From positions 3,534,001 to 3,598,000 of the forward strand of contig NZ_CP150900.1 of the NCBI RefSeq assembly GCF_038050405.1: a DNA stretch of 64,000 bases. The letters run 5' to 3'. Below the pieces are notes generated by a model, which saw nothing but the letters and a program-made list of their open reading frames with translations, had not been told where the DNA came from and ran no database searches. Numbering within the stretch: the stretch's first letter is position 1; the number at the start of each line of letters is the position of its first letter. The DNA comes from Paraburkholderia sp. IMGN_8 (GTDB lineage Bacteria > Pseudomonadota > Gammaproteobacteria > Burkholderiales > Burkholderiaceae). Of this stretch, positions 1 to 64,000 are shown piece after piece. The position numbers and the translations under genes are program-made.

Positions 1-1
1 C

Positions 2-49
2 GGCAAGACGATGGCGCTGTTTCGCTGCACGCAGATGGTGTTGTATTGA
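2..49 (+). CDS. C-terminal end of a PaaI-like thioesterase (partial)
   Basis: Fifteen codons and a TGA stop remain of a gene that begins before the window. The residues read GKTMALFRCTQMVLY. The GKTxALFRG-like stretch resembles the last beta strand of hotdog-fold acyl-CoA thioesterases of the PaaI family, where a GKTVALFRG segment ends the domain. A strong hairpin terminator follows within 30 bases, which supports a real gene end. The piece is too short for a firm call, and the other forward frame also stays open to a nearby stop. Confidence 0.45.
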   Translation, partial: GKTMALFRCTQMVLY

Positions 50-78
50 CTGAATGACGCGGCGCACCGTAGCGCGAT

Positions 79-113
79 AAAAAAAGCACGCGGCCTCACG
101 GCGCGTGCTTTTT
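79..113. terminator. Bidirectional intrinsic terminator
   Basis: A stem AAAAAGCACGC / GCGTGCTTTTT encloses a short loop, with A and T runs on the two sides. It can stop the rightward thioesterase gene and the leftward doxX-like gene, which converge here. Confidence 0.85.
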
Positions 114-168
114 CATTATCCGGCGGACCGCCGGAGCTGCTTGGCGGCCTGGCGGCCGCCCAAACGCA

Positions 169-585
169 TCAAGCGGCCAGGGCGCGCGGCGCCTTCGCCC
201 CGCTCAACGCGAACGCGCCACCACCGAGCAGCGACTGCACGGCCAGCGTCACCGCCCAGAAGGCCGGATATTCCCAGCCGCCGTTCGGCGACGCGAAACC
301 CCAGCCGTTATGCAGATGCGCCGACATCGCCCCGAGCATGAACGGCAGCAGCACCAGCGCGACCCAGCGGACCTGCAAGCCAAGCAGCAGCGCGATGCCG
401 CCGATCAGTTCGACAAACGCCGTCAGGTAGCCGAGCCAACCCGGCAGGCCGAGCGATACAAAGAACTGCGCCGTGCCGGGCAGCGTGAAAACGAAAATCT
501 TCTGCAGGCTGTGCGCGAGATATAGGACCCCCAGGGCAAGGCGAAGCAGTAAAGCGGCCAGATCGGCGGAGCGGTTCGAGGTCAT
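169..585 (-). CDS. DoxX family inner-membrane protein
   Basis: A protein of 138 residues with four hydrophobic segments, the usual size and layout of the DoxX/DoxD-like family. The start of the family domain is visible as LLLRLALGVLYLAHSLQKIF, followed by GLPGWLGYLTAFVELIGG. DoxX proteins are small quinone-linked or redox-related membrane proteins; the substrate cannot be told here. I place the start at the ATG at 585 (MTSNRSADL), because AAAGGA lies seven bases before it; an in-frame start at 630 would add 15 unconvincing Arg-rich residues. The gene stands alone and converges on the terminator at 79-113. Confidence 0.85.
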   Translation of the reverse strand: MTSNRSADLAALLLRLALGVLYLAHSLQKIFVFTLPGTAQFFVSLGLPGWLGYLTAFVELIGGIALLLGLQVRWVALVLLPFMLGAMSAHLHNGWGFASPNGGWEYPAFWAVTLAVQSLLGGGAFALSGAKAPRALAA

Positions 586-725
586 GTCAGTCCTTTGGAG
601 AGAGGCGGCGCATTTCCGCCGTCGATGCAAAAGACTTTATTCGAACCCCAGCGGGTGAAAAACCGTCTATGACGCTTTGATTATTTCCTACCAAGATTTA
701 ATCTGCGTCGGCGAGCCGACACAGA

Positions 726-2240
726 TCAACCAATTGCAGAGAAGAGTTTCGGCAGATCGAGATGCGCCGCCAGCGTATCGGCCAGCCGATCCAGCGAAGC
801 TTCGCGCAGCGCCGGGTAATCGATTTTCTCGGCGTCGCTCAGACCCGCCCACGCCAGCAGCGCGGCGCAAGCGGCCGGCGTGTCGAACAGGCCGTGCACG
901 TAGGTGGCGAGAATTTGGCCATCGGCAGAGATTGCGCCATCGGGATGCGCGTCTTGCGCTTCGCCCAATTGCAGCGCGGGCGAAGCCAGCGCCGGGCCTT
1001 GCGTCGCGCCCATATGGATTTCGTAGCCGGCCACCTCGGGCGCGCCCGGCAAGGCGAGGCGCCCGGTCACGTTCTTCAGCGTTTTCTCGCGCGTCAGCAC
1101 GGTCGAGTAATCGAGCCAGCCGAGGCCCGCGAGTGTGCCCGGCGCGCCTTCTACACCGTGCGGATCGGCGACTTCGCGCCCGAGCATCTGCATACCGCCG
1201 CAAATGCCGATCACACGGCCGCCGTACCGCAGATGCCGCTGCAGCACCGAGTCCCAGCCGTGCGCGCGCAGAAACGCCAGATCGCCCGGCACGTTCTTCG
1301 AGCCCGGCAGGATGATCAGATCCGCCGGCGGCGGCGGTGTGCCGCTTCTCACGTAATGAAAATCGACTTGCGGATGGGCGCGCAGCGCGTCGAAGTCGGT
1401 GTGATTGCTGATGTGCGGCAGCACCGGCACGACCACGCGCAACATGCGCCCGGCGTCACCGCTGTGCGCTGCACGCAGTTCGGGCGGCAGCATGTCTTCC
1501 GCGTCGAGCGTCAGACCGTGCAGATACGGCACGACGCCGAGCACCGGCTTGCCGGTCTTCACCTCGAGCCAGTCGAGGCCGGGCTTCAGCAAGCTGACGT
1601 CACCGCGAAAACGGTTGATGATGAAGCCGCGCACACGCGCCTGCTCGCTCGCCGACAAACACGCGAGCGTGCCGGTCAGATGCGCGAACACGCCGCCTCG
1701 ATCGATATCGGCCACCAGCACGACCGGGCAATCGACCGCTTCGGCGAAACCCATGTTGGCGATATCGCGCTCGCGCAAATTGATTTCAGCGGGACTGCCC
1801 GCGCCTTCGACGAAAATCGTGTCATACGCCGCTTGCAAGCGCGCATACGAGTCCAGCACCGCCTCGAACGCGACCGGCTTGTAGTCGTGATATGCGCGCG
1901 CATCGAGATTCATGCGCGCCTTGCCGTGGATGATCACCTGCGCGCCGCGGTCGCTGGTCGGCTTGAGCAGCACCGGATTGAGGTCGGTGTGCGCGGCAAT
2001 GCCCGCGGCGACCGCCTGCAAGGCCTGCGCGCGGCCGATCTCGCCGCCGTCGATCGTCACCGCGCTGTTGAGCGCCATGTTCTGCGGCTTGAACGGCGCG
2101 ACCCGCACGCCGGCGCGCCGCGCGAGCCGGCATAAGCCGGCGACCAGCGTGCTCTTGCCCGCATCGGACGTGGTGCCCTGAATCATCAGCGTGCCGCGCG
2201 GCACGGGTACATCGTCATGCACGATCGAAGTGGTGGTCAC
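726..2240 (-). CDS. cobQ: Cobyric acid synthase (glutamine-hydrolysing)
   Basis: This enzyme amidates carboxylates b, d, e and g of adenosylcobyrinic acid a,c-diamide using ATP and glutamine. The N-terminal dethiobiotin-synthetase-like domain shows [12 protein letters not shown], and the family's [10 protein letters not shown] follows. The C-terminal class I glutaminase domain has the nucleophile Cys in [10 protein letters not shown] and the His in YVHGLFD. The length, about 500 residues, is normal. The start is uncertain: there is no ATG before [12 protein letters not shown] at 2186, so I use the GTG at 2240; GTG 2222 or ATG 2186 are also possible, and none has a good ribosome site. It is transcribed away from cobU, 109 bases off, and is the only cobalamin gene at this edge reading leftward. 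Confidence 0.93.
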
Positions 2241-2349
2241 GGGGAAATTGGGCTCAGCGATGGGAAGGCTATGAAGCAGCAATGAAGCGATTCGAACGCG
2301 GCATTATCCCATCGCGCCGGGAGCGGGTGCGCGCCGGTACAATCACGCG

Positions 2350-2904
2350 ATGATTTCCCGCGACCTCACCTTCGTTCTCGGCGGCGCCCGTTCGGGCAAG
2401 AGCGTGCACGCCGAACAGCTTGCGAACGACAGCGCACTCCCCGTCACGTACATCGCCACCGCGCGCGTGACCGACGACGCCGAGTTCAGCGCGCGCATCG
2501 CGCATCATCGCGAGCGGCGTCCGGTGCACTGGCAGTTACTGGAAGCGCCGGTCGATCTCGCCGGTGCCGTGACGCAAATCGATGCGCCTGACCACTGCAT
2601 CCTGATCGACTGCCTGACGCTGTGGCTCGCCAACTTATTGTGTCCGCCTGAAGACGACGGTTTGCCCATCGATCGCTATCAAGCGCATTTCGCGGCGTTC
2701 GAGGCCGCGCTACTGAATGCCAAAGGCAAGATCATCGTGGTGAGCAATGAAATCGGCCTGGGTGTGGTGCCGCTCGGCGCGGCCACGCGTCTCTATGTCG
2801 ACGAACTCGGGCGGCTCAATCAACGCATCGCCGCATTGAGCACGCAGGTCACGATGATGGTCGCGGGTCTGCCGCTCGCGCTGAAAACGGCAGGCCGCAC
2901 GTGA
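2350..2904 (+). CDS. cobU: Adenosylcobinamide kinase / adenosylcobinamide-phosphate guanylyltransferase
   Basis: A bifunctional enzyme of the nucleotide-loop branch: it phosphorylates adenosylcobinamide and then makes AdoCbi-GDP. The P-loop GGARSGKS lies at residues 11-18, and the family's DCLTLWLANLL and VVSNEIGLGVVP blocks follow. The length is 184 residues, as usual for CobU/CobP. It opens a rightward operon cobU-cbiB-cobC-btuF in which each stop codon overlaps the next start, so translation is probably coupled. Its product is the partner substrate of CobS, encoded on the other strand at 8 kb. Confidence 0.95.
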   Translation: MISRDLTFVLGGARSGKSVHAEQLANDSALPVTYIATARVTDDAEFSARIAHHRERRPVHWQLLEAPVDLAGAVTQIDAPDHCILIDCLTLWLANLLCPPEDDGLPIDRYQAHFAAFEAALLNAKGKIIVVSNEIGLGVVPLGAATRLYVDELGRLNQRIAALSTQVTMMVAGLPLALKTAGRT

Positions 2905-3839
2905 TGCTGTCGCTCCCCATGATCGTCACGCTGGCGACCGCCGGTGTCGCCGTCGACCGTTGGTTCGGCGAGCCGCGCATCGCGCATCCGCTGGTCGGCT
3001 TCGGCAAACTCGCGATGCGCCTCGAAGCGCGCTACAACACCGGCCGGCGCTTGCGGCCCAAGGGTCTGTTCGCGTGGTCGCTGGCGGTCATGCCGCCGGT
3101 GTTGATCGCATGGTGGCTGGTCAGCGTGCTGCCGTTTTTCGCGGCCTGTGCCGTGCATGTCGCGTTGCTGTGGTTCGCACTCGGCGCGCGCAGTCTGCAC
3201 GATCACGTCGCGCCGATCGCGCAGGCGTTGGCGCAACGCGATCTCGCGCACGCGCGCTTGCTGACCGCGCGCATCGTGTCGCGCGAAACCGCGCATGCGG
3301 ATGAAGCCGCGCTGTCTCGCGCCGCCGTCGAATCGGCGCTGGAAAACGGCAACGATGCGATCTTCGGCGCGCTGTTCTGGTTCGCGATCGCGGGCGGCCC
3401 GGGCGCGCTCGGTTTTCGTCTGGCCAACACGCTCGATGCGATGTGGGGCTACCGCACGCCGCGTTATTTGCGCTTCGGCTGGGCCGCCGCACGCCTCGAC
3501 GATGTGCTCAACTGGATTCCCGCGCGCCTCACCGCGGCGAGCTACGCGCTGCTCGGCGACACGCGCACTGCGTGGCGTTGCTGGCGCGAGCAGGCGCCGC
3601 GCTGGGACAGCCCGAACGCCGGGCCGGTGATGGCCTCGGGCGCGGGCAGTCTGAACGTGTTGATCGGCGGCCCGGCGGTTTATCACGGCGCACTCGAACA
3701 CAGGCCGACGCTCGGTGCCGGACAGCCCGCGAACGCCGGTCATGTAACGGCGGCGCTGATGCTGGTCGAGCGCACGGTCATTCTGTGGTTGGCGGTGCTG
3801 ATCGTGCTGGCTTTGCTGAGCGTGCCTTTCCATGGTTGA
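2904..3839 (+). CDS. cbiB: Adenosylcobinamide-phosphate synthase
   Basis: An inner-membrane enzyme (CbiB, also called CobD) that joins the aminopropanol arm to adenosylcobyric acid. About 311 residues with several hydrophobic helices, and the family blocks WFGEPRIAHPLVGFG near the start and VESALENGNDAIFGALFWFAIAGGPGAL in the middle show the identity (only parts quoted: DAIFGALFW, GGPGAL). The start may be the GTG at 2901 or the ATG at 2904; both overlap the cobU stop. Stop and next start also overlap, with cobC at 3832. It uses the aminopropanol phosphate made by the next gene's product. Confidence 0.93.
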   Translation: MLSLPMIVTLATAGVAVDRWFGEPRIAHPLVGFGKLAMRLEARYNTGRRLRPKGLFAWSLAVMPPVLIAWWLVSVLPFFAACAVHVALLWFALGARSLHDHVAPIAQALAQRDLAHARLLTARIVSRETAHADEAALSRAAVESALENGNDAIFGALFWFAIAGGPGALGFRLANTLDAMWGYRTPRYLRFGWAAARLDDVLNWIPARLTAASYALLGDTRTAWRCWREQAPRWDSPNAGPVMASGAGSLNVLIGGPAVYHGALEHRPTLGAGQPANAGHVTAALMLVERTVILWLAVLIVLALLSVPFHG

Positions 3840-4905
3840 TCACCTAAATGAGCACATGAATGAGCGCATAGCTGATCTCCAGGTCGATTCCAGCGCGGTG
3901 GTCCACGGCGGCAATCTGCACGAAGCTGCCGCGCGCTACGGCATTCCGTACGCGCAGTGGCTCGATCTGTCGACCGGCATCAATCCGCACGGCTACCCGG
4001 TGCCGCCCGTTCCCGCCGATGCATGGCGCCGCCTGCCCGACGAAGGCGACGGCTTCGCCGCCTGCGCCGCGCGTTACTACGGCGCGCCCGATGCCGCGCA
4101 TGTGCTGCCCGTCGCCGGAAGCCAGGCGGCGATTCGAGCGCTGCCGCCGTTGCTGCCACGCGCGACGATCGGCATTGCACCGCTCACGTACAGCGAATAT
4201 GCGCCCGCATTCCAGCGTGCCGGACATCAGGTTTTGCCGCTGGATGTGTCGTGCGAGACCTTGCCCGATACGCTCACTCACGTGGTTATCGTCAATCCGA
4301 ACAATCCGACTGCCGAGCATCTGAGCGCCGGCAAGCTGCTGCAATGGCACGCGCAATTGAACGCGCGCGGCGGCACGCTGCTGGTCGACGAGGCCTTTGC
4401 CGATACGATGCCTTCGGCGTCGCTCGCGGCATGCACCGATCGCAACGGCTTGATCGTCTTGCGCTCGCCGGGGAAATTCTTCGGCCTGGCCGGCGTTCGC
4501 GCGGGCTTCGTACTCGGCGCGCCGGCGTTGCTCGATGCATTGCACCGTGCGCTCGGCGCGTGGACTGTCAGCGGTCCGGCTCGTCATGCAGTCAAAGCCG
4601 CATTCGAAGACGAAACGTGGCAACGGCAAATGCGTGCCCGGCTCGCTGCCGACAGCGCGCGTCTCGTGAACCTGTTGCATGCGCAAGGTCTTGCCACGCG
4701 CAGCACGCCACTGTTCGCGTGGTGCGCCGATGCGCGCGCCGCCGCGTTGCATGATGAGTTGGCACAACGCGGCGTGTGGACGCGGCTGTTCACGGCGAAC
4801 GGCAGCGTGCGCTTCGGCCTGCCGGCGAACGAGGCTGAATGGACGCGCTTCGACGAAAGTTTGCGCGATAGCATGCGCGTTATCGACGGCGTCAGCGCCC
4901 AATGA
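3832..4905 (+). CDS. cobC: Threonine-phosphate decarboxylase (aminotransferase class I/II fold)
   Basis: A PLP enzyme that decarboxylates L-threonine phosphate to the aminopropanol phosphate used by CbiB. It is called CobD in Salmonella and CobC in Pseudomonas, so the symbol clashes with the phosphatase at 7.5 kb. Visible landmarks are LDLSTGINPHGYP near the N-terminus, VNPNNPTAEH, DEAFAD and the PLP lysine in LRSPGKFFGLAGVRAGF. Length 357 fits. The start ATG at 3832 overlaps the cbiB stop; ATGs at 3847 and 3856 are alternatives. Confidence 0.92.
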   Translation: MVDHLNEHMNERIADLQVDSSAVVHGGNLHEAAARYGIPYAQWLDLSTGINPHGYPVPPVPADAWRRLPDEGDGFAACAARYYGAPDAAHVLPVAGSQAAIRALPPLLPRATIGIAPLTYSEYAPAFQRAGHQVLPLDVSCETLPDTLTHVVIVNPNNPTAEHLSAGKLLQWHAQLNARGGTLLVDEAFADTMPSASLAACTDRNGLIVLRSPGKFFGLAGVRAGFVLGAPALLDALHRALGAWTVSGPARHAVKAAFEDETWQRQMRARLAADSARLVNLLHAQGLATRSTPLFAWCADARAAALHDELAQRGVWTRLFTANGSVRFGLPANEAEWTRFDESLRDSMRVIDGVSAQ

Positions 4906-5813
4906 TTCGACTCCCCCGCTTCACCATCGCCGCCGCGCTCTTCGCTAGCGTGTTGCACGCGCACGCCGCGATCACCGTCACCGACGACACCGGCGCGACC
5001 GTCACCCTGCCCGCTCCCGCACAACGCGTGATCAGCCTCGCGCCGCACGTCACCGAACTGCTCTATGCCGCGGGCGGCGGTACGAAACTGGTCGGCGCAG
5101 TGTCCTATAGCGACTATCCGCCTGAAGCGAAACAACTGCCGCGCGTCGGCGACAACAAGGCGCTCGACCTCGAACGCATCGTCGCGTTGAAGCCCGATCT
5201 GATCGTCGTGTGGCGGCATGGCAATGCGCAGCGTCAACTCGATCGTCTGCGCGAGATGCATGTGCCGCTGTTCTTCAGCGAGCCGCATCATCTCGACGAC
5301 GTCGCCGTGGCGCTGACCAGACTTGGACAGTTGCTCGGCACCTCGCCCACCGCCGATGCCGCGGCGGCTGCGTTCCGTCAGGACATCGCGCAGTTGCGAA
5401 CGCGGTATGCGAGCCGGCCGCCTGTCAGCGTGTTCTACCAGGTATGGGATCAACCGTTGATGACGCTCAACGGCGAGCACATGATCAGTGACGTCATTGC
5501 GCTGTGCGGCGGCCGCAACGTGTTTGCGAAACTGGAACCGCTGGTGCCGACGGTGTCGACCGAAGCGGTACTCGCCGCCAATCCGGAAGCGATCGTCACC
5601 GCCGCGCCCGGCGCGACCAAACCCGACACGACTTTGCCGCAACTCGACACCTGGCGAGCATGGCCGGGTTTGAAAGCCGTGGCGAGCAACAATCTGTTCG
5701 CCATCGACGGCGATCTGATCAACCGCCCGGCGCCGCGCATCGCGCAAGGGGCGAAGCAGCTATGTGAAGACCTGGACGTGGCGCGTTCGCGAAGGAAGAG
5801 CGGCGCGCAGTGA
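4902..5813 (+). CDS. btuF: Periplasmic cobalamin-binding protein of the BtuFCD importer
   Basis: A class III substrate-binding protein of 303 residues with an N-terminal signal peptide (hydrophobic core AAALFASVLHAHA), followed by the BtuF-type lobe start RVISLAPHVTELLYAAG and the AVSYSDYPPEAKQLPRVGD block. It should hand corrinoids to the BtuC/BtuD pair encoded at 10-11.9 kb. Its ATG overlaps the cobC stop, so it ends the cobU operon. It converges on the fic gene with 24 bases between the stops. Heme or siderophore binding is the alternative, but the context argues for cobalamin. Confidence 0.88.
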   Translation: MIRLPRFTIAAALFASVLHAHAAITVTDDTGATVTLPAPAQRVISLAPHVTELLYAAGGGTKLVGAVSYSDYPPEAKQLPRVGDNKALDLERIVALKPDLIVVWRHGNAQRQLDRLREMHVPLFFSEPHHLDDVAVALTRLGQLLGTSPTADAAAAAFRQDIAQLRTRYASRPPVSVFYQVWDQPLMTLNGEHMISDVIALCGGRNVFAKLEPLVPTVSTEAVLAANPEAIVTAAPGATKPDTTLPQLDTWRAWPGLKAVASNNLFAIDGDLINRPAPRIAQGAKQLCEDLDVARSRRKSGAQ

Positions 5814-5837
5814 CGTCGATGAGCCAGCGGCGAGCCG

Positions 5838-7262
5838 TCAGCGCGTGGCGGTATCCGAGCGCTTGAACGGCCAGCGCTCGAACTCGGAAAGCCGCAACCG
5901 GTAACGGGCGACGTTACCCAGATAGAGATGGTCCAGATCCGACTGGATCGCGTCGACGAAAGAAGACAAATCACCCGCGGCTACGAGGTTCTGCGCAAGC
6001 GTTTCGATCTCGCCGCGCGTGCCGGCAAAGCCGCCGCGAATCACCTCCTGCACCACCTGTATCAACGCATTGCGATACTTGAGCCGGAACGCGTCCGGCT
6101 CGCCGATCGATTGTCGAATCGCCAGATAGCGTTGACACGAACGCTCGTAGGCCCAGATGAAAACGTCGCGCAGCAGCTCGACGCGATTGGTTTCGTACAC
6201 GCCGAGCGTACCCTCGATATAGGCCTTCTCGGGTACGTCGACGAACGACAGCGGACACAGATTCTGCCGGATCAGCGGGATGTTCGCGGTCAGACGCGAG
6301 ACCCGTTTGTTGACGTCTTCGAATGGCTGCAGGTACGGCAGGTGCACCATGCCGAAGAAAGCCTGCTCGAATGGATCGTCGATTTGCGCGGCCTTGTTCA
6401 GCAGCGCCTCGAAACATTCCGTGATCTGCTGTGGCACGGCGAGCGGAAAAAACACGGTGCCGCTGATCTCCACTTCGCGCGCGCGCAAACGGCCGCTGGC
6501 GAACGGGTCCGACATCAGGTTGTCGGAGAGAATCGCGTGGAGGTTCAGCACGGTGAAACGGTTGAAGCCAACCTCGTCGGCGCTCTCGACAATCATCTCG
6601 ATCGCGGCCTTGTGGTTGAGGATCATCTGCGTTTCCTGGGCGTCCTTGCCTTCCGCGATTTGTCCTTGCTCGATCAGGCGCACGGTATCCAGCCGCGTAT
6701 AAGTGTTGCCCTCGAGCCGCGACGATGCCCACGACAAATCGATCAGAAGCCTGCTCATGATGTCGCGCGCGTAGGTGCCGGCCGGCCGCGCGTCCGCCGA
6801 CGTGCGGCCCCACTCATGCAGCCGTTCGCGCTGCGCCTGGGATAGGTAAGCGTCCTGATTGGGACGATAGCGTTCGAGAAATGCGCGGTTGTAGCCGACT
6901 GGCCGGCGCTCGTGCAACGGCTTGTTCACCTCTGCGCGAACTTCCAGGCCCGCGGTCGACACAGGCACGTAGGCTTCGCCTGCGGTGCTGGCGCTTGTGA
7001 GAGCCTGGTGAGGGGAAACGGCCGCGCTTGAAGCGGAAATCCGCTTATAAGCGACCGCTCGGCCGCCGCCTTCCGAGGTAATCCGGCCGGCTTCCAGCAA
7101 CGCATCAAGACGGCGTTGCAGCGTGCGGCGCGGCATCGGATGCCGGCGTGCGGCAAGTGCCGCGGCAAGCGCGCGGACGCCCCGCCCCTCATCGCTTGCC
7201 GCGATGAGTTGCTCGATCAGATCCAATTCCTGTTTGATGCCGTTGCTGTTCATACGCGCCAC
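5838..7262 (-). CDS. Fic-domain protein with N-terminal winged helix and degenerate Fic motif
   Basis: A protein of 474 residues from a GTG start; ATG 7253 would drop three residues. Residues 5-75 look like a winged helix-turn-helix (RTLQRRLDALLEAGRI, then a GGGRAVAYK wing). Residues 118-200 carry the Fic N-domain with a class II inhibitory motif S180-S-R-L-E184-G185-N. The Fic core is at 296-325. Active Fic enzymes have HPFxxGNxR; here the stretch is Q312-P-F-E-D-V317-N-K-R320-V-S-R323, so the catalytic His is Gln and the first Gly is Val. AMP transfer is therefore unlikely by the known mechanism. The gene interrupts the cobalamin locus and has no evident link to it. Repeated GTGGCGCGAATA-like sites surround its start, so I infer autoregulation through the winged helix. 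Confidence 0.88.
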   Translation of the reverse strand: MARMNSNGIKQELDLIEQLIAASDEGRGVRALAAALAARRHPMPRRTLQRRLDALLEAGRITSEGGGRAVAYKRISASSAAVSPHQALTSASTAGEAYVPVSTAGLEVRAEVNKPLHERRPVGYNRAFLERYRPNQDAYLSQAQRERLHEWGRTSADARPAGTYARDIMSRLLIDLSWASSRLEGNTYTRLDTVRLIEQGQIAEGKDAQETQMILNHKAAIEMIVESADEVGFNRFTVLNLHAILSDNLMSDPFASGRLRAREVEISGTVFFPLAVPQQITECFEALLNKAAQIDDPFEQAFFGMVHLPYLQPFEDVNKRVSRLTANIPLIRQNLCPLSFVDVPEKAYIEGTLGVYETNRVELLRDVFIWAYERSCQRYLAIRQSIGEPDAFRLKYRNALIQVVQEVIRGGFAGTRGEIETLAQNLVAAGDLSSFVDAIQSDLDHLYLGNVARYRLRLSEFERWPFKRSDTATR

Positions 7263-7411
7263 CGGAGAGTCGATGTGGCGCGATTAACCCTATTCGCGCC
7301 ACTTTTCTCATTGAATTGTGGCACAAATCGGGCTATTCGCGCCACCTTGGAGGAAAAAGTGGCGCGAATACGATTTTTCGCGACAAACCTTCAGAAAAAG
7401 TGGCGCGAATA
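7251..7411. promoter_or_regulatory. Array of six GTGGCGCGAATA operator-like sites upstream of the fic gene
   Basis: The 12-mer TATTCGCGCCAC / GTGGCGCGAATA occurs exactly at 7291-7302, 7334-7345, 7359-7370 and 7400-7411, with near copies at 7275-7286 (one mismatch) and 7251-7262 (two mismatches, overlapping the fic start). Several adjacent copies face each other: 7275-7286 with 7291-7302, separated by 4 bases, forms a dyad. Orientation and spacing suggest cooperative binding by a dimeric repressor. The Fic protein's own winged helix is the obvious candidate; this is an inference. Confidence 0.75.
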
Positions 7412-7472
7412 GGAACCCAACCGGCTAGCATCCAGCCGCCGGGGGAGGCGGCAAGCCGCACACGCACAGCAC

Positions 7473-8063
7473 TCAAGCATTCCACCTCACCAACGACCAT
7501 TGCTGCGCGTCGTCGTCCCTGCGCAGCCAGACGATTCCGGCCATCTCCAGCGACCACCGCAGACAGTTCTCCAGCGGCACGTCCAGCACCAGCGACGCGA
7601 TCACGCGAATCACACCGGCATGCGTGACGACATACGCCGGCGTCAATTCGCGCGTCTGCGCGAATGCCTCGAACCACGCACGCACCCGCGTGACGAATTG
7701 CGCGACGCTTTCGCCGCCATGCGCGCGCGCATGTTCGAAGTTCGCCGCCCACTCGTCCAGCAACGCACGATCGATCGCGTCCCAGCGCTGCTGCTCCCAG
7801 GCGCCGAAGTTCATTTCCTTCAGACGGTCATCGTGACTGAGCGCGCAGCCGAAATCGTTCGACATCACCGCGGCCAGGGTCGCGCAACGCGTCAACGGAC
7901 TCGACATCAGGACGCGCGGTGGCGGCACCTGCAAAGTCGCGAGTTTCAACGCAAGCGCGCTTGCGGAAACCTCTACGTCCTCGGCAAGCGCTACGTCGCT
8001 ATCGCCATAACACACGCCTGAATCGAGCGCGACAGCGGGATGACGGATCAGGACGATATCCAT
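7473..8063 (-). CDS. cobC: Alpha-ribazole phosphatase (histidine phosphatase family)
   Basis: A 196-residue member of the phosphoglycerate-mutase-like histidine phosphatases. The catalytic motif is IRHPAVALDSGVCYG, with RHP in place of the common RHG, which is typical of the CobC subgroup; MSSPLTRC and EMNFGAWEQQRW follow. It removes the 5'-phosphate of alpha-ribazole (or of adenosylcobalamin phosphate) in nucleotide-loop assembly. The start overlaps the end of cobS by 16 bases, and the gene ends the leftward btuB-btuC-btuD-cobT-cobS-cobC series. Confidence 0.88.
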   Translation of the reverse strand: MDIVLIRHPAVALDSGVCYGDSDVALAEDVEVSASALALKLATLQVPPPRVLMSSPLTRCATLAAVMSNDFGCALSHDDRLKEMNFGAWEQQRWDAIDRALLDEWAANFEHARAHGGESVAQFVTRVRAWFEAFAQTRELTPAYVVTHAGVIRVIASLVLDVPLENCLRWSLEMAGIVWLRRDDDAQQWSLVRWNA

Positions 8064-8815
8064 GCGAGCCCCACGAGGTAGATGCTCAATTCAAAAATCT
8101 GTTGAGCGAAGCCCAGGCAGTCACCGGTGTACCCACCGATGCGTCTGACGAAATAACGGCCCATCGCAAAACGCAGCACCGCCAGGACGGCGAGTGTCGC
8201 GCAGGCAAACCGCCAGTCGGGCCAATCAGGCCAGAACAGCCACGGCAAACCGAACACCACAGCGCAGATCAACGCGGGGGCGCTCAAGCGTTGCGCGACC
8301 GGCTTGGCCTTGCCTTCGGCACGCACATAGTCGAGCGTGGCGAGATAGCTGATCGCGCAGACGCGGCTAGCCGCATGAGCCGCAATCATCAGACTTGCCG
8401 CGCGCATCGGCGGCATGGCGGCGAGCGTTTGCCACTTCAACGCCAGCGCGATCACGAGCGCGATAGCCCCGAATGTGCCAACACGCGAATCATGCATGAT
8501 GCGCAGCACGTCGTCGCGCGTATAGGCGCCACCGAACGCATCGACGCAATCGGCCAGACCGTCTTCGTGAAACGCGCCGGTGACGACGAGCGAGGCGGCC
8601 ATCGACAGCAGCACCGCCACACCCGCCGGAAAGACCCGTAACGCCGCGAGATAGACCAGCGCGCTCAAGCCGCCGATCAACACGCCGACAAGCGGAAAAT
8701 AGCGCGCCGCCGCGTTCAGATAGTGCGGCTCATAGCCGACCCAACGCGGCACCGGCACGCGCGTGAAATAGCCGAGCGCCGTGAAGAAGTAGCGCAGTTC
8801 CGCGAGCGGATTCAT
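8048..8815 (-). CDS. cobS: Adenosylcobinamide-GDP ribazoletransferase (cobalamin synthase)
   Basis: An inner-membrane enzyme that joins AdoCbi-GDP with alpha-ribazole (phosphate) to give adenosylcobalamin (phosphate). 255 residues with about six hydrophobic helices. The CobS signature is FHEDGLADCVDAFGGAYTRD, whose acidic residues bind Mg, followed by MHDSRVGTFGAIAL. PVP near the start (YFTRVPVPRW) is also typical. It overlaps cobC by 16 bases and follows cobT by 48 bases. Confidence 0.95.
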   Translation of the reverse strand: MNPLAELRYFFTALGYFTRVPVPRWVGYEPHYLNAAARYFPLVGVLIGGLSALVYLAALRVFPAGVAVLLSMAASLVVTGAFHEDGLADCVDAFGGAYTRDDVLRIMHDSRVGTFGAIALVIALALKWQTLAAMPPMRAASLMIAAHAASRVCAISYLATLDYVRAEGKAKPVAQRLSAPALICAVVFGLPWLFWPDWPDWRFACATLAVLAVLRFAMGRYFVRRIGGYTGDCLGFAQQIFELSIYLVGLAWISS

Positions 8816-8863
8816 GAGCGGACCGGGCCTGCGAGTTTGCGAGGCCGCTGATCGCGAGGCTGC

Positions 8864-9925
8864 TTATGCATCGCGATTGGCGACACCGGCCGATTCGAAA
8901 CTCGCCATCTCGCCGACGAACGCGACCGCCGCTCGCAGCAATGGCACCGCGAGCGCTGCACCGGTGCCTTCGCCGAGACGCATATCGAGCGACAACAACG
9001 GCAGCGCGCCGAAATGGTCGAGCATGCGCCGATGCCCCGCTTCATTCGACGCATGCGCGAACACGCAATACTCGCGCACGTTGGGCTCGAGCGCGTCGGC
9101 GACCAGCAACGCCGCAGTCGCGATGAAGCCGTCGACCAGGATCGTCATACGCGCTTCGCCGGCGGCGAGATACGCGCCTGCCATCATCGCGATTTCGAAG
9201 CCGCCGAACGTGGCGAGCACGTCGAGCGGATCCGTGGAGACGGCGTGACGCGCGAGCGCCGACGCGAGCACGTTGCGCTTTTTCGCGAGCCCCGCGTTGT
9301 CGAGACCCGTGCCGCGGCCGACGCATTCGTCGATCGGCACACCGCACAGGCGGCTCATCAAACACGCGGCCGACGACGTATTCGCAATCCCCATCTCGCC
9401 GAAGCCGATTACGTTGCTGCCGAGCGCCGCGTGATGCCGCACGCGAGCGGCGCCCGCTTGCATCGCCGCAAGCGCCTCGCCGCGCGTCATGGCGGGTTCG
9501 TGCGCGAAGTTGCGGGTGCCGGCCGCGACCGGAATGTCGATCAGACCTTCAGTGGACGGCAACGGTGTCGCGATCCCCGCATTGACCACTTCGAGTTCGG
9601 CACCGGCAACGCGGCTCAACGCATTGATCGCCGCGCCGCCCGCGAGGAAGTTGGCGACCATCTGCGCGGTCACGGCTTGCGGATAGGGACTCACACCTTC
9701 ATTAGCAATGCCGTGATCGCCGGCAAATACGATCATCGCCGGACGTTCGACCGTGGGACGCGTGGTGCGCTGGATCAAACCCATTTGACGCGCCAACCCC
9801 TCGAGCCGGCCGAGGCTGCCGGGCGGCTTGGTCTTGGTATCGATAATGTGTTGCAGTTCGTCGCGCAACGTTTGATCGAGCGGTTCGACCTCGGGCAATC
9901 GCAGCAAACCTGGCAAAGAAGTCAT
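8864..9925 (-). CDS. cobT: Nicotinate-nucleotide--dimethylbenzimidazole phosphoribosyltransferase
   Basis: Activates the lower ligand base by making alpha-ribazole 5'-phosphate from DMB and nicotinate mononucleotide. 353 residues, the standard length. Family blocks include TKPPGSLGRLE, VFAGDHGIANEGVSPYP, FGEMGIANTSSAA and, near the C-terminus, RLGEGTGAALAVPLL, which holds the catalytic Glu. It lies between btuD and cobS and shares their direction. Confidence 0.96.
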   Translation of the reverse strand: MTSLPGLLRLPEVEPLDQTLRDELQHIIDTKTKPPGSLGRLEGLARQMGLIQRTTRPTVERPAMIVFAGDHGIANEGVSPYPQAVTAQMVANFLAGGAAINALSRVAGAELEVVNAGIATPLPSTEGLIDIPVAAGTRNFAHEPAMTRGEALAAMQAGAARVRHHAALGSNVIGFGEMGIANTSSAACLMSRLCGVPIDECVGRGTGLDNAGLAKKRNVLASALARHAVSTDPLDVLATFGGFEIAMMAGAYLAAGEARMTILVDGFIATAALLVADALEPNVREYCVFAHASNEAGHRRMLDHFGALPLLSLDMRLGEGTGAALAVPLLRAAVAFVGEMASFESAGVANRDA

Positions 9926-9986
9926 AGACGTTTTTCGGAAGAGAGAATGTTTTTTGTGAAGCGCTTATGCAGCGCTTATAAAGCGT
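9926..9986 (-). other. btuD-cobT intergenic spacer with AGCGCTTAT repeats
   Basis: A 61-base spacer with two direct AGCGCTTAT copies and a third, AGCGTTTAA, close behind. AAGCGCTT is self-complementary, so the RNA can fold in several ways. It could act as a processing or weak termination point; no promoter is clear. Confidence 0.35.
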
Positions 9987-10826
9987 TTAACTTGCCCGAG
10001 TGTCATAACCGCCCGGCGATTCGTGCCGCGAGCGCGGCGCGGGAATCAACGCCTCATGCTCGCCGTCGCGAATCAGAATCAACGGATAGCCGAATGCACG
10101 GCTTGTCAGCTCGGGCGTCAGTACGTCTTGCACCGGCCCGGCATAGGCACCGCCGTCGCCGTCGAGCAGCAGCGCATGCGTCGCGAAGCGGCGCCCGAGA
10201 TTCAGGTCGTGACACGAAAACATCACTGTACGCCGAGGCTCGCGCGTCCAGGCGGTCAACGCGTCGAGGCAGTCGATCTGATGATGCAGATCGAGATGCG
10301 ATAGCGGTTCGTCGAGCAGCAACAACGGCGCTTGCTGGCACAACACCGCGGCCAGCGCGACGCGTTGCCGTTCGCCGCCCGAGAGCGACAGCACGTCGCG
10401 CGCGGCGAATTCGGCAAGGCCTAGCGCATCCAGCGCGGCATGCGCGGCAGCGCGATCGGCCTCACGCTCCCAGCCCCAGCCGGTCAGATGCGGAAAGCGG
10501 TTGAGCATCACGATATCGAGCACGCTCGCACTGAACGCATCGTGCGCGCTTTGCGGCATCAATGCGCGACGCTGCGCGAGCGGCAGCGGCTGCCAGTCGG
10601 CGAGACGCACGCCATCGAGTTCGACGTGCCCAGCCGACGGATGCAAGAGGCCGGCGAGCGTCGAGATCAGCGTCGTCTTGCCCGCACCGTTCGGGCCGGC
10701 GATACACCAGATCTCGCCTTCGTAGAACGTATGCGTGAACGCATCGAGCAGTGTTCGCGAGCCAGCGCGCAACGTGACACGTTGCGCGCTGAGCGTGGCA
10801 TGGGTGGAGTTGGGTGCTTGCATCAT
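9987..10826 (-). CDS. btuD: Cobalamin ABC transporter ATP-binding protein
   Basis: An ABC ATPase of 279 residues of the FecE/BtuD class. Walker A GPNGAGKTTL, ABC signature LSGGERQRVALA, Walker B LLLLDEPLSHLD and the switch His in MFSCHDLN are all present. The frame stays open far upstream to 11618, but that is antisense-free shadow of btuC. I start at the ATG 10826 (MMQAPNSTHATLSAQ), which overlaps the btuC stop as ATGA. With BtuC and BtuF it should form the inner-membrane B12 importer. Confidence 0.9.
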   Translation of the reverse strand: MMQAPNSTHATLSAQRVTLRAGSRTLLDAFTHTFYEGEIWCIAGPNGAGKTTLISTLAGLLHPSAGHVELDGVRLADWQPLPLAQRRALMPQSAHDAFSASVLDIVMLNRFPHLTGWGWEREADRAAAHAALDALGLAEFAARDVLSLSGGERQRVALAAVLCQQAPLLLLDEPLSHLDLHHQIDCLDALTAWTREPRRTVMFSCHDLNLGRRFATHALLLDGDGGAYAGPVQDVLTPELTSRAFGYPLILIRDGEHEALIPAPRSRHESPGGYDTRAS

Positions 10827-11869
10827 CGGCGCCTGCGCAACAGCATCCACAAAAACACCGGCACGCCGACGATCGAGGTAATCACGCCGACCGGCAATTG
10901 CGCCGGCGCGACCACGATGCGCGCGATCAGATCGGCGCCCATCACCGCGACACCGCCACCGAGCGCGGCGGCCGGCAGCAGCATGCGCTGATCGTTGCCG
11001 AACGCGAGCCGCAGCATATGCGGCACCACCAGGCCGACAAAGCCGATGGTGCCGGCTGTCGTCACTGCCGCGGCCGCCGCCAGCGACGCCACCAGATACA
11101 CGCGCAAGCGCAGCGGCATCACCGCGACGCCGAGCGCCTGAGCGGCGGCATCGCCACGCAGCAGCACATTGAGCCGCGGCGCCGCGGGCACGATTGCGAT
11201 CAGCACGACGAGCAGCGCGGCGAGCGCGGTCCATGGCATCGCGCCGCCGTTGAGGTCGCCGGTCAGCCAGAACAGCATGCCGCGCAGGCGATTGTCGGGC
11301 GCAATGTTGAGCAGCAACGTGATGACGGCGCCCCAACCGGCCGCGATCACCGCGCCGGTCAACAGCAAACGCGGCGACGTATCCTGCGGCTCGCCGCGCC
11401 ACAACTCGCGGCGCGCCAGACCGAGCACCAGCAGGATCGACACGAATGCCCCCGCGAACGCGCTTGCATCGACGATCCACCACGCGCAACCGACGATCAT
11501 CGCGACGAGGGCAAAAGTCGCCGCGCCGCCCGACACGCCTAACACGTAGGGCTCGGCCAACGGATTGCGCAGCAGCACCTGCAACAACGCCCCGGCTAAC
11601 GCGAGCAACGCGCCGCACGCGAAGCCGGCGACCGCGCGCGGCAAGCGCAGCGTGCGCACGATCTCGCCTGCAAGATCGGCTGACTCGACATGCGACGGCA
11701 TGAGCGCCGCCAGCACGCGCGCGGGCGCGAGCGGCACGCTGCCGAGCGCGAGCGACGCCATCAGCACAGCCAGCGCGAGCACGGCAAGCGCGAGCCAGAT
11801 CGCAGCCGCGCGCTTCGCGCTCATGACGGGCATCGCCGTCGTGATCATCGGACCCGAGCTGCGGTTCAT
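10823..11869 (-). CDS. btuC: Cobalamin ABC transporter permease (FecCD/BtuC family)
   Basis: A 348-residue membrane protein with about ten hydrophobic helices. Typical FecCD family stretches are LRLPRAVAGFACGALLALAG, NPLAEPYVLGVSGGA and FVGLVVPHMLRL. It is the transmembrane half of the BtuCD importer. It starts 27 bases after the end of btuB and overlaps btuD, so the three are one transcription unit. A later ATG (MSAKRAAAIW) could be the true start. Confidence 0.9.
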   Translation of the reverse strand: MNRSSGPMITTAMPVMSAKRAAAIWLALAVLALAVLMASLALGSVPLAPARVLAALMPSHVESADLAGEIVRTLRLPRAVAGFACGALLALAGALLQVLLRNPLAEPYVLGVSGGAATFALVAMIVGCAWWIVDASAFAGAFVSILLVLGLARRELWRGEPQDTSPRLLLTGAVIAAGWGAVITLLLNIAPDNRLRGMLFWLTGDLNGGAMPWTALAALLVVLIAIVPAAPRLNVLLRGDAAAQALGVAVMPLRLRVYLVASLAAAAAVTTAGTIGFVGLVVPHMLRLAFGNDQRMLLPAAALGGGVAVMGADLIARIVVAPAQLPVGVITSIVGVPVFLWMLLRRRR

Positions 11870-11896
11870 TCGTGCAATCTCAGGCAGGCGCGCTCG

Positions 11897-13804
11897 TCAC
11901 TGCTGCTGCCAACCGACCGTGAGATACGCACCGCGCCGCGGCGAGTTATACGAGTAGGCCGTTTCATAGTCCTTATCCAACAGGTTCTGGATTTGCGCGG
12001 CCACGTACCACGCCTTCGTGATGTTGTAGCGCGCCGACAGATTCACCACACCGTAGCCGCCCAACTTGCCGCTGCTATCGTCGCGCGCGCCGCTGACGAT
12101 CCACTCGCCGCCGACACGCCACCCCGCCATACTGCGATTCACCGCCAGCGACGCGAAACGCCGCGCACGCCGTACGAGGTCGACATCGTTGTCGAGATCG
12201 ACGGGATTTTGCAGCGTCACCGAGGCGCGCACATCCGTCTTGCCGACATGACCGCTCCACGACCCCTCGAGCCCCTGCACCTTCGCGTGTCCGACGTTCT
12301 CTGCCAGATAGATGCCCGGCGTGACCTGCTGGTAGTTGATCAGATTCGAATAGCGTGTCTGGAACGCGCTCAGGCGCATCACGCCAAGCGCGGCCGACGC
12401 ATACTGCAACGCGGCTTCGATCGAATGACTGCGCTCAGGTTGAATCGACGGATTGCCGCTGATCGGATAGTACAGATCGTCGAAGCTCGGCGCGCGAAAC
12501 GCATCCGAATAGCTTGCGCTCACCTTCCAATGCTCGGTGATGTCGAAGGCGTAACCGAGATAGTAACTGTTCGCCCCGCCGAAATCGGAATACTGGTCGC
12601 GCCGCACGTTGGCCTGAATCTGGCTGCGCCCAAAACGCCCCGTAAAGCCGGCGAAACCCGAATTCACATGCCGGTCGGGGGCCGCGAACGTATCCGAGTC
12701 GAGGCTCTGGTCGAGATGCTCATAGCCGACCTGCAGCTTCTGCTGCGCGGCGAGCGCGAAATCGTTCTGCCACGTGTACTGGCGATTGTCGGTATCGAAG
12801 CGGCCGTTGTACACGCCGTTGGTGTTCGACACGCTGCGGTCGTCGCCTTCGGCGACGATAAAGTGGGTGGTCCACCAGCCGGTCACCTTGCCGTTCGCGA
12901 ACACCGACATTTGCCGCACTTTGCTATACAGGTTGTTCAAATCGGTCGGCACGCCGTACGCGTTATCGTAGCTATTGTTGCCGTTCGACTGGAAATACGT
13001 GACGCCTGCGTCCCACTTGTCATTGAACTTGTGACGCAACGAGGCAGAGATGCTCTCGTTCAGATAGCCGTTCGCATTCGGATTCGCGTTGGGCGCCTCA
13101 CTGGGATTGAGCGACGAGAAGCCGTCGTCTTTCGAGCGCGCGAGAGAGATGCTGAAGGTGGTCTTGCCGTCTTTATCCAACGCACCGTTCACGCCGGCCT
13201 GCTGCGTCTGCGTGTGATAGCTGCCGTAGCCCACCGAAAAATTGAAGCGCGGCGGATGATCGCCACCGTCTTTCGTGAACACCTGCACGACGCCGCCGAT
13301 CGCGCCCGAGCCGTATAACGCGGACACATTGCCGTTCACCACTTCGACGTGATTGACCTGATCGAGCGGGATCTGCGCGAGTTGCGGCGCACCGAGACTC
13401 ACCGAGTCGACCCGCACGCCGTCGATCAGCACCAGCGATTGAGTCGACGATGCGCCGCGCAGGAACAGGCTCGCGGTCGAACCAGGGCCGCCCGTGCGCG
13501 AGATTTGTGCGCCGGGCACGAGTTGCAGCAGGCCGGGCAAATCGGTCGCGGTCGTGTCGGCGATATCCTGCTGATCGAATAGTGTGGTCTGCGGGATCGT
13601 ATCGGCGAGCGGCTGCGGCCCGCGCCCGGCGGTGACCACAACGGGCGACAACACCGTGGGAGAAGAACTCGCCGTGCCGGTATCCGACGAACTCACTGAA
13701 GAAGAAACGGAAGAAGTAGCTGACGAAGACGCAGCCTGAGCGTGCGCATCAAGCGGCAGGCCCGCAAAGGCGAGCAACGCCGTGCGAGCGATGGGGGACA
13801 GCAT
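11897..13804 (-). CDS. btuB: TonB-dependent outer-membrane vitamin B12 receptor
   Basis: A 635-residue gated beta barrel. It has a signal peptide, then a Ser/Thr-rich linker of about 25 residues, a TonB-box-like PVVVTAGR, and a plug with DLPGLLQLVPGAQISRTGG, LFLRGASSTQSLVLIDGVR and VEVVNGNVSALYGSGAIGGVV. The barrel ends with RGAYLTVGWQQQ; barrels usually end in Phe or Trp, so the QQQ tail is odd. It is first in the btuB-btuC-btuD-cobT-cobS-cobC unit and lies under the cobalamin riboswitch at 13.9-14.1 kb. AGGA lies about ten bases before the ATG. Confidence 0.92.
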   Translation of the reverse strand: MLSPIARTALLAFAGLPLDAHAQAASSSATSSVSSSVSSSDTGTASSSPTVLSPVVVTAGRGPQPLADTIPQTTLFDQQDIADTTATDLPGLLQLVPGAQISRTGGPGSTASLFLRGASSTQSLVLIDGVRVDSVSLGAPQLAQIPLDQVNHVEVVNGNVSALYGSGAIGGVVQVFTKDGGDHPPRFNFSVGYGSYHTQTQQAGVNGALDKDGKTTFSISLARSKDDGFSSLNPSEAPNANPNANGYLNESISASLRHKFNDKWDAGVTYFQSNGNNSYDNAYGVPTDLNNLYSKVRQMSVFANGKVTGWWTTHFIVAEGDDRSVSNTNGVYNGRFDTDNRQYTWQNDFALAAQQKLQVGYEHLDQSLDSDTFAAPDRHVNSGFAGFTGRFGRSQIQANVRRDQYSDFGGANSYYLGYAFDITEHWKVSASYSDAFRAPSFDDLYYPISGNPSIQPERSHSIEAALQYASAALGVMRLSAFQTRYSNLINYQQVTPGIYLAENVGHAKVQGLEGSWSGHVGKTDVRASVTLQNPVDLDNDVDLVRRARRFASLAVNRSMAGWRVGGEWIVSGARDDSSGKLGGYGVVNLSARYNITKAWYVAAQIQNLLDKDYETAYSYNSPRRGAYLTVGWQQQ

Positions 13805-13904
13805 GGGATGATATTCCTGTGAATAGCGTGCGCGGCCCGCTTCCCCGCAGGCCGATGCGTAACGAGGCGCCCGCGCTTTTTACGAATTTGCGCGGCACGC
13901 ACCT

Positions 13905-14105
13905 CTCCCTCTGGCCGGTATCCGGGCTGGCGACACATCGATCCCGCCTTCCCACGCGTGACGCGCAGTGGCACACTCGCGTGTTCAGCTTCGAACACAC
14001 GATCGGGATCGACCTGCATGACGACATGCGGTCGCTTACCGTTGCGGGGGCAGCGCAGGCTGGCGCGTTCAGGCGAACGTCGCGCCCTGCTTCCCGTTTA
14101 ACTGC
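13905..14105 (-). promoter_or_regulatory. Cobalamin riboswitch (adenosylcobalamin-responsive leader)
   Basis: Read on the minus strand, the leader has the conserved parts in order: AAACGGGAAGCAGGG at about 14102-14087, CTGCCCCCGCAACGGTAAGC at about 14053-14034, GCCACTG at about 13972, GGGAAGGC at about 13953, and the B12-box-like AGCCCGGATACCGGCC near 13927-13912. It ends about 100 bases before the btuB ATG. High adenosylcobalamin should shut btuB and the downstream import and assembly genes. Confidence 0.93.
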
Positions 14106-14360
14106 GCGCACTGTCGATAAGCACGCGCGGGCACCAAAGTGCGGCCAGTTTAGGAGCGGCCCCGGGGTCCGTCAAGAATGGTTAATCCGTGCTCGATCTG
14201 TTCGGTTAAGTGCGGATTATTGTCCGATGCAGGCGTCGATTTTCGTCATATGGTCGATAAAAGGCTGCACAAAGCGAGGTTGTTACGTCTCGAAACGAGA
14301 CAATTATCGGAACCTGCGACATTCCGCGCTAAAATGCGAGGTCTTTAGAGGACGCAGCAC
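14106..14360. other. Divergent promoter region between btuB leader and zapB-like gene
   Basis: This must hold the btuB promoter (leftward) and that of the zapB-like gene (rightward). A TAAAAT box at 14330-14335 is a possible -10 for the latter, with no good -35. GTCTCGAAACGAGAC at 14287-14301 is a perfect small hairpin or operator dyad just upstream. Confidence 0.4.
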
Positions 14361-14717
14361 ATGCTCACCGAACTCGAAACACTTTCACAAAATATCGGCA
14401 AGCTGATTGCGATCAGCCAGCGCCACAATGAAGCGCGACTCGCGCTCGAAGAGCAGCTCGGCCAAATGCGCGCCGATGCGGAGGCCACGCGTACTGAACT
14501 CGCGTTGCTGCGCGAGGAACGCGATGCGCTGCAAGCGGAACGCGACGCGCTGTCGGCGAAGATCGACGACGCACAGGTACGCCTGAATGCGATTCTCGAA
14601 AAACTGCCGCGGGCACGCGCGCAGAGCGAGCCTGATAATCAGCTCGACCTGCTCGAACCCGCACAGCACGAGGTCGAAGCGGACAGCGCCGCCACCCGCC
14701 ACGGAGAAAATGCATGA
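14361..14717 (+). CDS. Coiled-coil ZapB-like protein upstream of zapA
   Basis: A 118-residue protein that is almost all coiled coil from residue 5 to 80, with repeated E/L/A heptads (LEEQLGQMRADAEATRTELA, LREERDALQAERDAL), then a loose acidic tail. Its size, composition and place directly before zapA match the short coiled-coil proteins often annotated as ZapB-like (TIGR02449 type) in beta- and gamma-proteobacteria. A role in Z-ring organisation together with ZapA is inferred. The stop overlaps the zapA ATG by four bases. Confidence 0.8.
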   Translation: MLTELETLSQNIGKLIAISQRHNEARLALEEQLGQMRADAEATRTELALLREERDALQAERDALSAKIDDAQVRLNAILEKLPRARAQSEPDNQLDLLEPAQHEVEADSAATRHGENA

Positions 14718-15028
14718 CCACAAAGCAGATCGAAGTATCGATTCTCGGCGTGCCGTATCGTCTCGCCTGCTCGCCGGAAACCGAAGCAGCACTGCTCGAG
14801 GCGGTGGCACGCGTGGACGCCGAAATGTCGAAGATCCGCAATAACAGCAACGTGCGCGGCACGGATCGCATTGCCGTCATGGCCGCGCTGTCGCTGGCAT
14901 CGGAACTGCTTAAGCTGCAAACGAGCGTGCGACACGGAGAAGCATTTCCCGCTGAAGAAATCCGGCGTACAATGCGTCAAATGAACGAACAACTGGGTGC
15001 TGTGATTCAGCAGTACAGCATGCAGTAA
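14714..15028 (+). CDS. zapA: Cell division protein ZapA
   Basis: A 104-residue FtsZ-ring stabiliser. The N-terminal domain begins with IEVSILGVPYRLACSPE, then LLEAVARVDAEMSKIR and DRIAVMAALSLASELLKL, the standard ZapA pattern of a small globular head and a C-terminal helix. It binds FtsZ filaments on the cytoplasmic side. Start overlaps the zapB-like stop (ATGA), so both are translated together. As in many proteobacteria, the 6S RNA gene comes next. Confidence 0.94.
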   Translation: MTTKQIEVSILGVPYRLACSPETEAALLEAVARVDAEMSKIRNNSNVRGTDRIAVMAALSLASELLKLQTSVRHGEAFPAEEIRRTMRQMNEQLGAVIQQYSMQ

Positions 15029-15118
15029 GTATCTAGCGGCTGGTCTTGGGACCGGCTGCGGATTCAAACAAAATGCATGAGCAAAGACTCAGCAAGTGTT
15101 TGAGTTCAATCGGTTTAG

Positions 15119-15298
15119 CTTCCCTGCCTGGTTTGCCAAGGTCATATATTCCTTGAACCAATGCCATGTGCACGGTTGTGGAAATTTGTAGCACGGGTGT
15201 GCGCGTCACTCTGTCTGATGTACCCGAAGTGCTGCTAACTGCGACCAATTCTGAACCCCCGGTTCAGGATGCCGGCCTAGCGGCTAAGGCGGGGACCT
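15119..15298 (+). ncRNA. ssrS: 6S RNA
   Basis: About 180 bases that fold into one long interrupted helix. The ends pair perfectly: TCCCTGCC at 15121-15128 with GGCGGGGA at 15288-15295. An inner hairpin CTGAACCCCCGGTTCAG at 15251-15267 and the TTCCTTGAACCAA segment resemble the E. coli molecule. The place directly after zapA is the classical one for ssrS. 6S RNA holds the housekeeping RNA polymerase in stationary phase by imitating an open promoter. The exact 5' end is not certain. An intrinsic terminator follows. Confidence 0.85.
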
Positions 15299-15305
15299 TA
15301 TTTAG

Positions 15306-15337
15306 AACGGCATCGGACTTTGGTTCGGTGCCGTTTT
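15306..15337 (+). terminator. Intrinsic terminator after 6S RNA
   Basis: AACGGCA pairs with TGCCGTT around a GC-containing loop and is followed by a run of five Ts. It lies about ten bases after the 6S closing stem. Confidence 0.8.
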
Positions 15338-15395
15338 TCTTTGGGCTCCGGTTTTTTCTTTCGTATCTTCAACCTCTCTACGTTCAATTCGATTC

Positions 15396-15854
15396 ATGCG
15401 CTACTGGCTAATGAAGTCCGAACCGGACGAAGCAAGCATCGACCATCTCGCCAACGCACCGCAACGCACGTTGCCGTGGACCGGCGTGCGCAACTATCAG
15501 GCGCGCAACTTCATGCGCGACATGATGCAGGTCGGCGACGGCGTGCTGTTCTATCACTCGAGTTGTCCGGAGCCGGGCATCGCGGGGCTCGCCGAAGTGT
15601 CGTCCACCGCTTATCCAGATCCGACGCAGTTCGACAAGAAGAGTCCCTACTTCGATCCGAAGTCGTCGCAGGAAACGCCGCGTTGGCTACTCGTCGACGT
15701 GGTATTCAAGAAGAAGATCCCGTTGATTCCGCTTGCCGCGTTGCGCGAGCATGAAGAACTCGCGGACATGCGCGTGCTGGCAAAGGGCAACCGTTTGTCG
15801 ATCACACCGGTGACCGAAGCCGAATGGCGCTTCATCACAAAGCGGCTTGTTTAA
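15396..15854 (+). CDS. EVE domain-containing protein
   Basis: 152 residues forming a single EVE (PUA-like) domain. Landmarks are MRYWLMKSEPDEASI at the start, TGVRNYQARNFMRDMMQVGDG and FYHSSCPEPGIAGLAEV. EVE domains bind modified bases in DNA or RNA; bacterial members near zapA and 6S RNA are common but their target is not settled. It is a stand-alone gene. A long imperfect inverted repeat follows its stop. Confidence 0.9.
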   Translation: MRYWLMKSEPDEASIDHLANAPQRTLPWTGVRNYQARNFMRDMMQVGDGVLFYHSSCPEPGIAGLAEVSSTAYPDPTQFDKKSPYFDPKSSQETPRWLLVDVVFKKKIPLIPLAALREHEELADMRVLAKGNRLSITPVTEAEWRFITKRLV

Positions 15855-15861
15855 AGCTGCA

Positions 15862-15900
15862 TTTGCACGTGCGGCGCGTTGTCGCTGCCGCACATGCAAA
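15862..15900 (+). terminator. Hairpin after the EVE gene (possible terminator)
   Basis: Arms of 14 bases (15862-15875 TTTGCACGTGCGGC and 15887-15900 GCCGCACATGCAAA) pair with one mismatch around an 11-base loop, starting seven bases after the stop codon. No T run follows, so termination would be Rho-aided or the stem may protect the 3' end. Confidence 0.5.
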
Positions 15901-16063
15901 ACAGAAGCAAACCAGGACTCAAACGTTAAAGCTACGTCAAATTGGGGAACCAAGCCGAGGTTACAAGCGCCTAACGGACTCGCAAACGGGACTTGCAAAC
16001 GCCGTGCCATTGCATCCCGTTCGCTCCAATCGCGCATAACCTGTTCAAGCAAGGAGTCCAGGA

Positions 16064-16795
16064 ATGACAAAAAACACTGCACGTGCACTCGCACTCGCTC
16101 TTGTGTGCGTGGCCCCTGCCGCCCTCGCATTGACGCCGGCCATGGCGCGCGCCCAAGGCGTGACGCAATATCAGCCGGCCGGCGTGCTGTCGCTGAATGC
16201 ACAGGCAAGCGCGGACGTGCCGCAAGACGTTGTCGATATCACGCTGTTTTATGAGCAGCAAGCGAGCGATCCGTCGGCGCTCACGTCAACGCTGAATCAG
16301 CACGCCGATTCGGCGCTGCAAAAGGCCAAGGGTGTGAATGGCGTGACCGCGCGGACAGGTTCGTTCTCGATCTATCCGTCCACCGACCGCGACGGCCGCA
16401 TTTCCGCGTGGCGCGGCCGTACGGAAGTCGTGCTCAAGTCGCACGACTTCGCCGCCGCGTCGAAGCTCGCTGGTGAGATGGCATCGATCATGCAGGTCGG
16501 CAACGTGCAATTCTCGTTGTCGCCCGAAGCGCAGCGCGCTGCCGAACAGAAGCTCACCGGCGAAGCAATCAAGTCGTTCCGCGAGCAGGCTTCTTCGTCG
16601 GCGCAGGCGTTCGGCTACAGCGGCTATTCGATTCGCGAAGTCAACGTCGGGCATAACGGCGTCATGCCGCGTCCCATGATGATGATGAGCGCACGCGCAA
16701 TGAGCGCCGACGCGAAGGCCTCGGCACCGGTGCCGATCGAAGGCGGCATGTCGACGGTGACGGTCAATGTGTCGGGCTCTGTGCAGATGAAGTAA
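16064..16795 (+). CDS. SIMPL domain periplasmic protein (DUF541)
   Basis: 243 residues with a clear signal peptide ending near AMARAQG, then a SIMPL/DUF541 domain: VLSLNAQASADVPQDVVDITL, SFSIYPSTDRDGRISAWRGR and EVVLKSHDFAAASKLAGEM. The C-terminal part has four consecutive Met residues (PMMMMSARAMSA). Such proteins are periplasmic or outer-membrane associated and are tied to oxidative stress in some bacteria; the function is not known here. AAGGAG lies eight bases before the ATG. A strong terminator follows. Confidence 0.85.
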   Translation: MTKNTARALALALVCVAPAALALTPAMARAQGVTQYQPAGVLSLNAQASADVPQDVVDITLFYEQQASDPSALTSTLNQHADSALQKAKGVNGVTARTGSFSIYPSTDRDGRISAWRGRTEVVLKSHDFAAASKLAGEMASIMQVGNVQFSLSPEAQRAAEQKLTGEAIKSFREQASSSAQAFGYSGYSIREVNVGHNGVMPRPMMMMSARAMSADAKASAPVPIEGGMSTVTVNVSGSVQMK

Positions 16796-16835
16796 CGCGC
16801 TTTACACTTTACGCTGTACGTACCTGCTGCAAAAG

Positions 16836-16865
16836 AAAACGCCACGGCATGCCGTGGCGTTTTTC
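16836..16865. terminator. Bidirectional intrinsic terminator
   Basis: AAAACGCCACGGC / GCCGTGGCGTTTTT forms a 13-base stem with almost no loop, flanked by A and T runs. It separates the SIMPL gene from the converging lgt gene. Confidence 0.9.
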
Positions 16866-16873
16866 ATTGGCTA

Positions 16874-17003
16874 CGATAAACCGTAGCGTTAGTTCGTGCT
16901 GACCGCCCGCGCCGGCTCACGGCGCGCATGACCATAGAATCACACAAACGATATACCGTAGTGATCAGTTCGCGCCGACCGCCTGAGCCTGCTGACGGCG
17001 CGC
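16874..17003. repeat. Imperfect tandem duplication of the lgt 3' end
   Basis: A unit of about 54 bases occurs at 16874-16927 and again at 16949-17003, roughly 80 percent alike by eye. The right copy includes the last codons and the stop of lgt. The left copy, in the spacer, would encode RAVSTN plus a TAA stop, against QAVGAN plus TGA in the gene. It is thus a duplicated, decayed gene end. Confidence 0.7.
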
Positions 17004-17870
17004 GCGGCGATACGCCCACACCAGCATGACGATGCCCGCGAGAATCATCGGCAGCGAGAGCCATTGGCCCATCGAGAGGCCCATTGCCAGAAGCCCAAGG
17101 AAATCGTCCGGCTCACGCGCGAACTCCACCGTGAAGCGCGCGAGCCCGTAGCCGATCAGGAACACCGCCGAGATCGCGCCCATCGGCTTCGGTTTGCGCG
17201 AGAAGAAAAACAGCACGAAGAACAACGCGACGCCTTCGAGGGCAATCTCATACAACTCCGATGGATGGCGCGGCAGCATGTGATATTGCGCAAACACTTC
17301 GTTCAGATGCCACTGCGCGGCCAGTTGCGGATGCGCGGTAAGCCACGCGGCGTCATCGGGCGCGGCGCCCGGAAACAGCATCGCCCACGGCGCCGCCGGA
17401 TCGGTCACGCGCCCCCACAATTCGCCGTTGATGAAGTTGCCGAGGCGCCCTGCCGCGAGCCCCGTCGGCACCATCGGAGCGACGAAATCGGTGACTTGCA
17501 GCCACGAGCGCTTGCGTTGATACGCGAACAGCACCATCGCCAGCGTCACGCCGAGGAAGCCGCCGTGAAACGACATGCCGCCTTCCCACACCTTGAAGAT
17601 GTCGAGCGGATGCGCGAAATAGAAACTCGCCTTATAGAACAGCACATAGCCGAGCCGGCCCCCGAGAATGGTGCCGATCACGCCGTAGAACAGCATGTCG
17701 TCGATGTCTTTGACGGTCCAGCCTTGCGCGGCGACGTACGGCAAACGCAGCCGCAGCCGGCCGACGACGATCGCCGCGATAAACGCGACGAGGTACATCA
17801 GTCCATACCAGCGCACAGCGAGCGGCCCCAGATGAATGGCAACGGGGTCGAAATTCGGGTGAATGAGCAT
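16965..17870 (-). CDS. lgt: Prolipoprotein diacylglyceryl transferase
   Basis: First enzyme of lipoprotein maturation: it moves diacylglycerol from phosphatidylglycerol to the lipobox Cys. 301 residues with about seven membrane helices. The Lgt signature [14 protein letters not shown] is visible, with [14 protein letters not shown] and HPSELYE, and the N-terminus [26 protein letters not shown] (parts quoted) is typical. It is a single gene facing the SIMPL gene. Its 3' end is duplicated in the spacer. Confidence 0.96.
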
Positions 17871-17983
17871 CGTGTTGTTATGGGCAGTTCAGGTTCAGAA
17901 GCGGATTTTCCAGTAGCGGGCGGCGCGCGCATCATGCGGCGCATGCATTGGACGGTTCGGCGTGAAATGCGTTCGCGACGCGC

Positions 17984-18964
17984 CTATCGAAGCGACCCAG
18001 GCGACGCAACAACCTGCGCCTCGACCGTGGCCGCATGCGCGCGCACGATCTCGATGAAGCCGGCCAACACCGGGCTCACCTCCGCCGTGCGCCAGACGAG
18101 TCCCGTCTCGATCGCCGGCACCGACTCGGAGAGCGGCCGGTACACGACACCGGTGCGGCGCAGATTACGCAACGATTGCGGCACCAGTGCGACACCCATT
18201 CCGGCCGACACGAGGCTCACGATCGTCTGCATCTGAATCGCCTCCTGCCCGACCCGGGGCGCGAGGCCCGCCACGCCGTAGCAATCCATAATGATGTCAT
18301 AAAAGCCTGGCGCCAGACGTCTTGGGAAGATGACGAGCGGCGCATCGGCGACGTCGCGCAGGCTGATCGGCGTGTCCAGCCACTCGGCGCGCGCTTCGGC
18401 AGCGCCGCCCACGCGCGCCGCCATGTCCGACGACATCGCGATCACCAGCGGTTCGCGCGCGATCGGCAGCCATGAGAGCTGGGTGGCGTGCCGCGACGGC
18501 AGCGGCGCGATCACCAGCCCCGCATCGATGCGCCCGGCTACCAGTTCGTCGACCTGCACGTCGCTGGTCGCCTCGGTCAACTCCAGCCGCACGCGCGGAT
18601 GACGCGCGCCGAAATCGCGCAGCAACAGCGGCAGCAGGCCGTAATCCGCCGTGGAGACGAACGCCAGCGACAATACGCCCGCTTCGCCGCGCGCCAGACT
18701 CTGCGCCAACGGCCGCAGCCCCTCGGCGCTCGCCAGCAGGCGCTGCACTTCGGGCAGCAGATCCGCGCCCACCGGCGTCAGTTCGACCGAGCGCTTGGTG
18801 CGCGCGAACAGCGCGACGCCGAGCGTCTCCTCCAGCGCGCGAATGGCCTGCGACAACGGCGGCTGCGTCATCGAGAGGCGCGCGGCCGCCCGCCCGAAGT
18901 GCTTTTCTTCGGCGACGGTGACGAAATAGCGCAACTGGCGCAGGTCTGGGATAGCAGGCAACAT
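17984..18964 (-). CDS. LysR-type transcriptional regulator
   Basis: 326 residues: N-terminal LysR helix-turn-helix (LRQLRYFVTVAEEKHFGRAA, then LSMTQPPLSQAIRALEETLG) and a periplasmic-binding-like effector domain. It is read away from ilvD, 201 bases apart. LysR proteins commonly control the gene on the other side, so ilvD is the likely target; the effector is unknown. Two direct TAATATATT copies lie just before the start. Confidence 0.9.
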   Translation of the reverse strand: MLPAIPDLRQLRYFVTVAEEKHFGRAAARLSMTQPPLSQAIRALEETLGVALFARTKRSVELTPVGADLLPEVQRLLASAEGLRPLAQSLARGEAGVLSLAFVSTADYGLLPLLLRDFGARHPRVRLELTEATSDVQVDELVAGRIDAGLVIAPLPSRHATQLSWLPIAREPLVIAMSSDMAARVGGAAEARAEWLDTPISLRDVADAPLVIFPRRLAPGFYDIIMDCYGVAGLAPRVGQEAIQMQTIVSLVSAGMGVALVPQSLRNLRRTGVVYRPLSESVPAIETGLVWRTAEVSPVLAGFIEIVRAHAATVEAQVVASPGSLR

Positions 18965-19165
18965 GATTAATATATTTTACGACCTAATCCAGCCTGAATA
19001 ATATATTGGACACGCGCTTCGCAAAACTGCATCCTTGCGCGACACGTCGGAACTAAACTGGACTGACGTAGCCGGCGAGCCTCCCGCCGCGCGCGAGGCA
19101 GCGAAACAGCAAAGCGCGCAGCGAACCCGCCGCACAGATCAAAACAAAACAGATTGGAGTTCCCC
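18965..19165. promoter_or_regulatory. Divergent LysR-ilvD control region
   Basis: A 200-base spacer much richer in A+T than its surroundings near the LysR start. TAATATATT occurs at 18968-18976 and 18999-19007, 31 bases apart, or about three helical turns. This suits two dimers of a LysR regulator on one face of the DNA. GGAG at 19156-19159 serves ilvD. Confidence 0.55.
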
Positions 19166-20839
19166 ATGGCATACAACCGTCGTTCGAAGAACATCACGCA
19201 AGGCGTGGCGCGTTCGCCGAACCGCTCGATGTACTACGCACTCGGCTATCAGAAGGAAGATTTCGACAAGCCGATGATCGGCATCGCCAACGGTCACTCG
19301 ACCATCACGCCGTGTAACGCCGGCCTGCAGCGTCTGGCCGACGCGGCAGTCGTCGCGGTCAAGGGTGCCGACGCGAATCCGCAGATCTTCGGCACGCCGA
19401 CGATCTCGGACGGCATGTCGATGGGCACTGAAGGCATGAAGTACTCGCTGGTGTCGCGCGAAGTGATCGCCGACTGCATCGAGACCTGCGTGCAAGGCCA
19501 ATGGATGGACGGCGTGGTCGTGATCGGCGGCTGCGACAAGAACATGCCGGGCGGCATGATCGGCCTCGCGCGCATGAACGTGCCGGGCATCTACGTGTAT
19601 GGCGGCACGATCCGTCCGGGCAACTGGAAGGGGACGGACCTGACCATCGTGTCGTCGTTCGAAGCGGTCGGCGAATTCACGGCAGGCCGGATGTCGCAGG
19701 AAGATTTCGAAGGGGTCGAAAAGAACGCATGCCCGTCGACGGGTTCGTGCGGCGGCATGTACACCGCCAACACGATGAGCTCGTCGTTTGAAGCACTGGG
19801 CATGTCGCTGCTGTATTCGTCGACGATGGCCAATCCGGACCAGGAAAAGGTCGACTCGGCGGCCGAATCGGCGCGCGTGCTGGTCGAAGCGGTCAAGAAG
19901 GACCTGAAGCCGCGCGACATCATCACGAAGAAGTCGATCGAAAACGCCGTGGCCGTGATCATGGCGACCGGCGGTTCGACCAACGCCGTGCTGCATTATC
20001 TGGCGATCGCGCACGCGGCCGAGGTGGAATGGAGCATCGAAGACTTCGAGCGCATGCGCAAGAAAGTGCCGGTGATCTGCAACCTGAAGCCGTCGGGCCA
20101 GTTCGTCGCGACCGATCTGCATAAAGCAGGCGGCATTCCGCAAGTCATGAAGATTCTGCTCGACGCAGGTCTCTTGCACGGCGATTGCATCACGATCACC
20201 GGCAAGACGCTGGCCGAAGAACTGAAGGACGTGCCAAGCAAGCCGCGCGCCGATCAGCAGGTGATTTTCCCGATCGAGAAGGCGCTGTACAAGGAAGGCC
20301 ACCTCGCGATCCTGAAGGGCAACCTGGCACCGGACGGCGCCGTCGCCAAGATCACCGGCCTGAAGAACCCGGTCATCACCGGCCCGGCCCGCGTGTTCGA
20401 CGACGAGCAAAGTGCGCTGGAAGCGATCCTGGCCGACAAGATCAAGGCCGGCGACGTCGTCGTGCTGCGCTACCTCGGTCCGAAGGGCGGCCCCGGCATG
20501 CCGGAAATGCTCGCCCCCACTTCGGCGATCATCGGCAAGGGCCTCGGCGAAACCGTGGGCCTGATCACCGACGGCCGCTTCTCGGGCGGCACGTGGGGCA
20601 TGGTGGTCGGTCACGTCGCACCGGAAGCGTTTGTGGGCGGCACGATCGCATTCGTGCAGGAAGGCGATTCGATCACGATCGATGCGCACAAGCTGCTGCT
20701 GCAACTGAACATCGACGACGCCGAACTGGAACGCCGCCGCGCCGCATGGCAAGCGCCGAAGCCGCGTTACACGCGTGGCGTGCTGGCGAAGTACTCCGCG
20801 TTGGCGCTGCCGGCCAACAAGGGCGCTGTCACGGGCTGA
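19166..20839 (+). CDS. ilvD: Dihydroxy-acid dehydratase
   Basis: Third step of isoleucine and valine synthesis: dehydrates dihydroxy acids to 2-keto acids, using an Fe-S cluster and Mg. 557 residues. The cluster cysteines are visible in [11 protein letters not shown] and [17 protein letters not shown], with [15 protein letters not shown] and [15 protein letters not shown] later. The start is the ATG at 19166 ([13 protein letters not shown]), since GGAG lies seven bases upstream; a TTG at 19154 would put that site inside the gene. Confidence 0.97.
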
Positions 20840-20936
20840 TCGCGCATCGAGCATGCGCAGATTCGCCTCGATTCGAGGCGGATTAACGCACCGCCCGGCG
20901 CTACGAAGAAGCCACATAAGAGCCACATAAGAGCGC

Positions 20937-20970
20937 AAAGGGGCGCACGGAATACCGTGCGCCCCTTTCC
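20937..20970 (+). terminator. Intrinsic terminator after ilvD
   Basis: AAAGGGGCGCACGG and CCGTGCGCCCCTTT form a perfect 14-base stem around AATA, followed by TCCTTTTAT. A TATAAT box at 20974-20979 just behind it might be a -10 element for the cytochrome gene, without a clear -35. Confidence 0.88.
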
Positions 20971-21021
20971 TTTTATAATGCCTGAACCACGAGTCGGGCA
21001 CCTGCACCGACGGAGACCATA

Positions 21022-21360
21022 ATGAAATCAATGTCGTATGCAGCGCTTGCGGTGGCCAGTGTGTTGATCGCCGCATCAGGCGCGGGCAGTTCGGCGCACG
21101 CGGAGGCCGCTCAAGGCCTCGCGCTTGCCCAGCAGCAGAACTGCATGAGCTGTCACTCGGTGACGCGTCCAATCATGGGGCCGGCGCTGCACGATGTCGC
21201 CGCGAAATATTCCGGACGCGAAGATGCCGCTACGTATCTGAAGCACAAGATTATGGATGGCAGCACGGGCGTGTGGGGAGCGGTGCCGATGCCCGCGAAT
21301 ACGCAACTCACGCCCGATCAGGCGGCCTTGCTGGCGAGCTGGGTATTGACACTTAAATGA
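21022..21360 (+). CDS. Small c-type cytochrome (class I)
   Basis: 112 residues with a signal peptide (cleavage near AHAEA), so the product is periplasmic. One heme site, C41-M-S-C44-H45, and a probable axial Met at 90 in VPMPANTQL place it in the cytochrome c551/c552/c5 class of soluble electron carriers. Partners are not encoded nearby. A single gene. Confidence 0.9.
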   Translation: MKSMSYAALAVASVLIAASGAGSSAHAEAAQGLALAQQQNCMSCHSVTRPIMGPALHDVAAKYSGREDAATYLKHKIMDGSTGVWGAVPMPANTQLTPDQAALLASWVLTLK

Positions 21361-21374
21361 AGACGCTTAAATAA

Positions 21375-21405
21375 AAAAGGCGCCCGGATAAAGAAGCGCC
21401 CTCTT
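21375..21405. terminator. Possible terminator between cytochrome c and DUF2486 genes
   Basis: AAAAAAGGCGC and GCGCCCTCTT flank an 11-base loop, with only five to six strong pairs. It lies between two converging genes, where a bidirectional terminator is expected. Confidence 0.45.
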
Positions 21406-21411
21406 CCCTGT

Positions 21412-22044
21412 TTAAGCGCTGCCCGAGCGCCGCGCGATCTCTTCCTCTACCGCTTCACGTGCCCAACCGGTCATTTCCGCCTCCAGCGTCAGCGCCACTT
21501 CGCGCGTGATCTGGTTGACGAGCCATGCGGTGTGCTCCTGCAACGCGTCTCGGCAGCGCGCTTCGATAAGGCCGCGCCCCTCTCCCGTCAGGAAGCTCGC
21601 GAACCTTCCGCGCAGACGTTCGGCGATCGCATCGGCATCGAGGTTCGCATGAGCCGGAGCCGGTGCCTCGTGCACGAAATCCGGCGGCACGACCGCACCG
21701 GCCTCGATCGGCGCACGCGGCTCAGCCCGATCGAACACCCCCGCTGACGGCGCGGCGAACGCAGGCTCTCGCCCGTGCTCCGCTTCAATGGCCTTTGACG
21801 ACTTATGCGGTTTTTTTGCGCGTACATGCGGTTGCGGCGCGAGCGTGGGCTCGGTTGCATGCGCGGGCTCCGGTGCAAGGGTCGGTTCTTGCACAAAAGT
21901 CGGTTCTTGCGCAGTGGCGGGTTCGCGCGCCGGCTGCGTCGACGGTGCGGCCGTATCGCTTTGCGCGTGGCGCGCCTGAGCGGGATCGCCCTGCACGAGA
22001 ATCTCGTGCAGAACGGGGATCGATTTATCGTGGGGATCGGACAC
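21412..22044 (-). CDS. DUF2486 family protein
   Basis: 210 residues of unknown function, a family I know from Burkholderia beside holC. The N-terminus reads SDPHDKSIPVLHEILVQGD. The middle is low complexity, with six or seven short EPxxxxEP-like units between residues 35 and 80. The C-terminal 80 residues are probably helical (ERLRGRFASFLTGEGRGLIE). I use the GTG at 22044 because GGAGG lies nine bases before it; the frame is open to 22098 but that part looks non-coding. It follows holC by 104 bases. Confidence 0.78.
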   Translation of the reverse strand: MSDPHDKSIPVLHEILVQGDPAQARHAQSDTAAPSTQPAREPATAQEPTFVQEPTLAPEPAHATEPTLAPQPHVRAKKPHKSSKAIEAEHGREPAFAAPSAGVFDRAEPRAPIEAGAVVPPDFVHEAPAPAHANLDADAIAERLRGRFASFLTGEGRGLIEARCRDALQEHTAWLVNQITREVALTLEAEMTGWAREAVEEEIARRSGSA

Positions 22045-22148
22045 GCGCAGCCTCCGTTTGGTGGGTCGAAGCTGAGGCAGACCGCGCACGCGCCGCATTC
22101 GACACGATAAGGCACGAAGATACGACGCGGCGCGGCACGGGATGAAAG

Positions 22149-22565
22149 CTAGCTGCCTTGCTTGTAGTTGTTCAAAGCATAGCCGCGATCGCGGTAGAAA
22201 CGATAGCGTTCGCGGCCCGCAGCGAGTTCGTCGTGCGTGTTACCGACCACTTCCAGCAATCTTTCGAAGCGCGCGAACTGCGCCGGTACCGAAGCGCCGA
22301 GATTGAGCAACACCTGATGGTGCGGCACATCATCGAGATTCGACGCCAGCACGATCGGCGTTTCTCCGGCGAGCGGCGAGCCCGCCATGCAATGCGGCAC
22401 GAAGTCGAGCGGCGAGAATGTCCACAGCTGCTCGTCGACAGCCCGCAAGCGCGGCGGCTCGGCCAGCACGATGGTCGGCTGGCCCGCCAGATACGCCTTG
22501 CGGATCAGGCGGCACGCATACAGCAACGAATCGCCGACGTTCGAGTGAAAGTCGATTCTCGTCAT
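22149..22565 (-). CDS. holC: DNA polymerase III subunit chi
   Basis: 138 residues. HolC links the clamp loader (through psi) to SSB on the lagging strand. Typical stretches are MTRIDFHSNVGDSLLYACRL at the start, then LWTFSPLDFVPHC and PIVLASNLDDVPHHQVLLNL. It lies 43 bases after pepA in the same direction, the common pepA-holC order of proteobacteria. Confidence 0.93.
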   Translation of the reverse strand: MTRIDFHSNVGDSLLYACRLIRKAYLAGQPTIVLAEPPRLRAVDEQLWTFSPLDFVPHCMAGSPLAGETPIVLASNLDDVPHHQVLLNLGASVPAQFARFERLLEVVGNTHDELAAGRERYRFYRDRGYALNNYKQGS

Positions 22566-22608
22566 CGGCGGCTCCGCTTTGCGTCTACCGCAACTTTACT
22601 GCAATGCG

Positions 22609-24120
22609 TCATTGTGCGGCGCGGTCGATCAGGAACTGCGCGAGCAACGGCACCGGGCGGCCAGTGGCGCCCTTCGCCGCGCCGCTCCTCCACGCCGTGC
22701 CGGCGATGTCCAGATGCGCCCACGGATACGCTTCGGCGAAACGCGACAGGAAGCACGCCGCCGTCACGCTGCCCGCCGGACGGCCGCCGATGTTGGCAAG
22801 GTCCGCGAAGTTCGACTTGAGCTGCTCCTGATACTCCTCGTCGAGCGGCAGACGCCAGGCCGGATCGGACGCTTCACGCGACGCGTCGAGCAGCTCGCCC
22901 GCCAGCGCGTCGTCTTTCGAGAACAAACCGCTGTTGTGATGGCCCAGCGCGATGATGCAGGCACCCGTCAGCGTGGCGATGTCGATCACCGCTGCCGGCT
23001 TGAAGCGCTCGGCATAAGTCAGCGCGTCGCACAGGATCAGCCGGCCTTCGGCGTCCGTGTTCAGCACTTCGATCGTCAGGCCCTTCATGCTGGTGACGAT
23101 GTCGCCCGGCTTGGTGGCGGTAGCCGACGGCACGTTCTCGACAGCCGGAATGATGCCGACGACGTTGATCTTCAGGCCCATTTCGGCGACTGCGCGCAAC
23201 GTGCCCAGCACCGAACCGGCGCCGCACATGTCGTACTTCATCTCGTCCATGCCTTCGCCCGGCTTGAGCGAAATGCCGCCGGTGTCGAACGTGACGCCCT
23301 TGCCGACCAGCACCACCGGCGCGGCTTTCGCGGCACCGCCGTGGTACTGCAGCACGATGAACTGCGCCGGTTCGACCGAGCCGGCCGTGACCGACAGGAA
23401 CGAGCCCATCTTGAGCGCTTCAGCCTGCTTTTCGCCGAGCACTTCGACCTTCAGCTTCCAGTCCCTGGCGAGCTTCTTCGCGGTGTTGGCGAGGTAGGTC
23501 GGCGTGCAGACGTTGCTCGGCAGGTTGCCGAGGTCGCGCGTCAGATCCATGCCGTTGGCAAGCGCGGCGCCCTGCTTCGCGGCGAGCTTGGCGGCTTTCT
23601 CGTCGCCGGTATTGACGCTGAAGACGATGCGCTTCAACGCGCGCGCCGAATTGTCCGGCTTGCTCTTCATCTGCGTGAACTTGTAGGTCAGCTCGCGCAG
23701 CGCTAGGATCGCGGCGCGCACGCCCCAATCGGCCGAGCGCTCGAGGATCGGCAGTTGTGCGAGCGTGAAGGTGACCTGGACGATCTTGGTGGGGAGCAAT
23801 GCGCGCCAGGCGGCCCGCACGGCTTCGCCGTAGGCTTTCTGGCTGAAAGCATCCTGTTTGCCGAGGCCGACCAGCAGCACGCGCGAGGCGCCGATGCCGG
23901 ACACTTCGTGCAGGAACAGCGTGGTGCCGGCCTTGCCGTCCATGTCGCCGGCTTTGATGATGCGGGTCAACAGGCCCTTGGTAGCCGCGTCGATTTCCAG
24001 CGCAGCGCCCGAGAGCGTTTGCGACTCGAACACGCCGATTACGATGCAATCGGATTTCCCGGTCAGGAAACCGTTTGACGAGCCTTTGGTCCAATCACAG
24101 GCTTTTATGCTAAAGTCCAT
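22609..24120 (-). CDS. pepA: Leucyl aminopeptidase (M17)
   Basis: 503 residues. The C-terminal M17 domain shows the metal and active-site stretches [29 protein letters not shown] and the signature [14 protein letters not shown]. It is a cytosolic hexameric two-metal peptidase and in some bacteria also binds DNA. The start is the ATG at 24120 ([10 protein letters not shown]); the open frame beyond runs into the lptF spacer. It is divergent from lptF, a conserved arrangement in proteobacteria. Confidence 0.96.
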
Positions 24121-24257
24121 CGCGCTTGTCCTCGGATAAAATCTGGGCTTAGGATGAAAGCCGCAATTATCCGCTATTTTTCCCGCGGCGGCTGCACCGG
24201 GGGCGTGACGGGAAGCAATCCGCACGCCACTGAGAGCACCCCCTCTCATCATCAATA

Positions 24258-25358
24258 ATGATCTTCGAACGCTCCCTCCAGCGCGAACTCGCGTATACGG
24301 CTGGTGCCGTGTTCATGGTTCTCCTCACGCTCGTGCTGACGACGATGATGATCCGCATCGTCGGCTTCGCAGCCTCGGGCGAGATCGATCCGCGCGACGT
24401 GCTGGTGCTGATCGGCCTGACCGTGATCGGCTATCTGGCGATCATGCTCGTCGCGACCCTGTTCGTGTCGATCCTGTTCGTCCTGACGCGGTGGTACAAA
24501 GACTCCGAGATGGTCGTGTGGCTGTCCTCGGGGGTCAGTTTGACCCGCTTCATCAAGCCAATCGGTATTTTCGCCACGCCGATCATCATCCTCATCATGT
24601 TTTTCGTGTTCGTCGGCTGGCCGTGGTCGAATCAGCAGAGCAAGCTGATCCGCGCGCGCTTCCAGCAGCGCGACGAGGTCTCGCTGCTGGCGCCGGGCCA
24701 GTTCCGCGAGTCGGCCACCAGCCACCGGGTGTTCTTCATCGAAAAGATGTCGCCCGATCAGGGGCACGTCGAGAACGTGTTCGTGACCAGCACCGAGAAC
24801 GGCAAGGTCAACGTGGTGGTGTCGAAGAACGGCCATACCGAGACGCATAAGAACGGCGACCGCTTCGTGGTGCTGGAAAACGGCCGCCGCTACGACGGCG
24901 AACCGGGGCACCCGGATTTCCGCATCATGGAGTTCGAGCGCTATGGCGTGAAGATCCAGAGCCAGCCGGTCGTCAGTACGCCGACCACCACCGGCACGCC
25001 AACGCTCGATCTGTTCCGCAATCCGACCCGCGAAAACCTCGCCGAATTTGCATGGCGCGCGGGGCTGCCGCTGATCGCGATCAACCTGGTGCTGCTGGCG
25101 ATTCCGCTTGCGCACCAGAACCCGCGGCGCAGCCGCACGATCAATCTGGTGATGGCCGTCCTGATCTATCTGACGTATTCGAATCTGTTGAACGTGGTGC
25201 AGTCGTGGATCGAGCAAGGCAAGATGTCTTTCGGGGTTGGGCTCGTGAGCTTGCACATCCTGGTGGCGGTGGTCGTCGCGTTCATCTTCTGGCTGCGCGT
25301 GCGCAATCGGCCGCTGTTCACGCGGGCGATGTTCAGCCGTTCGTCGCAGGGAGCCTGA
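24258..25358 (+). CDS. lptF: LPS export ABC transporter permease LptF
   Basis: Inner-membrane half of the LptB2FG machine that lifts lipopolysaccharide out of the inner membrane. 366 residues with three helices at each end and a periplasmic beta domain between about 130 and 260. The start [20 protein letters not shown] and the [19 protein letters not shown] block are typical. Three bases separate its stop from lptG. Confidence 0.95.
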
Positions 25359-25361
25359 CCG

Positions 25362-26510
25362 ATGCGCATCTATGAAAAGTACTTCGCGCGTCAGGTTTAC
25401 CTCACGTTCGTCTTTATTCTGTTCGCGTTTTCGGGCCTGTTCTTCTTCTTCGACCTGATCAACGAACTAAACTCCGTCGGCCACGGCAACTACAAGTTCC
25501 AGTACGCGGTGCTGCGCGTCGCCTTGCAGACGCCGTCGCGTTTCTACGAAATCATTCCGGTGGCTGCGCTGATCAGCGCGATCTACGTATTCGCGCAGAT
25601 GGCGGCGAACTCCGAGTACACGATTTTCCGCGTGTCGGGCCTCGCGACCAATCAGGCGCTGCGCTCGCTGCTGAAGATCGGCATTCCGCTGGTGTTCCTG
25701 ACCTACCTGATCGGCGAAGTGGTCGGTCCGTACACGGATCAGTTGTCGGAACGCGTACGGCTGGAGGCGTTGGGGTCGTCGGTATCGAGCAATTTCGAGT
25801 CGGGCGTCTGGGTGAAGGACACGCTCACCGCGCGCGCGGACGGCGAGCAGGTGACGCGTTTTGTGAACGTCGGCGAGCTGAAGCCCGACGCGACCATCAG
25901 CAACGTGCGGATTTACGAGTTCGATTCGAAGTTCCGGCTCTCGAACGTGCGGATGGCGAAAAGCGGCACGTACCAGCCGCCGGGGCATTGGCAACTGACC
26001 GGCGTGACCGATACCCAATTGTTCGACGTCCCCCCTCCTCCGGGCACCCCGACCGACGTGTTGAATCCGGTGTATCGCGCGAAGCAGGTGGAATTGCCCG
26101 AGTATTCGTTGCGCTCGGAACTGACGCCGCAGATTTTGTCTGTGCTGCTGGTGTCGCCTGACCGGATGTCGATGTTCAACCTGTTCCGTTACATCCAGCA
26201 TTTGACCGAGAATCGTCAGGACACCCAGCGGTATGAGATTGCGCTGTGGCGCAAGCTGCTGTATCCGTTTGCGGTATTCGTGATGCTGGTGTTGTCGTTG
26301 CCGTTTGCGTATTTGCATACGCGGGCCGGCGTGGTTGGTGTGAAGGTTTTCGGCGGGATTATGCTGGGGATGAGTTTTCAGCTGTTCAATACGCTGTTCT
26401 CGCATATCGGCACGTTGAATACCTGGCCGGCGCCGTTGACTGCGGCTACGCCTGGGTTGGTGTATCTGGTGCTGGGGCTGGTTGGGTTGAGGTGGGTTGA
26501 TCGCCATTAG
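25362..26510 (+). CDS. lptG: LPS export ABC transporter permease LptG
   Basis: The LptF partner. 382 residues with the same six-helix plus periplasmic-domain layout: MRIYEKYFARQVYLTFVFIL at the start and PFAYLHTRAGVVGVKVFGGI near the end. The last 250 bases shift to unusually G- and T-rich codons (GGG, TTG, GTT), unlike the first part. This shift rises toward the repeat element at 26.9 kb. Confidence 0.95.
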   Translation: MRIYEKYFARQVYLTFVFILFAFSGLFFFFDLINELNSVGHGNYKFQYAVLRVALQTPSRFYEIIPVAALISAIYVFAQMAANSEYTIFRVSGLATNQALRSLLKIGIPLVFLTYLIGEVVGPYTDQLSERVRLEALGSSVSSNFESGVWVKDTLTARADGEQVTRFVNVGELKPDATISNVRIYEFDSKFRLSNVRMAKSGTYQPPGHWQLTGVTDTQLFDVPPPPGTPTDVLNPVYRAKQVELPEYSLRSELTPQILSVLLVSPDRMSMFNLFRYIQHLTENRQDTQRYEIALWRKLLYPFAVFVMLVLSLPFAYLHTRAGVVGVKVFGGIMLGMSFQLFNTLFSHIGTLNTWPAPLTAATPGLVYLVLGLVGLRWVDRH

Positions 26511-26521
26511 GAGCCTTTGTC

Positions 26522-26890
26522 ATGGCTACGCATGGGATGGTGTTGTTCGCGCATGGCGCGAGAGATGTTCGCTGGCGCGAGCCGTTTGAGAGGTTGGCCG
26601 ATAAGGTTCGCGGTAGTGCTGCCGCTGGGCCGGTTTTGCTGGCTTTTCTCGAGTTGATGGAGCCTGATCTGCCTACAGCTGTGGGTTCTCTTGTCTCCGA
26701 CGGGTGTTCTGCTGTTACCGTCGTGCCTGTGTTTTTTGGGCAAGGTGGGCATGTTAGGGCGGATTTACCTGCGGTGATTGAGCGCTGTCGCGGGTTGTAT
26801 CCCTCCATTGAGATTAAGTGCGCCACTGCCGTTGGCGAGGATGATTCTGTTCTCGATGCGGTGGCTAGTTATTGCCTTCGGCAGGTTTGA
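26522..26890 (+). CDS. cbiX: Small CbiX-type sirohydrochlorin chelatase
   Basis: 122 residues, the size of the short single-domain CbiX (CbiXS) proteins that work as dimers. The metal-site histidines are visible in VLFAHGARD near residue 11 and in FFGQGGHVRADLP near 78. It would insert Fe (for siroheme) or Co into sirohydrochlorin. It converges with the cobA/cys genes that make sirohydrochlorin and use siroheme, so iron chelation for CysI is likely. Codon use is strongly G- and T-rich, unlike most genes here. Confidence 0.85.
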   Translation: MATHGMVLFAHGARDVRWREPFERLADKVRGSAAAGPVLLAFLELMEPDLPTAVGSLVSDGCSAVTVVPVFFGQGGHVRADLPAVIERCRGLYPSIEIKCATAVGEDDSVLDAVASYCLRQV

Positions 26891-26892
26891 GG

Positions 26893-27188
26893 TTTTTGCC
26901 TTTGGCGGCGGCATTGTCTGTGTGCCTGCGGCGGTGGCCTTTCCTTGATTTGTTATTGGTTTATTAGCGTCGCCCCTGTGCGGGGCAGGCACTTACTTTC
27001 TTTGCCGCCGCAAAGAAAGTAAGCAAAGAAAGCGGCCCAAACCGCTAATTCTTAAGCGGGTCCCCTGGCTTGGAGGAGGCAGTGGAGCATCTGGAATCGG
27101 TGTTCTCGCACACTCCGCGTGAGTGACAAGGCAGTCATACTTCCGGCGGCGCTGCGCGCGCCGTAGCGGTAGTTCAAAAAACCATCGG
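26893..27188 (+). repeat. Dispersed repeat, left arm of composite A (type I inner end)
   Basis: It begins with TTTTTGCCTTTGGCGGCGGC, runs through TTATTGGTTTATTAGCG, a CGCCCCTGTGCGGGG block, a perfect hairpin at 26992-27023 (CTTACTTTCTTTGC / GCAAAGAAAGTAAG), AAACCGCTAATTCTTAAGCG and GGAGCATCTGGAATCGGTG, and ends in the type I module (GGCGGCGCTGCGCGCGCCG). Related arms occur at 27277, 45045, 52204, 52612 and 54645. No transposase is present. Confidence 0.9.
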
Positions 27189-27276
27189 TCTTCTTCGCGC
27201 TTGCGCGTTGGCTAAGCGCGGGCATGCGGTTGCGCGACTCGCGGCTGGGTAATCGGGCGCGCCGTAACAGTACTTC

Positions 27277-27675
27277 AAAACATCACCGGTTTTTCGGCAC
27301 CTCGCCAAGGCGAAGCCGATGGCCCCCACGGCAAGAGAATTACCACTGGTTTTCCTGGCAGACCGTTCCGGCGAGCACGCAGTGCGAGGCGGGAAGAATG
27401 ACTGCCTTGTCACCAGGGCGGAATGTGCGAGAACACCGATTCCAGATGCTCCACTACCGTGACTGCGCGGGGAACCCGCTTAAGAATTAGCGGTGTGAAG
27501 CCGCTTTCTTTGCTTACTTTCTTTGCGGCGGCGCCCCGAAGGAAGTCCACTTGGTGGGCAAAGAAAGTAAGTGCCTGCCCCGCACAGGGGCGACACTAAT
27601 AAACCAATAAGAAAACAAGGAAAGGCCAACGCCGCAGGCACACAGACAATGCCGCCGCCAAAGGCAAAAAAAAAA
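27277..27675 (-). repeat. Dispersed repeat, right arm of composite A (type II inner end)
   Basis: An inverted partner of the arm at 26893. The shared part runs from about 27402 to 27675. Its inner end carries the type II module, with GAGCACGCAGTGCGAGGCGG and, further in, AAGGCGAAGCCGATGG. The hairpin region has extra bases here (GGCGCCCCGAAGGAAGTCCA), so this copy is damaged. The two outer ends make inverted termini for the whole element. Confidence 0.88.
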
Positions 27676-28440
27676 TCAAGCCGCGACTAACATCCCATCC
27701 GCGGAGCGGACAACACCCTGCTGCCGAGCAGCAAAAGCCTCCCCGATCATCAGCAAACTAGGCTGCGAATCATCAACCCACTTTTGCGCCTCTCCGCAGG
27801 CGAGTTCTTCAAGCGTGAGGGTGAGCATCCGCTCGCGATCCGTACTACACGCCTCAACAATCGCCACAGGCGTAGAAACAGCGCGCCCAGCATCGATCAA
27901 TCGCTGAGCAATCTCAACACCGCTATCGCGTCCCATATAGAACACGAGCGAATCCGCATTAACCTGCTCACGAATCTCATCGGACCCGGGAGCGCGGCTA
28001 AAAGTCGCCAGAGCAACGCTCCGCGACACGCCCCGCAGGGTAAGAGAACGCTTCAAGGATGCAGCACTAGCCAGCGCAGCCGTAATACCAGGCACGACCT
28101 CGTACTCGATGCCAGCGGCTTCAAGAGCCCGCATCTCCTCATCCGCACGCCCGAACAACATCGGATCGCCGCCCTTCAGGCGAACCACCACGTCATGCTC
28201 GAGAGCAGCATCCACAATCTGCTTGTTGATGAACTGCTGCGCCGTCGAAAGCTGTCCACACCGCTTACCAACAGCAATCCGCCGCGCATGAGACGGCGCA
28301 TAGTCGAGCATCGCGGGCTCGACCAGCGCGTCGTGCAGCACAACATCAGCGGCGCCCAACAGCCGTGCCCCACGCACCGTAATGAGGTCCGCAGCACCCG
28401 GCCCTGCGCCGATCAAATAAACCTTACCCATTTGCGTCAA
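27676..28440 (-). CDS. cobA: Uroporphyrinogen-III C-methyltransferase
   Basis: 254 residues, a single-domain SUMT (like the C-terminal part of CysG). The SAM-binding GKVYLIGAGPGAADLITVRG is at the N-terminus, with VVRLKGGDPMLFGRADEE and EVVPGITAALASAA following. It makes precorrin-2, the precursor of siroheme for CysI and of corrinoids. It ends the leftward cys series. Codon use on its coding strand turns T-rich near the repeat. Confidence 0.93.
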   Translation of the reverse strand: MTQMGKVYLIGAGPGAADLITVRGARLLGAADVVLHDALVEPAMLDYAPSHARRIAVGKRCGQLSTAQQFINKQIVDAALEHDVVVRLKGGDPMLFGRADEEMRALEAAGIEYEVVPGITAALASAASLKRSLTLRGVSRSVALATFSRAPGSDEIREQVNADSLVFYMGRDSGVEIAQRLIDAGRAVSTPVAIVEACSTDRERMLTLTLEELACGEAQKWVDDSQPSLLMIGEAFAARQQGVVRSADGMLVAA

Positions 28441-28485
28441 CCTGTTCGTTAGGGCACTTACGGTGCGCGGCTAGGCGTCGCTCGC

Positions 28486-29799
28486 TTACGCCGAAAACGC
28501 CCGAATCATGCCGGCCGCAACCGTGTGATGCGTCGCTTCGTCGATCAGCACGAATGCACCCGTGCCCTGATGCGAGTCGTACACGTCGCACACCAGCGGC
28601 TTTTGCAACGTCAACGCCACGCGGCCGATGTCGTTCATCGCCAGTTCCTTGCGATCGGTCGCCTGTGACAGCGTATGCACGTCGAGTACTTCCTTGATCG
28701 CACCGATCCGCGCAAACACCGTGTTGGTGGTCTGCTTCAACAGATACTTGCGTTGCGTCGACAGCGGCGTGTCGTCGAACCAGCACAGGTCGGCTTCCAG
28801 CTTCTTCGCCGGCTCCGGCGCCGCTTCGCTCAGCACAAACGTATCGCCGCGCGACACGTCGACGTCTTCGGCCAGACGGATCGTCACCGTTTGACCGGCA
28901 AACGCGCGGTCCACTTGCGCCGTGCCGCCCGTCACCGGCGCGATGATCTCGGCAACCGTCGCTTCGCGATTCGCCGGCAGCACGACGATCGTGTCGCCCA
29001 CCTTCACTTCGCCCGCTTCGATACGGCCCATGTAGCCGCGGAAATCGTCGGCCTGGCTGCCGTCCTGACGTGCCACCCACTGCACCGGGAAACGCAGCGC
29101 CTGGCCCGTCGGAATCTCGACCGGCAACGCTTCGAGCAAGTCCAGCAGCGGTTCGCCTGCATACCACGGCATGCTTTCGCTAGCGGTCACGATGTTGTCG
29201 CCCTTGAGCGCGGACACCGGCACGAAGCGCACGTCGTTCAGGCCCAGTTGACGCGCGAGCTCCACATACGCGTCGCGGATCTCATTGAAGCGCGCTTCGC
29301 TGTAGTCGACCAGATCCATCTTGTTGATCGCCACAATCGCGTGCTGCAAGCCGAGCAGCTTGACGATCGCGCTATGGCGCTTGGTTTGCGGCAGCAGTTG
29401 CGCGACGCCGTCGACGAAAGTCACACGCGTCGCGTCGACCAGAATGATCGCCGCATGCGCGGTCGATGCACCCGTCACCATGTTGCGCGTGTACTGCTCG
29501 TGGCCCGGCGTGTCGGCGATGATGAACTTGCGCTTGGCCGTAGCGAAGTAACGGTACGCGACGTCGATCGTGATGCCCTGTTCGCGCTCGGCCTCAAGGC
29601 CGTCAGTCAACAGCGACAGATCGATTTCGTCGCCAACGGTACGCTTATTCTTCGCGCGCGACAGTGCCGAGAGCTGATCGCTCAACACTGCCTTGCTGTC
29701 GTACAGCAGGCGGCCGATCAACGTGCTCTTGCCGTCGTCGACGCTGCCCGCAGTAATGAATCGCAGCACGCCGAGGTCTTCTGGTTGATGAATATTCAT
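28486..29799 (-). CDS. cysN: Sulfate adenylyltransferase subunit 1 (GTPase)
   Basis: 437 residues, the EF-Tu-like GTPase that drives APS formation by CysD. GTPase motifs: GSVDDGKSTLIGRLLYD, DTPGHEQYTRNMV and NKMDLVD. There is no fused APS kinase domain (CysC) at the C-terminus, which fits reduction at the APS level by the adjacent cysH. It is separated from cysD by a 200-base spacer filled with palindromes. Confidence 0.96.
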   Translation of the reverse strand: MNIHQPEDLGVLRFITAGSVDDGKSTLIGRLLYDSKAVLSDQLSALSRAKNKRTVGDEIDLSLLTDGLEAEREQGITIDVAYRYFATAKRKFIIADTPGHEQYTRNMVTGASTAHAAIILVDATRVTFVDGVAQLLPQTKRHSAIVKLLGLQHAIVAINKMDLVDYSEARFNEIRDAYVELARQLGLNDVRFVPVSALKGDNIVTASESMPWYAGEPLLDLLEALPVEIPTGQALRFPVQWVARQDGSQADDFRGYMGRIEAGEVKVGDTIVVLPANREATVAEIIAPVTGGTAQVDRAFAGQTVTIRLAEDVDVSRGDTFVLSEAAPEPAKKLEADLCWFDDTPLSTQRKYLLKQTTNTVFARIGAIKEVLDVHTLSQATDRKELAMNDIGRVALTLQKPLVCDVYDSHQGTGAFVLIDEATHHTVAAGMIRAFSA

Positions 29800-29818
29800 G
29801 ATGTTCCTTGTCCGTCTG

Positions 29819-29990
29819 TCGACCTGAGTTAGCGCTTCAGCGCTTACTCAGGTCCCATGCAAAGCTGTCGATCGGAGTTAGCGTGTCGACCAGAGTTGGT
29901 GCTTTAGCGCCTACTCTGGTCCCATAGCGCTTACTCCGATCCCATGCAAAGCTGTCGACCTGAGTTAGCGCTTCAGCGCTTACTCAGGTC
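29819..29990. repeat. Nested palindromic repeats between cysD and cysN
   Basis: Hairpin 1 (29821-29854) and hairpin 3 (29957-29990) are identical 34-mers with 16-base perfect arms beginning GACCTGAGTTAGCGCT. Hairpin 2 (29870-29941) has outer arms GATCGGAGTTAGCG / CGCTTACTCCGATC, and its loop contains a whole further unit (29888-29921) with arms GACCAGAGTTGGTGCT / AGCGCCTACTCTGGTC. Units are linked by CCATGCAAAGCTGTC. The three arm types differ at paired positions, so pairing is kept. It looks like a REP/BIME-type element and lies inside the cysD-cysN transcript. Confidence 0.92.
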
Positions 29991-29996
29991 CCATGC

Positions 29997-30959
29997 TTAG
30001 AAGTAACCTTGCTTCTTACGCTGTTCCATCGCGGCTTCGGAGACCTGATCGTCCATCCGCGTCGCGCCGCGTTCCGTGATTTCGGTCACGGCCGTTTCGG
30101 CGATGATCTTCTCGAGATCGTCGGCGTCGCTTTCCACCGGGCACGTGCAGCTGATGTCGCCCACGGTGCGGAAACGCACCAGCGCGGTTTCGCTGGTCTC
30201 GCCTTCACGCATCGGGGTGAGCGGCGTGACCGGCACCAACAGGCCGTTGCGGCGCACGATCTCGCGTTGATGCGCGTAATAGATCGACGGCAGTTCGAGC
30301 TGTTCGCGGGCGATGTACTGCCACACGTCGAGTTCGGTCCAGTTCGAGATGGGGAACACGCGCAGGTGTTCGCCGTTGTGCAGACGCGCGTTATACAGGC
30401 TCCACAGTTCCGGGCGCTGCGCCTTCGGATCCCATTGGCCGAATTCGTCGCGGAACGAGAAGATCCGTTCTTTCGCACGGGCCTTTTCTTCGTCGCGGCG
30501 CGCACCGCCGATCAGCGCGGTGTATTCATGTTCAGCGATCGTTTCGAGCAGCGTGACGGCCTGCGCGGCGTTGCGCGAATCCATTTCGCGACGCAGACGC
30601 ACCGTGCCGCGCTTGATCGAATCTTCAACGTGACCCACCACCAGTTCAGCGCCGATTTCTTTCGCGCGACGATCGCGGAAGTCGATCACTTCGTCGTAGT
30701 TGTGGCCGGTGTCGATATGCACGAGCGGGAACGGCAGCACGGTCTTGCGGTTCGCGCCGAGGCCGAATGCCTTCAGTGCGAGGTGCAACACCACAACCGA
30801 ATCCTTGCCGCCCGAAAACAGCAGCGCGGGCTTGCTGCATTCGGCGACCAATTCGCGCAGGATGTGAATCGACTCGGCTTCGAGCCAGTCGAGGTGATCC
30901 ATCCGGTTCGCCGTGTTGGCAAGCGGAGCGTTGAGAGTGGAATCGAGCGTGGTGCTCAT
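29997..30959 (-). CDS. cysD: Sulfate adenylyltransferase subunit 2
   Basis: 320 residues, the PP-loop catalytic subunit of ATP sulfurylase: ALLFSGGKDSVVVLHLALKAF (first part) holds the PP-motif, with FPLVHIDTGHNYDEVIDFRD and IGGARRDEEKARAKER. It makes APS from sulfate and ATP together with CysN. It follows cysH by 112 bases. The stop is seven bases from the nearest palindrome, which may shape the cysD/cysN ratio. Confidence 0.96.
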   Translation of the reverse strand: MSTTLDSTLNAPLANTANRMDHLDWLEAESIHILRELVAECSKPALLFSGGKDSVVVLHLALKAFGLGANRKTVLPFPLVHIDTGHNYDEVIDFRDRRAKEIGAELVVGHVEDSIKRGTVRLRREMDSRNAAQAVTLLETIAEHEYTALIGGARRDEEKARAKERIFSFRDEFGQWDPKAQRPELWSLYNARLHNGEHLRVFPISNWTELDVWQYIAREQLELPSIYYAHQREIVRRNGLLVPVTPLTPMREGETSETALVRFRTVGDISCTCPVESDADDLEKIIAETAVTEITERGATRMDDQVSEAAMEQRKKQGYF

Positions 30960-31071
30960 GTTTGGGTCCTTCGTTGGTTCGCCCGGCGGGCGGTTGCTCG
31001 CCGAGCGGAAGTATTCAAATCGGTATGTGCGGCGTTCAGATCAAAAGCCAGGACCTGAATACCCAAATGCG

Positions 31072-31827
31072 TCAGGCCGAAGCGTTTTCGCTGCTGCTGA
31101 AAGGGATCGGCGTAATCGTCGTGATGTGCAGCCCGCATTCCTTCGTATCGCGCGACTCCCACCACCAGCGCCCTGCCCGGCTGTCTTCACCGGGACGGAT
31201 CGCTCGCGTACAGGGTTCGCAACCGATGCTCGGATAACCGCGTGCATGCAGCGGATTGACCGGCACGTCGAAGGCGTTGAGGTAGTCCCACACTTCGGTC
31301 TCGGTCCAGTCCGTCAGCGGATTGAACTTGGCGATGTTGCGCGCGGCGTCGTGCTCTTCCTCGTGCAATTCAGCACGCGTCACCGACTGCTCGCGGCGTT
31401 GGCCCGTCACCCATGCGCTGACATCCGACAGCGCGCGGTTCAGCGGCTCGACCTTGCGGATTTCGCAGCAGCGCTTTCGCAAATCGACGCTTTCGTAAAA
31501 CGCGTTCAGACCGTGCGACCCAACATATTCTTCAACCGCAGCAGCTTGCGGATGAAACTGTTCGATCTCGTAGCCATAGCGCTCTTTCACGCGATCGAGC
31601 ATGCCGAGCGTTTCCGCATGCAGACGGCCCGTATTCAGCGAGAAGATGCCGATCTTTACGCCACGCGAGAGAATCGCGTGGGTAAGCAGCATGTCTTCCG
31701 CCGCGAGGCTGCTGGCGAGCTTCACGTTCGCGTGACGCGCGGCGATCGAATCGAGCAGCGCATCGAGGCGCTCGATCTTCGCAGCGAGTTCCGGCGTGAG
31801 CGATTGTGCGTCGTGTGCGTCGCTCAT
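31072..31827 (-). CDS. cysH: Assimilatory adenylylsulfate (APS) reductase
   Basis: 251 residues of the CysH family. The four cysteines that hold a [4Fe-4S] cluster in APS-reducing members are present, C120-C121 (KRCCEIRKVEPL) and C203-x2-C206 (IGCEPCTRAI), with the catalytic C231 in KECGLH. So it should reduce APS directly to sulfite, with no need for APS kinase. The start overlaps the stop of the DUF934 gene by four bases. Confidence 0.93.
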   Translation of the reverse strand: MSDAHDAQSLTPELAAKIERLDALLDSIAARHANVKLASSLAAEDMLLTHAILSRGVKIGIFSLNTGRLHAETLGMLDRVKERYGYEIEQFHPQAAAVEEYVGSHGLNAFYESVDLRKRCCEIRKVEPLNRALSDVSAWVTGQRREQSVTRAELHEEEHDAARNIAKFNPLTDWTETEVWDYLNAFDVPVNPLHARGYPSIGCEPCTRAIRPGEDSRAGRWWWESRDTKECGLHITTITPIPFSSSENASA

Positions 31828-32366
31828 ACTGAGGCCTTTTCCAAAGCCGCAGCCGCGCGGCGGCGGAACAGCGGCGAAGGATTGTCGACCGCGCCCTGAT
31901 ACTGCACGCTGAATTCGTCGAATGCCTTGAGCGCGTCGTTGAAGTCTTTGTCTTCACGCAGCGCGTAAGCGTCAAAACCGCAGCGGAACATGAACGTCAG
32001 CTGATCGCGCAGCACGTCGCCGATCGCACGCAGTTCGCCCTTGTAGCCATAACGCTCGCGCAACAGGCGGCCGATGCTATAACCACGGCCGTCGCGGAAC
32101 ACCGGGAAGTCCACGCCGATCAGCGCGATCTTGTCGAAGTCGCCGACGATATCCGCCGGTTCGCTGTCCGGCGCGAGCCACACGCCGATCTCAGCCGCGC
32201 TGCGCGAAGCGATCAACGCATCGCGCGCAGCCTGCCACAACGCGAGCGGCACCAGCACCTTGCCGGCCGGCAATGTATCCACTGCGGGCAAGCTGCCGTC
32301 TTCCGCTGCGCGCACTACCGTCCAGTCATCGTTGACGATCGCGCGATTCTTGATGATAGAAGCCAT
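31824..32366 (-). CDS. DUF934 family protein of sulfite reduction clusters
   Basis: 180 residues with the DUF934 pattern: VPLALWQAARDALIASRSAAEIGVWL (parts quoted) and the FPVFRDGRGYSIGRLLRERYGY block, then ELRAIGDVLRDQLTFMFRCGFDAY. It regularly lies between cysI and cysH in beta- and alpha-proteobacteria. Its reaction is not established; as no CysJ flavoprotein is encoded here, a role in electron delivery to CysI is a reasonable guess. It is tightly spaced with both neighbours. Confidence 0.9.
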   Translation of the reverse strand: MASIIKNRAIVNDDWTVVRAAEDGSLPAVDTLPAGKVLVPLALWQAARDALIASRSAAEIGVWLAPDSEPADIVGDFDKIALIGVDFPVFRDGRGYSIGRLLRERYGYKGELRAIGDVLRDQLTFMFRCGFDAYALREDKDFNDALKAFDEFSVQYQGAVDNPSPLFRRRAAAALEKASV

Positions 32367-32389
32367 CTGTTCAGTATCCTTTTTCGCGG

Positions 32390-34069
32390 TTACGCGTGAG
32401 CCGGTTGGCGCGAGGCGTACACACGTTCCTTGAACGGGGTGATGCCGATGCGGTTGTACGTTTCGATGAAGCGCTCGCCCTCAAAGCGGTTTTCCACGAA
32501 CGTATCGATCACTTTGCTCATCACGTCCGGCATCTCTTCCGCCGAGAACGACGGCCCGATCACGCGGCCAAGATGCGCGCCGGTCGCGCCCGTGCCCTGC
32601 TCGCCGCCGAGCGTCACCTGATACCACTCGGAGCCGTCCTTATCGACGCCCAGAATGCCGATGTTGCCGACGTGGTGGTGGCCGCACGCGTTGATACAAC
32701 CCGAGATGTTCAGCGACACGTCGCCGAGGTCGTACACATAGTCGAGGTCGTTGAAGCGCTCCTGAATCGCCAGCGCAATCGGAATCGACTTCGCATTCGC
32801 GAGCGAGCAGAAATCGCCGCCCGGGCACGCGATGATGTCGGTCAGCAAGCCGATGTTCGGCGTCGCGAAACCTTGCGCCTTGGCCTTTTCCCACAGCGCG
32901 AACAGATCGCGCTTCTTCACGTTCGCGAGAATCAGGTTCTGTTCGTGCGACACGCGGATTTCGCCGAACGAGTACTCGTCGGCCCAATCGGCGACCGCTT
33001 CCATCTGCGCGTCGGTGGCGTCGCCCGGGGCGATCGTGGCCGGCTTCAGCGACAAGGTCACCGAAGCGTAGCCCGATACCTTATGCGGGCGCACATTGCG
33101 TTCGACCCAACGGGCGAACGCACGGTTTTCCAGCAGATGATTTTCGAACGATGCATCCGTATCCGGCAGCTTGTCATACACCGGCGGCTGGAAGTATTGC
33201 GACACGCGATCGACTTCCGCTTGCGTCAGCGTCGAAGGACCGTCCTTCAGGTGCTGCCATTCTTCCTCGACCTGCGCCGAGAACTTCTCCGGGCTCAACG
33301 CCTTCACGAGAATCTTGATGCGCGCCTTGTACATGTTGTCGCGGCGGCCGTAGCGGTTGTACACGCGCAGCACGGCTTCGCAGTACGTCAGCAGGTGTTG
33401 CCACGGCAAATCCTGACGGATGATCGCGCCGATGATCGGCGTACGGCCCATGCCGCCGCCGGCCAGAATGTCGGCCACCAGCTCGCCCTGCTCGTTCTTC
33501 CTCAGATACACGCCCATGTCGTGGATCTGGACGGCAGCACGGTCTTCCTTCGAGCCCGACACGGCGATCTTGAACTTACGCGGCAGCCACGCGAATTCCG
33601 GGTGGAACGTCGACCATTGACGCAGGATTTCAGCCCACGGACGCGGATCGACCACTTCATCGGGCGCCACACCGGCGAACTGGTCCGCCGTGATGTTGCG
33701 AATGCAGTTACCCGAGGTCTGGATACCGTGCATCTGCACCGCGGCAAGCTTGCGGAGAATTTCCGGCGTTTCTTCGAGCTTGATCCAGTTGTACTGGATG
33801 TTCGAGCGCGTCGAAAAGTGGCCGTAGCCGCGGTCGTGTTCGCGCGCGATCTGCGCAAGCACGCGCATCTGGTCGCTGCGCAGGTTGCCGTACGGAATCG
33901 CAATGCGGTGCATGTACGCGTGACGCTGCATGTACAGGCCGTTCTGCAGGCGCAGCGGACGGAACTCCTCTTCGCTCAATTCGCCCGACAGCCGGCGGCG
34001 AACCTGGTCGGCATATTGCGCGACCCGTTCGTCGACGATGGTCTGGTCGTACTGATCGTATTGGTACAT
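32390..34069 (-). CDS. cysI: Sulfite reductase, siroheme [4Fe-4S] hemoprotein subunit
   Basis: 559 residues of the nitrite/sulfite reductase family with two repeats of the ferredoxin-like half domain. The cluster/siroheme cysteines are in IIACPGGDFCSLANAKS and SGCINACGHHHVGNIGI. It reduces sulfite to sulfide with six electrons. No flavoprotein subunit (CysJ) lies in the window. It is first in the leftward cysI-DUF934-cysH-cysD-cysN-cobA series and is divergent from cysB, its probable activator. Confidence 0.92.
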   Translation of the reverse strand: MYQYDQYDQTIVDERVAQYADQVRRRLSGELSEEEFRPLRLQNGLYMQRHAYMHRIAIPYGNLRSDQMRVLAQIAREHDRGYGHFSTRSNIQYNWIKLEETPEILRKLAAVQMHGIQTSGNCIRNITADQFAGVAPDEVVDPRPWAEILRQWSTFHPEFAWLPRKFKIAVSGSKEDRAAVQIHDMGVYLRKNEQGELVADILAGGGMGRTPIIGAIIRQDLPWQHLLTYCEAVLRVYNRYGRRDNMYKARIKILVKALSPEKFSAQVEEEWQHLKDGPSTLTQAEVDRVSQYFQPPVYDKLPDTDASFENHLLENRAFARWVERNVRPHKVSGYASVTLSLKPATIAPGDATDAQMEAVADWADEYSFGEIRVSHEQNLILANVKKRDLFALWEKAKAQGFATPNIGLLTDIIACPGGDFCSLANAKSIPIALAIQERFNDLDYVYDLGDVSLNISGCINACGHHHVGNIGILGVDKDGSEWYQVTLGGEQGTGATGAHLGRVIGPSFSAEEMPDVMSKVIDTFVENRFEGERFIETYNRIGITPFKERVYASRQPAHA

Positions 34070-34289
34070 TCGGGGACCCCAATTTTTTTGCGTGACACAC
34101 AGCGTTCCGGCTACGCCGCGCCCTGGATATCTCCATTTGTCAGCTCAGACGAGTCAGGGTTTAGACCTATCTCTCATTTGCTTATGACAAATACAGATAT
34201 CCATATTGAAAAAGATGGACAGATCGTAATAAACTCGCCTTATATTTCAAACGACTAAAAAATTCTTTTTATATGCGGAGAGGTTATAT
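34070..34289. promoter_or_regulatory. AT-rich divergent cysI-cysB control region
   Basis: A 220-base spacer with marked A+T-richness from 34150 to 34285. ATTTG at 34176-34180 and CAAAT at 34188-34192 form a small dyad around CTTATGA, upstream of cysI. CysB sites are long and weakly conserved, so this region is the likely place, but I cannot map them. GGAGAGG serves the cysB start. Confidence 0.55.
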
Positions 34290-35231
34290 ATGAACCTGCA
34301 CCAATTCCGCTTCGTCCGCGAGGCCGTGCGGCAGAATTTCAACCTCACCGAAGCGGCCAAAGCGCTGTTTACAAGCCAGCCGGGCGTCTCCAAGGCGATC
34401 ATCGAGCTGGAAGACGAGTTGGGCGTCGAAATCTTCACACGGCACGGCAAGCGCGTGCGCTCGCTGACCGAGCCGGGGCGCATTATCCTGCAGTCGGTCG
34501 AGAAAATCTTGCAGGAAGTCGAGAGTCTGAAGCGGGTCGGTAAAGATTACGCGGCGCAGGATCAGGGCAATCTGGTGATCGCGGCCACCCACACCCAGGC
34601 GCGCTACTCACTGCCGGCCGCCATCGCCGAATTCAAGAAGCGCTTCCCGAAAGTTCACCTTTCAATTTTGCAAGGTAGCCCAACCCAGGTGGCCGAGATG
34701 GTGATCCACGACCAGGCCGATCTCGCCATCGCGACTGAAGCGATCTCCAACTATAAGGAACTGGTCTCGCTGCCGTGCTTCCAGTGGCACCACCTCGCCG
34801 TGATGCAGCCGGACCATCCGCTGCTCGACCGCAAGCTCTTGTCGCTGGACGATCTTACTCAGTACCCGCTCATTACGTATGACAACGCGTTCGCCGGCCG
34901 CACCAAGATCAACGAGGCGTTTCGGCTGCGCGGCCTGCATCCGGACATCGTGCTCGAAGCGATCGACGCCGACGTGATCAAGACCTATGTCGAACTGGGT
35001 CTGGGCGTCGGCATCATGGCGGATATCGCGTTCAATGCGGAGCGCGACCGCCATTTACGCGCGATGCCGGTCGGCCACCTGTTCGGCAGCAATGTGACGC
35101 GGGTCGCGCTGAAACAGGGCGCGTATCTGCGCAGCTATGTGTATACGCTCGTCGAACTGCTGTCGCCGAGCATGAACCGCAAGCTGATCGAACAGGCGCT
35201 GAAAGGCGAACACGAAACCTACGACATTTGA
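34290..35231 (+). CDS. cysB: LysR-type regulator of sulfur assimilation (CysB/Cbl)
   Basis: 313 residues. Helix-turn-helix LTEAAKALFTSQPGVSKAII and the CysB-type effector domain with IAATHTQARYSLPAAIAEF, FPKVHLSILQGSPTQVAEM and LITYDNAFAGRTKINEAF. The TxTQARYxLP block is characteristic of CysB and Cbl, which sense O-/N-acetylserine or APS. Divergence from cysI supports control of the cys series. Confidence 0.93.
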   Translation: MNLHQFRFVREAVRQNFNLTEAAKALFTSQPGVSKAIIELEDELGVEIFTRHGKRVRSLTEPGRIILQSVEKILQEVESLKRVGKDYAAQDQGNLVIAATHTQARYSLPAAIAEFKKRFPKVHLSILQGSPTQVAEMVIHDQADLAIATEAISNYKELVSLPCFQWHHLAVMQPDHPLLDRKLLSLDDLTQYPLITYDNAFAGRTKINEAFRLRGLHPDIVLEAIDADVIKTYVELGLGVGIMADIAFNAERDRHLRAMPVGHLFGSNVTRVALKQGAYLRSYVYTLVELLSPSMNRKLIEQALKGEHETYDI

Positions 35232-35264
35232 CAGCACCACGCTTCCCGCTACGGAGACCATTCA

Positions 35265-36425
35265 ATGACGTCGCATAAGAACAAACTTCGCGGCCTGGCC
35301 GCTCTCGGCGCGCTCCTGCTCGCCACCGCAGCGCACGCCGACCTCAAGGTCGGCATCGACCTGTCGAGCACCGGCCCCGCGGCCGTGATCGGCATCACCA
35401 GCAAGAACGCCATGCTGATGTGGCCGGGCACGATTGCCGGCCAGAAAGCCGACTACATCTTCCTCGACGACGCGTCCGACCCGGGCGCCGCGGTCCGCAA
35501 CATTCGCAAGCTGATCAACGAAGACCACGTCGACGTGATCGTCGGCCCGAACATCACGCCGGCGGCGATGGCCGCGCTCGATCCGGTCGCCGAAAGCCAG
35601 ACGCCGATGATCACGCTGATCGGCTCGGCGAGCGTGGTCGAGCCGCAGGAAGGCAAGAAGGTGTGGGCGTACAAGATGGCGCAGACAGACAGCGCGATGG
35701 CCGACGTGATGACGCGCTACATGTCGAACCACAACGTGAAGACGGTGGGTTTCATCGGTTTCGCGGACGGCTACGGCGAAAGCTGGCTCAATGAGTTCAG
35801 CAAGTTCGCCGCGTTGCGCCACATCCAGATCGTCGCGACCGAGCGCTTCAACCGCACCGACGCCAGTGTCACCGGCCAGGTGCTGAAGCTGATGGCCGCC
35901 AAGCCCGACGCGATCCTGATCGCAGGCGCCGGTACGCCGACAGTGCTGCCGCAGCGCACGCTGGTCGAGCGCGGCTTCAAGGGCCCAATCTACCAGACGC
36001 ACGGCATCGCGACGCCCGAGTTCATCAAGCTGGGCGGCAAAGACGTGGAAGGCACGCTGTTCCCGACCCAGCCGGTCGTGGTGGCGCGCACGCTGCCGGC
36101 CGATCATCCGGCGAAGAAGGCGGCGCTCGCGTTCGCCGACCAATATGAAGCGAAATACGGCCCGGGCAGCGTCACGCAGTTCGCCGGCGATGCGGCGGGC
36201 GTGTATCCGCGTCTTCAGGACGCCGTTGCACGCGCGCTGAAGACGGCCCAGCCGGGCACGCCGGCTTTTCGCACGGCGTTGCGCGACGAACTGGAGCATG
36301 CGCATGAACTGGTCGTGCCGAACGGTGTGGTGAACACCAGCGCGAAGGATCACGTCGGTCTGGATCAGCGCGCCAGCGTGATGGGCGTGATCAGGAACGG
36401 CAAGTTCACTTATCTGAGTCAATGA
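35265..36425 (+). CDS. LivK-like ABC transporter substrate-binding protein (orphan)
   Basis: 386 residues with a signal peptide ending AAHADLKVG and a type I periplasmic-binding fold (Peripla_BP_6): VGIDLSSTGPAAVIGITSKN, VDVIVGPNITPAAMAALDPV, KTVGFIGFADGYGESWLNEF. It belongs with branched-chain amino acid or aromatic compound binding proteins. No permease or ATPase is adjacent, so it must share a transporter encoded elsewhere. It starts 33 bases after cysB and may be read with it. Confidence 0.88.
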   Translation: MTSHKNKLRGLAALGALLLATAAHADLKVGIDLSSTGPAAVIGITSKNAMLMWPGTIAGQKADYIFLDDASDPGAAVRNIRKLINEDHVDVIVGPNITPAAMAALDPVAESQTPMITLIGSASVVEPQEGKKVWAYKMAQTDSAMADVMTRYMSNHNVKTVGFIGFADGYGESWLNEFSKFAALRHIQIVATERFNRTDASVTGQVLKLMAAKPDAILIAGAGTPTVLPQRTLVERGFKGPIYQTHGIATPEFIKLGGKDVEGTLFPTQPVVVARTLPADHPAKKAALAFADQYEAKYGPGSVTQFAGDAAGVYPRLQDAVARALKTAQPGTPAFRTALRDELEHAHELVVPNGVVNTSAKDHVGLDQRASVMGVIRNGKFTYLSQ

Positions 36426-36540
36426 GTGAGTCGAAAAGCACGCCCGCAACCCGACGAAACCGTTCGGGCGGCGAGCAGCGCGGGCCGCTTCCGAAGTTGT
36501 TACAGTAGAACTCTTTCCCCCGACCCAGCAGTCCCACATC

Positions 36541-36801
36541 ATGCGCACCACCCGAGCCATCCACGCCGTCGAGCGCCTGAAAACCCGCAGCGGCAATCCG
36601 CTGTTCGCGGCGATCAGCTTGTCCGGCGGCCTGTTCTACCTGGTCGACCGATCCACCGGTACCGACAGGAAAGTGTCCGATCCGCTGACGCTCGACGACT
36701 TCGTCAAGTTCGTCGACGGTTTCGGCCCGCCGAAACCGCGCAAGGCGAGCAAGCTCGATATTGCTTTCGAAGAGCAGATCAGGAAGAGCAAGGGCGGTTG
36801 A
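36541..36801 (+). CDS. Small hypothetical protein
   Basis: 86 residues, no recognised domain. It reads like a small folded protein (LFAAISLSGGLFYLVDRSTG, then PLTLDDFVKFVDGFG) with a basic C-terminus (RKASKLDIAFEEQIRKSKGG). A TACAGT box about 30 bases upstream of the ATG could be a -10. Codon use is like that of real genes here, which is why I keep it. It is convergent with the oxidoreductase gene. Confidence 0.65.
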   Translation: MRTTRAIHAVERLKTRSGNPLFAAISLSGGLFYLVDRSTGTDRKVSDPLTLDDFVKFVDGFGPPKPRKASKLDIAFEEQIRKSKGG

Positions 36802-36831
36802 GTAGCGCTTATCGTCACGCTTTTTGCATGC

Positions 36832-37983
36832 TCACCGCTTGCCGATGTCACGCCACCGCCCGTCCGCCGCATTGCTCGCCAGCACCGCGTCGATGAAAAG
36901 CAAGCCGGCCACGCCGTCGTCTACCGTTGCAAGTAGCCGGCTTTCCGCAGGAAGCGCTTCACCCGCATCCAGCGCCTCGATCTGCGACGCCGCATCCTTG
37001 TACAACTGCGCGAACGCTTCCAGGTAACCCTCGGGGTGTCCGGGCGGTACGCGTGTTGCGTGTGCGGCGATCGCGCTATTCACACGACCACGCGTCACGC
37101 GCTCTGACGAACCGCCCAACGGCGTAAGCCAAAGCTCATTCGGATTCTCCTGATCGAAACTCAGTCCCGCCCTGGTTCCGTACACCCTTAAGCGCAACGC
37201 GTTCTCCGCGCCGCTCGCCACCTGACTCGCCCACAACATGCCGCGTGCACCGTTCGGATAGCGCAGCATCGCCTGCACGTGATCGTCGATGCGGCGCCCC
37301 GGTACGAAGGTATGCAACTCCGCGGATAACGATAACGGCGTCATTCCCGTGACGAATGCGGCGAGGTGATACGCGTGCGTGCCGATGTCGCCGAGACAGC
37401 CGGCGGGGCCCGCTAACGATGGGTCCGTGCGCCAGCCCGCCTGTTTGTTCGTGCCGCTCGTTTCTATTGGCTCAGCCAACCAGTCCTGCGCATATTCGAC
37501 TTGCACCACACGTATGTCGCCAAGCTCGCCTCTTTCGACAAGTTCACGAGCGTGACGCACCAGCGGATAGCCGGAATACGTATGCGTCAATGCAAACAGC
37601 TTGTTCTTCTCGCGAGCGAGCTTCGCCAGCGCCTCGCCTTCGGCCAGCGATACCGCCAACGGTTTATCGCAGATCACGTGAATCCCGGCTTCGAGAAAGG
37701 CCGTCGCCACCGGCGCATGCAGATGGTTCGGCGTGACGATCGCAACCGCATCGATACCGTCGTCGCGCGCGGCTTCGGCGCGCGCCATCTCGCGCCAGTC
37801 CGCATAGCTGCGAGCGATACCGGCTTCATCGGCGCTCGCTTGCGCTCGTCGCGGATCGGATGACAACGCACCCGCCACCAGTTCGAAGCGATCGTCGAGC
37901 CGCGCGGCGACCCGATGCACCGCGCCGATAAACGCGCCCTGCCCGCCGCCGACCATGCCTAATCTGAGCCTTCTTCGTGGCAT
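36832..37983 (-). CDS. Gfo/Idh/MocA family NAD(P)-dependent oxidoreductase
   Basis: 383 residues. N-terminal Rossmann domain begins [40 protein letters not shown] and the catalytic-site-type [16 protein letters not shown] follow, then the C-terminal alpha/beta domain. It should oxidise a sugar or cyclitol hydroxyl; the substrate is unknown. The start at 37983 has AAGGAG eleven bases upstream; the frame continues to 38277 but overlaps the next gene. It is last in a leftward sugar operon. Confidence 0.9.
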
Positions 37984-38012
37984 CGCCCTTGCTCCTTTGC
38001 GATCGATCGTAG

Positions 38013-39062
38013 TCAAATGCCCAGCACGCGTTTCAACTGGTCCGCGTCCACGCCACTGCCCGCGAAATCGTCGAACGCGTGCTCGGCCACACGAATGATG
38101 TGCCGGCGAATGAACTCCGCGCCCTCGCGTGCGCCGTCCTGTGGATGCTTCAACGCGCACTCCCATTCCAGCACCGCCCAGCCGGGAAAGTCGTACTGCG
38201 CCATCTTCGAGAAGATCGCGCCGAAATCGATCTGGCCGTCGCCCAGCGAGCGGAAGCGACCCGCGCGTTCGACCCAACCGCTATAGCCGCCGTACACGCC
38301 TTGCTTACCGTTCGGACGAAACTCCGCGTCCTTCACATGGAACGCCTTGATGCGCTTGTGATAGATGTCGATGAACGCGAGGTAGTCGAGTTGCTGCAAC
38401 ACGAAGTGGCTCGGATCGTAGAGGATGTTCGCGCGCGAGTGCTGCTTCACTGCGTCGAGAAAGCGCTCGAAGGTCACGCCGTCGTGCAGGTCCTCACCCG
38501 GATGCAGTTCATAGCAAACGTCGACACCGGCTTCGTCGAAGGCATCGAGAATCGGGGTCCAGCGGCGCGCAAGTTCGTCGAACGCCGCTTCGACCAGACC
38601 TGCCGGACGCTGCGGCCACGGGTACAGATACGGCCAGGCCAGCGCGCCGGAAAACGACACGTGTGCATTCAACCCCAAACGCTGCGACGCCTTCGCCGCC
38701 AGCTTCATCTGCCCGATCGCCCATTGCGTGCGCGCAGCGGGATTCCCGCGCACATGGGGCGCGGCAAAGCCGTCGAACAACACGTCGTAGGCCGGATGCA
38801 CGGCTACTAGCTGCCCTTGCAGATGCGTCGACAGTTCGGTGATCGTTACGCCCGCATCCTCGACGATCTCCTGCAACTCGTCGCAATACGTCTGGCTCGC
38901 CGCCGCCTGTTCGAGATCGATCAGGCGCGCGTCGCACGGCACCTGAATGCCCTTGAAGCCAAGACTCGCGGCCCAGCCGGCCAGATGCGCGAGGTTGTCG
39001 AACGGCACCTCGTCACCCATGAACTGAGCCAGAAAGATCGCCGGCCCTTTGATGGTTTTCAT
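38013..39062 (-). CDS. Sugar phosphate isomerase/epimerase (xylose-isomerase-like TIM barrel)
   Basis: 349 residues of the AP-endonuclease-2/IolE-like TIM-barrel family. Visible parts: LAGWAASLGFKGIQVPCDAR, VTITELSTHLQGQ, VCYELHPGEDLHDG (metal Glu/His), NILYDPSHFVLQQLD and AFHVKDAEFRPNG. Such enzymes often work on the 3-keto or inosose product of a partner Gfo/Idh/MocA dehydrogenase, which is the next gene, 29 bases away. Confidence 0.88.
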   Translation of the reverse strand: MKTIKGPAIFLAQFMGDEVPFDNLAHLAGWAASLGFKGIQVPCDARLIDLEQAAASQTYCDELQEIVEDAGVTITELSTHLQGQLVAVHPAYDVLFDGFAAPHVRGNPAARTQWAIGQMKLAAKASQRLGLNAHVSFSGALAWPYLYPWPQRPAGLVEAAFDELARRWTPILDAFDEAGVDVCYELHPGEDLHDGVTFERFLDAVKQHSRANILYDPSHFVLQQLDYLAFIDIYHKRIKAFHVKDAEFRPNGKQGVYGGYSGWVERAGRFRSLGDGQIDFGAIFSKMAQYDFPGWAVLEWECALKHPQDGAREGAEFIRRHIIRVAEHAFDDFAGSGVDADQLKRVLGI

Positions 39063-39138
39063 CGTACGGCTCCTCGAACGACGTCACGCTCGCATCGTCC
39101 ATGCCAGTCACCCAATGCGAGCGTGCCCCGGATACCAA

Positions 39139-40101
39139 TCAGAATGGCGAGTCCGGGAAATAGAACTGCTGCGCGTTTTCCTTCGTGATCAGCACGGACG
39201 GAATGATCGTCGTCGGCGGCAGCTTGTCGCCCTTCAAACGCGCTTCGGCGGTGAGCTTGATGGCGTCGTAGATGAATTTCGGCGAGTACGACACGTCGGC
39301 CTTGATCAGCGGCGCGCTGTCCATCACGTTCTTCACCATGCCCTTCGAGCCCGCGCCGCCGAACACGATCTTGATGTCGGCGCGCTTCGCCTGATCGATC
39401 GCCTTGATGACGCCGACTGCCATGTCGTCGTCGGCGGCCCACACGGCGTCGATGTGTTTGAAGCGCGTCAGGTAGTCCTGCATCACCTTGAACGCGTCGT
39501 CGCGATTCCAGTTCGCGTACTTGGCGTCGAGAATCCTGATGTTCGGATACGCCTTCAGCACACCCGTAAACGCGGTCCAGCGCTCGTTGTCGAGCGTCGT
39601 CGGGATGCCTCGCAGCGCGACGATGTCACCTTTGCCGTCGAGCGCCTTCGCCAGATATTCGGCGGGAATCTTGCCGAACGCGGTGTTGTCGCCGGCGACA
39701 TAGGCGTCCTGTGCGCTGGTGTCGGTCAGGCCGCGATCGACCACCGTCACGTAGATGCCCTTCTTCTTCACCTGCGCGACCGGCTGCGTCAACGAAGCCG
39801 ATTCGAACGGGAAAATCACCAGCGCGTTGATCTTGTTGACCGTCACCAGATCCTGCAACTGGTTCGCCTGTTCGGGCGCGCCCGCCGCGGTCTTCACGAT
39901 CACTTTCAGATCGGGGTGCGCCTTCTCCAGATCGCTTTTAGCCTTGTTCGCCCACCAGACGATGCCGCCTGTGAAGCCGTGGTCGGCCGTCGGAATCGCG
40001 ACGCCCAGCGTGACTTTCTCATCGGCTCGCGCAACGCCCGCCGTACCCAGTATCCCCAACGCCAGCATGCCGGCGCTCACCGCTCGAATGACCTGCTTCA
40101 T
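39139..40101 (-). CDS. Sugar ABC transporter substrate-binding protein (RbsB-like)
   Basis: 320 residues with signal peptide ([20 protein letters not shown]) and a type I periplasmic-binding fold: [20 protein letters not shown] (first part), [20 protein letters not shown] and [19 protein letters not shown]. It belongs to the ribose/xylose/inositol group. I start at ATG 40101, with GGAG nine bases upstream; the frame is open to 40203. The ligand cannot be told. Confidence 0.92.
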
Positions 40102-40189
40102 GGTTGTGTCTCCTAATGTGAGGCGTTCATGCGCCCCGATTCTGGAACCTGCCGCTGACGCTACTGTTTCGCCATTTGAAGCACTACGC

Positions 40190-41203
40190 CTACCGCCGCC
40201 CACGCTGCACGAACGCGACGAAGATAATCACCACACCCTGCACCGCCGCGTTCAGATACACGCTGATGATGCTGGTCAGATTCAGAATGTTCGCGATCAC
40301 CGAAAGCAGGATTGCGCCGATCACCGTGCCGATCACGCGCCCTTCGCCGCCTTTCAGCGCGGTGCCGCCCACCACTACGGATGCGATTGCCTCGAGTTCC
40401 CACAGCAAGCCGGTGGTCGGCGTGGCCGAGCCGAGCCGCGGCACATACAGCACGGTCGCCACGCCGACGCAGATGCCGAGCAGCACGTAGGTGACGATCT
40501 TGACCTTATCGACGCGAATCGCCGCATAACGCGCGACCTGTTCGTTCGAGCCGATCGCCTGCACATGCCGGCCGAACGCGGTGCGATTCAGGATCAACGT
40601 GCCGCCAGCGGCAACGATCAGAAACACCCAGATCGGTACAGGCACGCCAAACAGGCTCGCGTAGTAAACCGGCCCATAGAGATCGGACAACGAGTTATCC
40701 AAGGTCAGCGCGCCGCCATCGGCGAGCCACGTCAGCACCGCGCGAAAAATGCCTAAAGTGCCCAACGTGACGATGAACGGTTCGATACGTCCTTTGGTAA
40801 TCAGCAAACCGTGCGCGCAGCCGAACAATCCGCCGAGCACCAGCGCGAGCACGATGCCTAGCGTCACAATCAGCAACGGCGCGAACGTGTGCCCGCCGGC
40901 ACCGGCCGCCAGCCCGTTCATCAGCCAGATCATGCTGCCCGCGATCAGCGCCGCCATCGAGCCGACCGACAGATCGATGCCGCCCGAAATGATCACGAAG
41001 GTCATGCCGACCGCGATGATGCCGATGAACGACGTGCGCGTGAGCACGTTCATCAGGTTGTCGAGCGTCGCGAAATCGCGATTGAGCAGCGTGCCGGTGA
41101 CGCACAGCACGATCAGGCCGGCGAGCGGCCCGAGCGCATACAGACGATGCGCGAACCGTAACGCGCGGCCGGATGGCGCCGCTTCAGTGGGTGCCGGTCG
41201 CAT
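40190..41203 (-). CDS. Sugar ABC transporter permease (RbsC-like)
   Basis: 337 residues with eight to ten hydrophobic helices of the BPD_transp_2 family. [20 protein letters not shown] is the signature of ribose-type permeases, and [20 protein letters not shown] is the coupling loop. Its start overlaps the end of the ATPase gene by 20 bases. Confidence 0.93.
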
Positions 41204-42671
41204 GGGCGATCAACTCCTCTTCGGTCAGATGGTCGAGCGTGAGCGTCGCTTGCAGGCGTCCCGCGCGCATCACGGCGACGCGGTGGCACAAGCCGATCAG
41301 CTCGATCAGTTCGGATGAAATGACGATCACCGCGCGGCCCTGCGCGGCAAGACGATGGATCAGAAAATAGATATCGCGTTTCGCGCCGACATCGACGCCG
41401 CGGGTCGGCTCGTCGAGCACGATCACGTTCGGGTCGGGTTGCAGGAACTTGGCGAGCGCGAGCTTCTGCTGGTTGCCGCCGGAGAGCATGCGCGCGCGGC
41501 TCGACAGATCGCCGGTGCGAACGCCGAAGTCGCTCACGGCTTTAGTCAACGCCGCGCGCCCCGCTTTCAGATCGAGCAATGGATGCGCGTAGCGTTCGAG
41601 CGTCATTAGCGTGACGTTGTCTTGCAGGCTCAGGTTCACGTGCAGGCCTTTGCCTTTGCGATCCTCGCTCAGATACGTGAGACCGTGGCGCATCGCGTCG
41701 CGTGGATCTTTCAGATCGGCGTGGCGGCCCGCGATTTCGATGCGGCCCGCCGTGCGTTTGCGCAGTCCGATGATCGCTTCGAACGCTTCGGTGCGGCCCG
41801 CGCCGACAAGTCCCGCAAAGCCGAGCACTTCGCCGGCGCGGACGTCGAAGCTCAGGTCCTCGACCCAATCCGGTACGGCGAGGCTTTCGACTTTCAACGC
41901 GATCGGCGCGTCGGCGGGCACCGTGATCTTCTCAGGGAACATATCGGACACATCGCGCCCGACCATCAGATTCGCCATCTGCTGCCGCGCAAGTGCCGCC
42001 GTTTCGCTGCGCGCGACGAAGCGGCCGTCGCGCATCACGATCACTTCATCGGTCATGCGTTCGACTTCGTCGAGCTTGTGCGAGATATAGATGATGGTCA
42101 CGCCGTCGGCTTTGAGCTTCGCCATCAGCGTGAAGAGGCGTTCGGTTTCGGACGGCGTGAGCGTGGCGGTCGGTTCGTCCATGATCAACAGGCGCGCGCG
42201 GCGCGACAAAGCCTTGGCGATCTCCACCATCTGCTTTTCAGCGACGATCAGCTCCCGCACCTTCGTGTCCGGTGCTTTCTCGAGGCCGACTTGCGCAAGA
42301 TAACGCGTGGCGTCCGCACGCATTGCAGCATCGTCGACGAACCAGCCGCGCCGCTTCTCGTGGCCGAGATACATGTTCTGCGCGATCGTCAGATGCTCGG
42401 CGAGATTGAATTCCTGGTGAATCAGTACGATGCCGGCGGCTTCCGCATCGCGCGAGCCGATGAACTGCTGCGCGTGGCCGTCGACCAGCAAGGTGCCCGA
42501 CGTCGCTGTCTCATAGCCGGCGAGGATTTTCATCAGTGTCGATTTGCCCGCGCCGTTTTCGCCGAGCAATCCGTAGATACGGCCCGGGCTCAACTCGAAC
42601 GACACACCGTGCAGCACGCGCACCGGCCCGAAGTCTTTGCGGATATCGTCGAAGCGGACAGCGAGGCTCAT
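41184..42671 (-). CDS. Sugar ABC transporter ATP-binding protein (RbsA-like, two ABC domains)
   Basis: 495 residues with two nucleotide-binding halves. The first has Walker [15 protein letters not shown] and [11 protein letters not shown]; the second lacks a full Walker A ([14 protein letters not shown]) but has [16 protein letters not shown] and [12 protein letters not shown]. This uneven pair is normal for RbsA/XylG/MglA. It lies three bases after the LacI gene. Confidence 0.94.
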
Positions 42672-42674
42672 CGC

Positions 42675-43739
42675 TTACGCGCTCCCGCGAATCACGAGCC
42701 GATGCGGCAGCAGCACGCCCGGCACGTTCGCCAACGGATTCGCGAGCCGCTGCAGCAGCAGGCGCGCGGCGGTTTCGCCGAGTTCGCGCATCGGCTGCGC
42801 GATGGTGGTGAGCGGCGGATCGATTTGCGCGGCGAGCGAAATGTCGTCGAAACCGACTACGGCGATGTCGTCCGGCACGCGCTTGCCGACGCTGCGCAAG
42901 CCGTGGATCACGCCGATCGCCAGCGTGTCCGACACCGCGAAGATCGCAGTCGGCGGCGGCGCCTGTTGCACCAGCGTCGCTGCGGCCGATGCGCCCGCTT
43001 CATAGTCGAGACTGTTCAGATTCATGCGCCAGTTCTCGTTCGGCGTAATGCCCGCTTCGCTCAACGCGTCGAGATAACCCTGCTGACGCTGCCGCGCATA
43101 GAGATAATCGACATCGGAATTGATCAACCCGATGCGCCGATGGCCGCGCGCGAGCAGATGCCGCACCGCGTCGCCCGCGGCCCGGTAGTTGTCGATGCCG
43201 ACGTACGGCACGCCGACCGCCGGGTCGAACTCGCAGCACGCGACCCACGGCAGCGCGCTGGATGCCTCGCCGAGCGCCTGCTGGATGGTCGCCGGATCGA
43301 GGCAGATCGCGCCGTCCGCGCGGCGGCGCCGCAGCAGATCGAAATAACTGCGCTCGCGGCCCGGGTCGGCGCCCGTGTCGCACAGCAGCATGAAATAGCC
43401 ATGCTGGCGCGCGACGCTGTCGATGCCGCGCACAATTTCAGCGTAGAACGGATTGCCGACGTCGGGCACCATCGTCAGCAGCAGGCGGCTTTCGGCGGTG
43501 CGCAGGTTGCGCGCCAGTTCGTTGACGCGATAGCCGCTGGCGTCGACGGCGGCCAATACCTTGTCGCGCGTGGCGGGCCGGACGTTCTCGTGGCCGTTCA
43601 GCACCCGCGACACCGTCGCCACCGACACCCCCGCCTGCTCGGCGACGCCGGCAATCGACATCCCGACGGACGGCTGGAGCGGCTGCGCCTCACGCCGCGG
43701 GCGCGCTTTGGACACCGTTTTGGACAACGCTTTGGACAA
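42675..43739 (-). CDS. LacI family transcriptional regulator of the sugar operon
   Basis: About 354 residues: LacI helix-turn-helix IAGVAEQAGVSVATVSRVLN and a ribose-binding-like effector domain (VPDVGNPFYAEIVRGID, VPYVGIDNYRAAGDAVRHL). The start is open: TTG 43739 has GAGG nine bases upstream; ATG 43661 would begin right at the HTH. Three TGTCCAAA repeats lie in the N-terminal codons if the TTG is used. A perfect palindromic operator lies 15 bases upstream. It is first in the operon it probably represses. Confidence 0.9.
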   Translation of the reverse strand: MSKALSKTVSKARPRREAQPLQPSVGMSIAGVAEQAGVSVATVSRVLNGHENVRPATRDKVLAAVDASGYRVNELARNLRTAESRLLLTMVPDVGNPFYAEIVRGIDSVARQHGYFMLLCDTGADPGRERSYFDLLRRRRADGAICLDPATIQQALGEASSALPWVACCEFDPAVGVPYVGIDNYRAAGDAVRHLLARGHRRIGLINSDVDYLYARQRQQGYLDALSEAGITPNENWRMNLNSLDYEAGASAAATLVQQAPPPTAIFAVSDTLAIGVIHGLRSVGKRVPDDIAVVGFDDISLAAQIDPPLTTIAQPMRELGETAARLLLQRLANPLANVPGVLLPHRLVIRGSA

Positions 43740-43753
43740 GTCGGTCTGCCTCA

Positions 43754-43777
43754 AAAAATGTAATCGATTACATTTTT
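43754..43777. promoter_or_regulatory. Palindromic LacI-family operator
   Basis: A perfect 24-base palindrome with core TGTAATCGATTACA and five A/T pairs on each side. The central CG and the TGTAA half-sites are of the LacI/GalR class. It lies just before the regulator gene, so autoregulation and control of the whole operon are likely. Confidence 0.85.
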
Positions 43778-43980
43778 GGACGATGCGAGCGGGAATCGCA
43801 AGGACAGATCGGTAGGGATTAACACGGAGTCGGCAAGCCGGCGCACTGCCCGCGACAGCGCGGGATCGTGCCGCGGTTTGGTACAATTCCACAGTTACCC
43901 TGCCGTGGCCCGGCTCCAGATGGACACCGCTCGCCACTCGTCAGTGGCACAAATCGCCAAACCAAACCGCCGAACCCACC

Positions 43981-44634
43981 ATGAATATCGAGCAAGCGCG
44001 TTTCAACATGATCGAACAGCAGATCCGCCCCTGGGAAGTGCTCGACCAGGACGTGCTGAATCTGCTCTCGATCGTCAAGCGTGAAAACTTTGTCCCCGCC
44101 GTGTACCGCGATCTGGCTTTCGTCGACTTCGAAGTGCCGCTGCCGGCCAGCCAGCACATGCTGGCGCCGCGCGTCGAGGCGCGCGTGCTGCAGGAACTGG
44201 AGGTGAAGAAGCACGAAAGCGTGCTCGAAATCGGCGCCGGCTCGGGTTACATGGCGGCCCTGCTCGCGCATCGCGCGCAGCACGTGCTGACGGTCGATAT
44301 CGAACCGGAACTGGCGGAACTGGCAAAGAACAACCTGACCGCCAACGGCGTGCTGAACGCCGAAGTCGCCACCGGCGACGCATCGCGCGGCTGGGCTGAC
44401 GCGGCACCGTACGACGTGATCTGCGTGTCGGGCGGCCTGCCGGTGCTGCCGCAGGACATCCTCGAACAACTGAAGGTGGGCGGCCGTCTGGCGGCTTTCG
44501 TCGGCACCGCGCCTGTCATGAAAGCGCAGATCATCACGCGCATCGACGAAACGCAATACCGCATCGCCGACGTATTCGAAACTTACGTCGAGCCGCTGAT
44601 CAATGCGGTGCAGCCGCCGCGCTTCAAGTTCTAA
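43981..44634 (+). CDS. Protein-L-isoaspartate O-methyltransferase family protein
   Basis: 217 residues of the PCMT family with the SAM-binding motif VLEIGAGSGYMAALLAH and the N-terminal FNMIEQQIRPWEVLD. The substrate-loop stretches of true isoaspartyl repair enzymes (TISQPYIVA-like) are replaced here by PASQHMLAPRVEARVLQ, so repair activity is not certain. The gene is followed 58 bases later by a rhodanese gene; this pair often precedes a tolC-type gene in beta-proteobacteria, but not here. A TACAAT box lies near 43882. Confidence 0.85.
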   Translation: MNIEQARFNMIEQQIRPWEVLDQDVLNLLSIVKRENFVPAVYRDLAFVDFEVPLPASQHMLAPRVEARVLQELEVKKHESVLEIGAGSGYMAALLAHRAQHVLTVDIEPELAELAKNNLTANGVLNAEVATGDASRGWADAAPYDVICVSGGLPVLPQDILEQLKVGGRLAAFVGTAPVMKAQIITRIDETQYRIADVFETYVEPLINAVQPPRFKF

Positions 44635-44692
44635 GTAACCTGCAACCTGAAGTGTCGCTGGTCCGCCGCAATCTGAACTGGATGTCTTGCTG

Positions 44693-45016
44693 ATGCAAAA
44701 TCTGTCCGCTCCCGCGCTCGCCGAATGGCTCGCCGATCAATCGCGTCCCGCGCCCGTGCTGCTCGACGTGCGCGAGCCGTGGGAAATCCAGACGGCGTCG
44801 ATCGCCGGCGCCGTGTCGATCCCCATGCGTGAGATTCCCGCGCGCAGCGAAGAACTCGACGACGACGCGCAAATCGTCTGCGTCTGCCACCACGGCGCGC
44901 GCAGCGCCCAGGTCGCGATGTTCCTCGAGTCGCGCGGCCACACTAACGTCTTCAATCTGCAAGGCGGGATCGACGCGTGGTCGCGGCAAGTCGATCCGTC
45001 TGTTCCTATCTACTGA
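44693..45016 (+). CDS. Rhodanese-like domain protein (single domain)
   Basis: 107 residues. The active-site loop is C65-HHGARS in VCVCHHGARSAQVAMFL, and VLLDVREPWEIQTASIAGA and NLQGGIDAWSRQVD are typical. It would carry sulfur as a persulfide on C65 in the cytosol; partner unknown. The ATG at 44693 is preferred over a TTG at 44687. A dispersed repeat begins some 25 bases after the stop. Confidence 0.9.
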   Translation: MQNLSAPALAEWLADQSRPAPVLLDVREPWEIQTASIAGAVSIPMREIPARSEELDDDAQIVCVCHHGARSAQVAMFLESRGHTNVFNLQGGIDAWSRQVDPSVPIY

Positions 45017-45044
45017 CTTCTGACGCGGCGCTATTTGGTTGTTT

Positions 45045-45315
45045 GCCTACGGCGTTGCCTTTCCTTGCTTTCTTATTGGTTTATTAGCGTTCCCCCTGTG
45101 CGGGGGGCACCTACTTTTCTTTGCCGGCCGCAAAGAAAAGTAGGCAAAAGAAAGCGGCTCAAACCGCCAATTCTTAAGCGGGTCCCCTGGCTTGGAGGAG
45201 GCAGTGGAGCATCTGGAATCGGTGCTCTCGCACACTCCGCGCTTGTGACAAGGCAGTCATTCTTCCGGCGGCGCTGCGCGCGCCGCTGCGGTACTTCACA
45301 AAACCGCCGGCCAGT
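45045..45315 (+). repeat. Dispersed repeat, single arm B (type I)
   Basis: It runs from TTGCCTACGGCGTTGCCTTT through TTATTGGTTTATTAGCG, a hairpin at 45110-45144 with arms CCTACTTTTCTTTGC / GCAAAGAAAAGTAGG, the CGCCAATTCTTAAGCG and GGAGCATCTGGAATCGGTG blocks, to the type I module. The hairpin arms differ from copy A on both sides together. There is no inverted partner arm. The frame of 107 residues across it is not a convincing gene. Confidence 0.9.
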
Positions 45316-45460
45316 TTTGATGCCCGCGTTTCGCCTGGTACGGGCAATGTTTCTTTAAATAGATATCCCTGATGGCCTCGCTCGCCCCCGCCAGTTCGGA
45401 TCGTCCTGCCTCGCTTGCGAACAATGCAGGATGCAAACACCCTTCCGCAGATGTCGCCCC
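45316..45460. other. Spacer between repeat B and the aminotransferase gene
   Basis: About 145 bases with no gene, hairpin or promoter that I can support. The + strand turns rich in A and C toward the aminotransferase end. Confidence 0.3.
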
Positions 45461-46792
45461 CTAAGCCGTCTCCTTCAACACTTCGGCAACGGTCCTGAAT
45501 ATCTCCTCGATCTGCGCCTCCTCGATAATCAGCGGCGGCGAAAACGCCAGAATGTCACCGGTATAACGCGTCAATACGCCCTTCTCGTAGCAGCGCACAA
45601 AAACATCATAAGCACGCGCGCCGGGCGATCCGGCACGCGGCGCCAATTCCACCCCACCCACTAACCCAAGATTGCGCACATCGATCACGTGCCGTTCGCC
45701 ACGCAGCTTGTGAATCGCTGTCTCGAAGATCGGCGCCATCCGCGCGGCCCGTTCGAACAACTGTTCCCGCTCATACAGATCAATCGTCGCGCAAGCCGCG
45801 GCCGCGGCAATCGGGTGTCCCGAATACGTATACCCATGAAACAGTTCGATACCGCCCGGCGCGCCATTCACGATCGAATCGTGAATCCTCGCGCTGGCGG
45901 CGACGGCGCCCATCGGCGCGGCGGCATTGTTGGTGCCCTTGGCCATCGTCAACATGTCCGGCGTCACGCCGAAATACTGCGCCGCGAATGGCGCACCTAA
46001 GCGCCCCCACCCGGTGATCACTTCGTCGAAGATCAGCAGGATGCCGTGCTTGTCGCAGATCTCGCGCAGCCGCTGCAAATAGCCTTGCGGCGGAATCAGC
46101 ACGCCGGTCGAGCCGGCCACAGGTTCGACGATCACCGCGGCAATCGTCGACGCATCGTGCAGCGTGACGAGCCTCTCCAGTTCGTCGGCGAGATGCGCGC
46201 CCCACGCCGGCTGTCCTTTGGAGAACGCCGCCTCCTTGATGTTCAGCGTATGCGGCAAATGATCGACTGAGGGCAGCAGCGCGCCTGAAAACGCCTTGCG
46301 GTTCGGCGCAATGCCGCCCACCGAAATCCCGCCGAAGCCGACGCCGTGATAGCCGCGCTCGCGGCCGATGAAGCGTGTGCGCTGCCCTTCGCCACGCGAG
46401 AGATGGTAGGCCAGGGCGATTTTCAGCGCGGTATCGACAGCCTCCGAACCCGAGTTCGCGAAGAAGATGTGCTTCAGATCGCCCGGCGTATGCCGCGCGA
46501 TTTTGGTGGCGGCCTCGAAAGCCTTCGGGTGCCCCATCTGAAAAGTCGGCGCGAAATCCATTTCGGCCGCCTGGGCCTGCACCGCCGCCACGATCTCGTC
46601 GCGGCAGTGCCCGGCGTTGACGCACCACAGGCCCGCGGTGCCGTCGAGAATGCGCCGGCCATCGTGCGACGTGTAGTACATGCCCTTCGCGCTTGCCAGC
46701 AGCCGCGGCGCGCTCTTGAACTGGCGGTTCGCGGTGAAGGGCATCCAGAACGCGGACATATCGGGTGGCTTGGCGGTGGCGCGCTCTTTCAT
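45461..46792 (-). CDS. Class III aminotransferase (omega-amino acid--pyruvate type)
   Basis: 443 residues. N-terminal block FWMPFTANRQFKSAPRLLAS is that of beta-alanine/omega-amino acid:pyruvate transaminases; GSEAVDTALKIALAYH binds PLP phosphate, LIFDEVITGWGRLG holds the PLP Asp, and the Schiff-base Lys is in MLTMAKGTNNAAAPMG. The start ATG 46792 has GAGGAG eight bases upstream; the open frame to 47110 is noncoding. It is divergent from urtA. Confidence 0.92.
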   Translation of the reverse strand: MKERATAKPPDMSAFWMPFTANRQFKSAPRLLASAKGMYYTSHDGRRILDGTAGLWCVNAGHCRDEIVAAVQAQAAEMDFAPTFQMGHPKAFEAATKIARHTPGDLKHIFFANSGSEAVDTALKIALAYHLSRGEGQRTRFIGRERGYHGVGFGGISVGGIAPNRKAFSGALLPSVDHLPHTLNIKEAAFSKGQPAWGAHLADELERLVTLHDASTIAAVIVEPVAGSTGVLIPPQGYLQRLREICDKHGILLIFDEVITGWGRLGAPFAAQYFGVTPDMLTMAKGTNNAAAPMGAVAASARIHDSIVNGAPGGIELFHGYTYSGHPIAAAAACATIDLYEREQLFERAARMAPIFETAIHKLRGERHVIDVRNLGLVGGVELAPRAGSPGARAYDVFVRCYEKGVLTRYTGDILAFSPPLIIEEAQIEEIFRTVAEVLKETA

Positions 46793-47142
46793 GTCGGGTC
46801 TCCTCGCGTGGGTGGTCTTCCAGTGTAGGCAGAGCGCGACGCATGCACAAAGGGGCGGCGCACATGCACCGCGCTCGCCCGCTGGCGGATCGGCACGCTT
46901 CGTTGCAGCGCCACACGCACCGCAACGAGGCGAACAGGCCACGTGTGCACCACTTTCGCGCCGCATTACGCATAACACCGATGCCCGGCCACCGCGCCGC
47001 AGCACGCAAGACGCGGAGTTCTCGCCGGATGCATCGCTTGGCATGTGCCTTGCAGTACACAAGCGGCAAGTCAAGCGGGACAAGCCCTGCTGGCTGAAAT
47101 CGACGCCCATAAACGTTCACCATCAATGGCAAGGGGATATAC
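46793..47142. other. Divergent spacer between aminotransferase and urtA
   Basis: 350 bases without a gene. Besides the sigma-54 promoter at 47039-47054 it holds TGCACC half sites at 46865-46870 and 46946-46951 that resemble NtrC half sites, though no complete TGCACC-N5-GGTGCA dyad is present. Confidence 0.55.
47039..47054 (+). promoter_or_regulatory. Sigma-54 promoter of urtA
   Basis: TGGCATG-TGCC-TTGCA matches the -24/-12 consensus TGGCAYR-N4-TTGCW at every position. The GG and GC pairs are 12 bases apart as required. Start of transcription would fall near 47066, some 77 bases before the urtA ATG. Nitrogen control through NtrC is the expected route for a urea importer. Confidence 0.85.
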
Positions 47143-48441
47143 ATGAAACGTCGCAGTCTGTTGAAGTTCGGCTCCATGTCGGGCGCACTGGCGCTCGCAG
47201 GTCAGGTTCCGTTTGCCAAGGCGCAATCCGGCAGCGGTCCGATCAAAGTAGGCGTTCTGCATTCCTTGTCGGGCACGATGGCGATCTCGGAGACCTCGCT
47301 CAAGGACACCGCGCTGATGACCATCGCGGACATCAACAAGAACGGCGGCGTCATGGGCCGCAAGCTGGAACCGGTGGTGGTCGACCCGGCGTCGAACTGG
47401 CCGCTGTTCGCGGAGAAGGCGCGCCAGCTGATCACCCAGGAAAAGTGCGCCGTCGTGTTCGGCTGCTGGACTTCGGTGTCGCGCAAATCGGTGCTGCCGG
47501 TATTCGAAGAACTCAATGGCCTCCTGTTCTACCCGGTGCAGTACGAAGGCGAAGAAATGTCGCGCAACGTGTTCTACACGGGCGCCGCGCCGAATCAGCA
47601 AGCGATTCCGGCAACCGAATACCTGATGAGCAAGGAAGGCGGCGGCGCCAAGCGTTTCTTCCTGCTCGGCACCGACTACGTGTATCCGCGCACGACCAAC
47701 AAGATCCTGCGCGCCTTCCTGAAGTCGAAGGGCGTACAGGAAGCAGACATTCAGGAGGTCTACACGCCGTTCGGCCACAGCGACTATCAGACCATCGTCG
47801 CGAACATCAAGACTTTCTCGCAGGGCGGCAAGACCGCGGTGATCTCGACCGTCAACGGCGACTCGAACGTGCCGTTCTACAAGGAACTAGGCAACCAGGG
47901 GCTGAAGGCATCCGATGTGCCGGTCGTCGCGTTCTCGGTCGGCGAAGAAGAACTGCGCGGCATCGATACGAAACCGCTGGTCGGCAATCTCGCGGCGTGG
48001 AACTACTTCATGTCGCTGCGCAATCCGGCCAACGAGAAGTTCAAGAAGCAATGGGCCGCGTGGGTCAAGGAGAACAACCTGCCGGGCGGCACCAAGCGCG
48101 TGACCAACGATCCGATGGAAGCGACCTTCGTCGGCATCCATATGTGGAAGCAGGCTGTCGAGAAGGCGAAGAGCACGGATGTGGACAAGGTGCGTGTGGC
48201 GATGGTCGGCCAGCAGTTTGCGGCGCCGTCGGGCTTCACGCTCGAAATGGACGGCAATCACCATTTGCACAAGCCGGTGATGATCGGTGAAGTGCGTGCC
48301 GACGGCCAGTTCAACGTGGTGTGGCGCACCAAGACTGCGATTCGCGCGCAGCCGTGGAGCCCGTTCATCGCCGGCAATTCGAGCAAGCCGGACGTCGTCA
48401 GTTCGATTCCGGCGTTCCTGAAGCGCTCGCGGGTTGCCTGA
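47143..48441 (+). CDS. urtA: Urea ABC transporter substrate-binding protein
   Basis: 432 residues. The signal sequence MKRRSLLKFGSMSGALALAG has a twin-Arg followed by LLK, so Tat export is possible. The UrtA family blocks are IKVGVLHSLSGTMAISETSL, VFGCWTSVSRKSVLPVFEEL, YPVQYEGEEMSRNVFYTG and AAWNYFMSLRNP. It binds urea in the periplasm for the UrtBCDE importer. AAGGGGA lies before the ATG. Confidence 0.96.
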   Translation: MKRRSLLKFGSMSGALALAGQVPFAKAQSGSGPIKVGVLHSLSGTMAISETSLKDTALMTIADINKNGGVMGRKLEPVVVDPASNWPLFAEKARQLITQEKCAVVFGCWTSVSRKSVLPVFEELNGLLFYPVQYEGEEMSRNVFYTGAAPNQQAIPATEYLMSKEGGGAKRFFLLGTDYVYPRTTNKILRAFLKSKGVQEADIQEVYTPFGHSDYQTIVANIKTFSQGGKTAVISTVNGDSNVPFYKELGNQGLKASDVPVVAFSVGEEELRGIDTKPLVGNLAAWNYFMSLRNPANEKFKKQWAAWVKENNLPGGTKRVTNDPMEATFVGIHMWKQAVEKAKSTDVDKVRVAMVGQQFAAPSGFTLEMDGNHHLHKPVMIGEVRADGQFNVVWRTKTAIRAQPWSPFIAGNSSKPDVVSSIPAFLKRSRVA

Positions 48442-48528
48442 CGGGACGACGCAGCGATACGACGGCGCGGCCATCCGTGTTTATCCACGATGCCGCGCCG
48501 CCCTGCCGGCTCTTCTTCAAAGGCCACC

Positions 48529-50154
48529 ATGGCGTTTTCATTCCTGACGTTCGCACGGCGCAGCATCGGCAGCCTGGGGCTCGCGCTCCTGGCTAGCGCG
48601 CCGCTTGCCGCTTTCGCGCTGAGTCCGGCCGACGTCGCGCCGCTCGCCGGCGACGACTTCGACGCGAAATCCGCGGCCATCGACAAACTGATCGCCAATC
48701 ACGACAAAGCATCGCTCGCGGTGCTCAAAGCCCTGTCCGACGACAGTGCGCTCGCCACCGATGCCGGCGCCGTACTGCTGCAGGACGGCGACACCGCGCG
48801 CGATGCCGTCACCGGCAAGACCGTCGCCGCGGGCGATGCTCAACCGGTCACACTGAACAACCTGCTGCGCTCGAAGGTGACAGGCGCGCTGTCGGGCCTG
48901 CAACTCGACTCGCCCGATACGGCTACGCGCGCCGCCGCAATCACCGCGCTGTTGCAAAACCCCGATCCGTCGATCAAACCGCTGGTCGACGCCGCTCGCG
49001 CGAAAGAAACCGACCCAGCGCTGAAGAAGCGTCTGGACACGCTGTGGGCGATGACCGCCTTGCACGACGCCGATCCGGCCAAGCGGCTCGAAGCCGTGCA
49101 ACTGGTCGCCGCGAGGCACGATCTCGACATGAACGAGCTGCTGCGCCCGCTCGTCGCGAAGAAGCCGGACGGCACCTTCAACGAAACCGACGACCGCGTC
49201 CGCGCCGCCGCGCAAAGCGGCATCGACGAACTCGATGCGATCCAGCGCCGCAGCCAGATCGCCGGCACGCTGTTCGCCGGCTTGTCGCTCGGCAGCGTGC
49301 TGCTGCTCGCCGCGCTCGGCCTCGCGATTACATATGGGCTGATCGGCGTCATCAACATGGCGCACGGCGAATTCCTGATGATCGGCGCGTACGCCACCTA
49401 CGTCGTGCAGAACCTGTTCCAGCGGTACGCGCCCGGTGCGTTCGACTGGTATCCGCTGCTCGCGGTGCCCGCGTCGTTCGTGGCCGCCGGATTAGTCGGC
49501 ATCGTGCTCGAACGGCTGGTTCTGAAGCACCTGTACGGCCGTCCGCTCGAAACGCTGCTGACCACCTTCGGTATCAGCCTGATTCTGATTCAGGCCACGC
49601 GCATGCTGTTCGGCGCGCAAAACGTGCAGGTGATCAATCCGGCGTGGATGAGCGGCGGCGTGACCGTGCTGCCGAATCTGATCTTGCCGTACAACCGCCT
49701 GGCGATTCTGGCGTTTTCGATGATCGTCGTCGGCATTGCGTGGGCCGTGCTGACCAGGACGCGCCTCGGTCTCTTCGTGCGCGCCGTCACGCAGAATCGG
49801 CGGATGGCGGCGTGCGTCGGCGTGAAGACGGCGCGGGTCGATTCGTATGCGTTCGCGTTCGGCGCGGGCATTGCCGGTTTGGGCGGCTGTGCGCTGTCGC
49901 AAATCGGCAATGTCGGCCCGGACCTCGGCCAGAGCTACATCATCGATTCGTTCATGGCGGTGGTGCTCGGCGGCGTCGGCCAACTGGCCGGCACCGTGAT
50001 CGGCGGCTTCGGGCTCGGCCTCGTCAGCAAAGCGATCGAACCGTTCTGGGGCGCGGTGCTCGCGAAGATCGCGGTGCTCGTGCTGATCGTGCTGTTCATC
50101 CAGAAGCGTCCGCAGGGCATGTTCGCCCTCAAGGGCCGTAGCGCGGAGGCATGA
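48529..50154 (+). CDS. urtB: Urea ABC transporter permease UrtB
   Basis: 541 residues. A signal-like hydrophobic start, then about 230 periplasmic residues with HEAT-like helical pairs (LDSPDTATRAAAITALLQNP, DDRVRAAAQSGIDELDAI), then a LivH-type permease of about 290 residues (GLIGVINMAHGEFLMIGAYA). The long extension is normal for UrtB. I start at ATG 48529; ATG 48490 adds 13 unlikely residues. Its stop overlaps urtC as ATGA. Confidence 0.95.
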   Translation: MAFSFLTFARRSIGSLGLALLASAPLAAFALSPADVAPLAGDDFDAKSAAIDKLIANHDKASLAVLKALSDDSALATDAGAVLLQDGDTARDAVTGKTVAAGDAQPVTLNNLLRSKVTGALSGLQLDSPDTATRAAAITALLQNPDPSIKPLVDAARAKETDPALKKRLDTLWAMTALHDADPAKRLEAVQLVAARHDLDMNELLRPLVAKKPDGTFNETDDRVRAAAQSGIDELDAIQRRSQIAGTLFAGLSLGSVLLLAALGLAITYGLIGVINMAHGEFLMIGAYATYVVQNLFQRYAPGAFDWYPLLAVPASFVAAGLVGIVLERLVLKHLYGRPLETLLTTFGISLILIQATRMLFGAQNVQVINPAWMSGGVTVLPNLILPYNRLAILAFSMIVVGIAWAVLTRTRLGLFVRAVTQNRRMAACVGVKTARVDSYAFAFGAGIAGLGGCALSQIGNVGPDLGQSYIIDSFMAVVLGGVGQLAGTVIGGFGLGLVSKAIEPFWGAVLAKIAVLVLIVLFIQKRPQGMFALKGRSAEA

Positions 50155-51338
50155 TGACGTCTGCGACTACACCGGCTCACGTTTCATCAGCGGGCTCGGC
50201 CGCGAGCTCCGGCCGCGAGGCGCAATCCGGCTTCGCGCTCGGCTTGCCGCCGCGTCCCGCGCTGCTGTCTCGGCGCGCATGGCTCGCGCTGATCGCGCTG
50301 ATTATCGTGTTCGGCTTCGGCGTGCCGTTCGCCACGCTAGTAGTACCGGAGACGAGCGCGTTCCATCTGTCCGCGTACGCGATGACGCTGACCGGCAAGT
50401 TCATGTGCTACGCGATCGCCGCGCTCGCGCTCGATCTCGTGTGGGGTTACTGCGGCATTCTGAGCCTCGGGCACGCATTGTTCTTTGCATTGGGCGGGTA
50501 CGCGATCGGCATGTACCTGATGCGCGCGATCGGTCACGAAGGCAAATACGGCAGCGATCTGCCGGACTTCATGGTGTTTCTCGACTGGCATCAACTACCG
50601 TGGTACTGGCAAGGCACCCAGCATCTCGGTTATGCGCTGCTGCTGGTGGTGCTGGTGCCGGCGGTGGTCGCGTGGGTGTTCGGCTTCTTCACGTTCCGCT
50701 CGCGCGTGAAGGGCGTGTACCTGTCGATCATCACGCAGGCGATGACCTTCGCCGCGATGCTGCTGTTCTATCGCAACGAAACGGGTTTCGGCGGCAACAA
50801 CGGCTTCACCGACTTCAAGCGCATCGGCGGTTTTCCGATCACGCATCCGGGCACGCGCACTGCCCTCTTGCTGATCACATTTGCCGTGTTGATTCTCGCG
50901 TTTATCGGCGCACGGGCGATCGTCGCGTCGAAGCTCGGCCGCGTGGTCACTGCGGTACGCGACGGCGAAACGCGCCTGATGTTCCTCGGCTACAGCCCGT
51001 TGGCGTACAAACTGTTCGTGTGGACCGTGTCCGCCGTGTTGTGCGGGATTGCTGGTGCTTTGTATGTGCCGCAGGTCGGCATTATCAATCCGGGCGAGAT
51101 GTCGCCGGGCAACTCGATTGAAATGGCGATCTGGGTCGCCGTGGGCGGACGTGGCACTTTGATCGGACCGATCGTCGGCGCGTTCGCGGTGAATGGCGCG
51201 AAGAGCTTTTTTACGGCGAACTTCCCTGAGTATTGGCTGTTCTTTCTTGGCTTGATCTTCGTGCTGGTGCCGTTGCTGTTGCCGAACGGCATCATGGGGC
51301 TGATCGAACTCGTGACGCGCAAGAGGAACCGCTCATGA
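50151..51338 (+). CDS. urtC: Urea ABC transporter permease UrtC
   Basis: 395 residues of the LivM type with about ten helices: LDLVWGYCGILSLGHALFFA, YRNETGFGGNNGFTDFK and EMSPGNSIEMAIWVAVGGRG. A variable, Ala/Ser-rich cytosolic stretch of about 40 residues precedes the first helix. Overlaps urtB and urtD by four bases each. Confidence 0.95.
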   Translation: MMTSATTPAHVSSAGSAASSGREAQSGFALGLPPRPALLSRRAWLALIALIIVFGFGVPFATLVVPETSAFHLSAYAMTLTGKFMCYAIAALALDLVWGYCGILSLGHALFFALGGYAIGMYLMRAIGHEGKYGSDLPDFMVFLDWHQLPWYWQGTQHLGYALLLVVLVPAVVAWVFGFFTFRSRVKGVYLSIITQAMTFAAMLLFYRNETGFGGNNGFTDFKRIGGFPITHPGTRTALLLITFAVLILAFIGARAIVASKLGRVVTAVRDGETRLMFLGYSPLAYKLFVWTVSAVLCGIAGALYVPQVGIINPGEMSPGNSIEMAIWVAVGGRGTLIGPIVGAFAVNGAKSFFTANFPEYWLFFLGLIFVLVPLLLPNGIMGLIELVTRKRNRS

Positions 51339-52198
51339 ACGAAAACCCGATGGTTCCTGATCTTGCCTTGCCTGAAGCACCGGCTGAACGGTCGTTGAGC
51401 GGCGTCGCCAGCATGGGGCACGCGGTGGTGCCGGGCGAGATCGACATTTCGCACGGGACGATTCTGTACCTTGAAGATGTGACCGTCAGTTTTGATGGTT
51501 TTCGCGCGCTGAATGGGCTGACGTTGTCGATCGATGCGGGTGAATTGCGTTGCATTATCGGGCCTAACGGCGCGGGCAAGACGACGATGATGGATGTCAT
51601 CACCGGGAAGACGGAGCCGGATTCCGGCAAGGTTTTTCTGGGGCAGTCGATTGATTTGACGCGGATGAATGAGCCTTCTATTGCACGTGCCGGGATTGGG
51701 CGGAAGTTTCAGAAGCCTACTGTTTTTGAGCAACATCCTGTTTGGGAGAACCTTGAGTTGGCTATGAAGGCTGACAAGGGGTGGTGGGGTTCTTTACGCG
51801 CCCGGTTGGATCGCGAGGCGCAGGCTCGCATTGAAGAGACTTTGGCTTTGATTGGGCTTGAGAGTGAGGCTCGACGGCTTGCTGGCGAGTTGTCGCATGG
51901 GCAGAAGCAGCGGCTCGAGATTGGGATGTTGCTTATGCAGCAACCGGCGCTTCTTTTGCTCGATGAGCCTGCGGCCGGGATGACCGATGATGAGACTATG
52001 CAGTTGGCTGATTTGCTCAATCAATTGCGGGGGACTTGCTCGATGATGGTTGTGGAGCACGATATGGAGTTTGTTGCTGCTCTGTCTGGTGACACTGGGC
52101 GGGTCACCGTGATGGCTGAAGGGCGGGTTCTTGCTCATGGCACTCTTGATGATGTTAAGAAGGATGAGATGGTTATTGAGTCTTATCTAGGGAGGTGA
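51335..52198 (+). CDS. urtD: Urea ABC transporter ATP-binding protein UrtD
   Basis: 287 residues, LivG-like ABC ATPase: Walker A GPNGAGKTTMMDVI, signature LSHGQKQRLEIGMLL, Walker B LLLLDEPAAGMTDDE. The N-terminal 45 residues before the ABC domain are longer than usual. From about 51640 on, codon use becomes strikingly G- and T-rich (GAG, TTG, GGG, GTT), peaking at the repeat element just after the stop. Confidence 0.95.
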   Translation: MNENPMVPDLALPEAPAERSLSGVASMGHAVVPGEIDISHGTILYLEDVTVSFDGFRALNGLTLSIDAGELRCIIGPNGAGKTTMMDVITGKTEPDSGKVFLGQSIDLTRMNEPSIARAGIGRKFQKPTVFEQHPVWENLELAMKADKGWWGSLRARLDREAQARIEETLALIGLESEARRLAGELSHGQKQRLEIGMLLMQQPALLLLDEPAAGMTDDETMQLADLLNQLRGTCSMMVVEHDMEFVAALSGDTGRVTVMAEGRVLAHGTLDDVKKDEMVIESYLGR

Positions 52199-52203
52199 TT
52201 TGG

Positions 52204-52600
52204 TTTTTTTTGCCTTTGGCGGCGGCATTGGTTGTGTGCCTACGGCGTTGCCTTTCCTTGCTTTGATATTGGTTTATTAGCGTTCCCCCTGTGCGGGGGG
52301 GCACCTACTTTTCTTTGCCGCCGCAAAGAAAAGTAGGCAAAAGAAAGCGGCTCAAACCGCTAATTCTTAAGCGGGTCCCCTGGCTTGGAGGAGGTAGTGG
52401 AGCATCTGGAATCGGTGTTCTCGCGCACTCCGCGCTTGTGACAAGGCAGTCATCCTTCCCGCCTCGCACTATGTGCTCGCCGGAACGGTCTGCCTGGGAA
52501 ACCAGTGGTTTTGTTCTTTTGCTGTGGGAGCCATCGGCTTCGCCTCGGCGAGGCGCTGAAATTGGCCGGTGGTTTTGGAAGTGCGCTGAACGCATGAAAC
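52204..52600 (+). repeat. Dispersed repeat, left arm of composite C (type II inner end)
   Basis: Begins six bases after the urtD stop. It carries the TGCCTTTGGCGGCGGCATTG terminus, the TTATTAGCG block, a hairpin near 52308-52341 (CCTACTTTTCTTTGC / GCAAAGAAAAGTAGG), CCGCTAATTCTTAAGCGG and, after GACAAGGCAGTCAT, the type II module (CGCCTCGCACTATGTGCTCG and GGCTTCGCCTCGGCGAGGC). The module matches the inverted arm at 27277-27675. Confidence 0.9.
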
Positions 52601-52611
52601 GGCTAGCGGTT

Positions 52612-52900
52612 TTATGAAGTACCGCTGCGGCGCGCGTAGCGCCGCCGGAAGTATGACTGCCTTGTCACCGAGGCTGAATGTGCGAGAACACCGATTCCAG
52701 ATGCTCCACTACCTCCTCCAAGCCAGGGGACCCGCTTAAGAATTAGCGGTTTGAGCCGCTTTCTTTGCTTACTTTCTTTGCGGCGGCAAAGAAAGTAAGT
52801 GCCTGCCCCGCACAGGGGCGACGCTAATAGACCAATAACAAAACAAGGAAAGGCAACGCCGTAGGCACACAACCAATGCCGCCGCCAAAGGCAAAAAAAA
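52612..52900 (-). repeat. Dispersed repeat, right arm of composite C (type I inner end)
   Basis: The inverted partner of 52204. Its inner end is the type I module (GGCGGCGCTACGCGCGCCG on the minus strand). The hairpin here is of the CTTACTTTCTTTGC sort, unlike its own left arm. It ends at 52900, 36 bases before the urtE ATG, in a run of A. The composite thus sits inside the urt operon. Confidence 0.9.
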
Positions 52901-52935
52901 AGCAAAACCACACCAGAATCAGAGGAACGATCCAA

Positions 52936-53628
52936 ATGTTAGAAGTAGCAAACCTGAACCAATACTACGGCGGCAGCCACATCCTCCGAGATGTGAAACT
53001 AACCGTGCCGGACGGCAAGCTAACCGTCCTATTGGGCCGCAACGGCGTAGGCAAAACCACGCTGCTCAGATGCCTGATGGGCGTAGTCCAAACCAGGAGC
53101 GGTTCAATCGCCTGGCGTGGCACGCCAATCACAAAACTCCCAACTTACTCGAGAGTAGAACAAGGCCTGGCCTACGTCCCACAAGGCCGTGACATCTTCC
53201 CCCGACTGACAGTCGAAGAAAACCTGTTGGTAGGCGCCGCCAGCAAAAAAGCCCCCAAAAAAATCCCCGACCGCATCTACGACCTCTTCCCAGTACTAAA
53301 AGACATGCGCACCCGCCGCGGCGGCGACCTCTCCGGCGGACAGCAGCAACAACTCGCCATCGGCCGAGCCCTCATGAGCGATCCGCAATTGCTCATCCTC
53401 GATGAACCCACCGAAGGTATCCAGCCATCGATCATCCAGGACATCGGCCGCACACTGCGTCAACTGGTCGAAGAAATGGGCATGACCGTCCTGCTCGTCG
53501 AACAGTATTACGATTTCGCCAAGGAAATCGCCGATCGGTATTGGGTCATGAGCCGCGGTGAAATCGTCGCGGGCGGCGAAGGCGCTAACATGGACACGGA
53601 TGGCGTACGCGCACTCATCGCCGTCTGA
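52936..53628 (+). CDS. urtE: Urea ABC transporter ATP-binding protein UrtE
   Basis: 230 residues, LivF-like: Walker A GRNGVGKTTLLRCLMG, signature LSGGQQQQLAIGRALM, Walker B LLILDEPTEGIQPSI. I use the ATG at 52936 (MLEVANLNQYYGG), the usual family start. The first 350 bases are rich in A and C on the coding strand (codons ending CCA, GTA, CTA, AAA), the mirror image of the end of urtD, and fade to normal later. Confidence 0.95.
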   Translation: MLEVANLNQYYGGSHILRDVKLTVPDGKLTVLLGRNGVGKTTLLRCLMGVVQTRSGSIAWRGTPITKLPTYSRVEQGLAYVPQGRDIFPRLTVEENLLVGAASKKAPKKIPDRIYDLFPVLKDMRTRRGGDLSGGQQQQLAIGRALMSDPQLLILDEPTEGIQPSIIQDIGRTLRQLVEEMGMTVLLVEQYYDFAKEIADRYWVMSRGEIVAGGEGANMDTDGVRALIAV

Positions 53629-53733
53629 CAAAGACGCCCACCGCAGCGTGATATTCTCGCCGCATCACTACGGCAATGCGTCGACCGTTGCCTAACGCGC
53701 GCCGGCACGCTCGGCCTCTATACGTCCATTCGC

Positions 53734-54627
53734 ATGTCGCTTCACGAAAATCACGTCACGCTCGCCACCGCGCACGCCGCGGCGCAAAAGACCGCGCACT
53801 CGCAATGGCGCGCTCGTCTCGAACTCGGCTTCGTCAAAAACGGCGAGCGGACCACGCTCGCTCACCGGCGGCATGATGGGCCGTTGCGCGTGCAGCGGCC
53901 ACTCTACCCGGAAGGCGATGCGATCTGTCATGCGGTGATCGTGCATCCGCCAGGCGGGATCGCGGGCGGCGATCAGCTCGATATCGATGTCGCGCTTGGC
54001 GACGGCGCGCATGCCGTCATTACTACGCCTGGGGCGACCAAGTGGTACAAGTCCAATGGACGCGCGGCGCGGCAGACTATCGATGTGCGAGTCGGCGCCC
54101 ACGCCCGGCTCGATTGGCTGCCGCAGAACAATATCGTGTTCGATAGTGCGAACGCTCAGCTTGAATTCACGCTGACACTTGCTGAAGGCGCTACCGTGAT
54201 TGGGTGGGATGCTACGCAGTTGGGGCGGCAAGCTGCCGGTGAACGGTGGTCGAATGGGCAGTTGCGCGCGGTTTCGCGGATCGTTGGAGCTAATGGCGAG
54301 TTGTTGTGGCTCGAACGCGCGAGTCTTACCGCGGATGATCCGCTAAGGGATGCTGCGCATGGGCTTGCCGGGTTTCCCGCGTATGGGATGTTGTGGGCCG
54401 TCGGGCCTGCTTGCGATGATGCGCTTGCTGAAGGGCTTACTGCCCAGTTGCCGTTTGATGATGCGCTGCGGGCGGCGGCTTCTTGTGTCACTTCTGGGGT
54501 TTTGATTGTGCGGGCTGTTTCTCGGTCTATGGAAATGCTACAGCGCGCGTTGACTCAGTGCTGGTTGCAGTTGCGGCCCGTCGTGCATGGGGTCGATGCT
54601 GTGCCGCTTCGGATTTGGTCTACTTGA
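53734..54627 (+). CDS. ureD: Urease accessory protein UreD (UreH)
   Basis: 297 residues. UreD binds apo-urease and with UreF and UreG forms the nickel-loading complex. Family blocks: [49 protein letters not shown] and [15 protein letters not shown]. Its last 400 bases become G- and T-rich toward repeat D. It starts 105 bases after urtE and may still be in the urt transcript. Confidence 0.94.
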
Positions 54628-54644
54628 TCTGCGTTTGTCGGTGT

Positions 54645-54912
54645 GCCTACGGCGTTGGCCTTTCCTTGATTTGTTATTGGTTTATTAGCGTTGCCCCTGT
54701 GCGGGGCGGCACCTACTTTTCTTTGCCAGCCGCAAAGAAAAGTAGGCAAAAGAAAGCGGCTAGAACCGCTAATGCTAAGCGGGTCCCTCGCACAGCCACG
54801 GTAGTGGAGCATCTGGAATCAGTGTTCTCGCACACTCCGCGCTGGTGACAAGGCGGTCATACTTCCGGCGGCGCTGCGCGCGCCGTAGCGGTACTTCTCA
54901 AAACCAATGGGG
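54645..54912 (+). repeat. Dispersed repeat, single arm D (type I)
   Basis: From GTGCCTACGGCGTTGGCCTT to the type I module and GTACTTCTCAAAACC. The hairpin at about 54711-54745 is CCTACTTTTCTTTGC / GCAAAGAAAAGTAGG. The middle is altered (CGCTAATGCTAAGCGGGT), with a deletion compared with other arms. Beyond it, at 54928-54950, GTCATTCTTCCCGCCTCGG resembles the start of the type II module, so this may be the remains of a composite. Confidence 0.88.
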
Positions 54913-55209
54913 CGTACGCGCTTCCCCCGTCATTCTTCCCGCCTCGGCGAGACGCAGACGTATGCACGCGGTGTCCACCACGCCAAACCAAATGCCCGCT
55001 CTAAAACCACTCGCAGTCTTTCACCGTCGTAAGCCCGCTCGCGCACCACGCAGAGGCATAAAAATGCTCAATTTCGGTGCATCGCCTCGCTGTCCTCACC
55101 GCTCTCCCCCGTTGCACCGGCATGGCACACACCTTGCTCGACAACCTCCCACGATGCTGCCGCGTCCTGACGGCAGCCGACCGCTCGTCGCCACCACCGC
55201 TCAATCAAT
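54913..55209. other. Spacer between repeat D and the binding-protein gene
   Basis: About 300 bases without a gene. It is A- and C-rich on the + strand near the repeat. It holds the sigma-54 promoter at 55123-55138 and possible NtrC half sites GGTGCA (55076-55081) and TGCACC (55113-55118). Confidence 0.55.
55123..55138 (+). promoter_or_regulatory. Sigma-54 promoter before the amino-acid binding protein and ure genes
   Basis: TGGCACA-CACC-TTGCT fits the -24/-12 consensus with the correct spacing. Transcription would start near 55150, 60 bases before the ATG at 55210, and could run on into ureABC. It is the second sigma-54 site in this nitrogen region. Confidence 0.82.
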
Positions 55210-56013
55210 ATGACCCGATCGACCCTTCGTCCCGCACGCCGCGCCCTGCTCGCCGCGCTGTTGCTCTCACCCGTTCTCGCACTCAATGCGCCCGCCGCTC
55301 ACGCGGATACGCTCGATAACATCGCCAAAGCCGGTGTGCTCAAGGTCGCCGTGCCGGAAGACTATCCGCCGTTCGGGTCGGTCGGCGCGGACATGAAGCC
55401 GCAAGGCTATGACATCGATACCGCCGCCCTCCTCGCGAAGTCGATGAACGTGAAGCTCGAACTCGTGCCGGTCAACAGCGCGAACCGCATTCCGTATCTG
55501 CAAACGGGTAAGGTCGATCTTGTCATCTCGTCGCTCGGCAAAACGCCGGATCGCGAGAAAGTCATCGATTTCTCAACCGCCTATGCGCCGTACTATCAAG
55601 GCGTGTTCGGTCCCTCCGACATCAAGGTCGCAAGCCCCGCCGATCTCACCGGCAAGACGGTCGGCGCCACGCGCGGCGCACTCGAGGAAATCGGTCTCAC
55701 GCAAATGGCGCCGAACGCCACCATCAAACGCTTCGAAGACAACAACGCAACCATCGCCGCGTTCCTCTCGGGTCAGGTGCAGTTGATCGCCGCCGGTAAC
55801 ATCGTGGCCGCCGCGATCCTCGCGAAGAATCCGCCACGTCGTCCGGAACCGAAGTTCGTCATCAAGAATTCGCCGTGCTTCGTCGGTATGAACAAGAACG
55901 AAGGGCGCTTGCAGCAGAAGGTCAACGCAGCCATTGCACAAGCGAAACAGGACGGCACGCTCAACACGATGTCGAAAAAATGGTTCGGCGCCCCACTGCC
56001 GACGGATCTGTAA
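55210..56013 (+). CDS. Amino-acid type ABC transporter substrate-binding protein (orphan)
   Basis: 267 residues of the SBP_bac_3 family. Signal peptide LLAALLLSPVLALNAPAAHA, then GVLKVAVPEDYPPFGSVGAD, GYDIDTAALLAKSMN and the LVPVNSANRIPYLQTGKVDL block. Such proteins bind amino acids; the ligand is unknown. No permease or ATPase lies nearby. It splits ureD from ureA, which are usually neighbours, and has its own sigma-54 promoter. Confidence 0.9.
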   Translation: MTRSTLRPARRALLAALLLSPVLALNAPAAHADTLDNIAKAGVLKVAVPEDYPPFGSVGADMKPQGYDIDTAALLAKSMNVKLELVPVNSANRIPYLQTGKVDLVISSLGKTPDREKVIDFSTAYAPYYQGVFGPSDIKVASPADLTGKTVGATRGALEEIGLTQMAPNATIKRFEDNNATIAAFLSGQVQLIAAGNIVAAAILAKNPPRRPEPKFVIKNSPCFVGMNKNEGRLQQKVNAAIAQAKQDGTLNTMSKKWFGAPLPTDL

Positions 56014-56066
56014 GCGCGTCGTTAGCTGAACTTGATACCGTGGTCGGCTCATCCGGCATTGCACTT

Positions 56067-56109
56067 GTCGTGGACTCATCCCGTGCGCATCACGCGATGA
56101 GTCCACGAC
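56067..56109 (+). other. Long hairpin between the binding-protein gene and ureA
   Basis: Perfect 14-base arms, GTCGTGGACTCATC at 56067-56080 and GATGAGTCCACGAC at 56096-56109, with a further CGTG/CACG pair in the loop. It lies 54 bases after the upstream stop and 66 before ureA. With no T run it is more likely an RNA-stability or attenuation element than a plain terminator. Confidence 0.6.
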
Positions 56110-56174
56110 TTGCAGCGCCTATCACTGTCGCCGCCTGTCTCCTCGGGACAGACGCAACCCTAAGCACATAATCG

Positions 56175-56477
56175 ATGAAGCTGACACCTCGCGAGAAGGA
56201 CAAGCTGCTGATTTTCACCGCCGCGCTGCTCGCCGAACGGCGCCGCGCGCGCGGTCTCAAACTGAATTACCCGGAGGCGATCGCCTTCATCACCGCCGCG
56301 CTGATGGAAGCCGCCCGTGACGGCAAAACCGTCGCCGAGGTCATGCACTACGGCACCACGCTGCTGACGCGCGCCGATGTGATGGAAGGCGTGCCCGAGA
56401 TGATCCCCGACATCCAGGTCGAAGCCACCTTCCCCGATGGCACCAAGCTCGTCACCGTTCACCACCCGATCTCGTAA
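56175..56477 (+). CDS. ureA: Urease subunit gamma
   Basis: 100 residues, the standard length. [41 protein letters not shown] (part) and [20 protein letters not shown] are family blocks. One of three structural subunits of cytosolic nickel urease. Followed by ureB after ten bases. Confidence 0.97.
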
Positions 56478-56487
56478 GGCAGGCCCC

Positions 56488-56793
56488 ATGATTCCCGGCG
56501 AACTCCTCATCGACGACGGCGAACACGAACTCAACGCGGGCCGCGCCACCGTCACGGTGGTCGTGTCGAATACCGGCGACCGTCCGGTGCAGATCGGCTC
56601 GCACTACCATTTCTACGAAGTGAACGAGGCCCTGTCGTTCGATCGCGAAGCAGCACGCGGCTTCCGGCTGAACATCGCGGCGGGCACCGCCGTGCGCTTC
56701 GAGCCCGGCCAAGAACGCACCGTCGAACTGGTCGAACTGGCAGGCGAGCGCGTCGTCTACGGCTTCAACGGCAAGGTGATGGGCAAGCTTTGA
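56488..56793 (+). CDS. ureB: Urease subunit beta
   Basis: 101 residues: [19 protein letters not shown] at the start, then [20 protein letters not shown] and [16 protein letters not shown]. The ATG at 56488 follows the ureA stop by ten bases; the longer open frame from 56437 lies inside ureA. Confidence 0.97.
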
Positions 56794-56848
56794 CGCGTCA
56801 CTCACGCGTACCTGCTTTGACCGCCCTGCTCATTCCCGGACCCACACC

Positions 56849-58555
56849 ATGACATTACGCATTGGCCGCCGCGCATACGCGGAAATGTTCGGCCCCACCA
56901 CCGGCGACCGCGTGCGCCTCGCCGATACCGAGCTGCTGATCGAAGTCGAGCGCGACTTCACGACCTACGGCGAAGAAGTGAAATTCGGCGGCGGCAAAGT
57001 GATTCGCGACGGCATGGGCCAGTCGCAACGCGTGCACGCCGAGGTGGTCGATACCGTCGTCACGAACGCGGTGATTCTCGATCACTGGGGCATCGTCAAA
57101 GCCGACATCGGCATCAAGAACGGCCGCATCGCCGCGATCGGCAAAGCAGGCAACCCGGACATCCAGCCGAACGTGACGATCGCGATCGGCGCGTCCACCG
57201 AAGTGATTGCCGGCGAAGGGCTGATCGTGACGGCGGGCGGCATCGATACGCACATTCACTTCATCAGCCCGCAGCAGATCGAAGAAGCACTCGCGAGCGG
57301 CGTGACGACGATGCTCGGCGGCGGCACCGGTCCAGCTACGGGCACGAACGCGACGACCTGCACGCCGGGTCCGTGGCATCTCGAACGAATGCTGCAAGCG
57401 GCCGACGGTTATCCGATGAATCTCGGCTTCCTCGGCAAGGGCAACGTGAGCCAGCCGCAGCCCGCTTTAGAGCAGATCGCCGCGGGTGCGATCGGTCTGA
57501 AGCTGCACGAAGACTGGGGCACGACGCCGGCAGCAATCGACAACTGTCTCTCCGTCGCCGACGACACCGACACGCAGGTCGCGATTCACACGGATACGTT
57601 GAACGAAGCGGGCTTCGTCGAAACGACGGTGGCCGCGTTCAAGGGCCGCACGATCCACACGTATCACACGGAAGGCGCAGGCGGCGGCCACGCACCGGAC
57701 ATCATCAAGGTGTGCGGCGAAGCGAACGTGCTGCCCTCGTCCACCAATCCGACGCGCCCGTACACCGTCAACACGCTCGACGAGCATCTCGACATGCTGA
57801 TGGTCTGCCATCACCTGGACCCGTCGATTGCGGAAGACATTGCGTTCGCCGAATCGCGCATCCGCCGCGAGACCATCGCCGCCGAAGATATCCTGCACGA
57901 CCTCGGCGCGCTGTCGATGCTGTCGTCGGATTCGCAGGCGATGGGGCGCGTGGGCGAAGTGATCATCCGCACATGGCAGACCGCGCACAAGATGAAGGTG
58001 CAACGCGGCGCGCTGCCCGAAGACAACGCGCGCCACGACAATTTCCGCGCAAAGCGTTATGTCGCGAAGTACACGATCAACCCGGCGATCACGCACGGCA
58101 TTTCGCATGAGGTCGGCTCGATCGAGCCGGGCAAGTGGGCCGACCTGGTGTTCTGGGAGCCGGCGTTTTTCGGCATCAAGCCGTCGCTGGTCCTGAAGGG
58201 CGGCATGATCGCGATGGCGCAGATGGGCGACCCGAACGCGTCGATTCCGACGCCGCAGCCGGTGCATTATCGCGAGATGTTCGCGACGCGCGGCGGAGCG
58301 TTGGGCCGCACATCGCTGACCTTCGTCTCGCAGATGGCCGCCGATGCGGGCGTCGGCGAACGCTACGGCTTGAATAAGCGTATCGTTGCGGTGAAGAACT
58401 GCCGCAACATTACGAAGGCCGACATGATTCACAACGCGTGGCGCCCGGCGATCAGCGTCGATCCGGAAACGTATGAGGTGATCGCCGACGGTCAGTTGCT
58501 GACCTGCGAACCCGCGACGGTGCTGCCCATGGCGCAACGTTACTTCCTGTTCTAA
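56849..58555 (+). CDS. ureC: Urease subunit alpha (catalytic)
   Basis: 568 residues, standard. The nickel ligands are visible: HIHFISPQQ, the carbamylated Lys in [28 protein letters not shown] and [15 protein letters not shown]; the flap Cys/His is in MVCHHLDPS. It hydrolyses urea to ammonia and carbamate in the cytosol. Follows ureB by 55 bases and precedes ureE by three. Confidence 0.98.
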
Positions 58556-58558
58556 ACC

Positions 58559-59227
58559 ATGCGCACCATCGACAAACGGATCGCGCCGCATCTGAAGCTC
58601 GCACCGGTTCTGGTGAAGCGCGCGCCGACCTTGACGCTTGCTTTCGACGACCGCCGCAAGAGCCGTCTCGCGGCAACGCTCGACAACGGCGAAGAAGTCG
58701 CGCTGCTGCTGCCGCGCGGCACGGTGCTGCGCGACGGCGATGTTCTGGTCGCCGACGATGGCGGTTTGGTCCGCGTCGTTGCCGCGCCCGAAACGGTGCT
58801 TTACGTCCGCGCCAAAGATGCGCTGACGCTGACACGCGCCGCTTATCACCTCGGCAATCGCCACACGCCGGTCGAAGTCGGCGCGGATTATCTGAAGCTC
58901 GAATACGACCCCGTGCTGGCCGATATGCTCAAGCGCATCGGCGCGACGGTCGACCAGGTGTCGATGCCGTTCCAGCCGGAATCCGGTGCGTATGGCGGCG
59001 GCCATAAGCATGGTCACGACGAGACTTTCGCAGAAGACTATGCGCTCGCGCAGCAGGTGTTCGACGAGCATCACGGGCATGAGCATTCGCACGATCATGA
59101 GCATGGCCATAGCCACGCGCACGGTCACTCGCATGATCACGATCACGGCCATGGCCACGATCACGACGATCACGTCCACGACGAATCGTGCGGCCACGGG
59201 CATCACAATCATCATGCGCATCGCTGA
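58559..59227 (+). CDS. ureE: Urease accessory protein UreE (nickel carrier, His-rich tail)
   Basis: 222 residues. N-terminal domain ([20 protein letters not shown]) and metal-binding domain ([13 protein letters not shown], with [20 protein letters not shown]) are typical. The last 70 residues are a tail with more than 25 His, mixed with Asp, Glu and Gly, for nickel storage. The tail codons at the very end overlap ureF by 14 bases. Confidence 0.95.
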
Positions 59228-59894
59228 ACTCACGGCGCTGCTGCATCTCGCGTCGCCGGCGCTGCCGATCGGCGCGTTCAGTTACTCGCAGGGTCTCGAA
59301 GCCGCGATCGAAGCGCAACTGATCACCGATGCCGATTCCGCTCGCGATTGGATCGCCAGCGGTTTAACGGACGTGCTCGCACGTGGCGAGCTGCCGTTTC
59401 TTGCTCATCAGATCGAACGCTGGCGCACGCATGATGCCGCGGGTCTCGCTGAAGCGAATAGCGAATTTCTGGCCAGTCGGGAATCGGCCGAACTAAGGCG
59501 CGAAACAGAGCAGATGGGCTGGTCGCTGCGGCAGTTGTTCGTGTCCCTGGAATGGGGCGATGCACCGAGGCGCACGACACTGGCCGCGATAACGCCTTTG
59601 GCCCAACCCACCGCGTTTGCGTTCGCAGCGTATGCACACGACGCAGCGGTCGACGCCGCCCTTGCCGCCTACGCGTTCAGCTGGGTGGAGAACCAGGCCG
59701 CTGCCGCTCTGAAAGCGGTGCCGCTCGGACAGCTCGCCGGCCAACGGATCATCGTCGCGTTGCGCGCGCCGATCGACGCCGCCGTCTCGTGTGCACTCGC
59801 CACGTCACCCGAAAACATCAACACCTTCGCGCCGCAATTAGGCATTCTGTCGGCGCGTCACGAGTCGCAATACTCGCGGCTCTTTCGCTCATAA
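59214..59894 (+). CDS. ureF: Urease accessory protein UreF
   Basis: 226 residues. [21 protein letters not shown] is the UreF signature near the start, and [17 protein letters not shown] lies near the end. It acts in the UreDFG complex that delivers nickel. The ATG at 59214 lies within the last codons of ureE in another frame; the longer open frame upstream is the shadow of the His tail. Confidence 0.94.
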
Positions 59895-59906
59895 CGAAGA
59901 TCCATC

Positions 59907-60551
59907 ATGAACGCACCTCATCACCCCGCTCTTCGTACGAAGAAACTGCCGCCGCTGCGCGTGGGCGTCGGCGGCCCGGTCGGCTCGGGCAAGACCACGC
60001 TGCTCGAAATGCTCTGCAAGGCGATGCGCGAGCAATACGACCTCGTCGCGATCACCAACGATATCTATACGAAAGAAGATCAACGTCTGTTGACGGTGGC
60101 GGGCGCGTTGCCGGCCGAGCGGATCATGGGTGTGGAGACGGGCGGCTGCCCGCACACGGCGATTCGCGAAGACGCGTCGATCAATCTGGAAGCCGTCGAC
60201 CGTATGCTGACGCGCTTTCCCGATGCGGACATCGTGTTCATCGAATCGGGCGGCGATAACCTTGCGGCGACGTTCAGCCCGGAGTTGTCGGACCTGACGA
60301 TCTATGTAATCGACGTCGCGGGCGGCGAGAAGATTCCGCGCAAGGGCGGACCGGGGATTACGAAGTCGGATCTGCTGGTGATCAACAAGACGGACCTGGC
60401 GCCGATGGTCGGCGCGAACCTCGACGTGATGGCTTCGGATGCGAAGAAGATGCGCGGCGAGCGCCCCTTCGTGATGTGCAATCTGAAGGCGCTCGACGGG
60501 CTGGATGAGGTGGTGAAGTTTATCGAGAAGAAGGGGTTGTTGAAGGTTTGA
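59907..60551 (+). CDS. ureG: Urease accessory GTPase UreG
   Basis: 214 residues. P-loop [16 protein letters not shown], then [31 protein letters not shown] with the nickel-linked CPH motif, [18 protein letters not shown] and [14 protein letters not shown] hydrolysis drives nickel insertion. Twelve bases after ureF; it ends the ure series and converges on waaA. Confidence 0.97.
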
Positions 60552-60577
60552 GATGGAGGCGCTGTCCGCCCCTCGCC

Positions 60578-61891
60578 TCACTCCGGCAACACCGCCATCA
60601 ACACATCCACCGTCCGCGCCGTGGCCCCGCGATGGCGCGCGGCAAACGCCGAGGCCGCACCGCCCATCGCCAGCCGCCGTGCCTTGTCGCCGAACAGCTC
60701 ACGCAACACGCGCGCCAGATCGGCCGGGTCCTGCACCTGTACCGCCGCGCCGGCCGCGACCGCATCGGCGGTGGCTTGCGTGAAATTGAACACGTGCGGC
60801 CCGATCAGCACCGGCACGCCCACCGCGCATGCCTCGATCAGATTCTGCCCACCCAGTGGCAACAGACTTCCGCCGATGAACGCCAGATCCGAAGCGGCAT
60901 AGTAAGTGCCCAACTCGCCCATCGAATCGCCGAGCAGCACGTTCACGTCCGGCGGCAAAGCAGGCACACCGCTGCCTGCGGTCGAAGCCGCCGATGCCAT
61001 CGTCGCGGCCGGCGCCCACGTCGAACGCCGCTCGATGCGCAGCCCAGCCTTTTCAACCAGCGCCGCCACTTCGTTAAACCGCTGCGGATGACGCGGCACC
61101 AGAATCAGCAACGCATTGTCGACGCCGAGCGCCGCGAACGCCTGCAGCACCAGTTCCTCTTCGCCTTCACGCGTACTCGCCGCGACCCACACGGGCCGCG
61201 CACCGATCGCCGCACGCCACGCATGACCGCGCGCCGCCAGTTCCGGTGGCGTGTTCATATCGAACTTGAGATTGCCGAGCACCGCGACATTGCGCGCGCC
61301 CAACGCCGTGAGCCGCTCCGCATCCGACGGACTCTGCGCCAGCACACGAGCAAAACCGCCGAACACGTCCCTGGTTGCATTGCCGAACTTCGCCGCCCGC
61401 TTGAACGAACGCGCTGACATCCGCGCGTTGGTCAGCACCAGCGGCACGTCCGCGCGACGGCATTCATCGATCAACGTCGGCCACACTTCAGTTTCCATCA
61501 CCAGACCGAGCGATGGCCGCCACGTCCGCAAAAACCGCCGCACCGCGTGTGGCATGTCGTACGGCAAATAGCTGCGCAACACGCGGTCGCCGAAAATCTG
61601 CTCGCCGGTCGCGCGGCCGCTCGGCGTCATATGCGTGAGAAGAATCCGCGCGTCGGGCCGCGCGTTCATCAGCGCGTCGATCAGCGGTTGCGCGGCGCGC
61701 GTCTCGCCCACGGATACCGCATGCACCCAGATCAGCGGCGCATTGTCTTCCGGCAGCCGGCCACGCGCATAACCGAAACGCTCGCCGATTTGTTCGCGAT
61801 AACCGCGCTCCTTGCGCGAGCGGATCAGCAAACGCAACACGGCAAGCGGCGCGATGATCCACCAGAGCGCGTTATAAATCGCCCTCAGCAT
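60578..61891 (-). CDS. waaA: 3-deoxy-D-manno-octulosonic acid (Kdo) transferase
   Basis: 437 residues. An N-terminal membrane anchor (IYNALWWIIAPLAVLRLLIR), the acceptor-side motif LIWVHAVSVGETRAAQPLI with the essential Glu, and the C-terminal glycosyltransferase half with IGGSLLPLGGQNLIEACAVG. It adds Kdo to lipid IVA at the inner face of the inner membrane. Last of three leftward core genes. Confidence 0.95.
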   Translation of the reverse strand: MLRAIYNALWWIIAPLAVLRLLIRSRKERGYREQIGERFGYARGRLPEDNAPLIWVHAVSVGETRAAQPLIDALMNARPDARILLTHMTPSGRATGEQIFGDRVLRSYLPYDMPHAVRRFLRTWRPSLGLVMETEVWPTLIDECRRADVPLVLTNARMSARSFKRAAKFGNATRDVFGGFARVLAQSPSDAERLTALGARNVAVLGNLKFDMNTPPELAARGHAWRAAIGARPVWVAASTREGEEELVLQAFAALGVDNALLILVPRHPQRFNEVAALVEKAGLRIERRSTWAPAATMASAASTAGSGVPALPPDVNVLLGDSMGELGTYYAASDLAFIGGSLLPLGGQNLIEACAVGVPVLIGPHVFNFTQATADAVAAGAAVQVQDPADLARVLRELFGDKARRLAMGGAASAFAARHRGATARTVDVLMAVLPE

Positions 61892-61949
61892 CGGCGCTCC
61901 GCTTTTCGCCGCGTGTGTTTCAGCGCGCCTGGCAAGGAGAAAGCGGCGC

Positions 61950-62834
61950 TCAAACCAGCGCCCTGCCCTTCAGGCGTTCGAGAATGCCGAGCGGCGCGCA
62001 TTCCGGCTGCGCCATCGCCTTGACCGGCAGGAAAAAAGTCTGCTCCAGCATGAACTGGCCGGACATCACCGCATGCGCGGTCTGGTCGGAGAAACACACC
62101 CACACACTGCCGGGCGGAAACGGCATGGTCTCCTGCGGGCACGACTTCTGATACTCGAGATCGGCCTTCATACCGTCGTGCAGATTCAGCATCAGATGGT
62201 CGTATTCGCTGCGCGGCGATTTGGTCACGTGCAGCAGGTTCAGCAGCCAGGCCGAGCCGGGCATCTGCGGTTTGATGCGCGGCAGGAAGCGTTTGGCCAT
62301 ATCCTCGAACGGCTCGCCGACGCGCCACACGCGTGGCACGCCTTGCGGATTGACGTTGGTGAACACCCGCAGGATGCGCTCGCCGTAGTTCGGCCGCGAC
62401 GGGAATGCGTCTACATGCAAACGGCTATCGTCCTTGCGCCAGGACGTCTGGCGCGTTTCCACCTTATGCAGCCGCAGGCTCGTCGGTGCGACGCGCAGCT
62501 TGCCGTTGTATTCGGGGAAGAGTCCATCGACCAGCGTGCGCGCATTGGCCTGATACCGCGCGATCAACGCGCGTACCGCCGATTGCGTGACGGCGTCGCC
62601 GGCCACGCCGTGCAGCGCGCCGCCATTCGGTTCGAGGCTGATGTTCTTGCGGTTCGGATCGGCGAGCGCCGGATCGAGCAGCGCCTGCTCGCCGCCTTCG
62701 ATCGCAAAGCGCAGATTCGGGAAATACAGCACTTTGCCGCGTTCGACGCCGGCCAGCAGCGTCTCACGCGGCACGGACAGGTTGCGTCCGTGCCAGTCAG
62801 CGGTGGCAACTTCGATGATCTGGGTTTCGTTCAT
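61950..62834 (-). CDS. kdoO: Kdo hydroxylase family protein (Fe(II)/2-oxoglutarate dioxygenase)
   Basis: 294 residues. The metal-binding triad fits H140-x-D142 in DSRLHVDAFPSRPNYG and the distal H254 in CFSDQTAHAVMSGQF. KdoO enzymes hydroxylate Kdo of the lipopolysaccharide to Ko, a modification known in Burkholderia and Yersinia. Its place between waaC and waaA supports this. I start at ATG 62834 (MNETQIIEVA); the open frame to 62993 overlaps waaC. Confidence 0.87.
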   Translation of the reverse strand: MNETQIIEVATADWHGRNLSVPRETLLAGVERGKVLYFPNLRFAIEGGEQALLDPALADPNRKNISLEPNGGALHGVAGDAVTQSAVRALIARYQANARTLVDGLFPEYNGKLRVAPTSLRLHKVETRQTSWRKDDSRLHVDAFPSRPNYGERILRVFTNVNPQGVPRVWRVGEPFEDMAKRFLPRIKPQMPGSAWLLNLLHVTKSPRSEYDHLMLNLHDGMKADLEYQKSCPQETMPFPPGSVWVCFSDQTAHAVMSGQFMLEQTFFLPVKAMAQPECAPLGILERLKGRALV

Positions 62835-62881
62835 GGTCGCCCTTGAAAACGGATGGAGCGTAAGGCGAAGTGCACGCCGCG

Positions 62882-63883
62882 TTACAGCAGGCCGAAACCG
62901 GCCAGCGCGGACTTCACCTGTTGCAGCGTGGGCGGCTGCCCGGCCGTGCCGAGATTGACGACGTTCGGCGACCAGTAGCCGCCGGTACGCCACGCGGTGG
63001 AGAAATTGTACAACTCGACCGTCGGCCGCTTCAGCGCCGCCGCGATATGAACTAGACCTGTATCAACACCAACCGTCGCGGCCGCGCCCTCGATCAGGCC
63101 GACCACCGCCGGCAGCGACAGGCGCGGCGGCACGATCGCCGCGGCGCCGAATTCCTTGGCCAGCCGTTCGCTGGTGACGCGCTCTTCTTCGCTGCCCCAC
63201 GGCAACACGATCGACGCACCGCACCGCACCAGCGACTGGCCCAGTTCGATCCAGGCGGTATCAGGCCATTGTTTGTCGGCGCGAGAGGTGGCGTGGACGA
63301 ACACCACGTACGGCACCGGCAGGTTCAGATTCGCCTCCGACAACGCCAGCGCCGCCCGCCCGGTGTCGAGACCGAAATCGATATCATCGGTGGGTTGCGG
63401 CTGCGGGTCGTTCAGCGCCGCGGCCACCAGCCGGCGCGTGCGTTCAACCACGTGAGTGCGCGGCTCGATCGGCACGCGTTTGTCGTAGAAGAAACGCACC
63501 GGCCATTCGAAGCCCGCGCCGTCGGTGCGGTTCGCGAGGCCGACCAGCGGCCCGCGCGCCATCCGCGCGACCCACGCGGTCTTGATGAGCCCCTGGCAGT
63601 CGATCACCAGATCGTAATGCTCGGCGGCGAGCGCGCGGCGAAACGCACCGATCTCGCGCCAGTTGTCGACCGAAAAGAGACGCTTGCGCCAGCGCCGCAG
63701 CGACACGGGAATCGCCCGGTGCACGCCGTTGACGAGCTGCACGAGCCCGACGAAGCTTTCTTCGACGAGCCAGTCGATCTGCGCTTGCGGATGGCGGCGT
63801 CGGATGTCGGCGATCACCGGCATGTTGTGAACGACGTCGCCCAGTGACGACACCCTCACGATCAGTATCTTTTGCACGCTCAA
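62882..63883 (-). CDS. waaC: Lipopolysaccharide heptosyltransferase I
   Basis: 333 residues of glycosyltransferase family 9. The N-terminus KILIVRVSSLGDVVHNMPV and the C-terminal VGVDTGLVHIAAALKRPTVE are diagnostic. It adds the first heptose to Kdo2-lipid A. It lies 47 bases before the Kdo hydroxylase gene; its promoter would be in the 117 bases that end the window, where I see no clear element. Confidence 0.95.
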   Translation of the reverse strand: MSVQKILIVRVSSLGDVVHNMPVIADIRRRHPQAQIDWLVEESFVGLVQLVNGVHRAIPVSLRRWRKRLFSVDNWREIGAFRRALAAEHYDLVIDCQGLIKTAWVARMARGPLVGLANRTDGAGFEWPVRFFYDKRVPIEPRTHVVERTRRLVAAALNDPQPQPTDDIDFGLDTGRAALALSEANLNLPVPYVVFVHATSRADKQWPDTAWIELGQSLVRCGASIVLPWGSEEERVTSERLAKEFGAAAIVPPRLSLPAVVGLIEGAAATVGVDTGLVHIAAALKRPTVELYNFSTAWRTGGYWSPNVVNLGTAGQPPTLQQVKSALAGFGLL

Positions 63884-64000
63884 GTGTGGGAAAACCGGCT
63901 ATCCGGCCCGAAGATGCGTTGAAAGAGCCCCCAAACCTGTCGCTTCGCGCCAGGCCCCCCGAGGGGGGTGAGAGAGGACCGCAATTCTAGCGCGACACGG

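Follow-up and report, generated by a model that had tools for sequence, protein, structure and literature searches.

Experiments performed in yeast have shown that long inverted repeats break and that mutations then arise to either side, in reporters as distant as 8 kb; according to the available part of that study, repair restores the repeats, which thereby become a lasting source of mutation, and Pol zeta and Sae2 are needed (PMC3681665). For human meiotic hotspots, the accessible sections of another report describe forward-strand C>N and A>N changes to the left of the break and the complementary changes to its right, within ~2 kb, and resected single-stranded DNA (ssDNA) together with translesion synthesis has been proposed there (PMC7615360). 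In E. coli, as far as two partly available papers go, SbcCD cleavage at an interrupted chromosomal palindrome leads to breaks that are repairable by homologous recombination (PMC4245961, PMC3315005). Our searches of the open-access literature listed no bacterial footprint of the kind described below; the parallels known are from yeast and human meiosis.

The 9.1 Mb genome of Paraburkholderia sp. IMGN_8 contains 239 core matches of a family of elements whose form is an inverted-repeat pair of ~0.8 kb, with arms of about 280 bp. Both orientations are present in 58 of 73 clusters, mostly plus and then minus. As in the REPINs and RAYT systems outlined in the accessible part of PMC3116915, these are hairpin-forming inverted doublets with a spacer, scattered between genes, although the REP units given in the excerpt of PMC3733652 are only 20-40 bp. 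A search for an element-flanked transposase of the RAYT kind returned a single Y1_Tnp match in the genome, and within the 3.3 kb of that locus the element is matched no better than by chance. Relatives were found in 82 of 200 sampled genomes of Burkholderiaceae. When one copy (52204-52900, 697 nt) was folded as ssDNA, it paired end to end at -339.1 kcal/mol (z -32.5) and none of 20 shuffles folded as well, which is the hairpin capability expected of a palindrome cleaved by SbcCD. In the window, meaning the whole stretch of 64,000 nucleotides analysed, the outer part of six arms matches RF02421 (Bp1_684, a Burkholderia sRNA candidate), in all cases below the gathering threshold (31.9-41.4 vs 44 bits). 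That family corresponds to part of a single arm as RNA, and the composite element and its footprint are outside its description. The features are listed in Table 1.

Table 1. Elements and flanking footprints, in positions of the window.
Feature	Positions	Strand	Details
Left footprint of element 1 (3' end of LptF/LptG-type gene; CbiX gene 26522-26890)	25700-26892	+	Top-strand G+T 0.670 over 600 bp; outer limit approximate
Composite element 1	26893-27670		Plus arm 26893-27175, minus arm 27362-27670, spacer between; arm blastn and repeat search
Right footprint of element 1 (TP_methylase gene 27676-28440, minus strand)	27671-28870	-	Bottom-strand G+T 0.615 over 600 bp; outer limit approximate
Lone half-element (repeat B of the first-pass annotation)	45025-45297	+	G+T left 0.483, right 0.570; skew on right side only
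Left footprint of element 2 (urtD)	51000-52206	+	Top-strand G+T 0.632 over 600 bp; third-position C>T, C>G, A>G and G>T excess; outer limit approximate
Composite element 2, between urtD and urtE	52207-52897		Plus arm 52207-52489, minus arm 52616-52897; blastn, folding
Right footprint of element 2 (urtE start)	52898-53733	-	Bottom-strand G+T 0.617 over 600 bp; merges into left footprint of next half-element
Lone half-element 3' of ureD	54635-54897	+	Skewed on both sides: G+T left 0.612, right 0.582

The first-pass annotation of this DNA had singled out eight 60-base blocks beside the repeats, and its counts are exact (G+T of 44, 41, 40 and 39; A+C of 37, 38, 42 and 39). The 60-base blocks of the window have a mean G+T of 29.3 (sd 4.7), 35 of 1066 reach at least 39, and comparable blocks lie far from repeats (e.g. 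at 3061 and 7381), so that individual blocks are weak proof. Its broader claim, that on both sides G+T is enriched on the strand with its 3' end toward the element, holds for the aggregate of 58 pairs, a sample of about half of the copies in the genome, and the effect is far larger than was claimed. The G+T content of that strand is 0.72 at 0-50 bp, 0.62 at 100-200 bp and 0.50-0.51 past 1.3 kb, the excess decaying with a constant of 489 +/- 39 bp on both flanks alike, an extent that agrees with the two-sided flanks of ~1-2 kb of meiotic hotspots. Among the 112 of 116 flanks of sufficient length, G+T was 0.582 near the element and 0.504 at 2.0-3.9 kb, with near exceeding far in 101 (Wilcoxon p 8.6e-19). 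Individual flanks need not stand out (of the 112, measured at 150-600 bp, 56 lie above the 95% limit set by control windows and 12 above the 99% limit); it is the aggregate that is decisive.

When 0.83 Mb were scanned blind for switches from G+T-rich DNA on the left to A+C-rich DNA on the right, 108 of 120 peaks fell at elements; the stretches had been chosen beforehand around elements, and two gap sizes were used, so that one place may count twice. The other 12 peaks gave only chance-level element matches by blastn (best E 0.081), and one (L073) of the six searched for inverted repeats has one. The footprint also appears in 20 pooled stretches from 16 genomes of three other Burkholderiaceae genera, representing only ~12 distinct sites, where G+T falls from 0.634/0.635 to 0.509/0.499. 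Inserts within mutually identical arms have a G+T of 0.48-0.54; since identical arms are recent, the skew must take time to build up.

The symmetry of the footprint bears on the role of replication. G+T exceeds 0.53 on both sides in 48 of 56 pairs, on the left only in 4, on the right only in 4 and on neither side in none, and the left-minus-right difference shows no correlation with the GC skew measured far from the element (rho -0.01, p 0.91). Fork stalling at the hairpins, offered by the first-pass annotation as an alternative, or gaps on the lagging strand, might expose one template strand, and the interrupted palindrome of E. coli provides a precedent in the part of PMC4245961 available. 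Such an effect is expected only on the near side of the fork, whereas in each half of C1 the left side has the same value as the right (0.606/0.603, n=26, Wilcoxon p 0.42; 0.615/0.606, n=23, p 0.40), which makes this explanation quite improbable. If the hairpin depended on replication but led to a two-ended break, this would be compatible with the explanation we prefer, recurrent breakage at the palindrome.

Genes reading toward and away from the element show the same effect on the physical strand, so that coding direction, already doubted as a cause in the first-pass annotation, is disfavoured. In gene sets that are approximate, as the gene caller misses urtD, C at 4-fold sites of genes reading toward the element changes from 0.398 far away to 0.165 nearby and T from 0.078 to 0.337 (A 0.052 to 0.062, G 0.472 to 0.436). 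In genes reading away, C changes from 0.463 to 0.194, T from 0.053 to 0.187 and G from 0.411 to 0.515, with only 134 sites in the nearest bin. Exposure of one strand by transcription, either of these genes or outward from the element with formation of R-loops, could draw on the outward-reading RF02421-like segments. It is nevertheless very unlikely, given that gene orientation makes no difference and that an outward transcript would displace the strand opposite to the one gaining T. An apparent avoidance of GpC sites was also considered; it resides mostly in Gly/Arg codons and is absent from AGY and TGY codons and from intergenic DNA.

Comparison across species ties the footprint to the element, cleanly at one junction and with exceptions at two. 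At urtD/urtE, all 13 loci with the element are skewed and 3 of 64 without it; in P. xenovorans LB400 (L101), arm matches lie downstream of urtE. Of the two outcomes that the first-pass annotation had named as refuting its claim, neither occurred: the mean skew change over the sampled copies is large, and 61 of the 64 repeat-free loci at urtD/urtE lack the bias, although at two other junctions skew is also present where no element is detected, in 8 of 24 purM and 9 of 17 SUMT loci. Phylogenetic independence at urtD/urtE is small: among four supported pairs, two agree, none is against and two are ties, which disappear once scars are excluded. In the 250 bp of urtD next to the element (10 carriers, 23 non-carriers; ancestral third-position sites 27 C, 27 G, 3 A and 1 T), carriers differ from non-carriers in C>T (0.500 vs 0.058), C>G (0.207 vs 0.047), A>G (0.70 vs 0.17) and G>T (0.185 vs 0.016), while G>A is unchanged (0.033 vs 0.045); all changes together reach 0.507 vs 0.119, about fourfold, and C>T about ninefold. 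At SUMT, 13 carriers compared with 8 unskewed non-carriers have C>T 0.428 vs 0.092, G>A 0.038 vs 0.091, a raised G>C (0.107 vs 0.029) and a total of 0.513 vs 0.172. At purM/miaA, where L218 (no element seen) and L213 (a remnant) were kept out of the carriers, 5 carriers compared with 15 unskewed non-carriers have C>T 0.300 vs 0.073, G>A 0.050 vs 0.059 and a total of 0.348 vs 0.150. Total third-position substitution is thus up ~2.3 to 4.3 fold in carriers over the three junctions, and the strand-specific C-to-T excess that had been suggested as a check is present at each.

Three loci (L226, L229 and, weakly, L253) with mirror skew and no element look like scars of lost elements, and the other skewed non-carriers might be read in the same way. 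This reading is weakened by the eight skewed purM non-carriers, in which C>T is 0.167 vs 0.073 and the total rate is not raised (0.139 vs 0.150); from the few loci that support it, the footprint appears to outlast the element for some time. If they are not scars, the skewed loci of these two junctions would speak for selection on composition beside the element (e.g. for Rho use or RNA structure) or for insertion into sites already skewed. We hold both to be extremely unlikely, since the shift is largest at 4-fold sites and in intergenic DNA, third positions change faster in carriers, and 61 of the 64 element-free urtD/urtE loci show no skew.

We propose, with a probability of roughly 0.58, that the skew is the scar of recurrent two-ended chromosome breaks at the palindrome, followed by 5' resection and damage to the 3' tails. 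The palindrome would fold into a hairpin or cruciform, which would be cut to give a chronic two-ended break; the 5' ends would be resected for several hundred bases, the exposed 3' tails would gain C>T, C>G, A>G and G>T, and repair from the sister template would then restore the element. This model is favoured because the affected strand on each side is the one that would survive 5'-to-3' resection from a central break. The first-pass annotation's mechanistic interpretation is in this sense partly supported: strand, symmetry, decay and substitution types fit breaks with resected, mutating 3' tails, and we infer the cutting itself, the resection, the ssDNA damage, the repair and the choice of nuclease. 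The spectrum agrees with that of meiotic hotspots in that C>T, C>G and A>G are up in carriers at three junctions and G>A at none, a C>N and A>N comparison that excludes the raised G>T and the SUMT G>C and takes A>G from few sites. The human breaks, as the available text of PMC7615360 describes them, are programmed by SPO11, with C>G, A>G and C>A reaching their maximum off the centre, at 700-800 bp, whereas the effect seen here is greatest right at the element and includes a raised G>T. The yeast results in the accessible part of PMC3681665 come from reporter constructs followed over laboratory time, whereas here a natural bacterial family carries a composition scar of ~1 kb and the breaks are deduced from it.

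Some observations count against breakage. An excess of G>T on the same strand means that cytosine deamination alone is insufficient, and the sequence-context preference of the changes is weak, so no deaminase is indicated. In lone arms it is mostly the outer flank that is skewed (above 0.56 in 11 of 14, as against the inner flank in 4 of 14; p 0.04), a bias not expected from breakage at a hairpin with two arms. The absence of the effect to the left of repeat B, reported in the first-pass annotation, is real, and that repeat is such a lone half-element. RecB is present in this genome, and RecBCD tracts in E. coli are much longer than 0.5 kb. The accessible E. coli studies used test palindromes (PMC4245961, PMC3315005), and the textbook hairpin nuclease was not found here: no canonical SbcD exceeds the cut-off in this genome (best match 49 bits and partial, vs 77.65), and 6 of 58 Paraburkholderia-group genomes have one that does. 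The genome encodes a divergent Mre11/Rad50-like pair, at most a candidate for the cutting; in PADLOC the Rad50-like protein has only partial matches at its ATPase ends and its partner none.

Low-fidelity synthesis toward the element from both sides, during fill-in after 3' loss or as a reverse-transcribed copy of outward RNA, could instead replace C and A by G and T on the strand ending there. The four most raised classes all yield G or T on one strand, the outer halves of the arms match RF02421 reading outward below threshold (at most 41.4 vs 44 bits), and the genome has one strong and three weak matches to the IMS domain of Y-family polymerases. We regard such errors as unlikely, as a special two-sided pathway of 3' loss would be required. 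Damage to a template and insertion errors are inseparable by sequence alone. A diversity-generating retroelement, which is adenine-specific and has one target repeat, was discarded because changes at cytosine prevail and the effect extends to both flanks.

A more speculative, rather doubtful extension of the breakage model is that these elements are a bacterial counterpart of recombination hotspots, in which mobile palindromes keep their neighbourhoods (~3% of the genome, provided that the sample is representative) permanently broken and hypermutating, repair homogenises the repeats, and Chi-like sites made by the G/T enrichment tune where resection stops. Chi-like sites, which may not be the genus's own Chi, number 15 toward and 5 away near elements and 31 and 35 far from them; in both orientations they exceed the order-2 expectation, near and far. 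The link to Chi was rejected, as the near asymmetry equals the maximal-order Markov expectation (14.7 and 5.1).

In genes adjacent to the repeats, third codon positions evolve some two- to fourfold faster and in a single direction, which screens of codon usage, dN/dS or horizontal transfer could misread. If the breakage model is true, the frequency of palindrome breaks in bacteria, the length of resection and the fate of ssDNA lesions would become directly testable. At perhaps 120 sites in one genome, and in several genera, base composition alone would then mark where the chromosome reopens repeatedly, which strand is resected there and how far.

Our results indicate that the paired-arm element is flanked by a large, mirror-image bias in base composition. 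The eight 60-base block counts of the first-pass annotation were exact on recount, and its proposal that the skew should appear as an average over copies is borne out by the 58 pairs sampled in this genome. On the strand whose 3' end points into the element, G+T falls on the left flank from 0.713 at 0-50 bp to 0.628 at 100-200, 0.571 at 400-600 and 0.524 at 800-1000 bp, and on the right flank from 0.725 to 0.610, 0.558 and 0.532 at the same distances, with 0.50-0.51 on both sides beyond 1.3 kb; GC content drops from 0.63-0.64 to 0.51-0.53 toward the element. The innermost 100 bp, where element-end words are enriched, may include sequence derived from the element, and the claim of a footprint therefore rests on DNA beyond 150 bp. 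There, G+T in 101 of 112 flanks is higher than in the far sequence of the same flank, only 56 of the 112 lying above the 95% limit of control windows. The excess decays with a constant of 489 ± 39 bp.

The genome (9,114,050 bases, contigs C1 and C2; the window is C1:3534001-3598000) holds 124 forward and 115 reverse matches to the core TGGAGCATCTGGAATC at up to 2 mismatches. Arms of ~283 bp mostly stand in + then - order, with cores ~300-530 bp apart. The 60 stretches sampled, mainly C1 places among the 100 matches listed plus six from C2, cover about half of the copies and under-represent C2; with the window they contain 73 clusters (58 pairs, 9 lone + and 6 lone - arms). The consensus from 43 simple pairs (~850 columns) has a variable spacer between two conserved arms, and element 2, between urtD and urtE, is predicted to fold end to end as single-stranded DNA (697 nt; -339 kcal/mol vs -121 for 20 shuffles). 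The closest named loci to urtE of the window are from Paraburkholderia (98% protein identity). Arm relatives occur in 82 of 200 genomes and 10 of 25 genera of the family, at most three candidates being scored per genome. Across 58 genomes of the genus the hairpin-core pattern (up to 3 mismatches) gives 0 to 302 matches per genome, low counts being noise since a reversed-pattern control gave up to 14. In 20 stretches drawn from 16 genomes in three further genera of the family, which represent ~12 distinct sites (L180-L186 are orthologous copies of a single site, and the pairs L171/L174 and L187/L188 likewise overlap), pooled G+T is 0.634/0.635 at 0-100 bp and 0.509/0.499 at 1.5-2.5 kb; L173 and L179 show the effect weakly, and L187 lacks the + - arrangement. 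Matches to RF02421 (Bp1_684 sRNA candidate) under the Rfam threshold lie in the window arms, each oriented outward from its arm. Tandem palindromic units (CTGTCGACCTGAGTTAGCGCTTCAGCGCTTACTCAGGTC...; repeat families D5 and D6), of no evident kinship to the element, lie upstream of a GTP_EFTU-domain gene.

Coordinates of the features discussed (L numbers are fetched DNA stretches; positions without a prefix are those of the window)
Feature	Position	Orientation	Source
RF02421 sub-threshold matches	26896-27002, 27561-27651, 45025-45120, 52217-52314, 52789-52887, 54617-54722	outward	Rfam
Tandem palindromic units	29790-30019		
GTP_EFTU-domain gene	28486-29799		
IS-sized inserts inside arms, nine in all	L039, L040, L046, L049, L051, L060, L071, L077		
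Lone arms, 23 kb apart	C1:1225383 / 1248285	+ / -	
Lone arms, 35 kb apart	C1:1368790 / 1403832	+ / -	
Metallophosphoesterase + SMC-like ATPase gene pair	C2:1818490-1822349 (L192:3899-7758)		
Y1 transposase-like gene	L255:1459-2166		profile

Coding direction, as had been claimed, does not explain the bias, given that C is lost and T gained on the same physical strand whichever way genes read. At 4-fold sites, counted in approximate gene sets from a home-made caller, C drops (0.398 to 0.165) and T increases (0.078 to 0.337) where genes read toward the element, A and G changing little; where genes read away, the shifts are 0.463 to 0.194 for C, 0.053 to 0.187 for T and 0.411 to 0.515 for G. Intergenic DNA near the element shifts from C to T and also from A to G, with weak sequence context (T-for-C shift 2.7 after T, ~1.8 after A, C or G). 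Mechanisms polar with respect to the fork or the lagging strand, such as the stalled forks suggested earlier, would be expected to act on one side and are disfavoured: among the 56 pairs whose flanks are long enough, the skew is equal on the left and the right in both halves of C1, whose far GC skews are of opposite sign (+0.021 and -0.023), and the left-minus-right difference is unrelated to local far skew.

The strand-specific C-to-T excess anticipated near the element was found beside urtD. Ancestral bases were those common to at least 70% of 23 non-carrier Paraburkholderia-group loci, and 10 carriers were compared, three Caballeronia carriers being left out; since carriers share history, the counts should not be read as separate events. 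Up to 250 bp from the left edge, third positions differ from the ancestral base at a rate of 0.507 in carriers and 0.119 in non-carriers. The ancestral bases at these sites are 27 C, 27 G, 3 A and 1 T. Rates in carriers, with those of non-carriers in parentheses, are 0.500 (0.058) for C>T, 0.207 (0.047) for C>G, 0.185 (0.016) for G>T, 0.70 (0.17) for A>G, 0.033 (0.045) for G>A and 0.026 (0.006) for C>A. On the right side the overall increase is less marked, at 0.311 (0.117) for 60-250 bp and 0.418 (0.147) for 250-500 bp.

Orthologues lacking the repeat had been expected to lack the bias. This holds at urtD/urtE, where 61 of 64 are unskewed, although at SUMT (the gene to the right of element 1) and purM/miaA 9 of 17 and 8 of 24 non-carriers, respectively, are skewed. 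At urtD/urtE (80 related loci plus the window, 81 rows; 4 not scorable, L110 scored only in part), all 13 element loci have urtD last-400 G+T of 0.56-0.65 and urtE first-400 A+C of 0.57-0.615; without the element, only L092, L093 and L121 are skewed, urtD of the rest reaching at most 0.53. L092 retains an outer end of the element and reads as its left end joined to its right end, L121 has a short junction hairpin that may be another remnant, and L093, with no recognisable element end, is placed inside the carrier clade. Element state changes at least 6 times on a quick tree of the distal region, and 4 supported independent pairs gave 2 agreeing, 0 opposed and 2 ties; this junction alone is unable to reach significance by such a test, and more independence comes from separate insertions inside one genome.

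Among 30 SUMT loci, each of the 13 that carry a partial arm or more shows a last-400 G+T of 0.613-0.657; of those without an arm, 8 lie at or below 0.557 (the only loci used as ancestral reference) and 9 at or above 0.585. In L226 and L229, and to a weak degree in L253, the far side is also rich in A+C, which would be expected of scars left by lost elements; L238 and L241 are cut by contig ends, and L230, L232, L233 and L235 fit neither case. At purM/miaA (30 loci), five carriers have 0.600-0.655, L213 with a remnant 0.627, and 8 of the 24 others at least 0.578. In seven of these 8 there is a short hairpin similar to the outer end of the element; it may be a remnant or an old terminator. Carriers vs 15 unskewed loci show C>T of 0.300 vs 0.073, C>G of 0.142 vs 0.043 and a total of 0.348 vs 0.150; in the 8 skewed non-carriers C>T is raised (0.167) but the total is 0.139, and the scar reading is therefore unproven here.

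Repeat B, noted as an exception because the effect is missing on its left, is a lone arm. In 14 lone arms with enough flank, mean G+T is 0.577 on the outer side and 0.530 on the inner, exceeding 0.56 in 11/14 and 4/14, respectively (p 0.04); such arms could stem from pairs that were split or damaged, or one half could act by itself in a polar manner. Two sets of lone arms in + then - order have skewed outer sides (0.595-0.642) and inner values of 0.475, 0.568, 0.477 and 0.517, and look like composites split by islands. Nine IS-sized inserts inside arms all have G+T of 0.48-0.54; recurring ones are 100% identical to each other and therefore recent, and the skew thus seems to be gained slowly. 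The inserts are of four kinds (1.24-1.53 kb), several at the same arm position.

A two-ended break inside the element, with 5' resection exposing a 3' strand on each side, would account for the affected strand, the symmetry, the decay, the independence of gene and fork direction and the raised rate. C>T with C>G would reflect uracil and its abasic product, A>G is also predicted, and G>T could come from 8-oxo-dG. A possible alternative, an error-prone polymerase running toward the element and inserting G and T, would leave the same sequence trace as breakage with resection. The Rosenberg laboratory has reportedly described a localised mutation hotspot around E. coli breaks. In E. coli, 8-oxo-dG and Pol IV take part in break mutagenesis (PMC5542668). 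At human meiotic hotspots the C>N and A>N changes fall on the strand that is affected here (PMC7615360), and in yeast, inverted repeats increase mutation to either side via breaks, resection and Pol zeta (PMC3681665). Among the top hits of searches in the open-licence PMC literature, none describes this repeat's footprint or such a bacterial footprint.

A profile search of the genome gave no canonical SbcD over cut-off; among 58 genomes of the genus just 6 show one, including G232, the genome with most hairpin-core matches. This genome has a divergent metallophosphoesterase and SMC-like ATPase gene pair that resembles Mre11/Rad50, a RecB match and Y-family polymerase matches; any link of these, or of SbcD, to the elements is conjectural. 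A Y1 transposase-like gene (235 aa), possibly domesticated, has no flanking element at its locus and lies upstream of an ORF that we take to be GltB-like. If ~120 loci carry 2.4 kb each, by arithmetic from the core count and the flank profile, the footprint would total about 3% of the genome.
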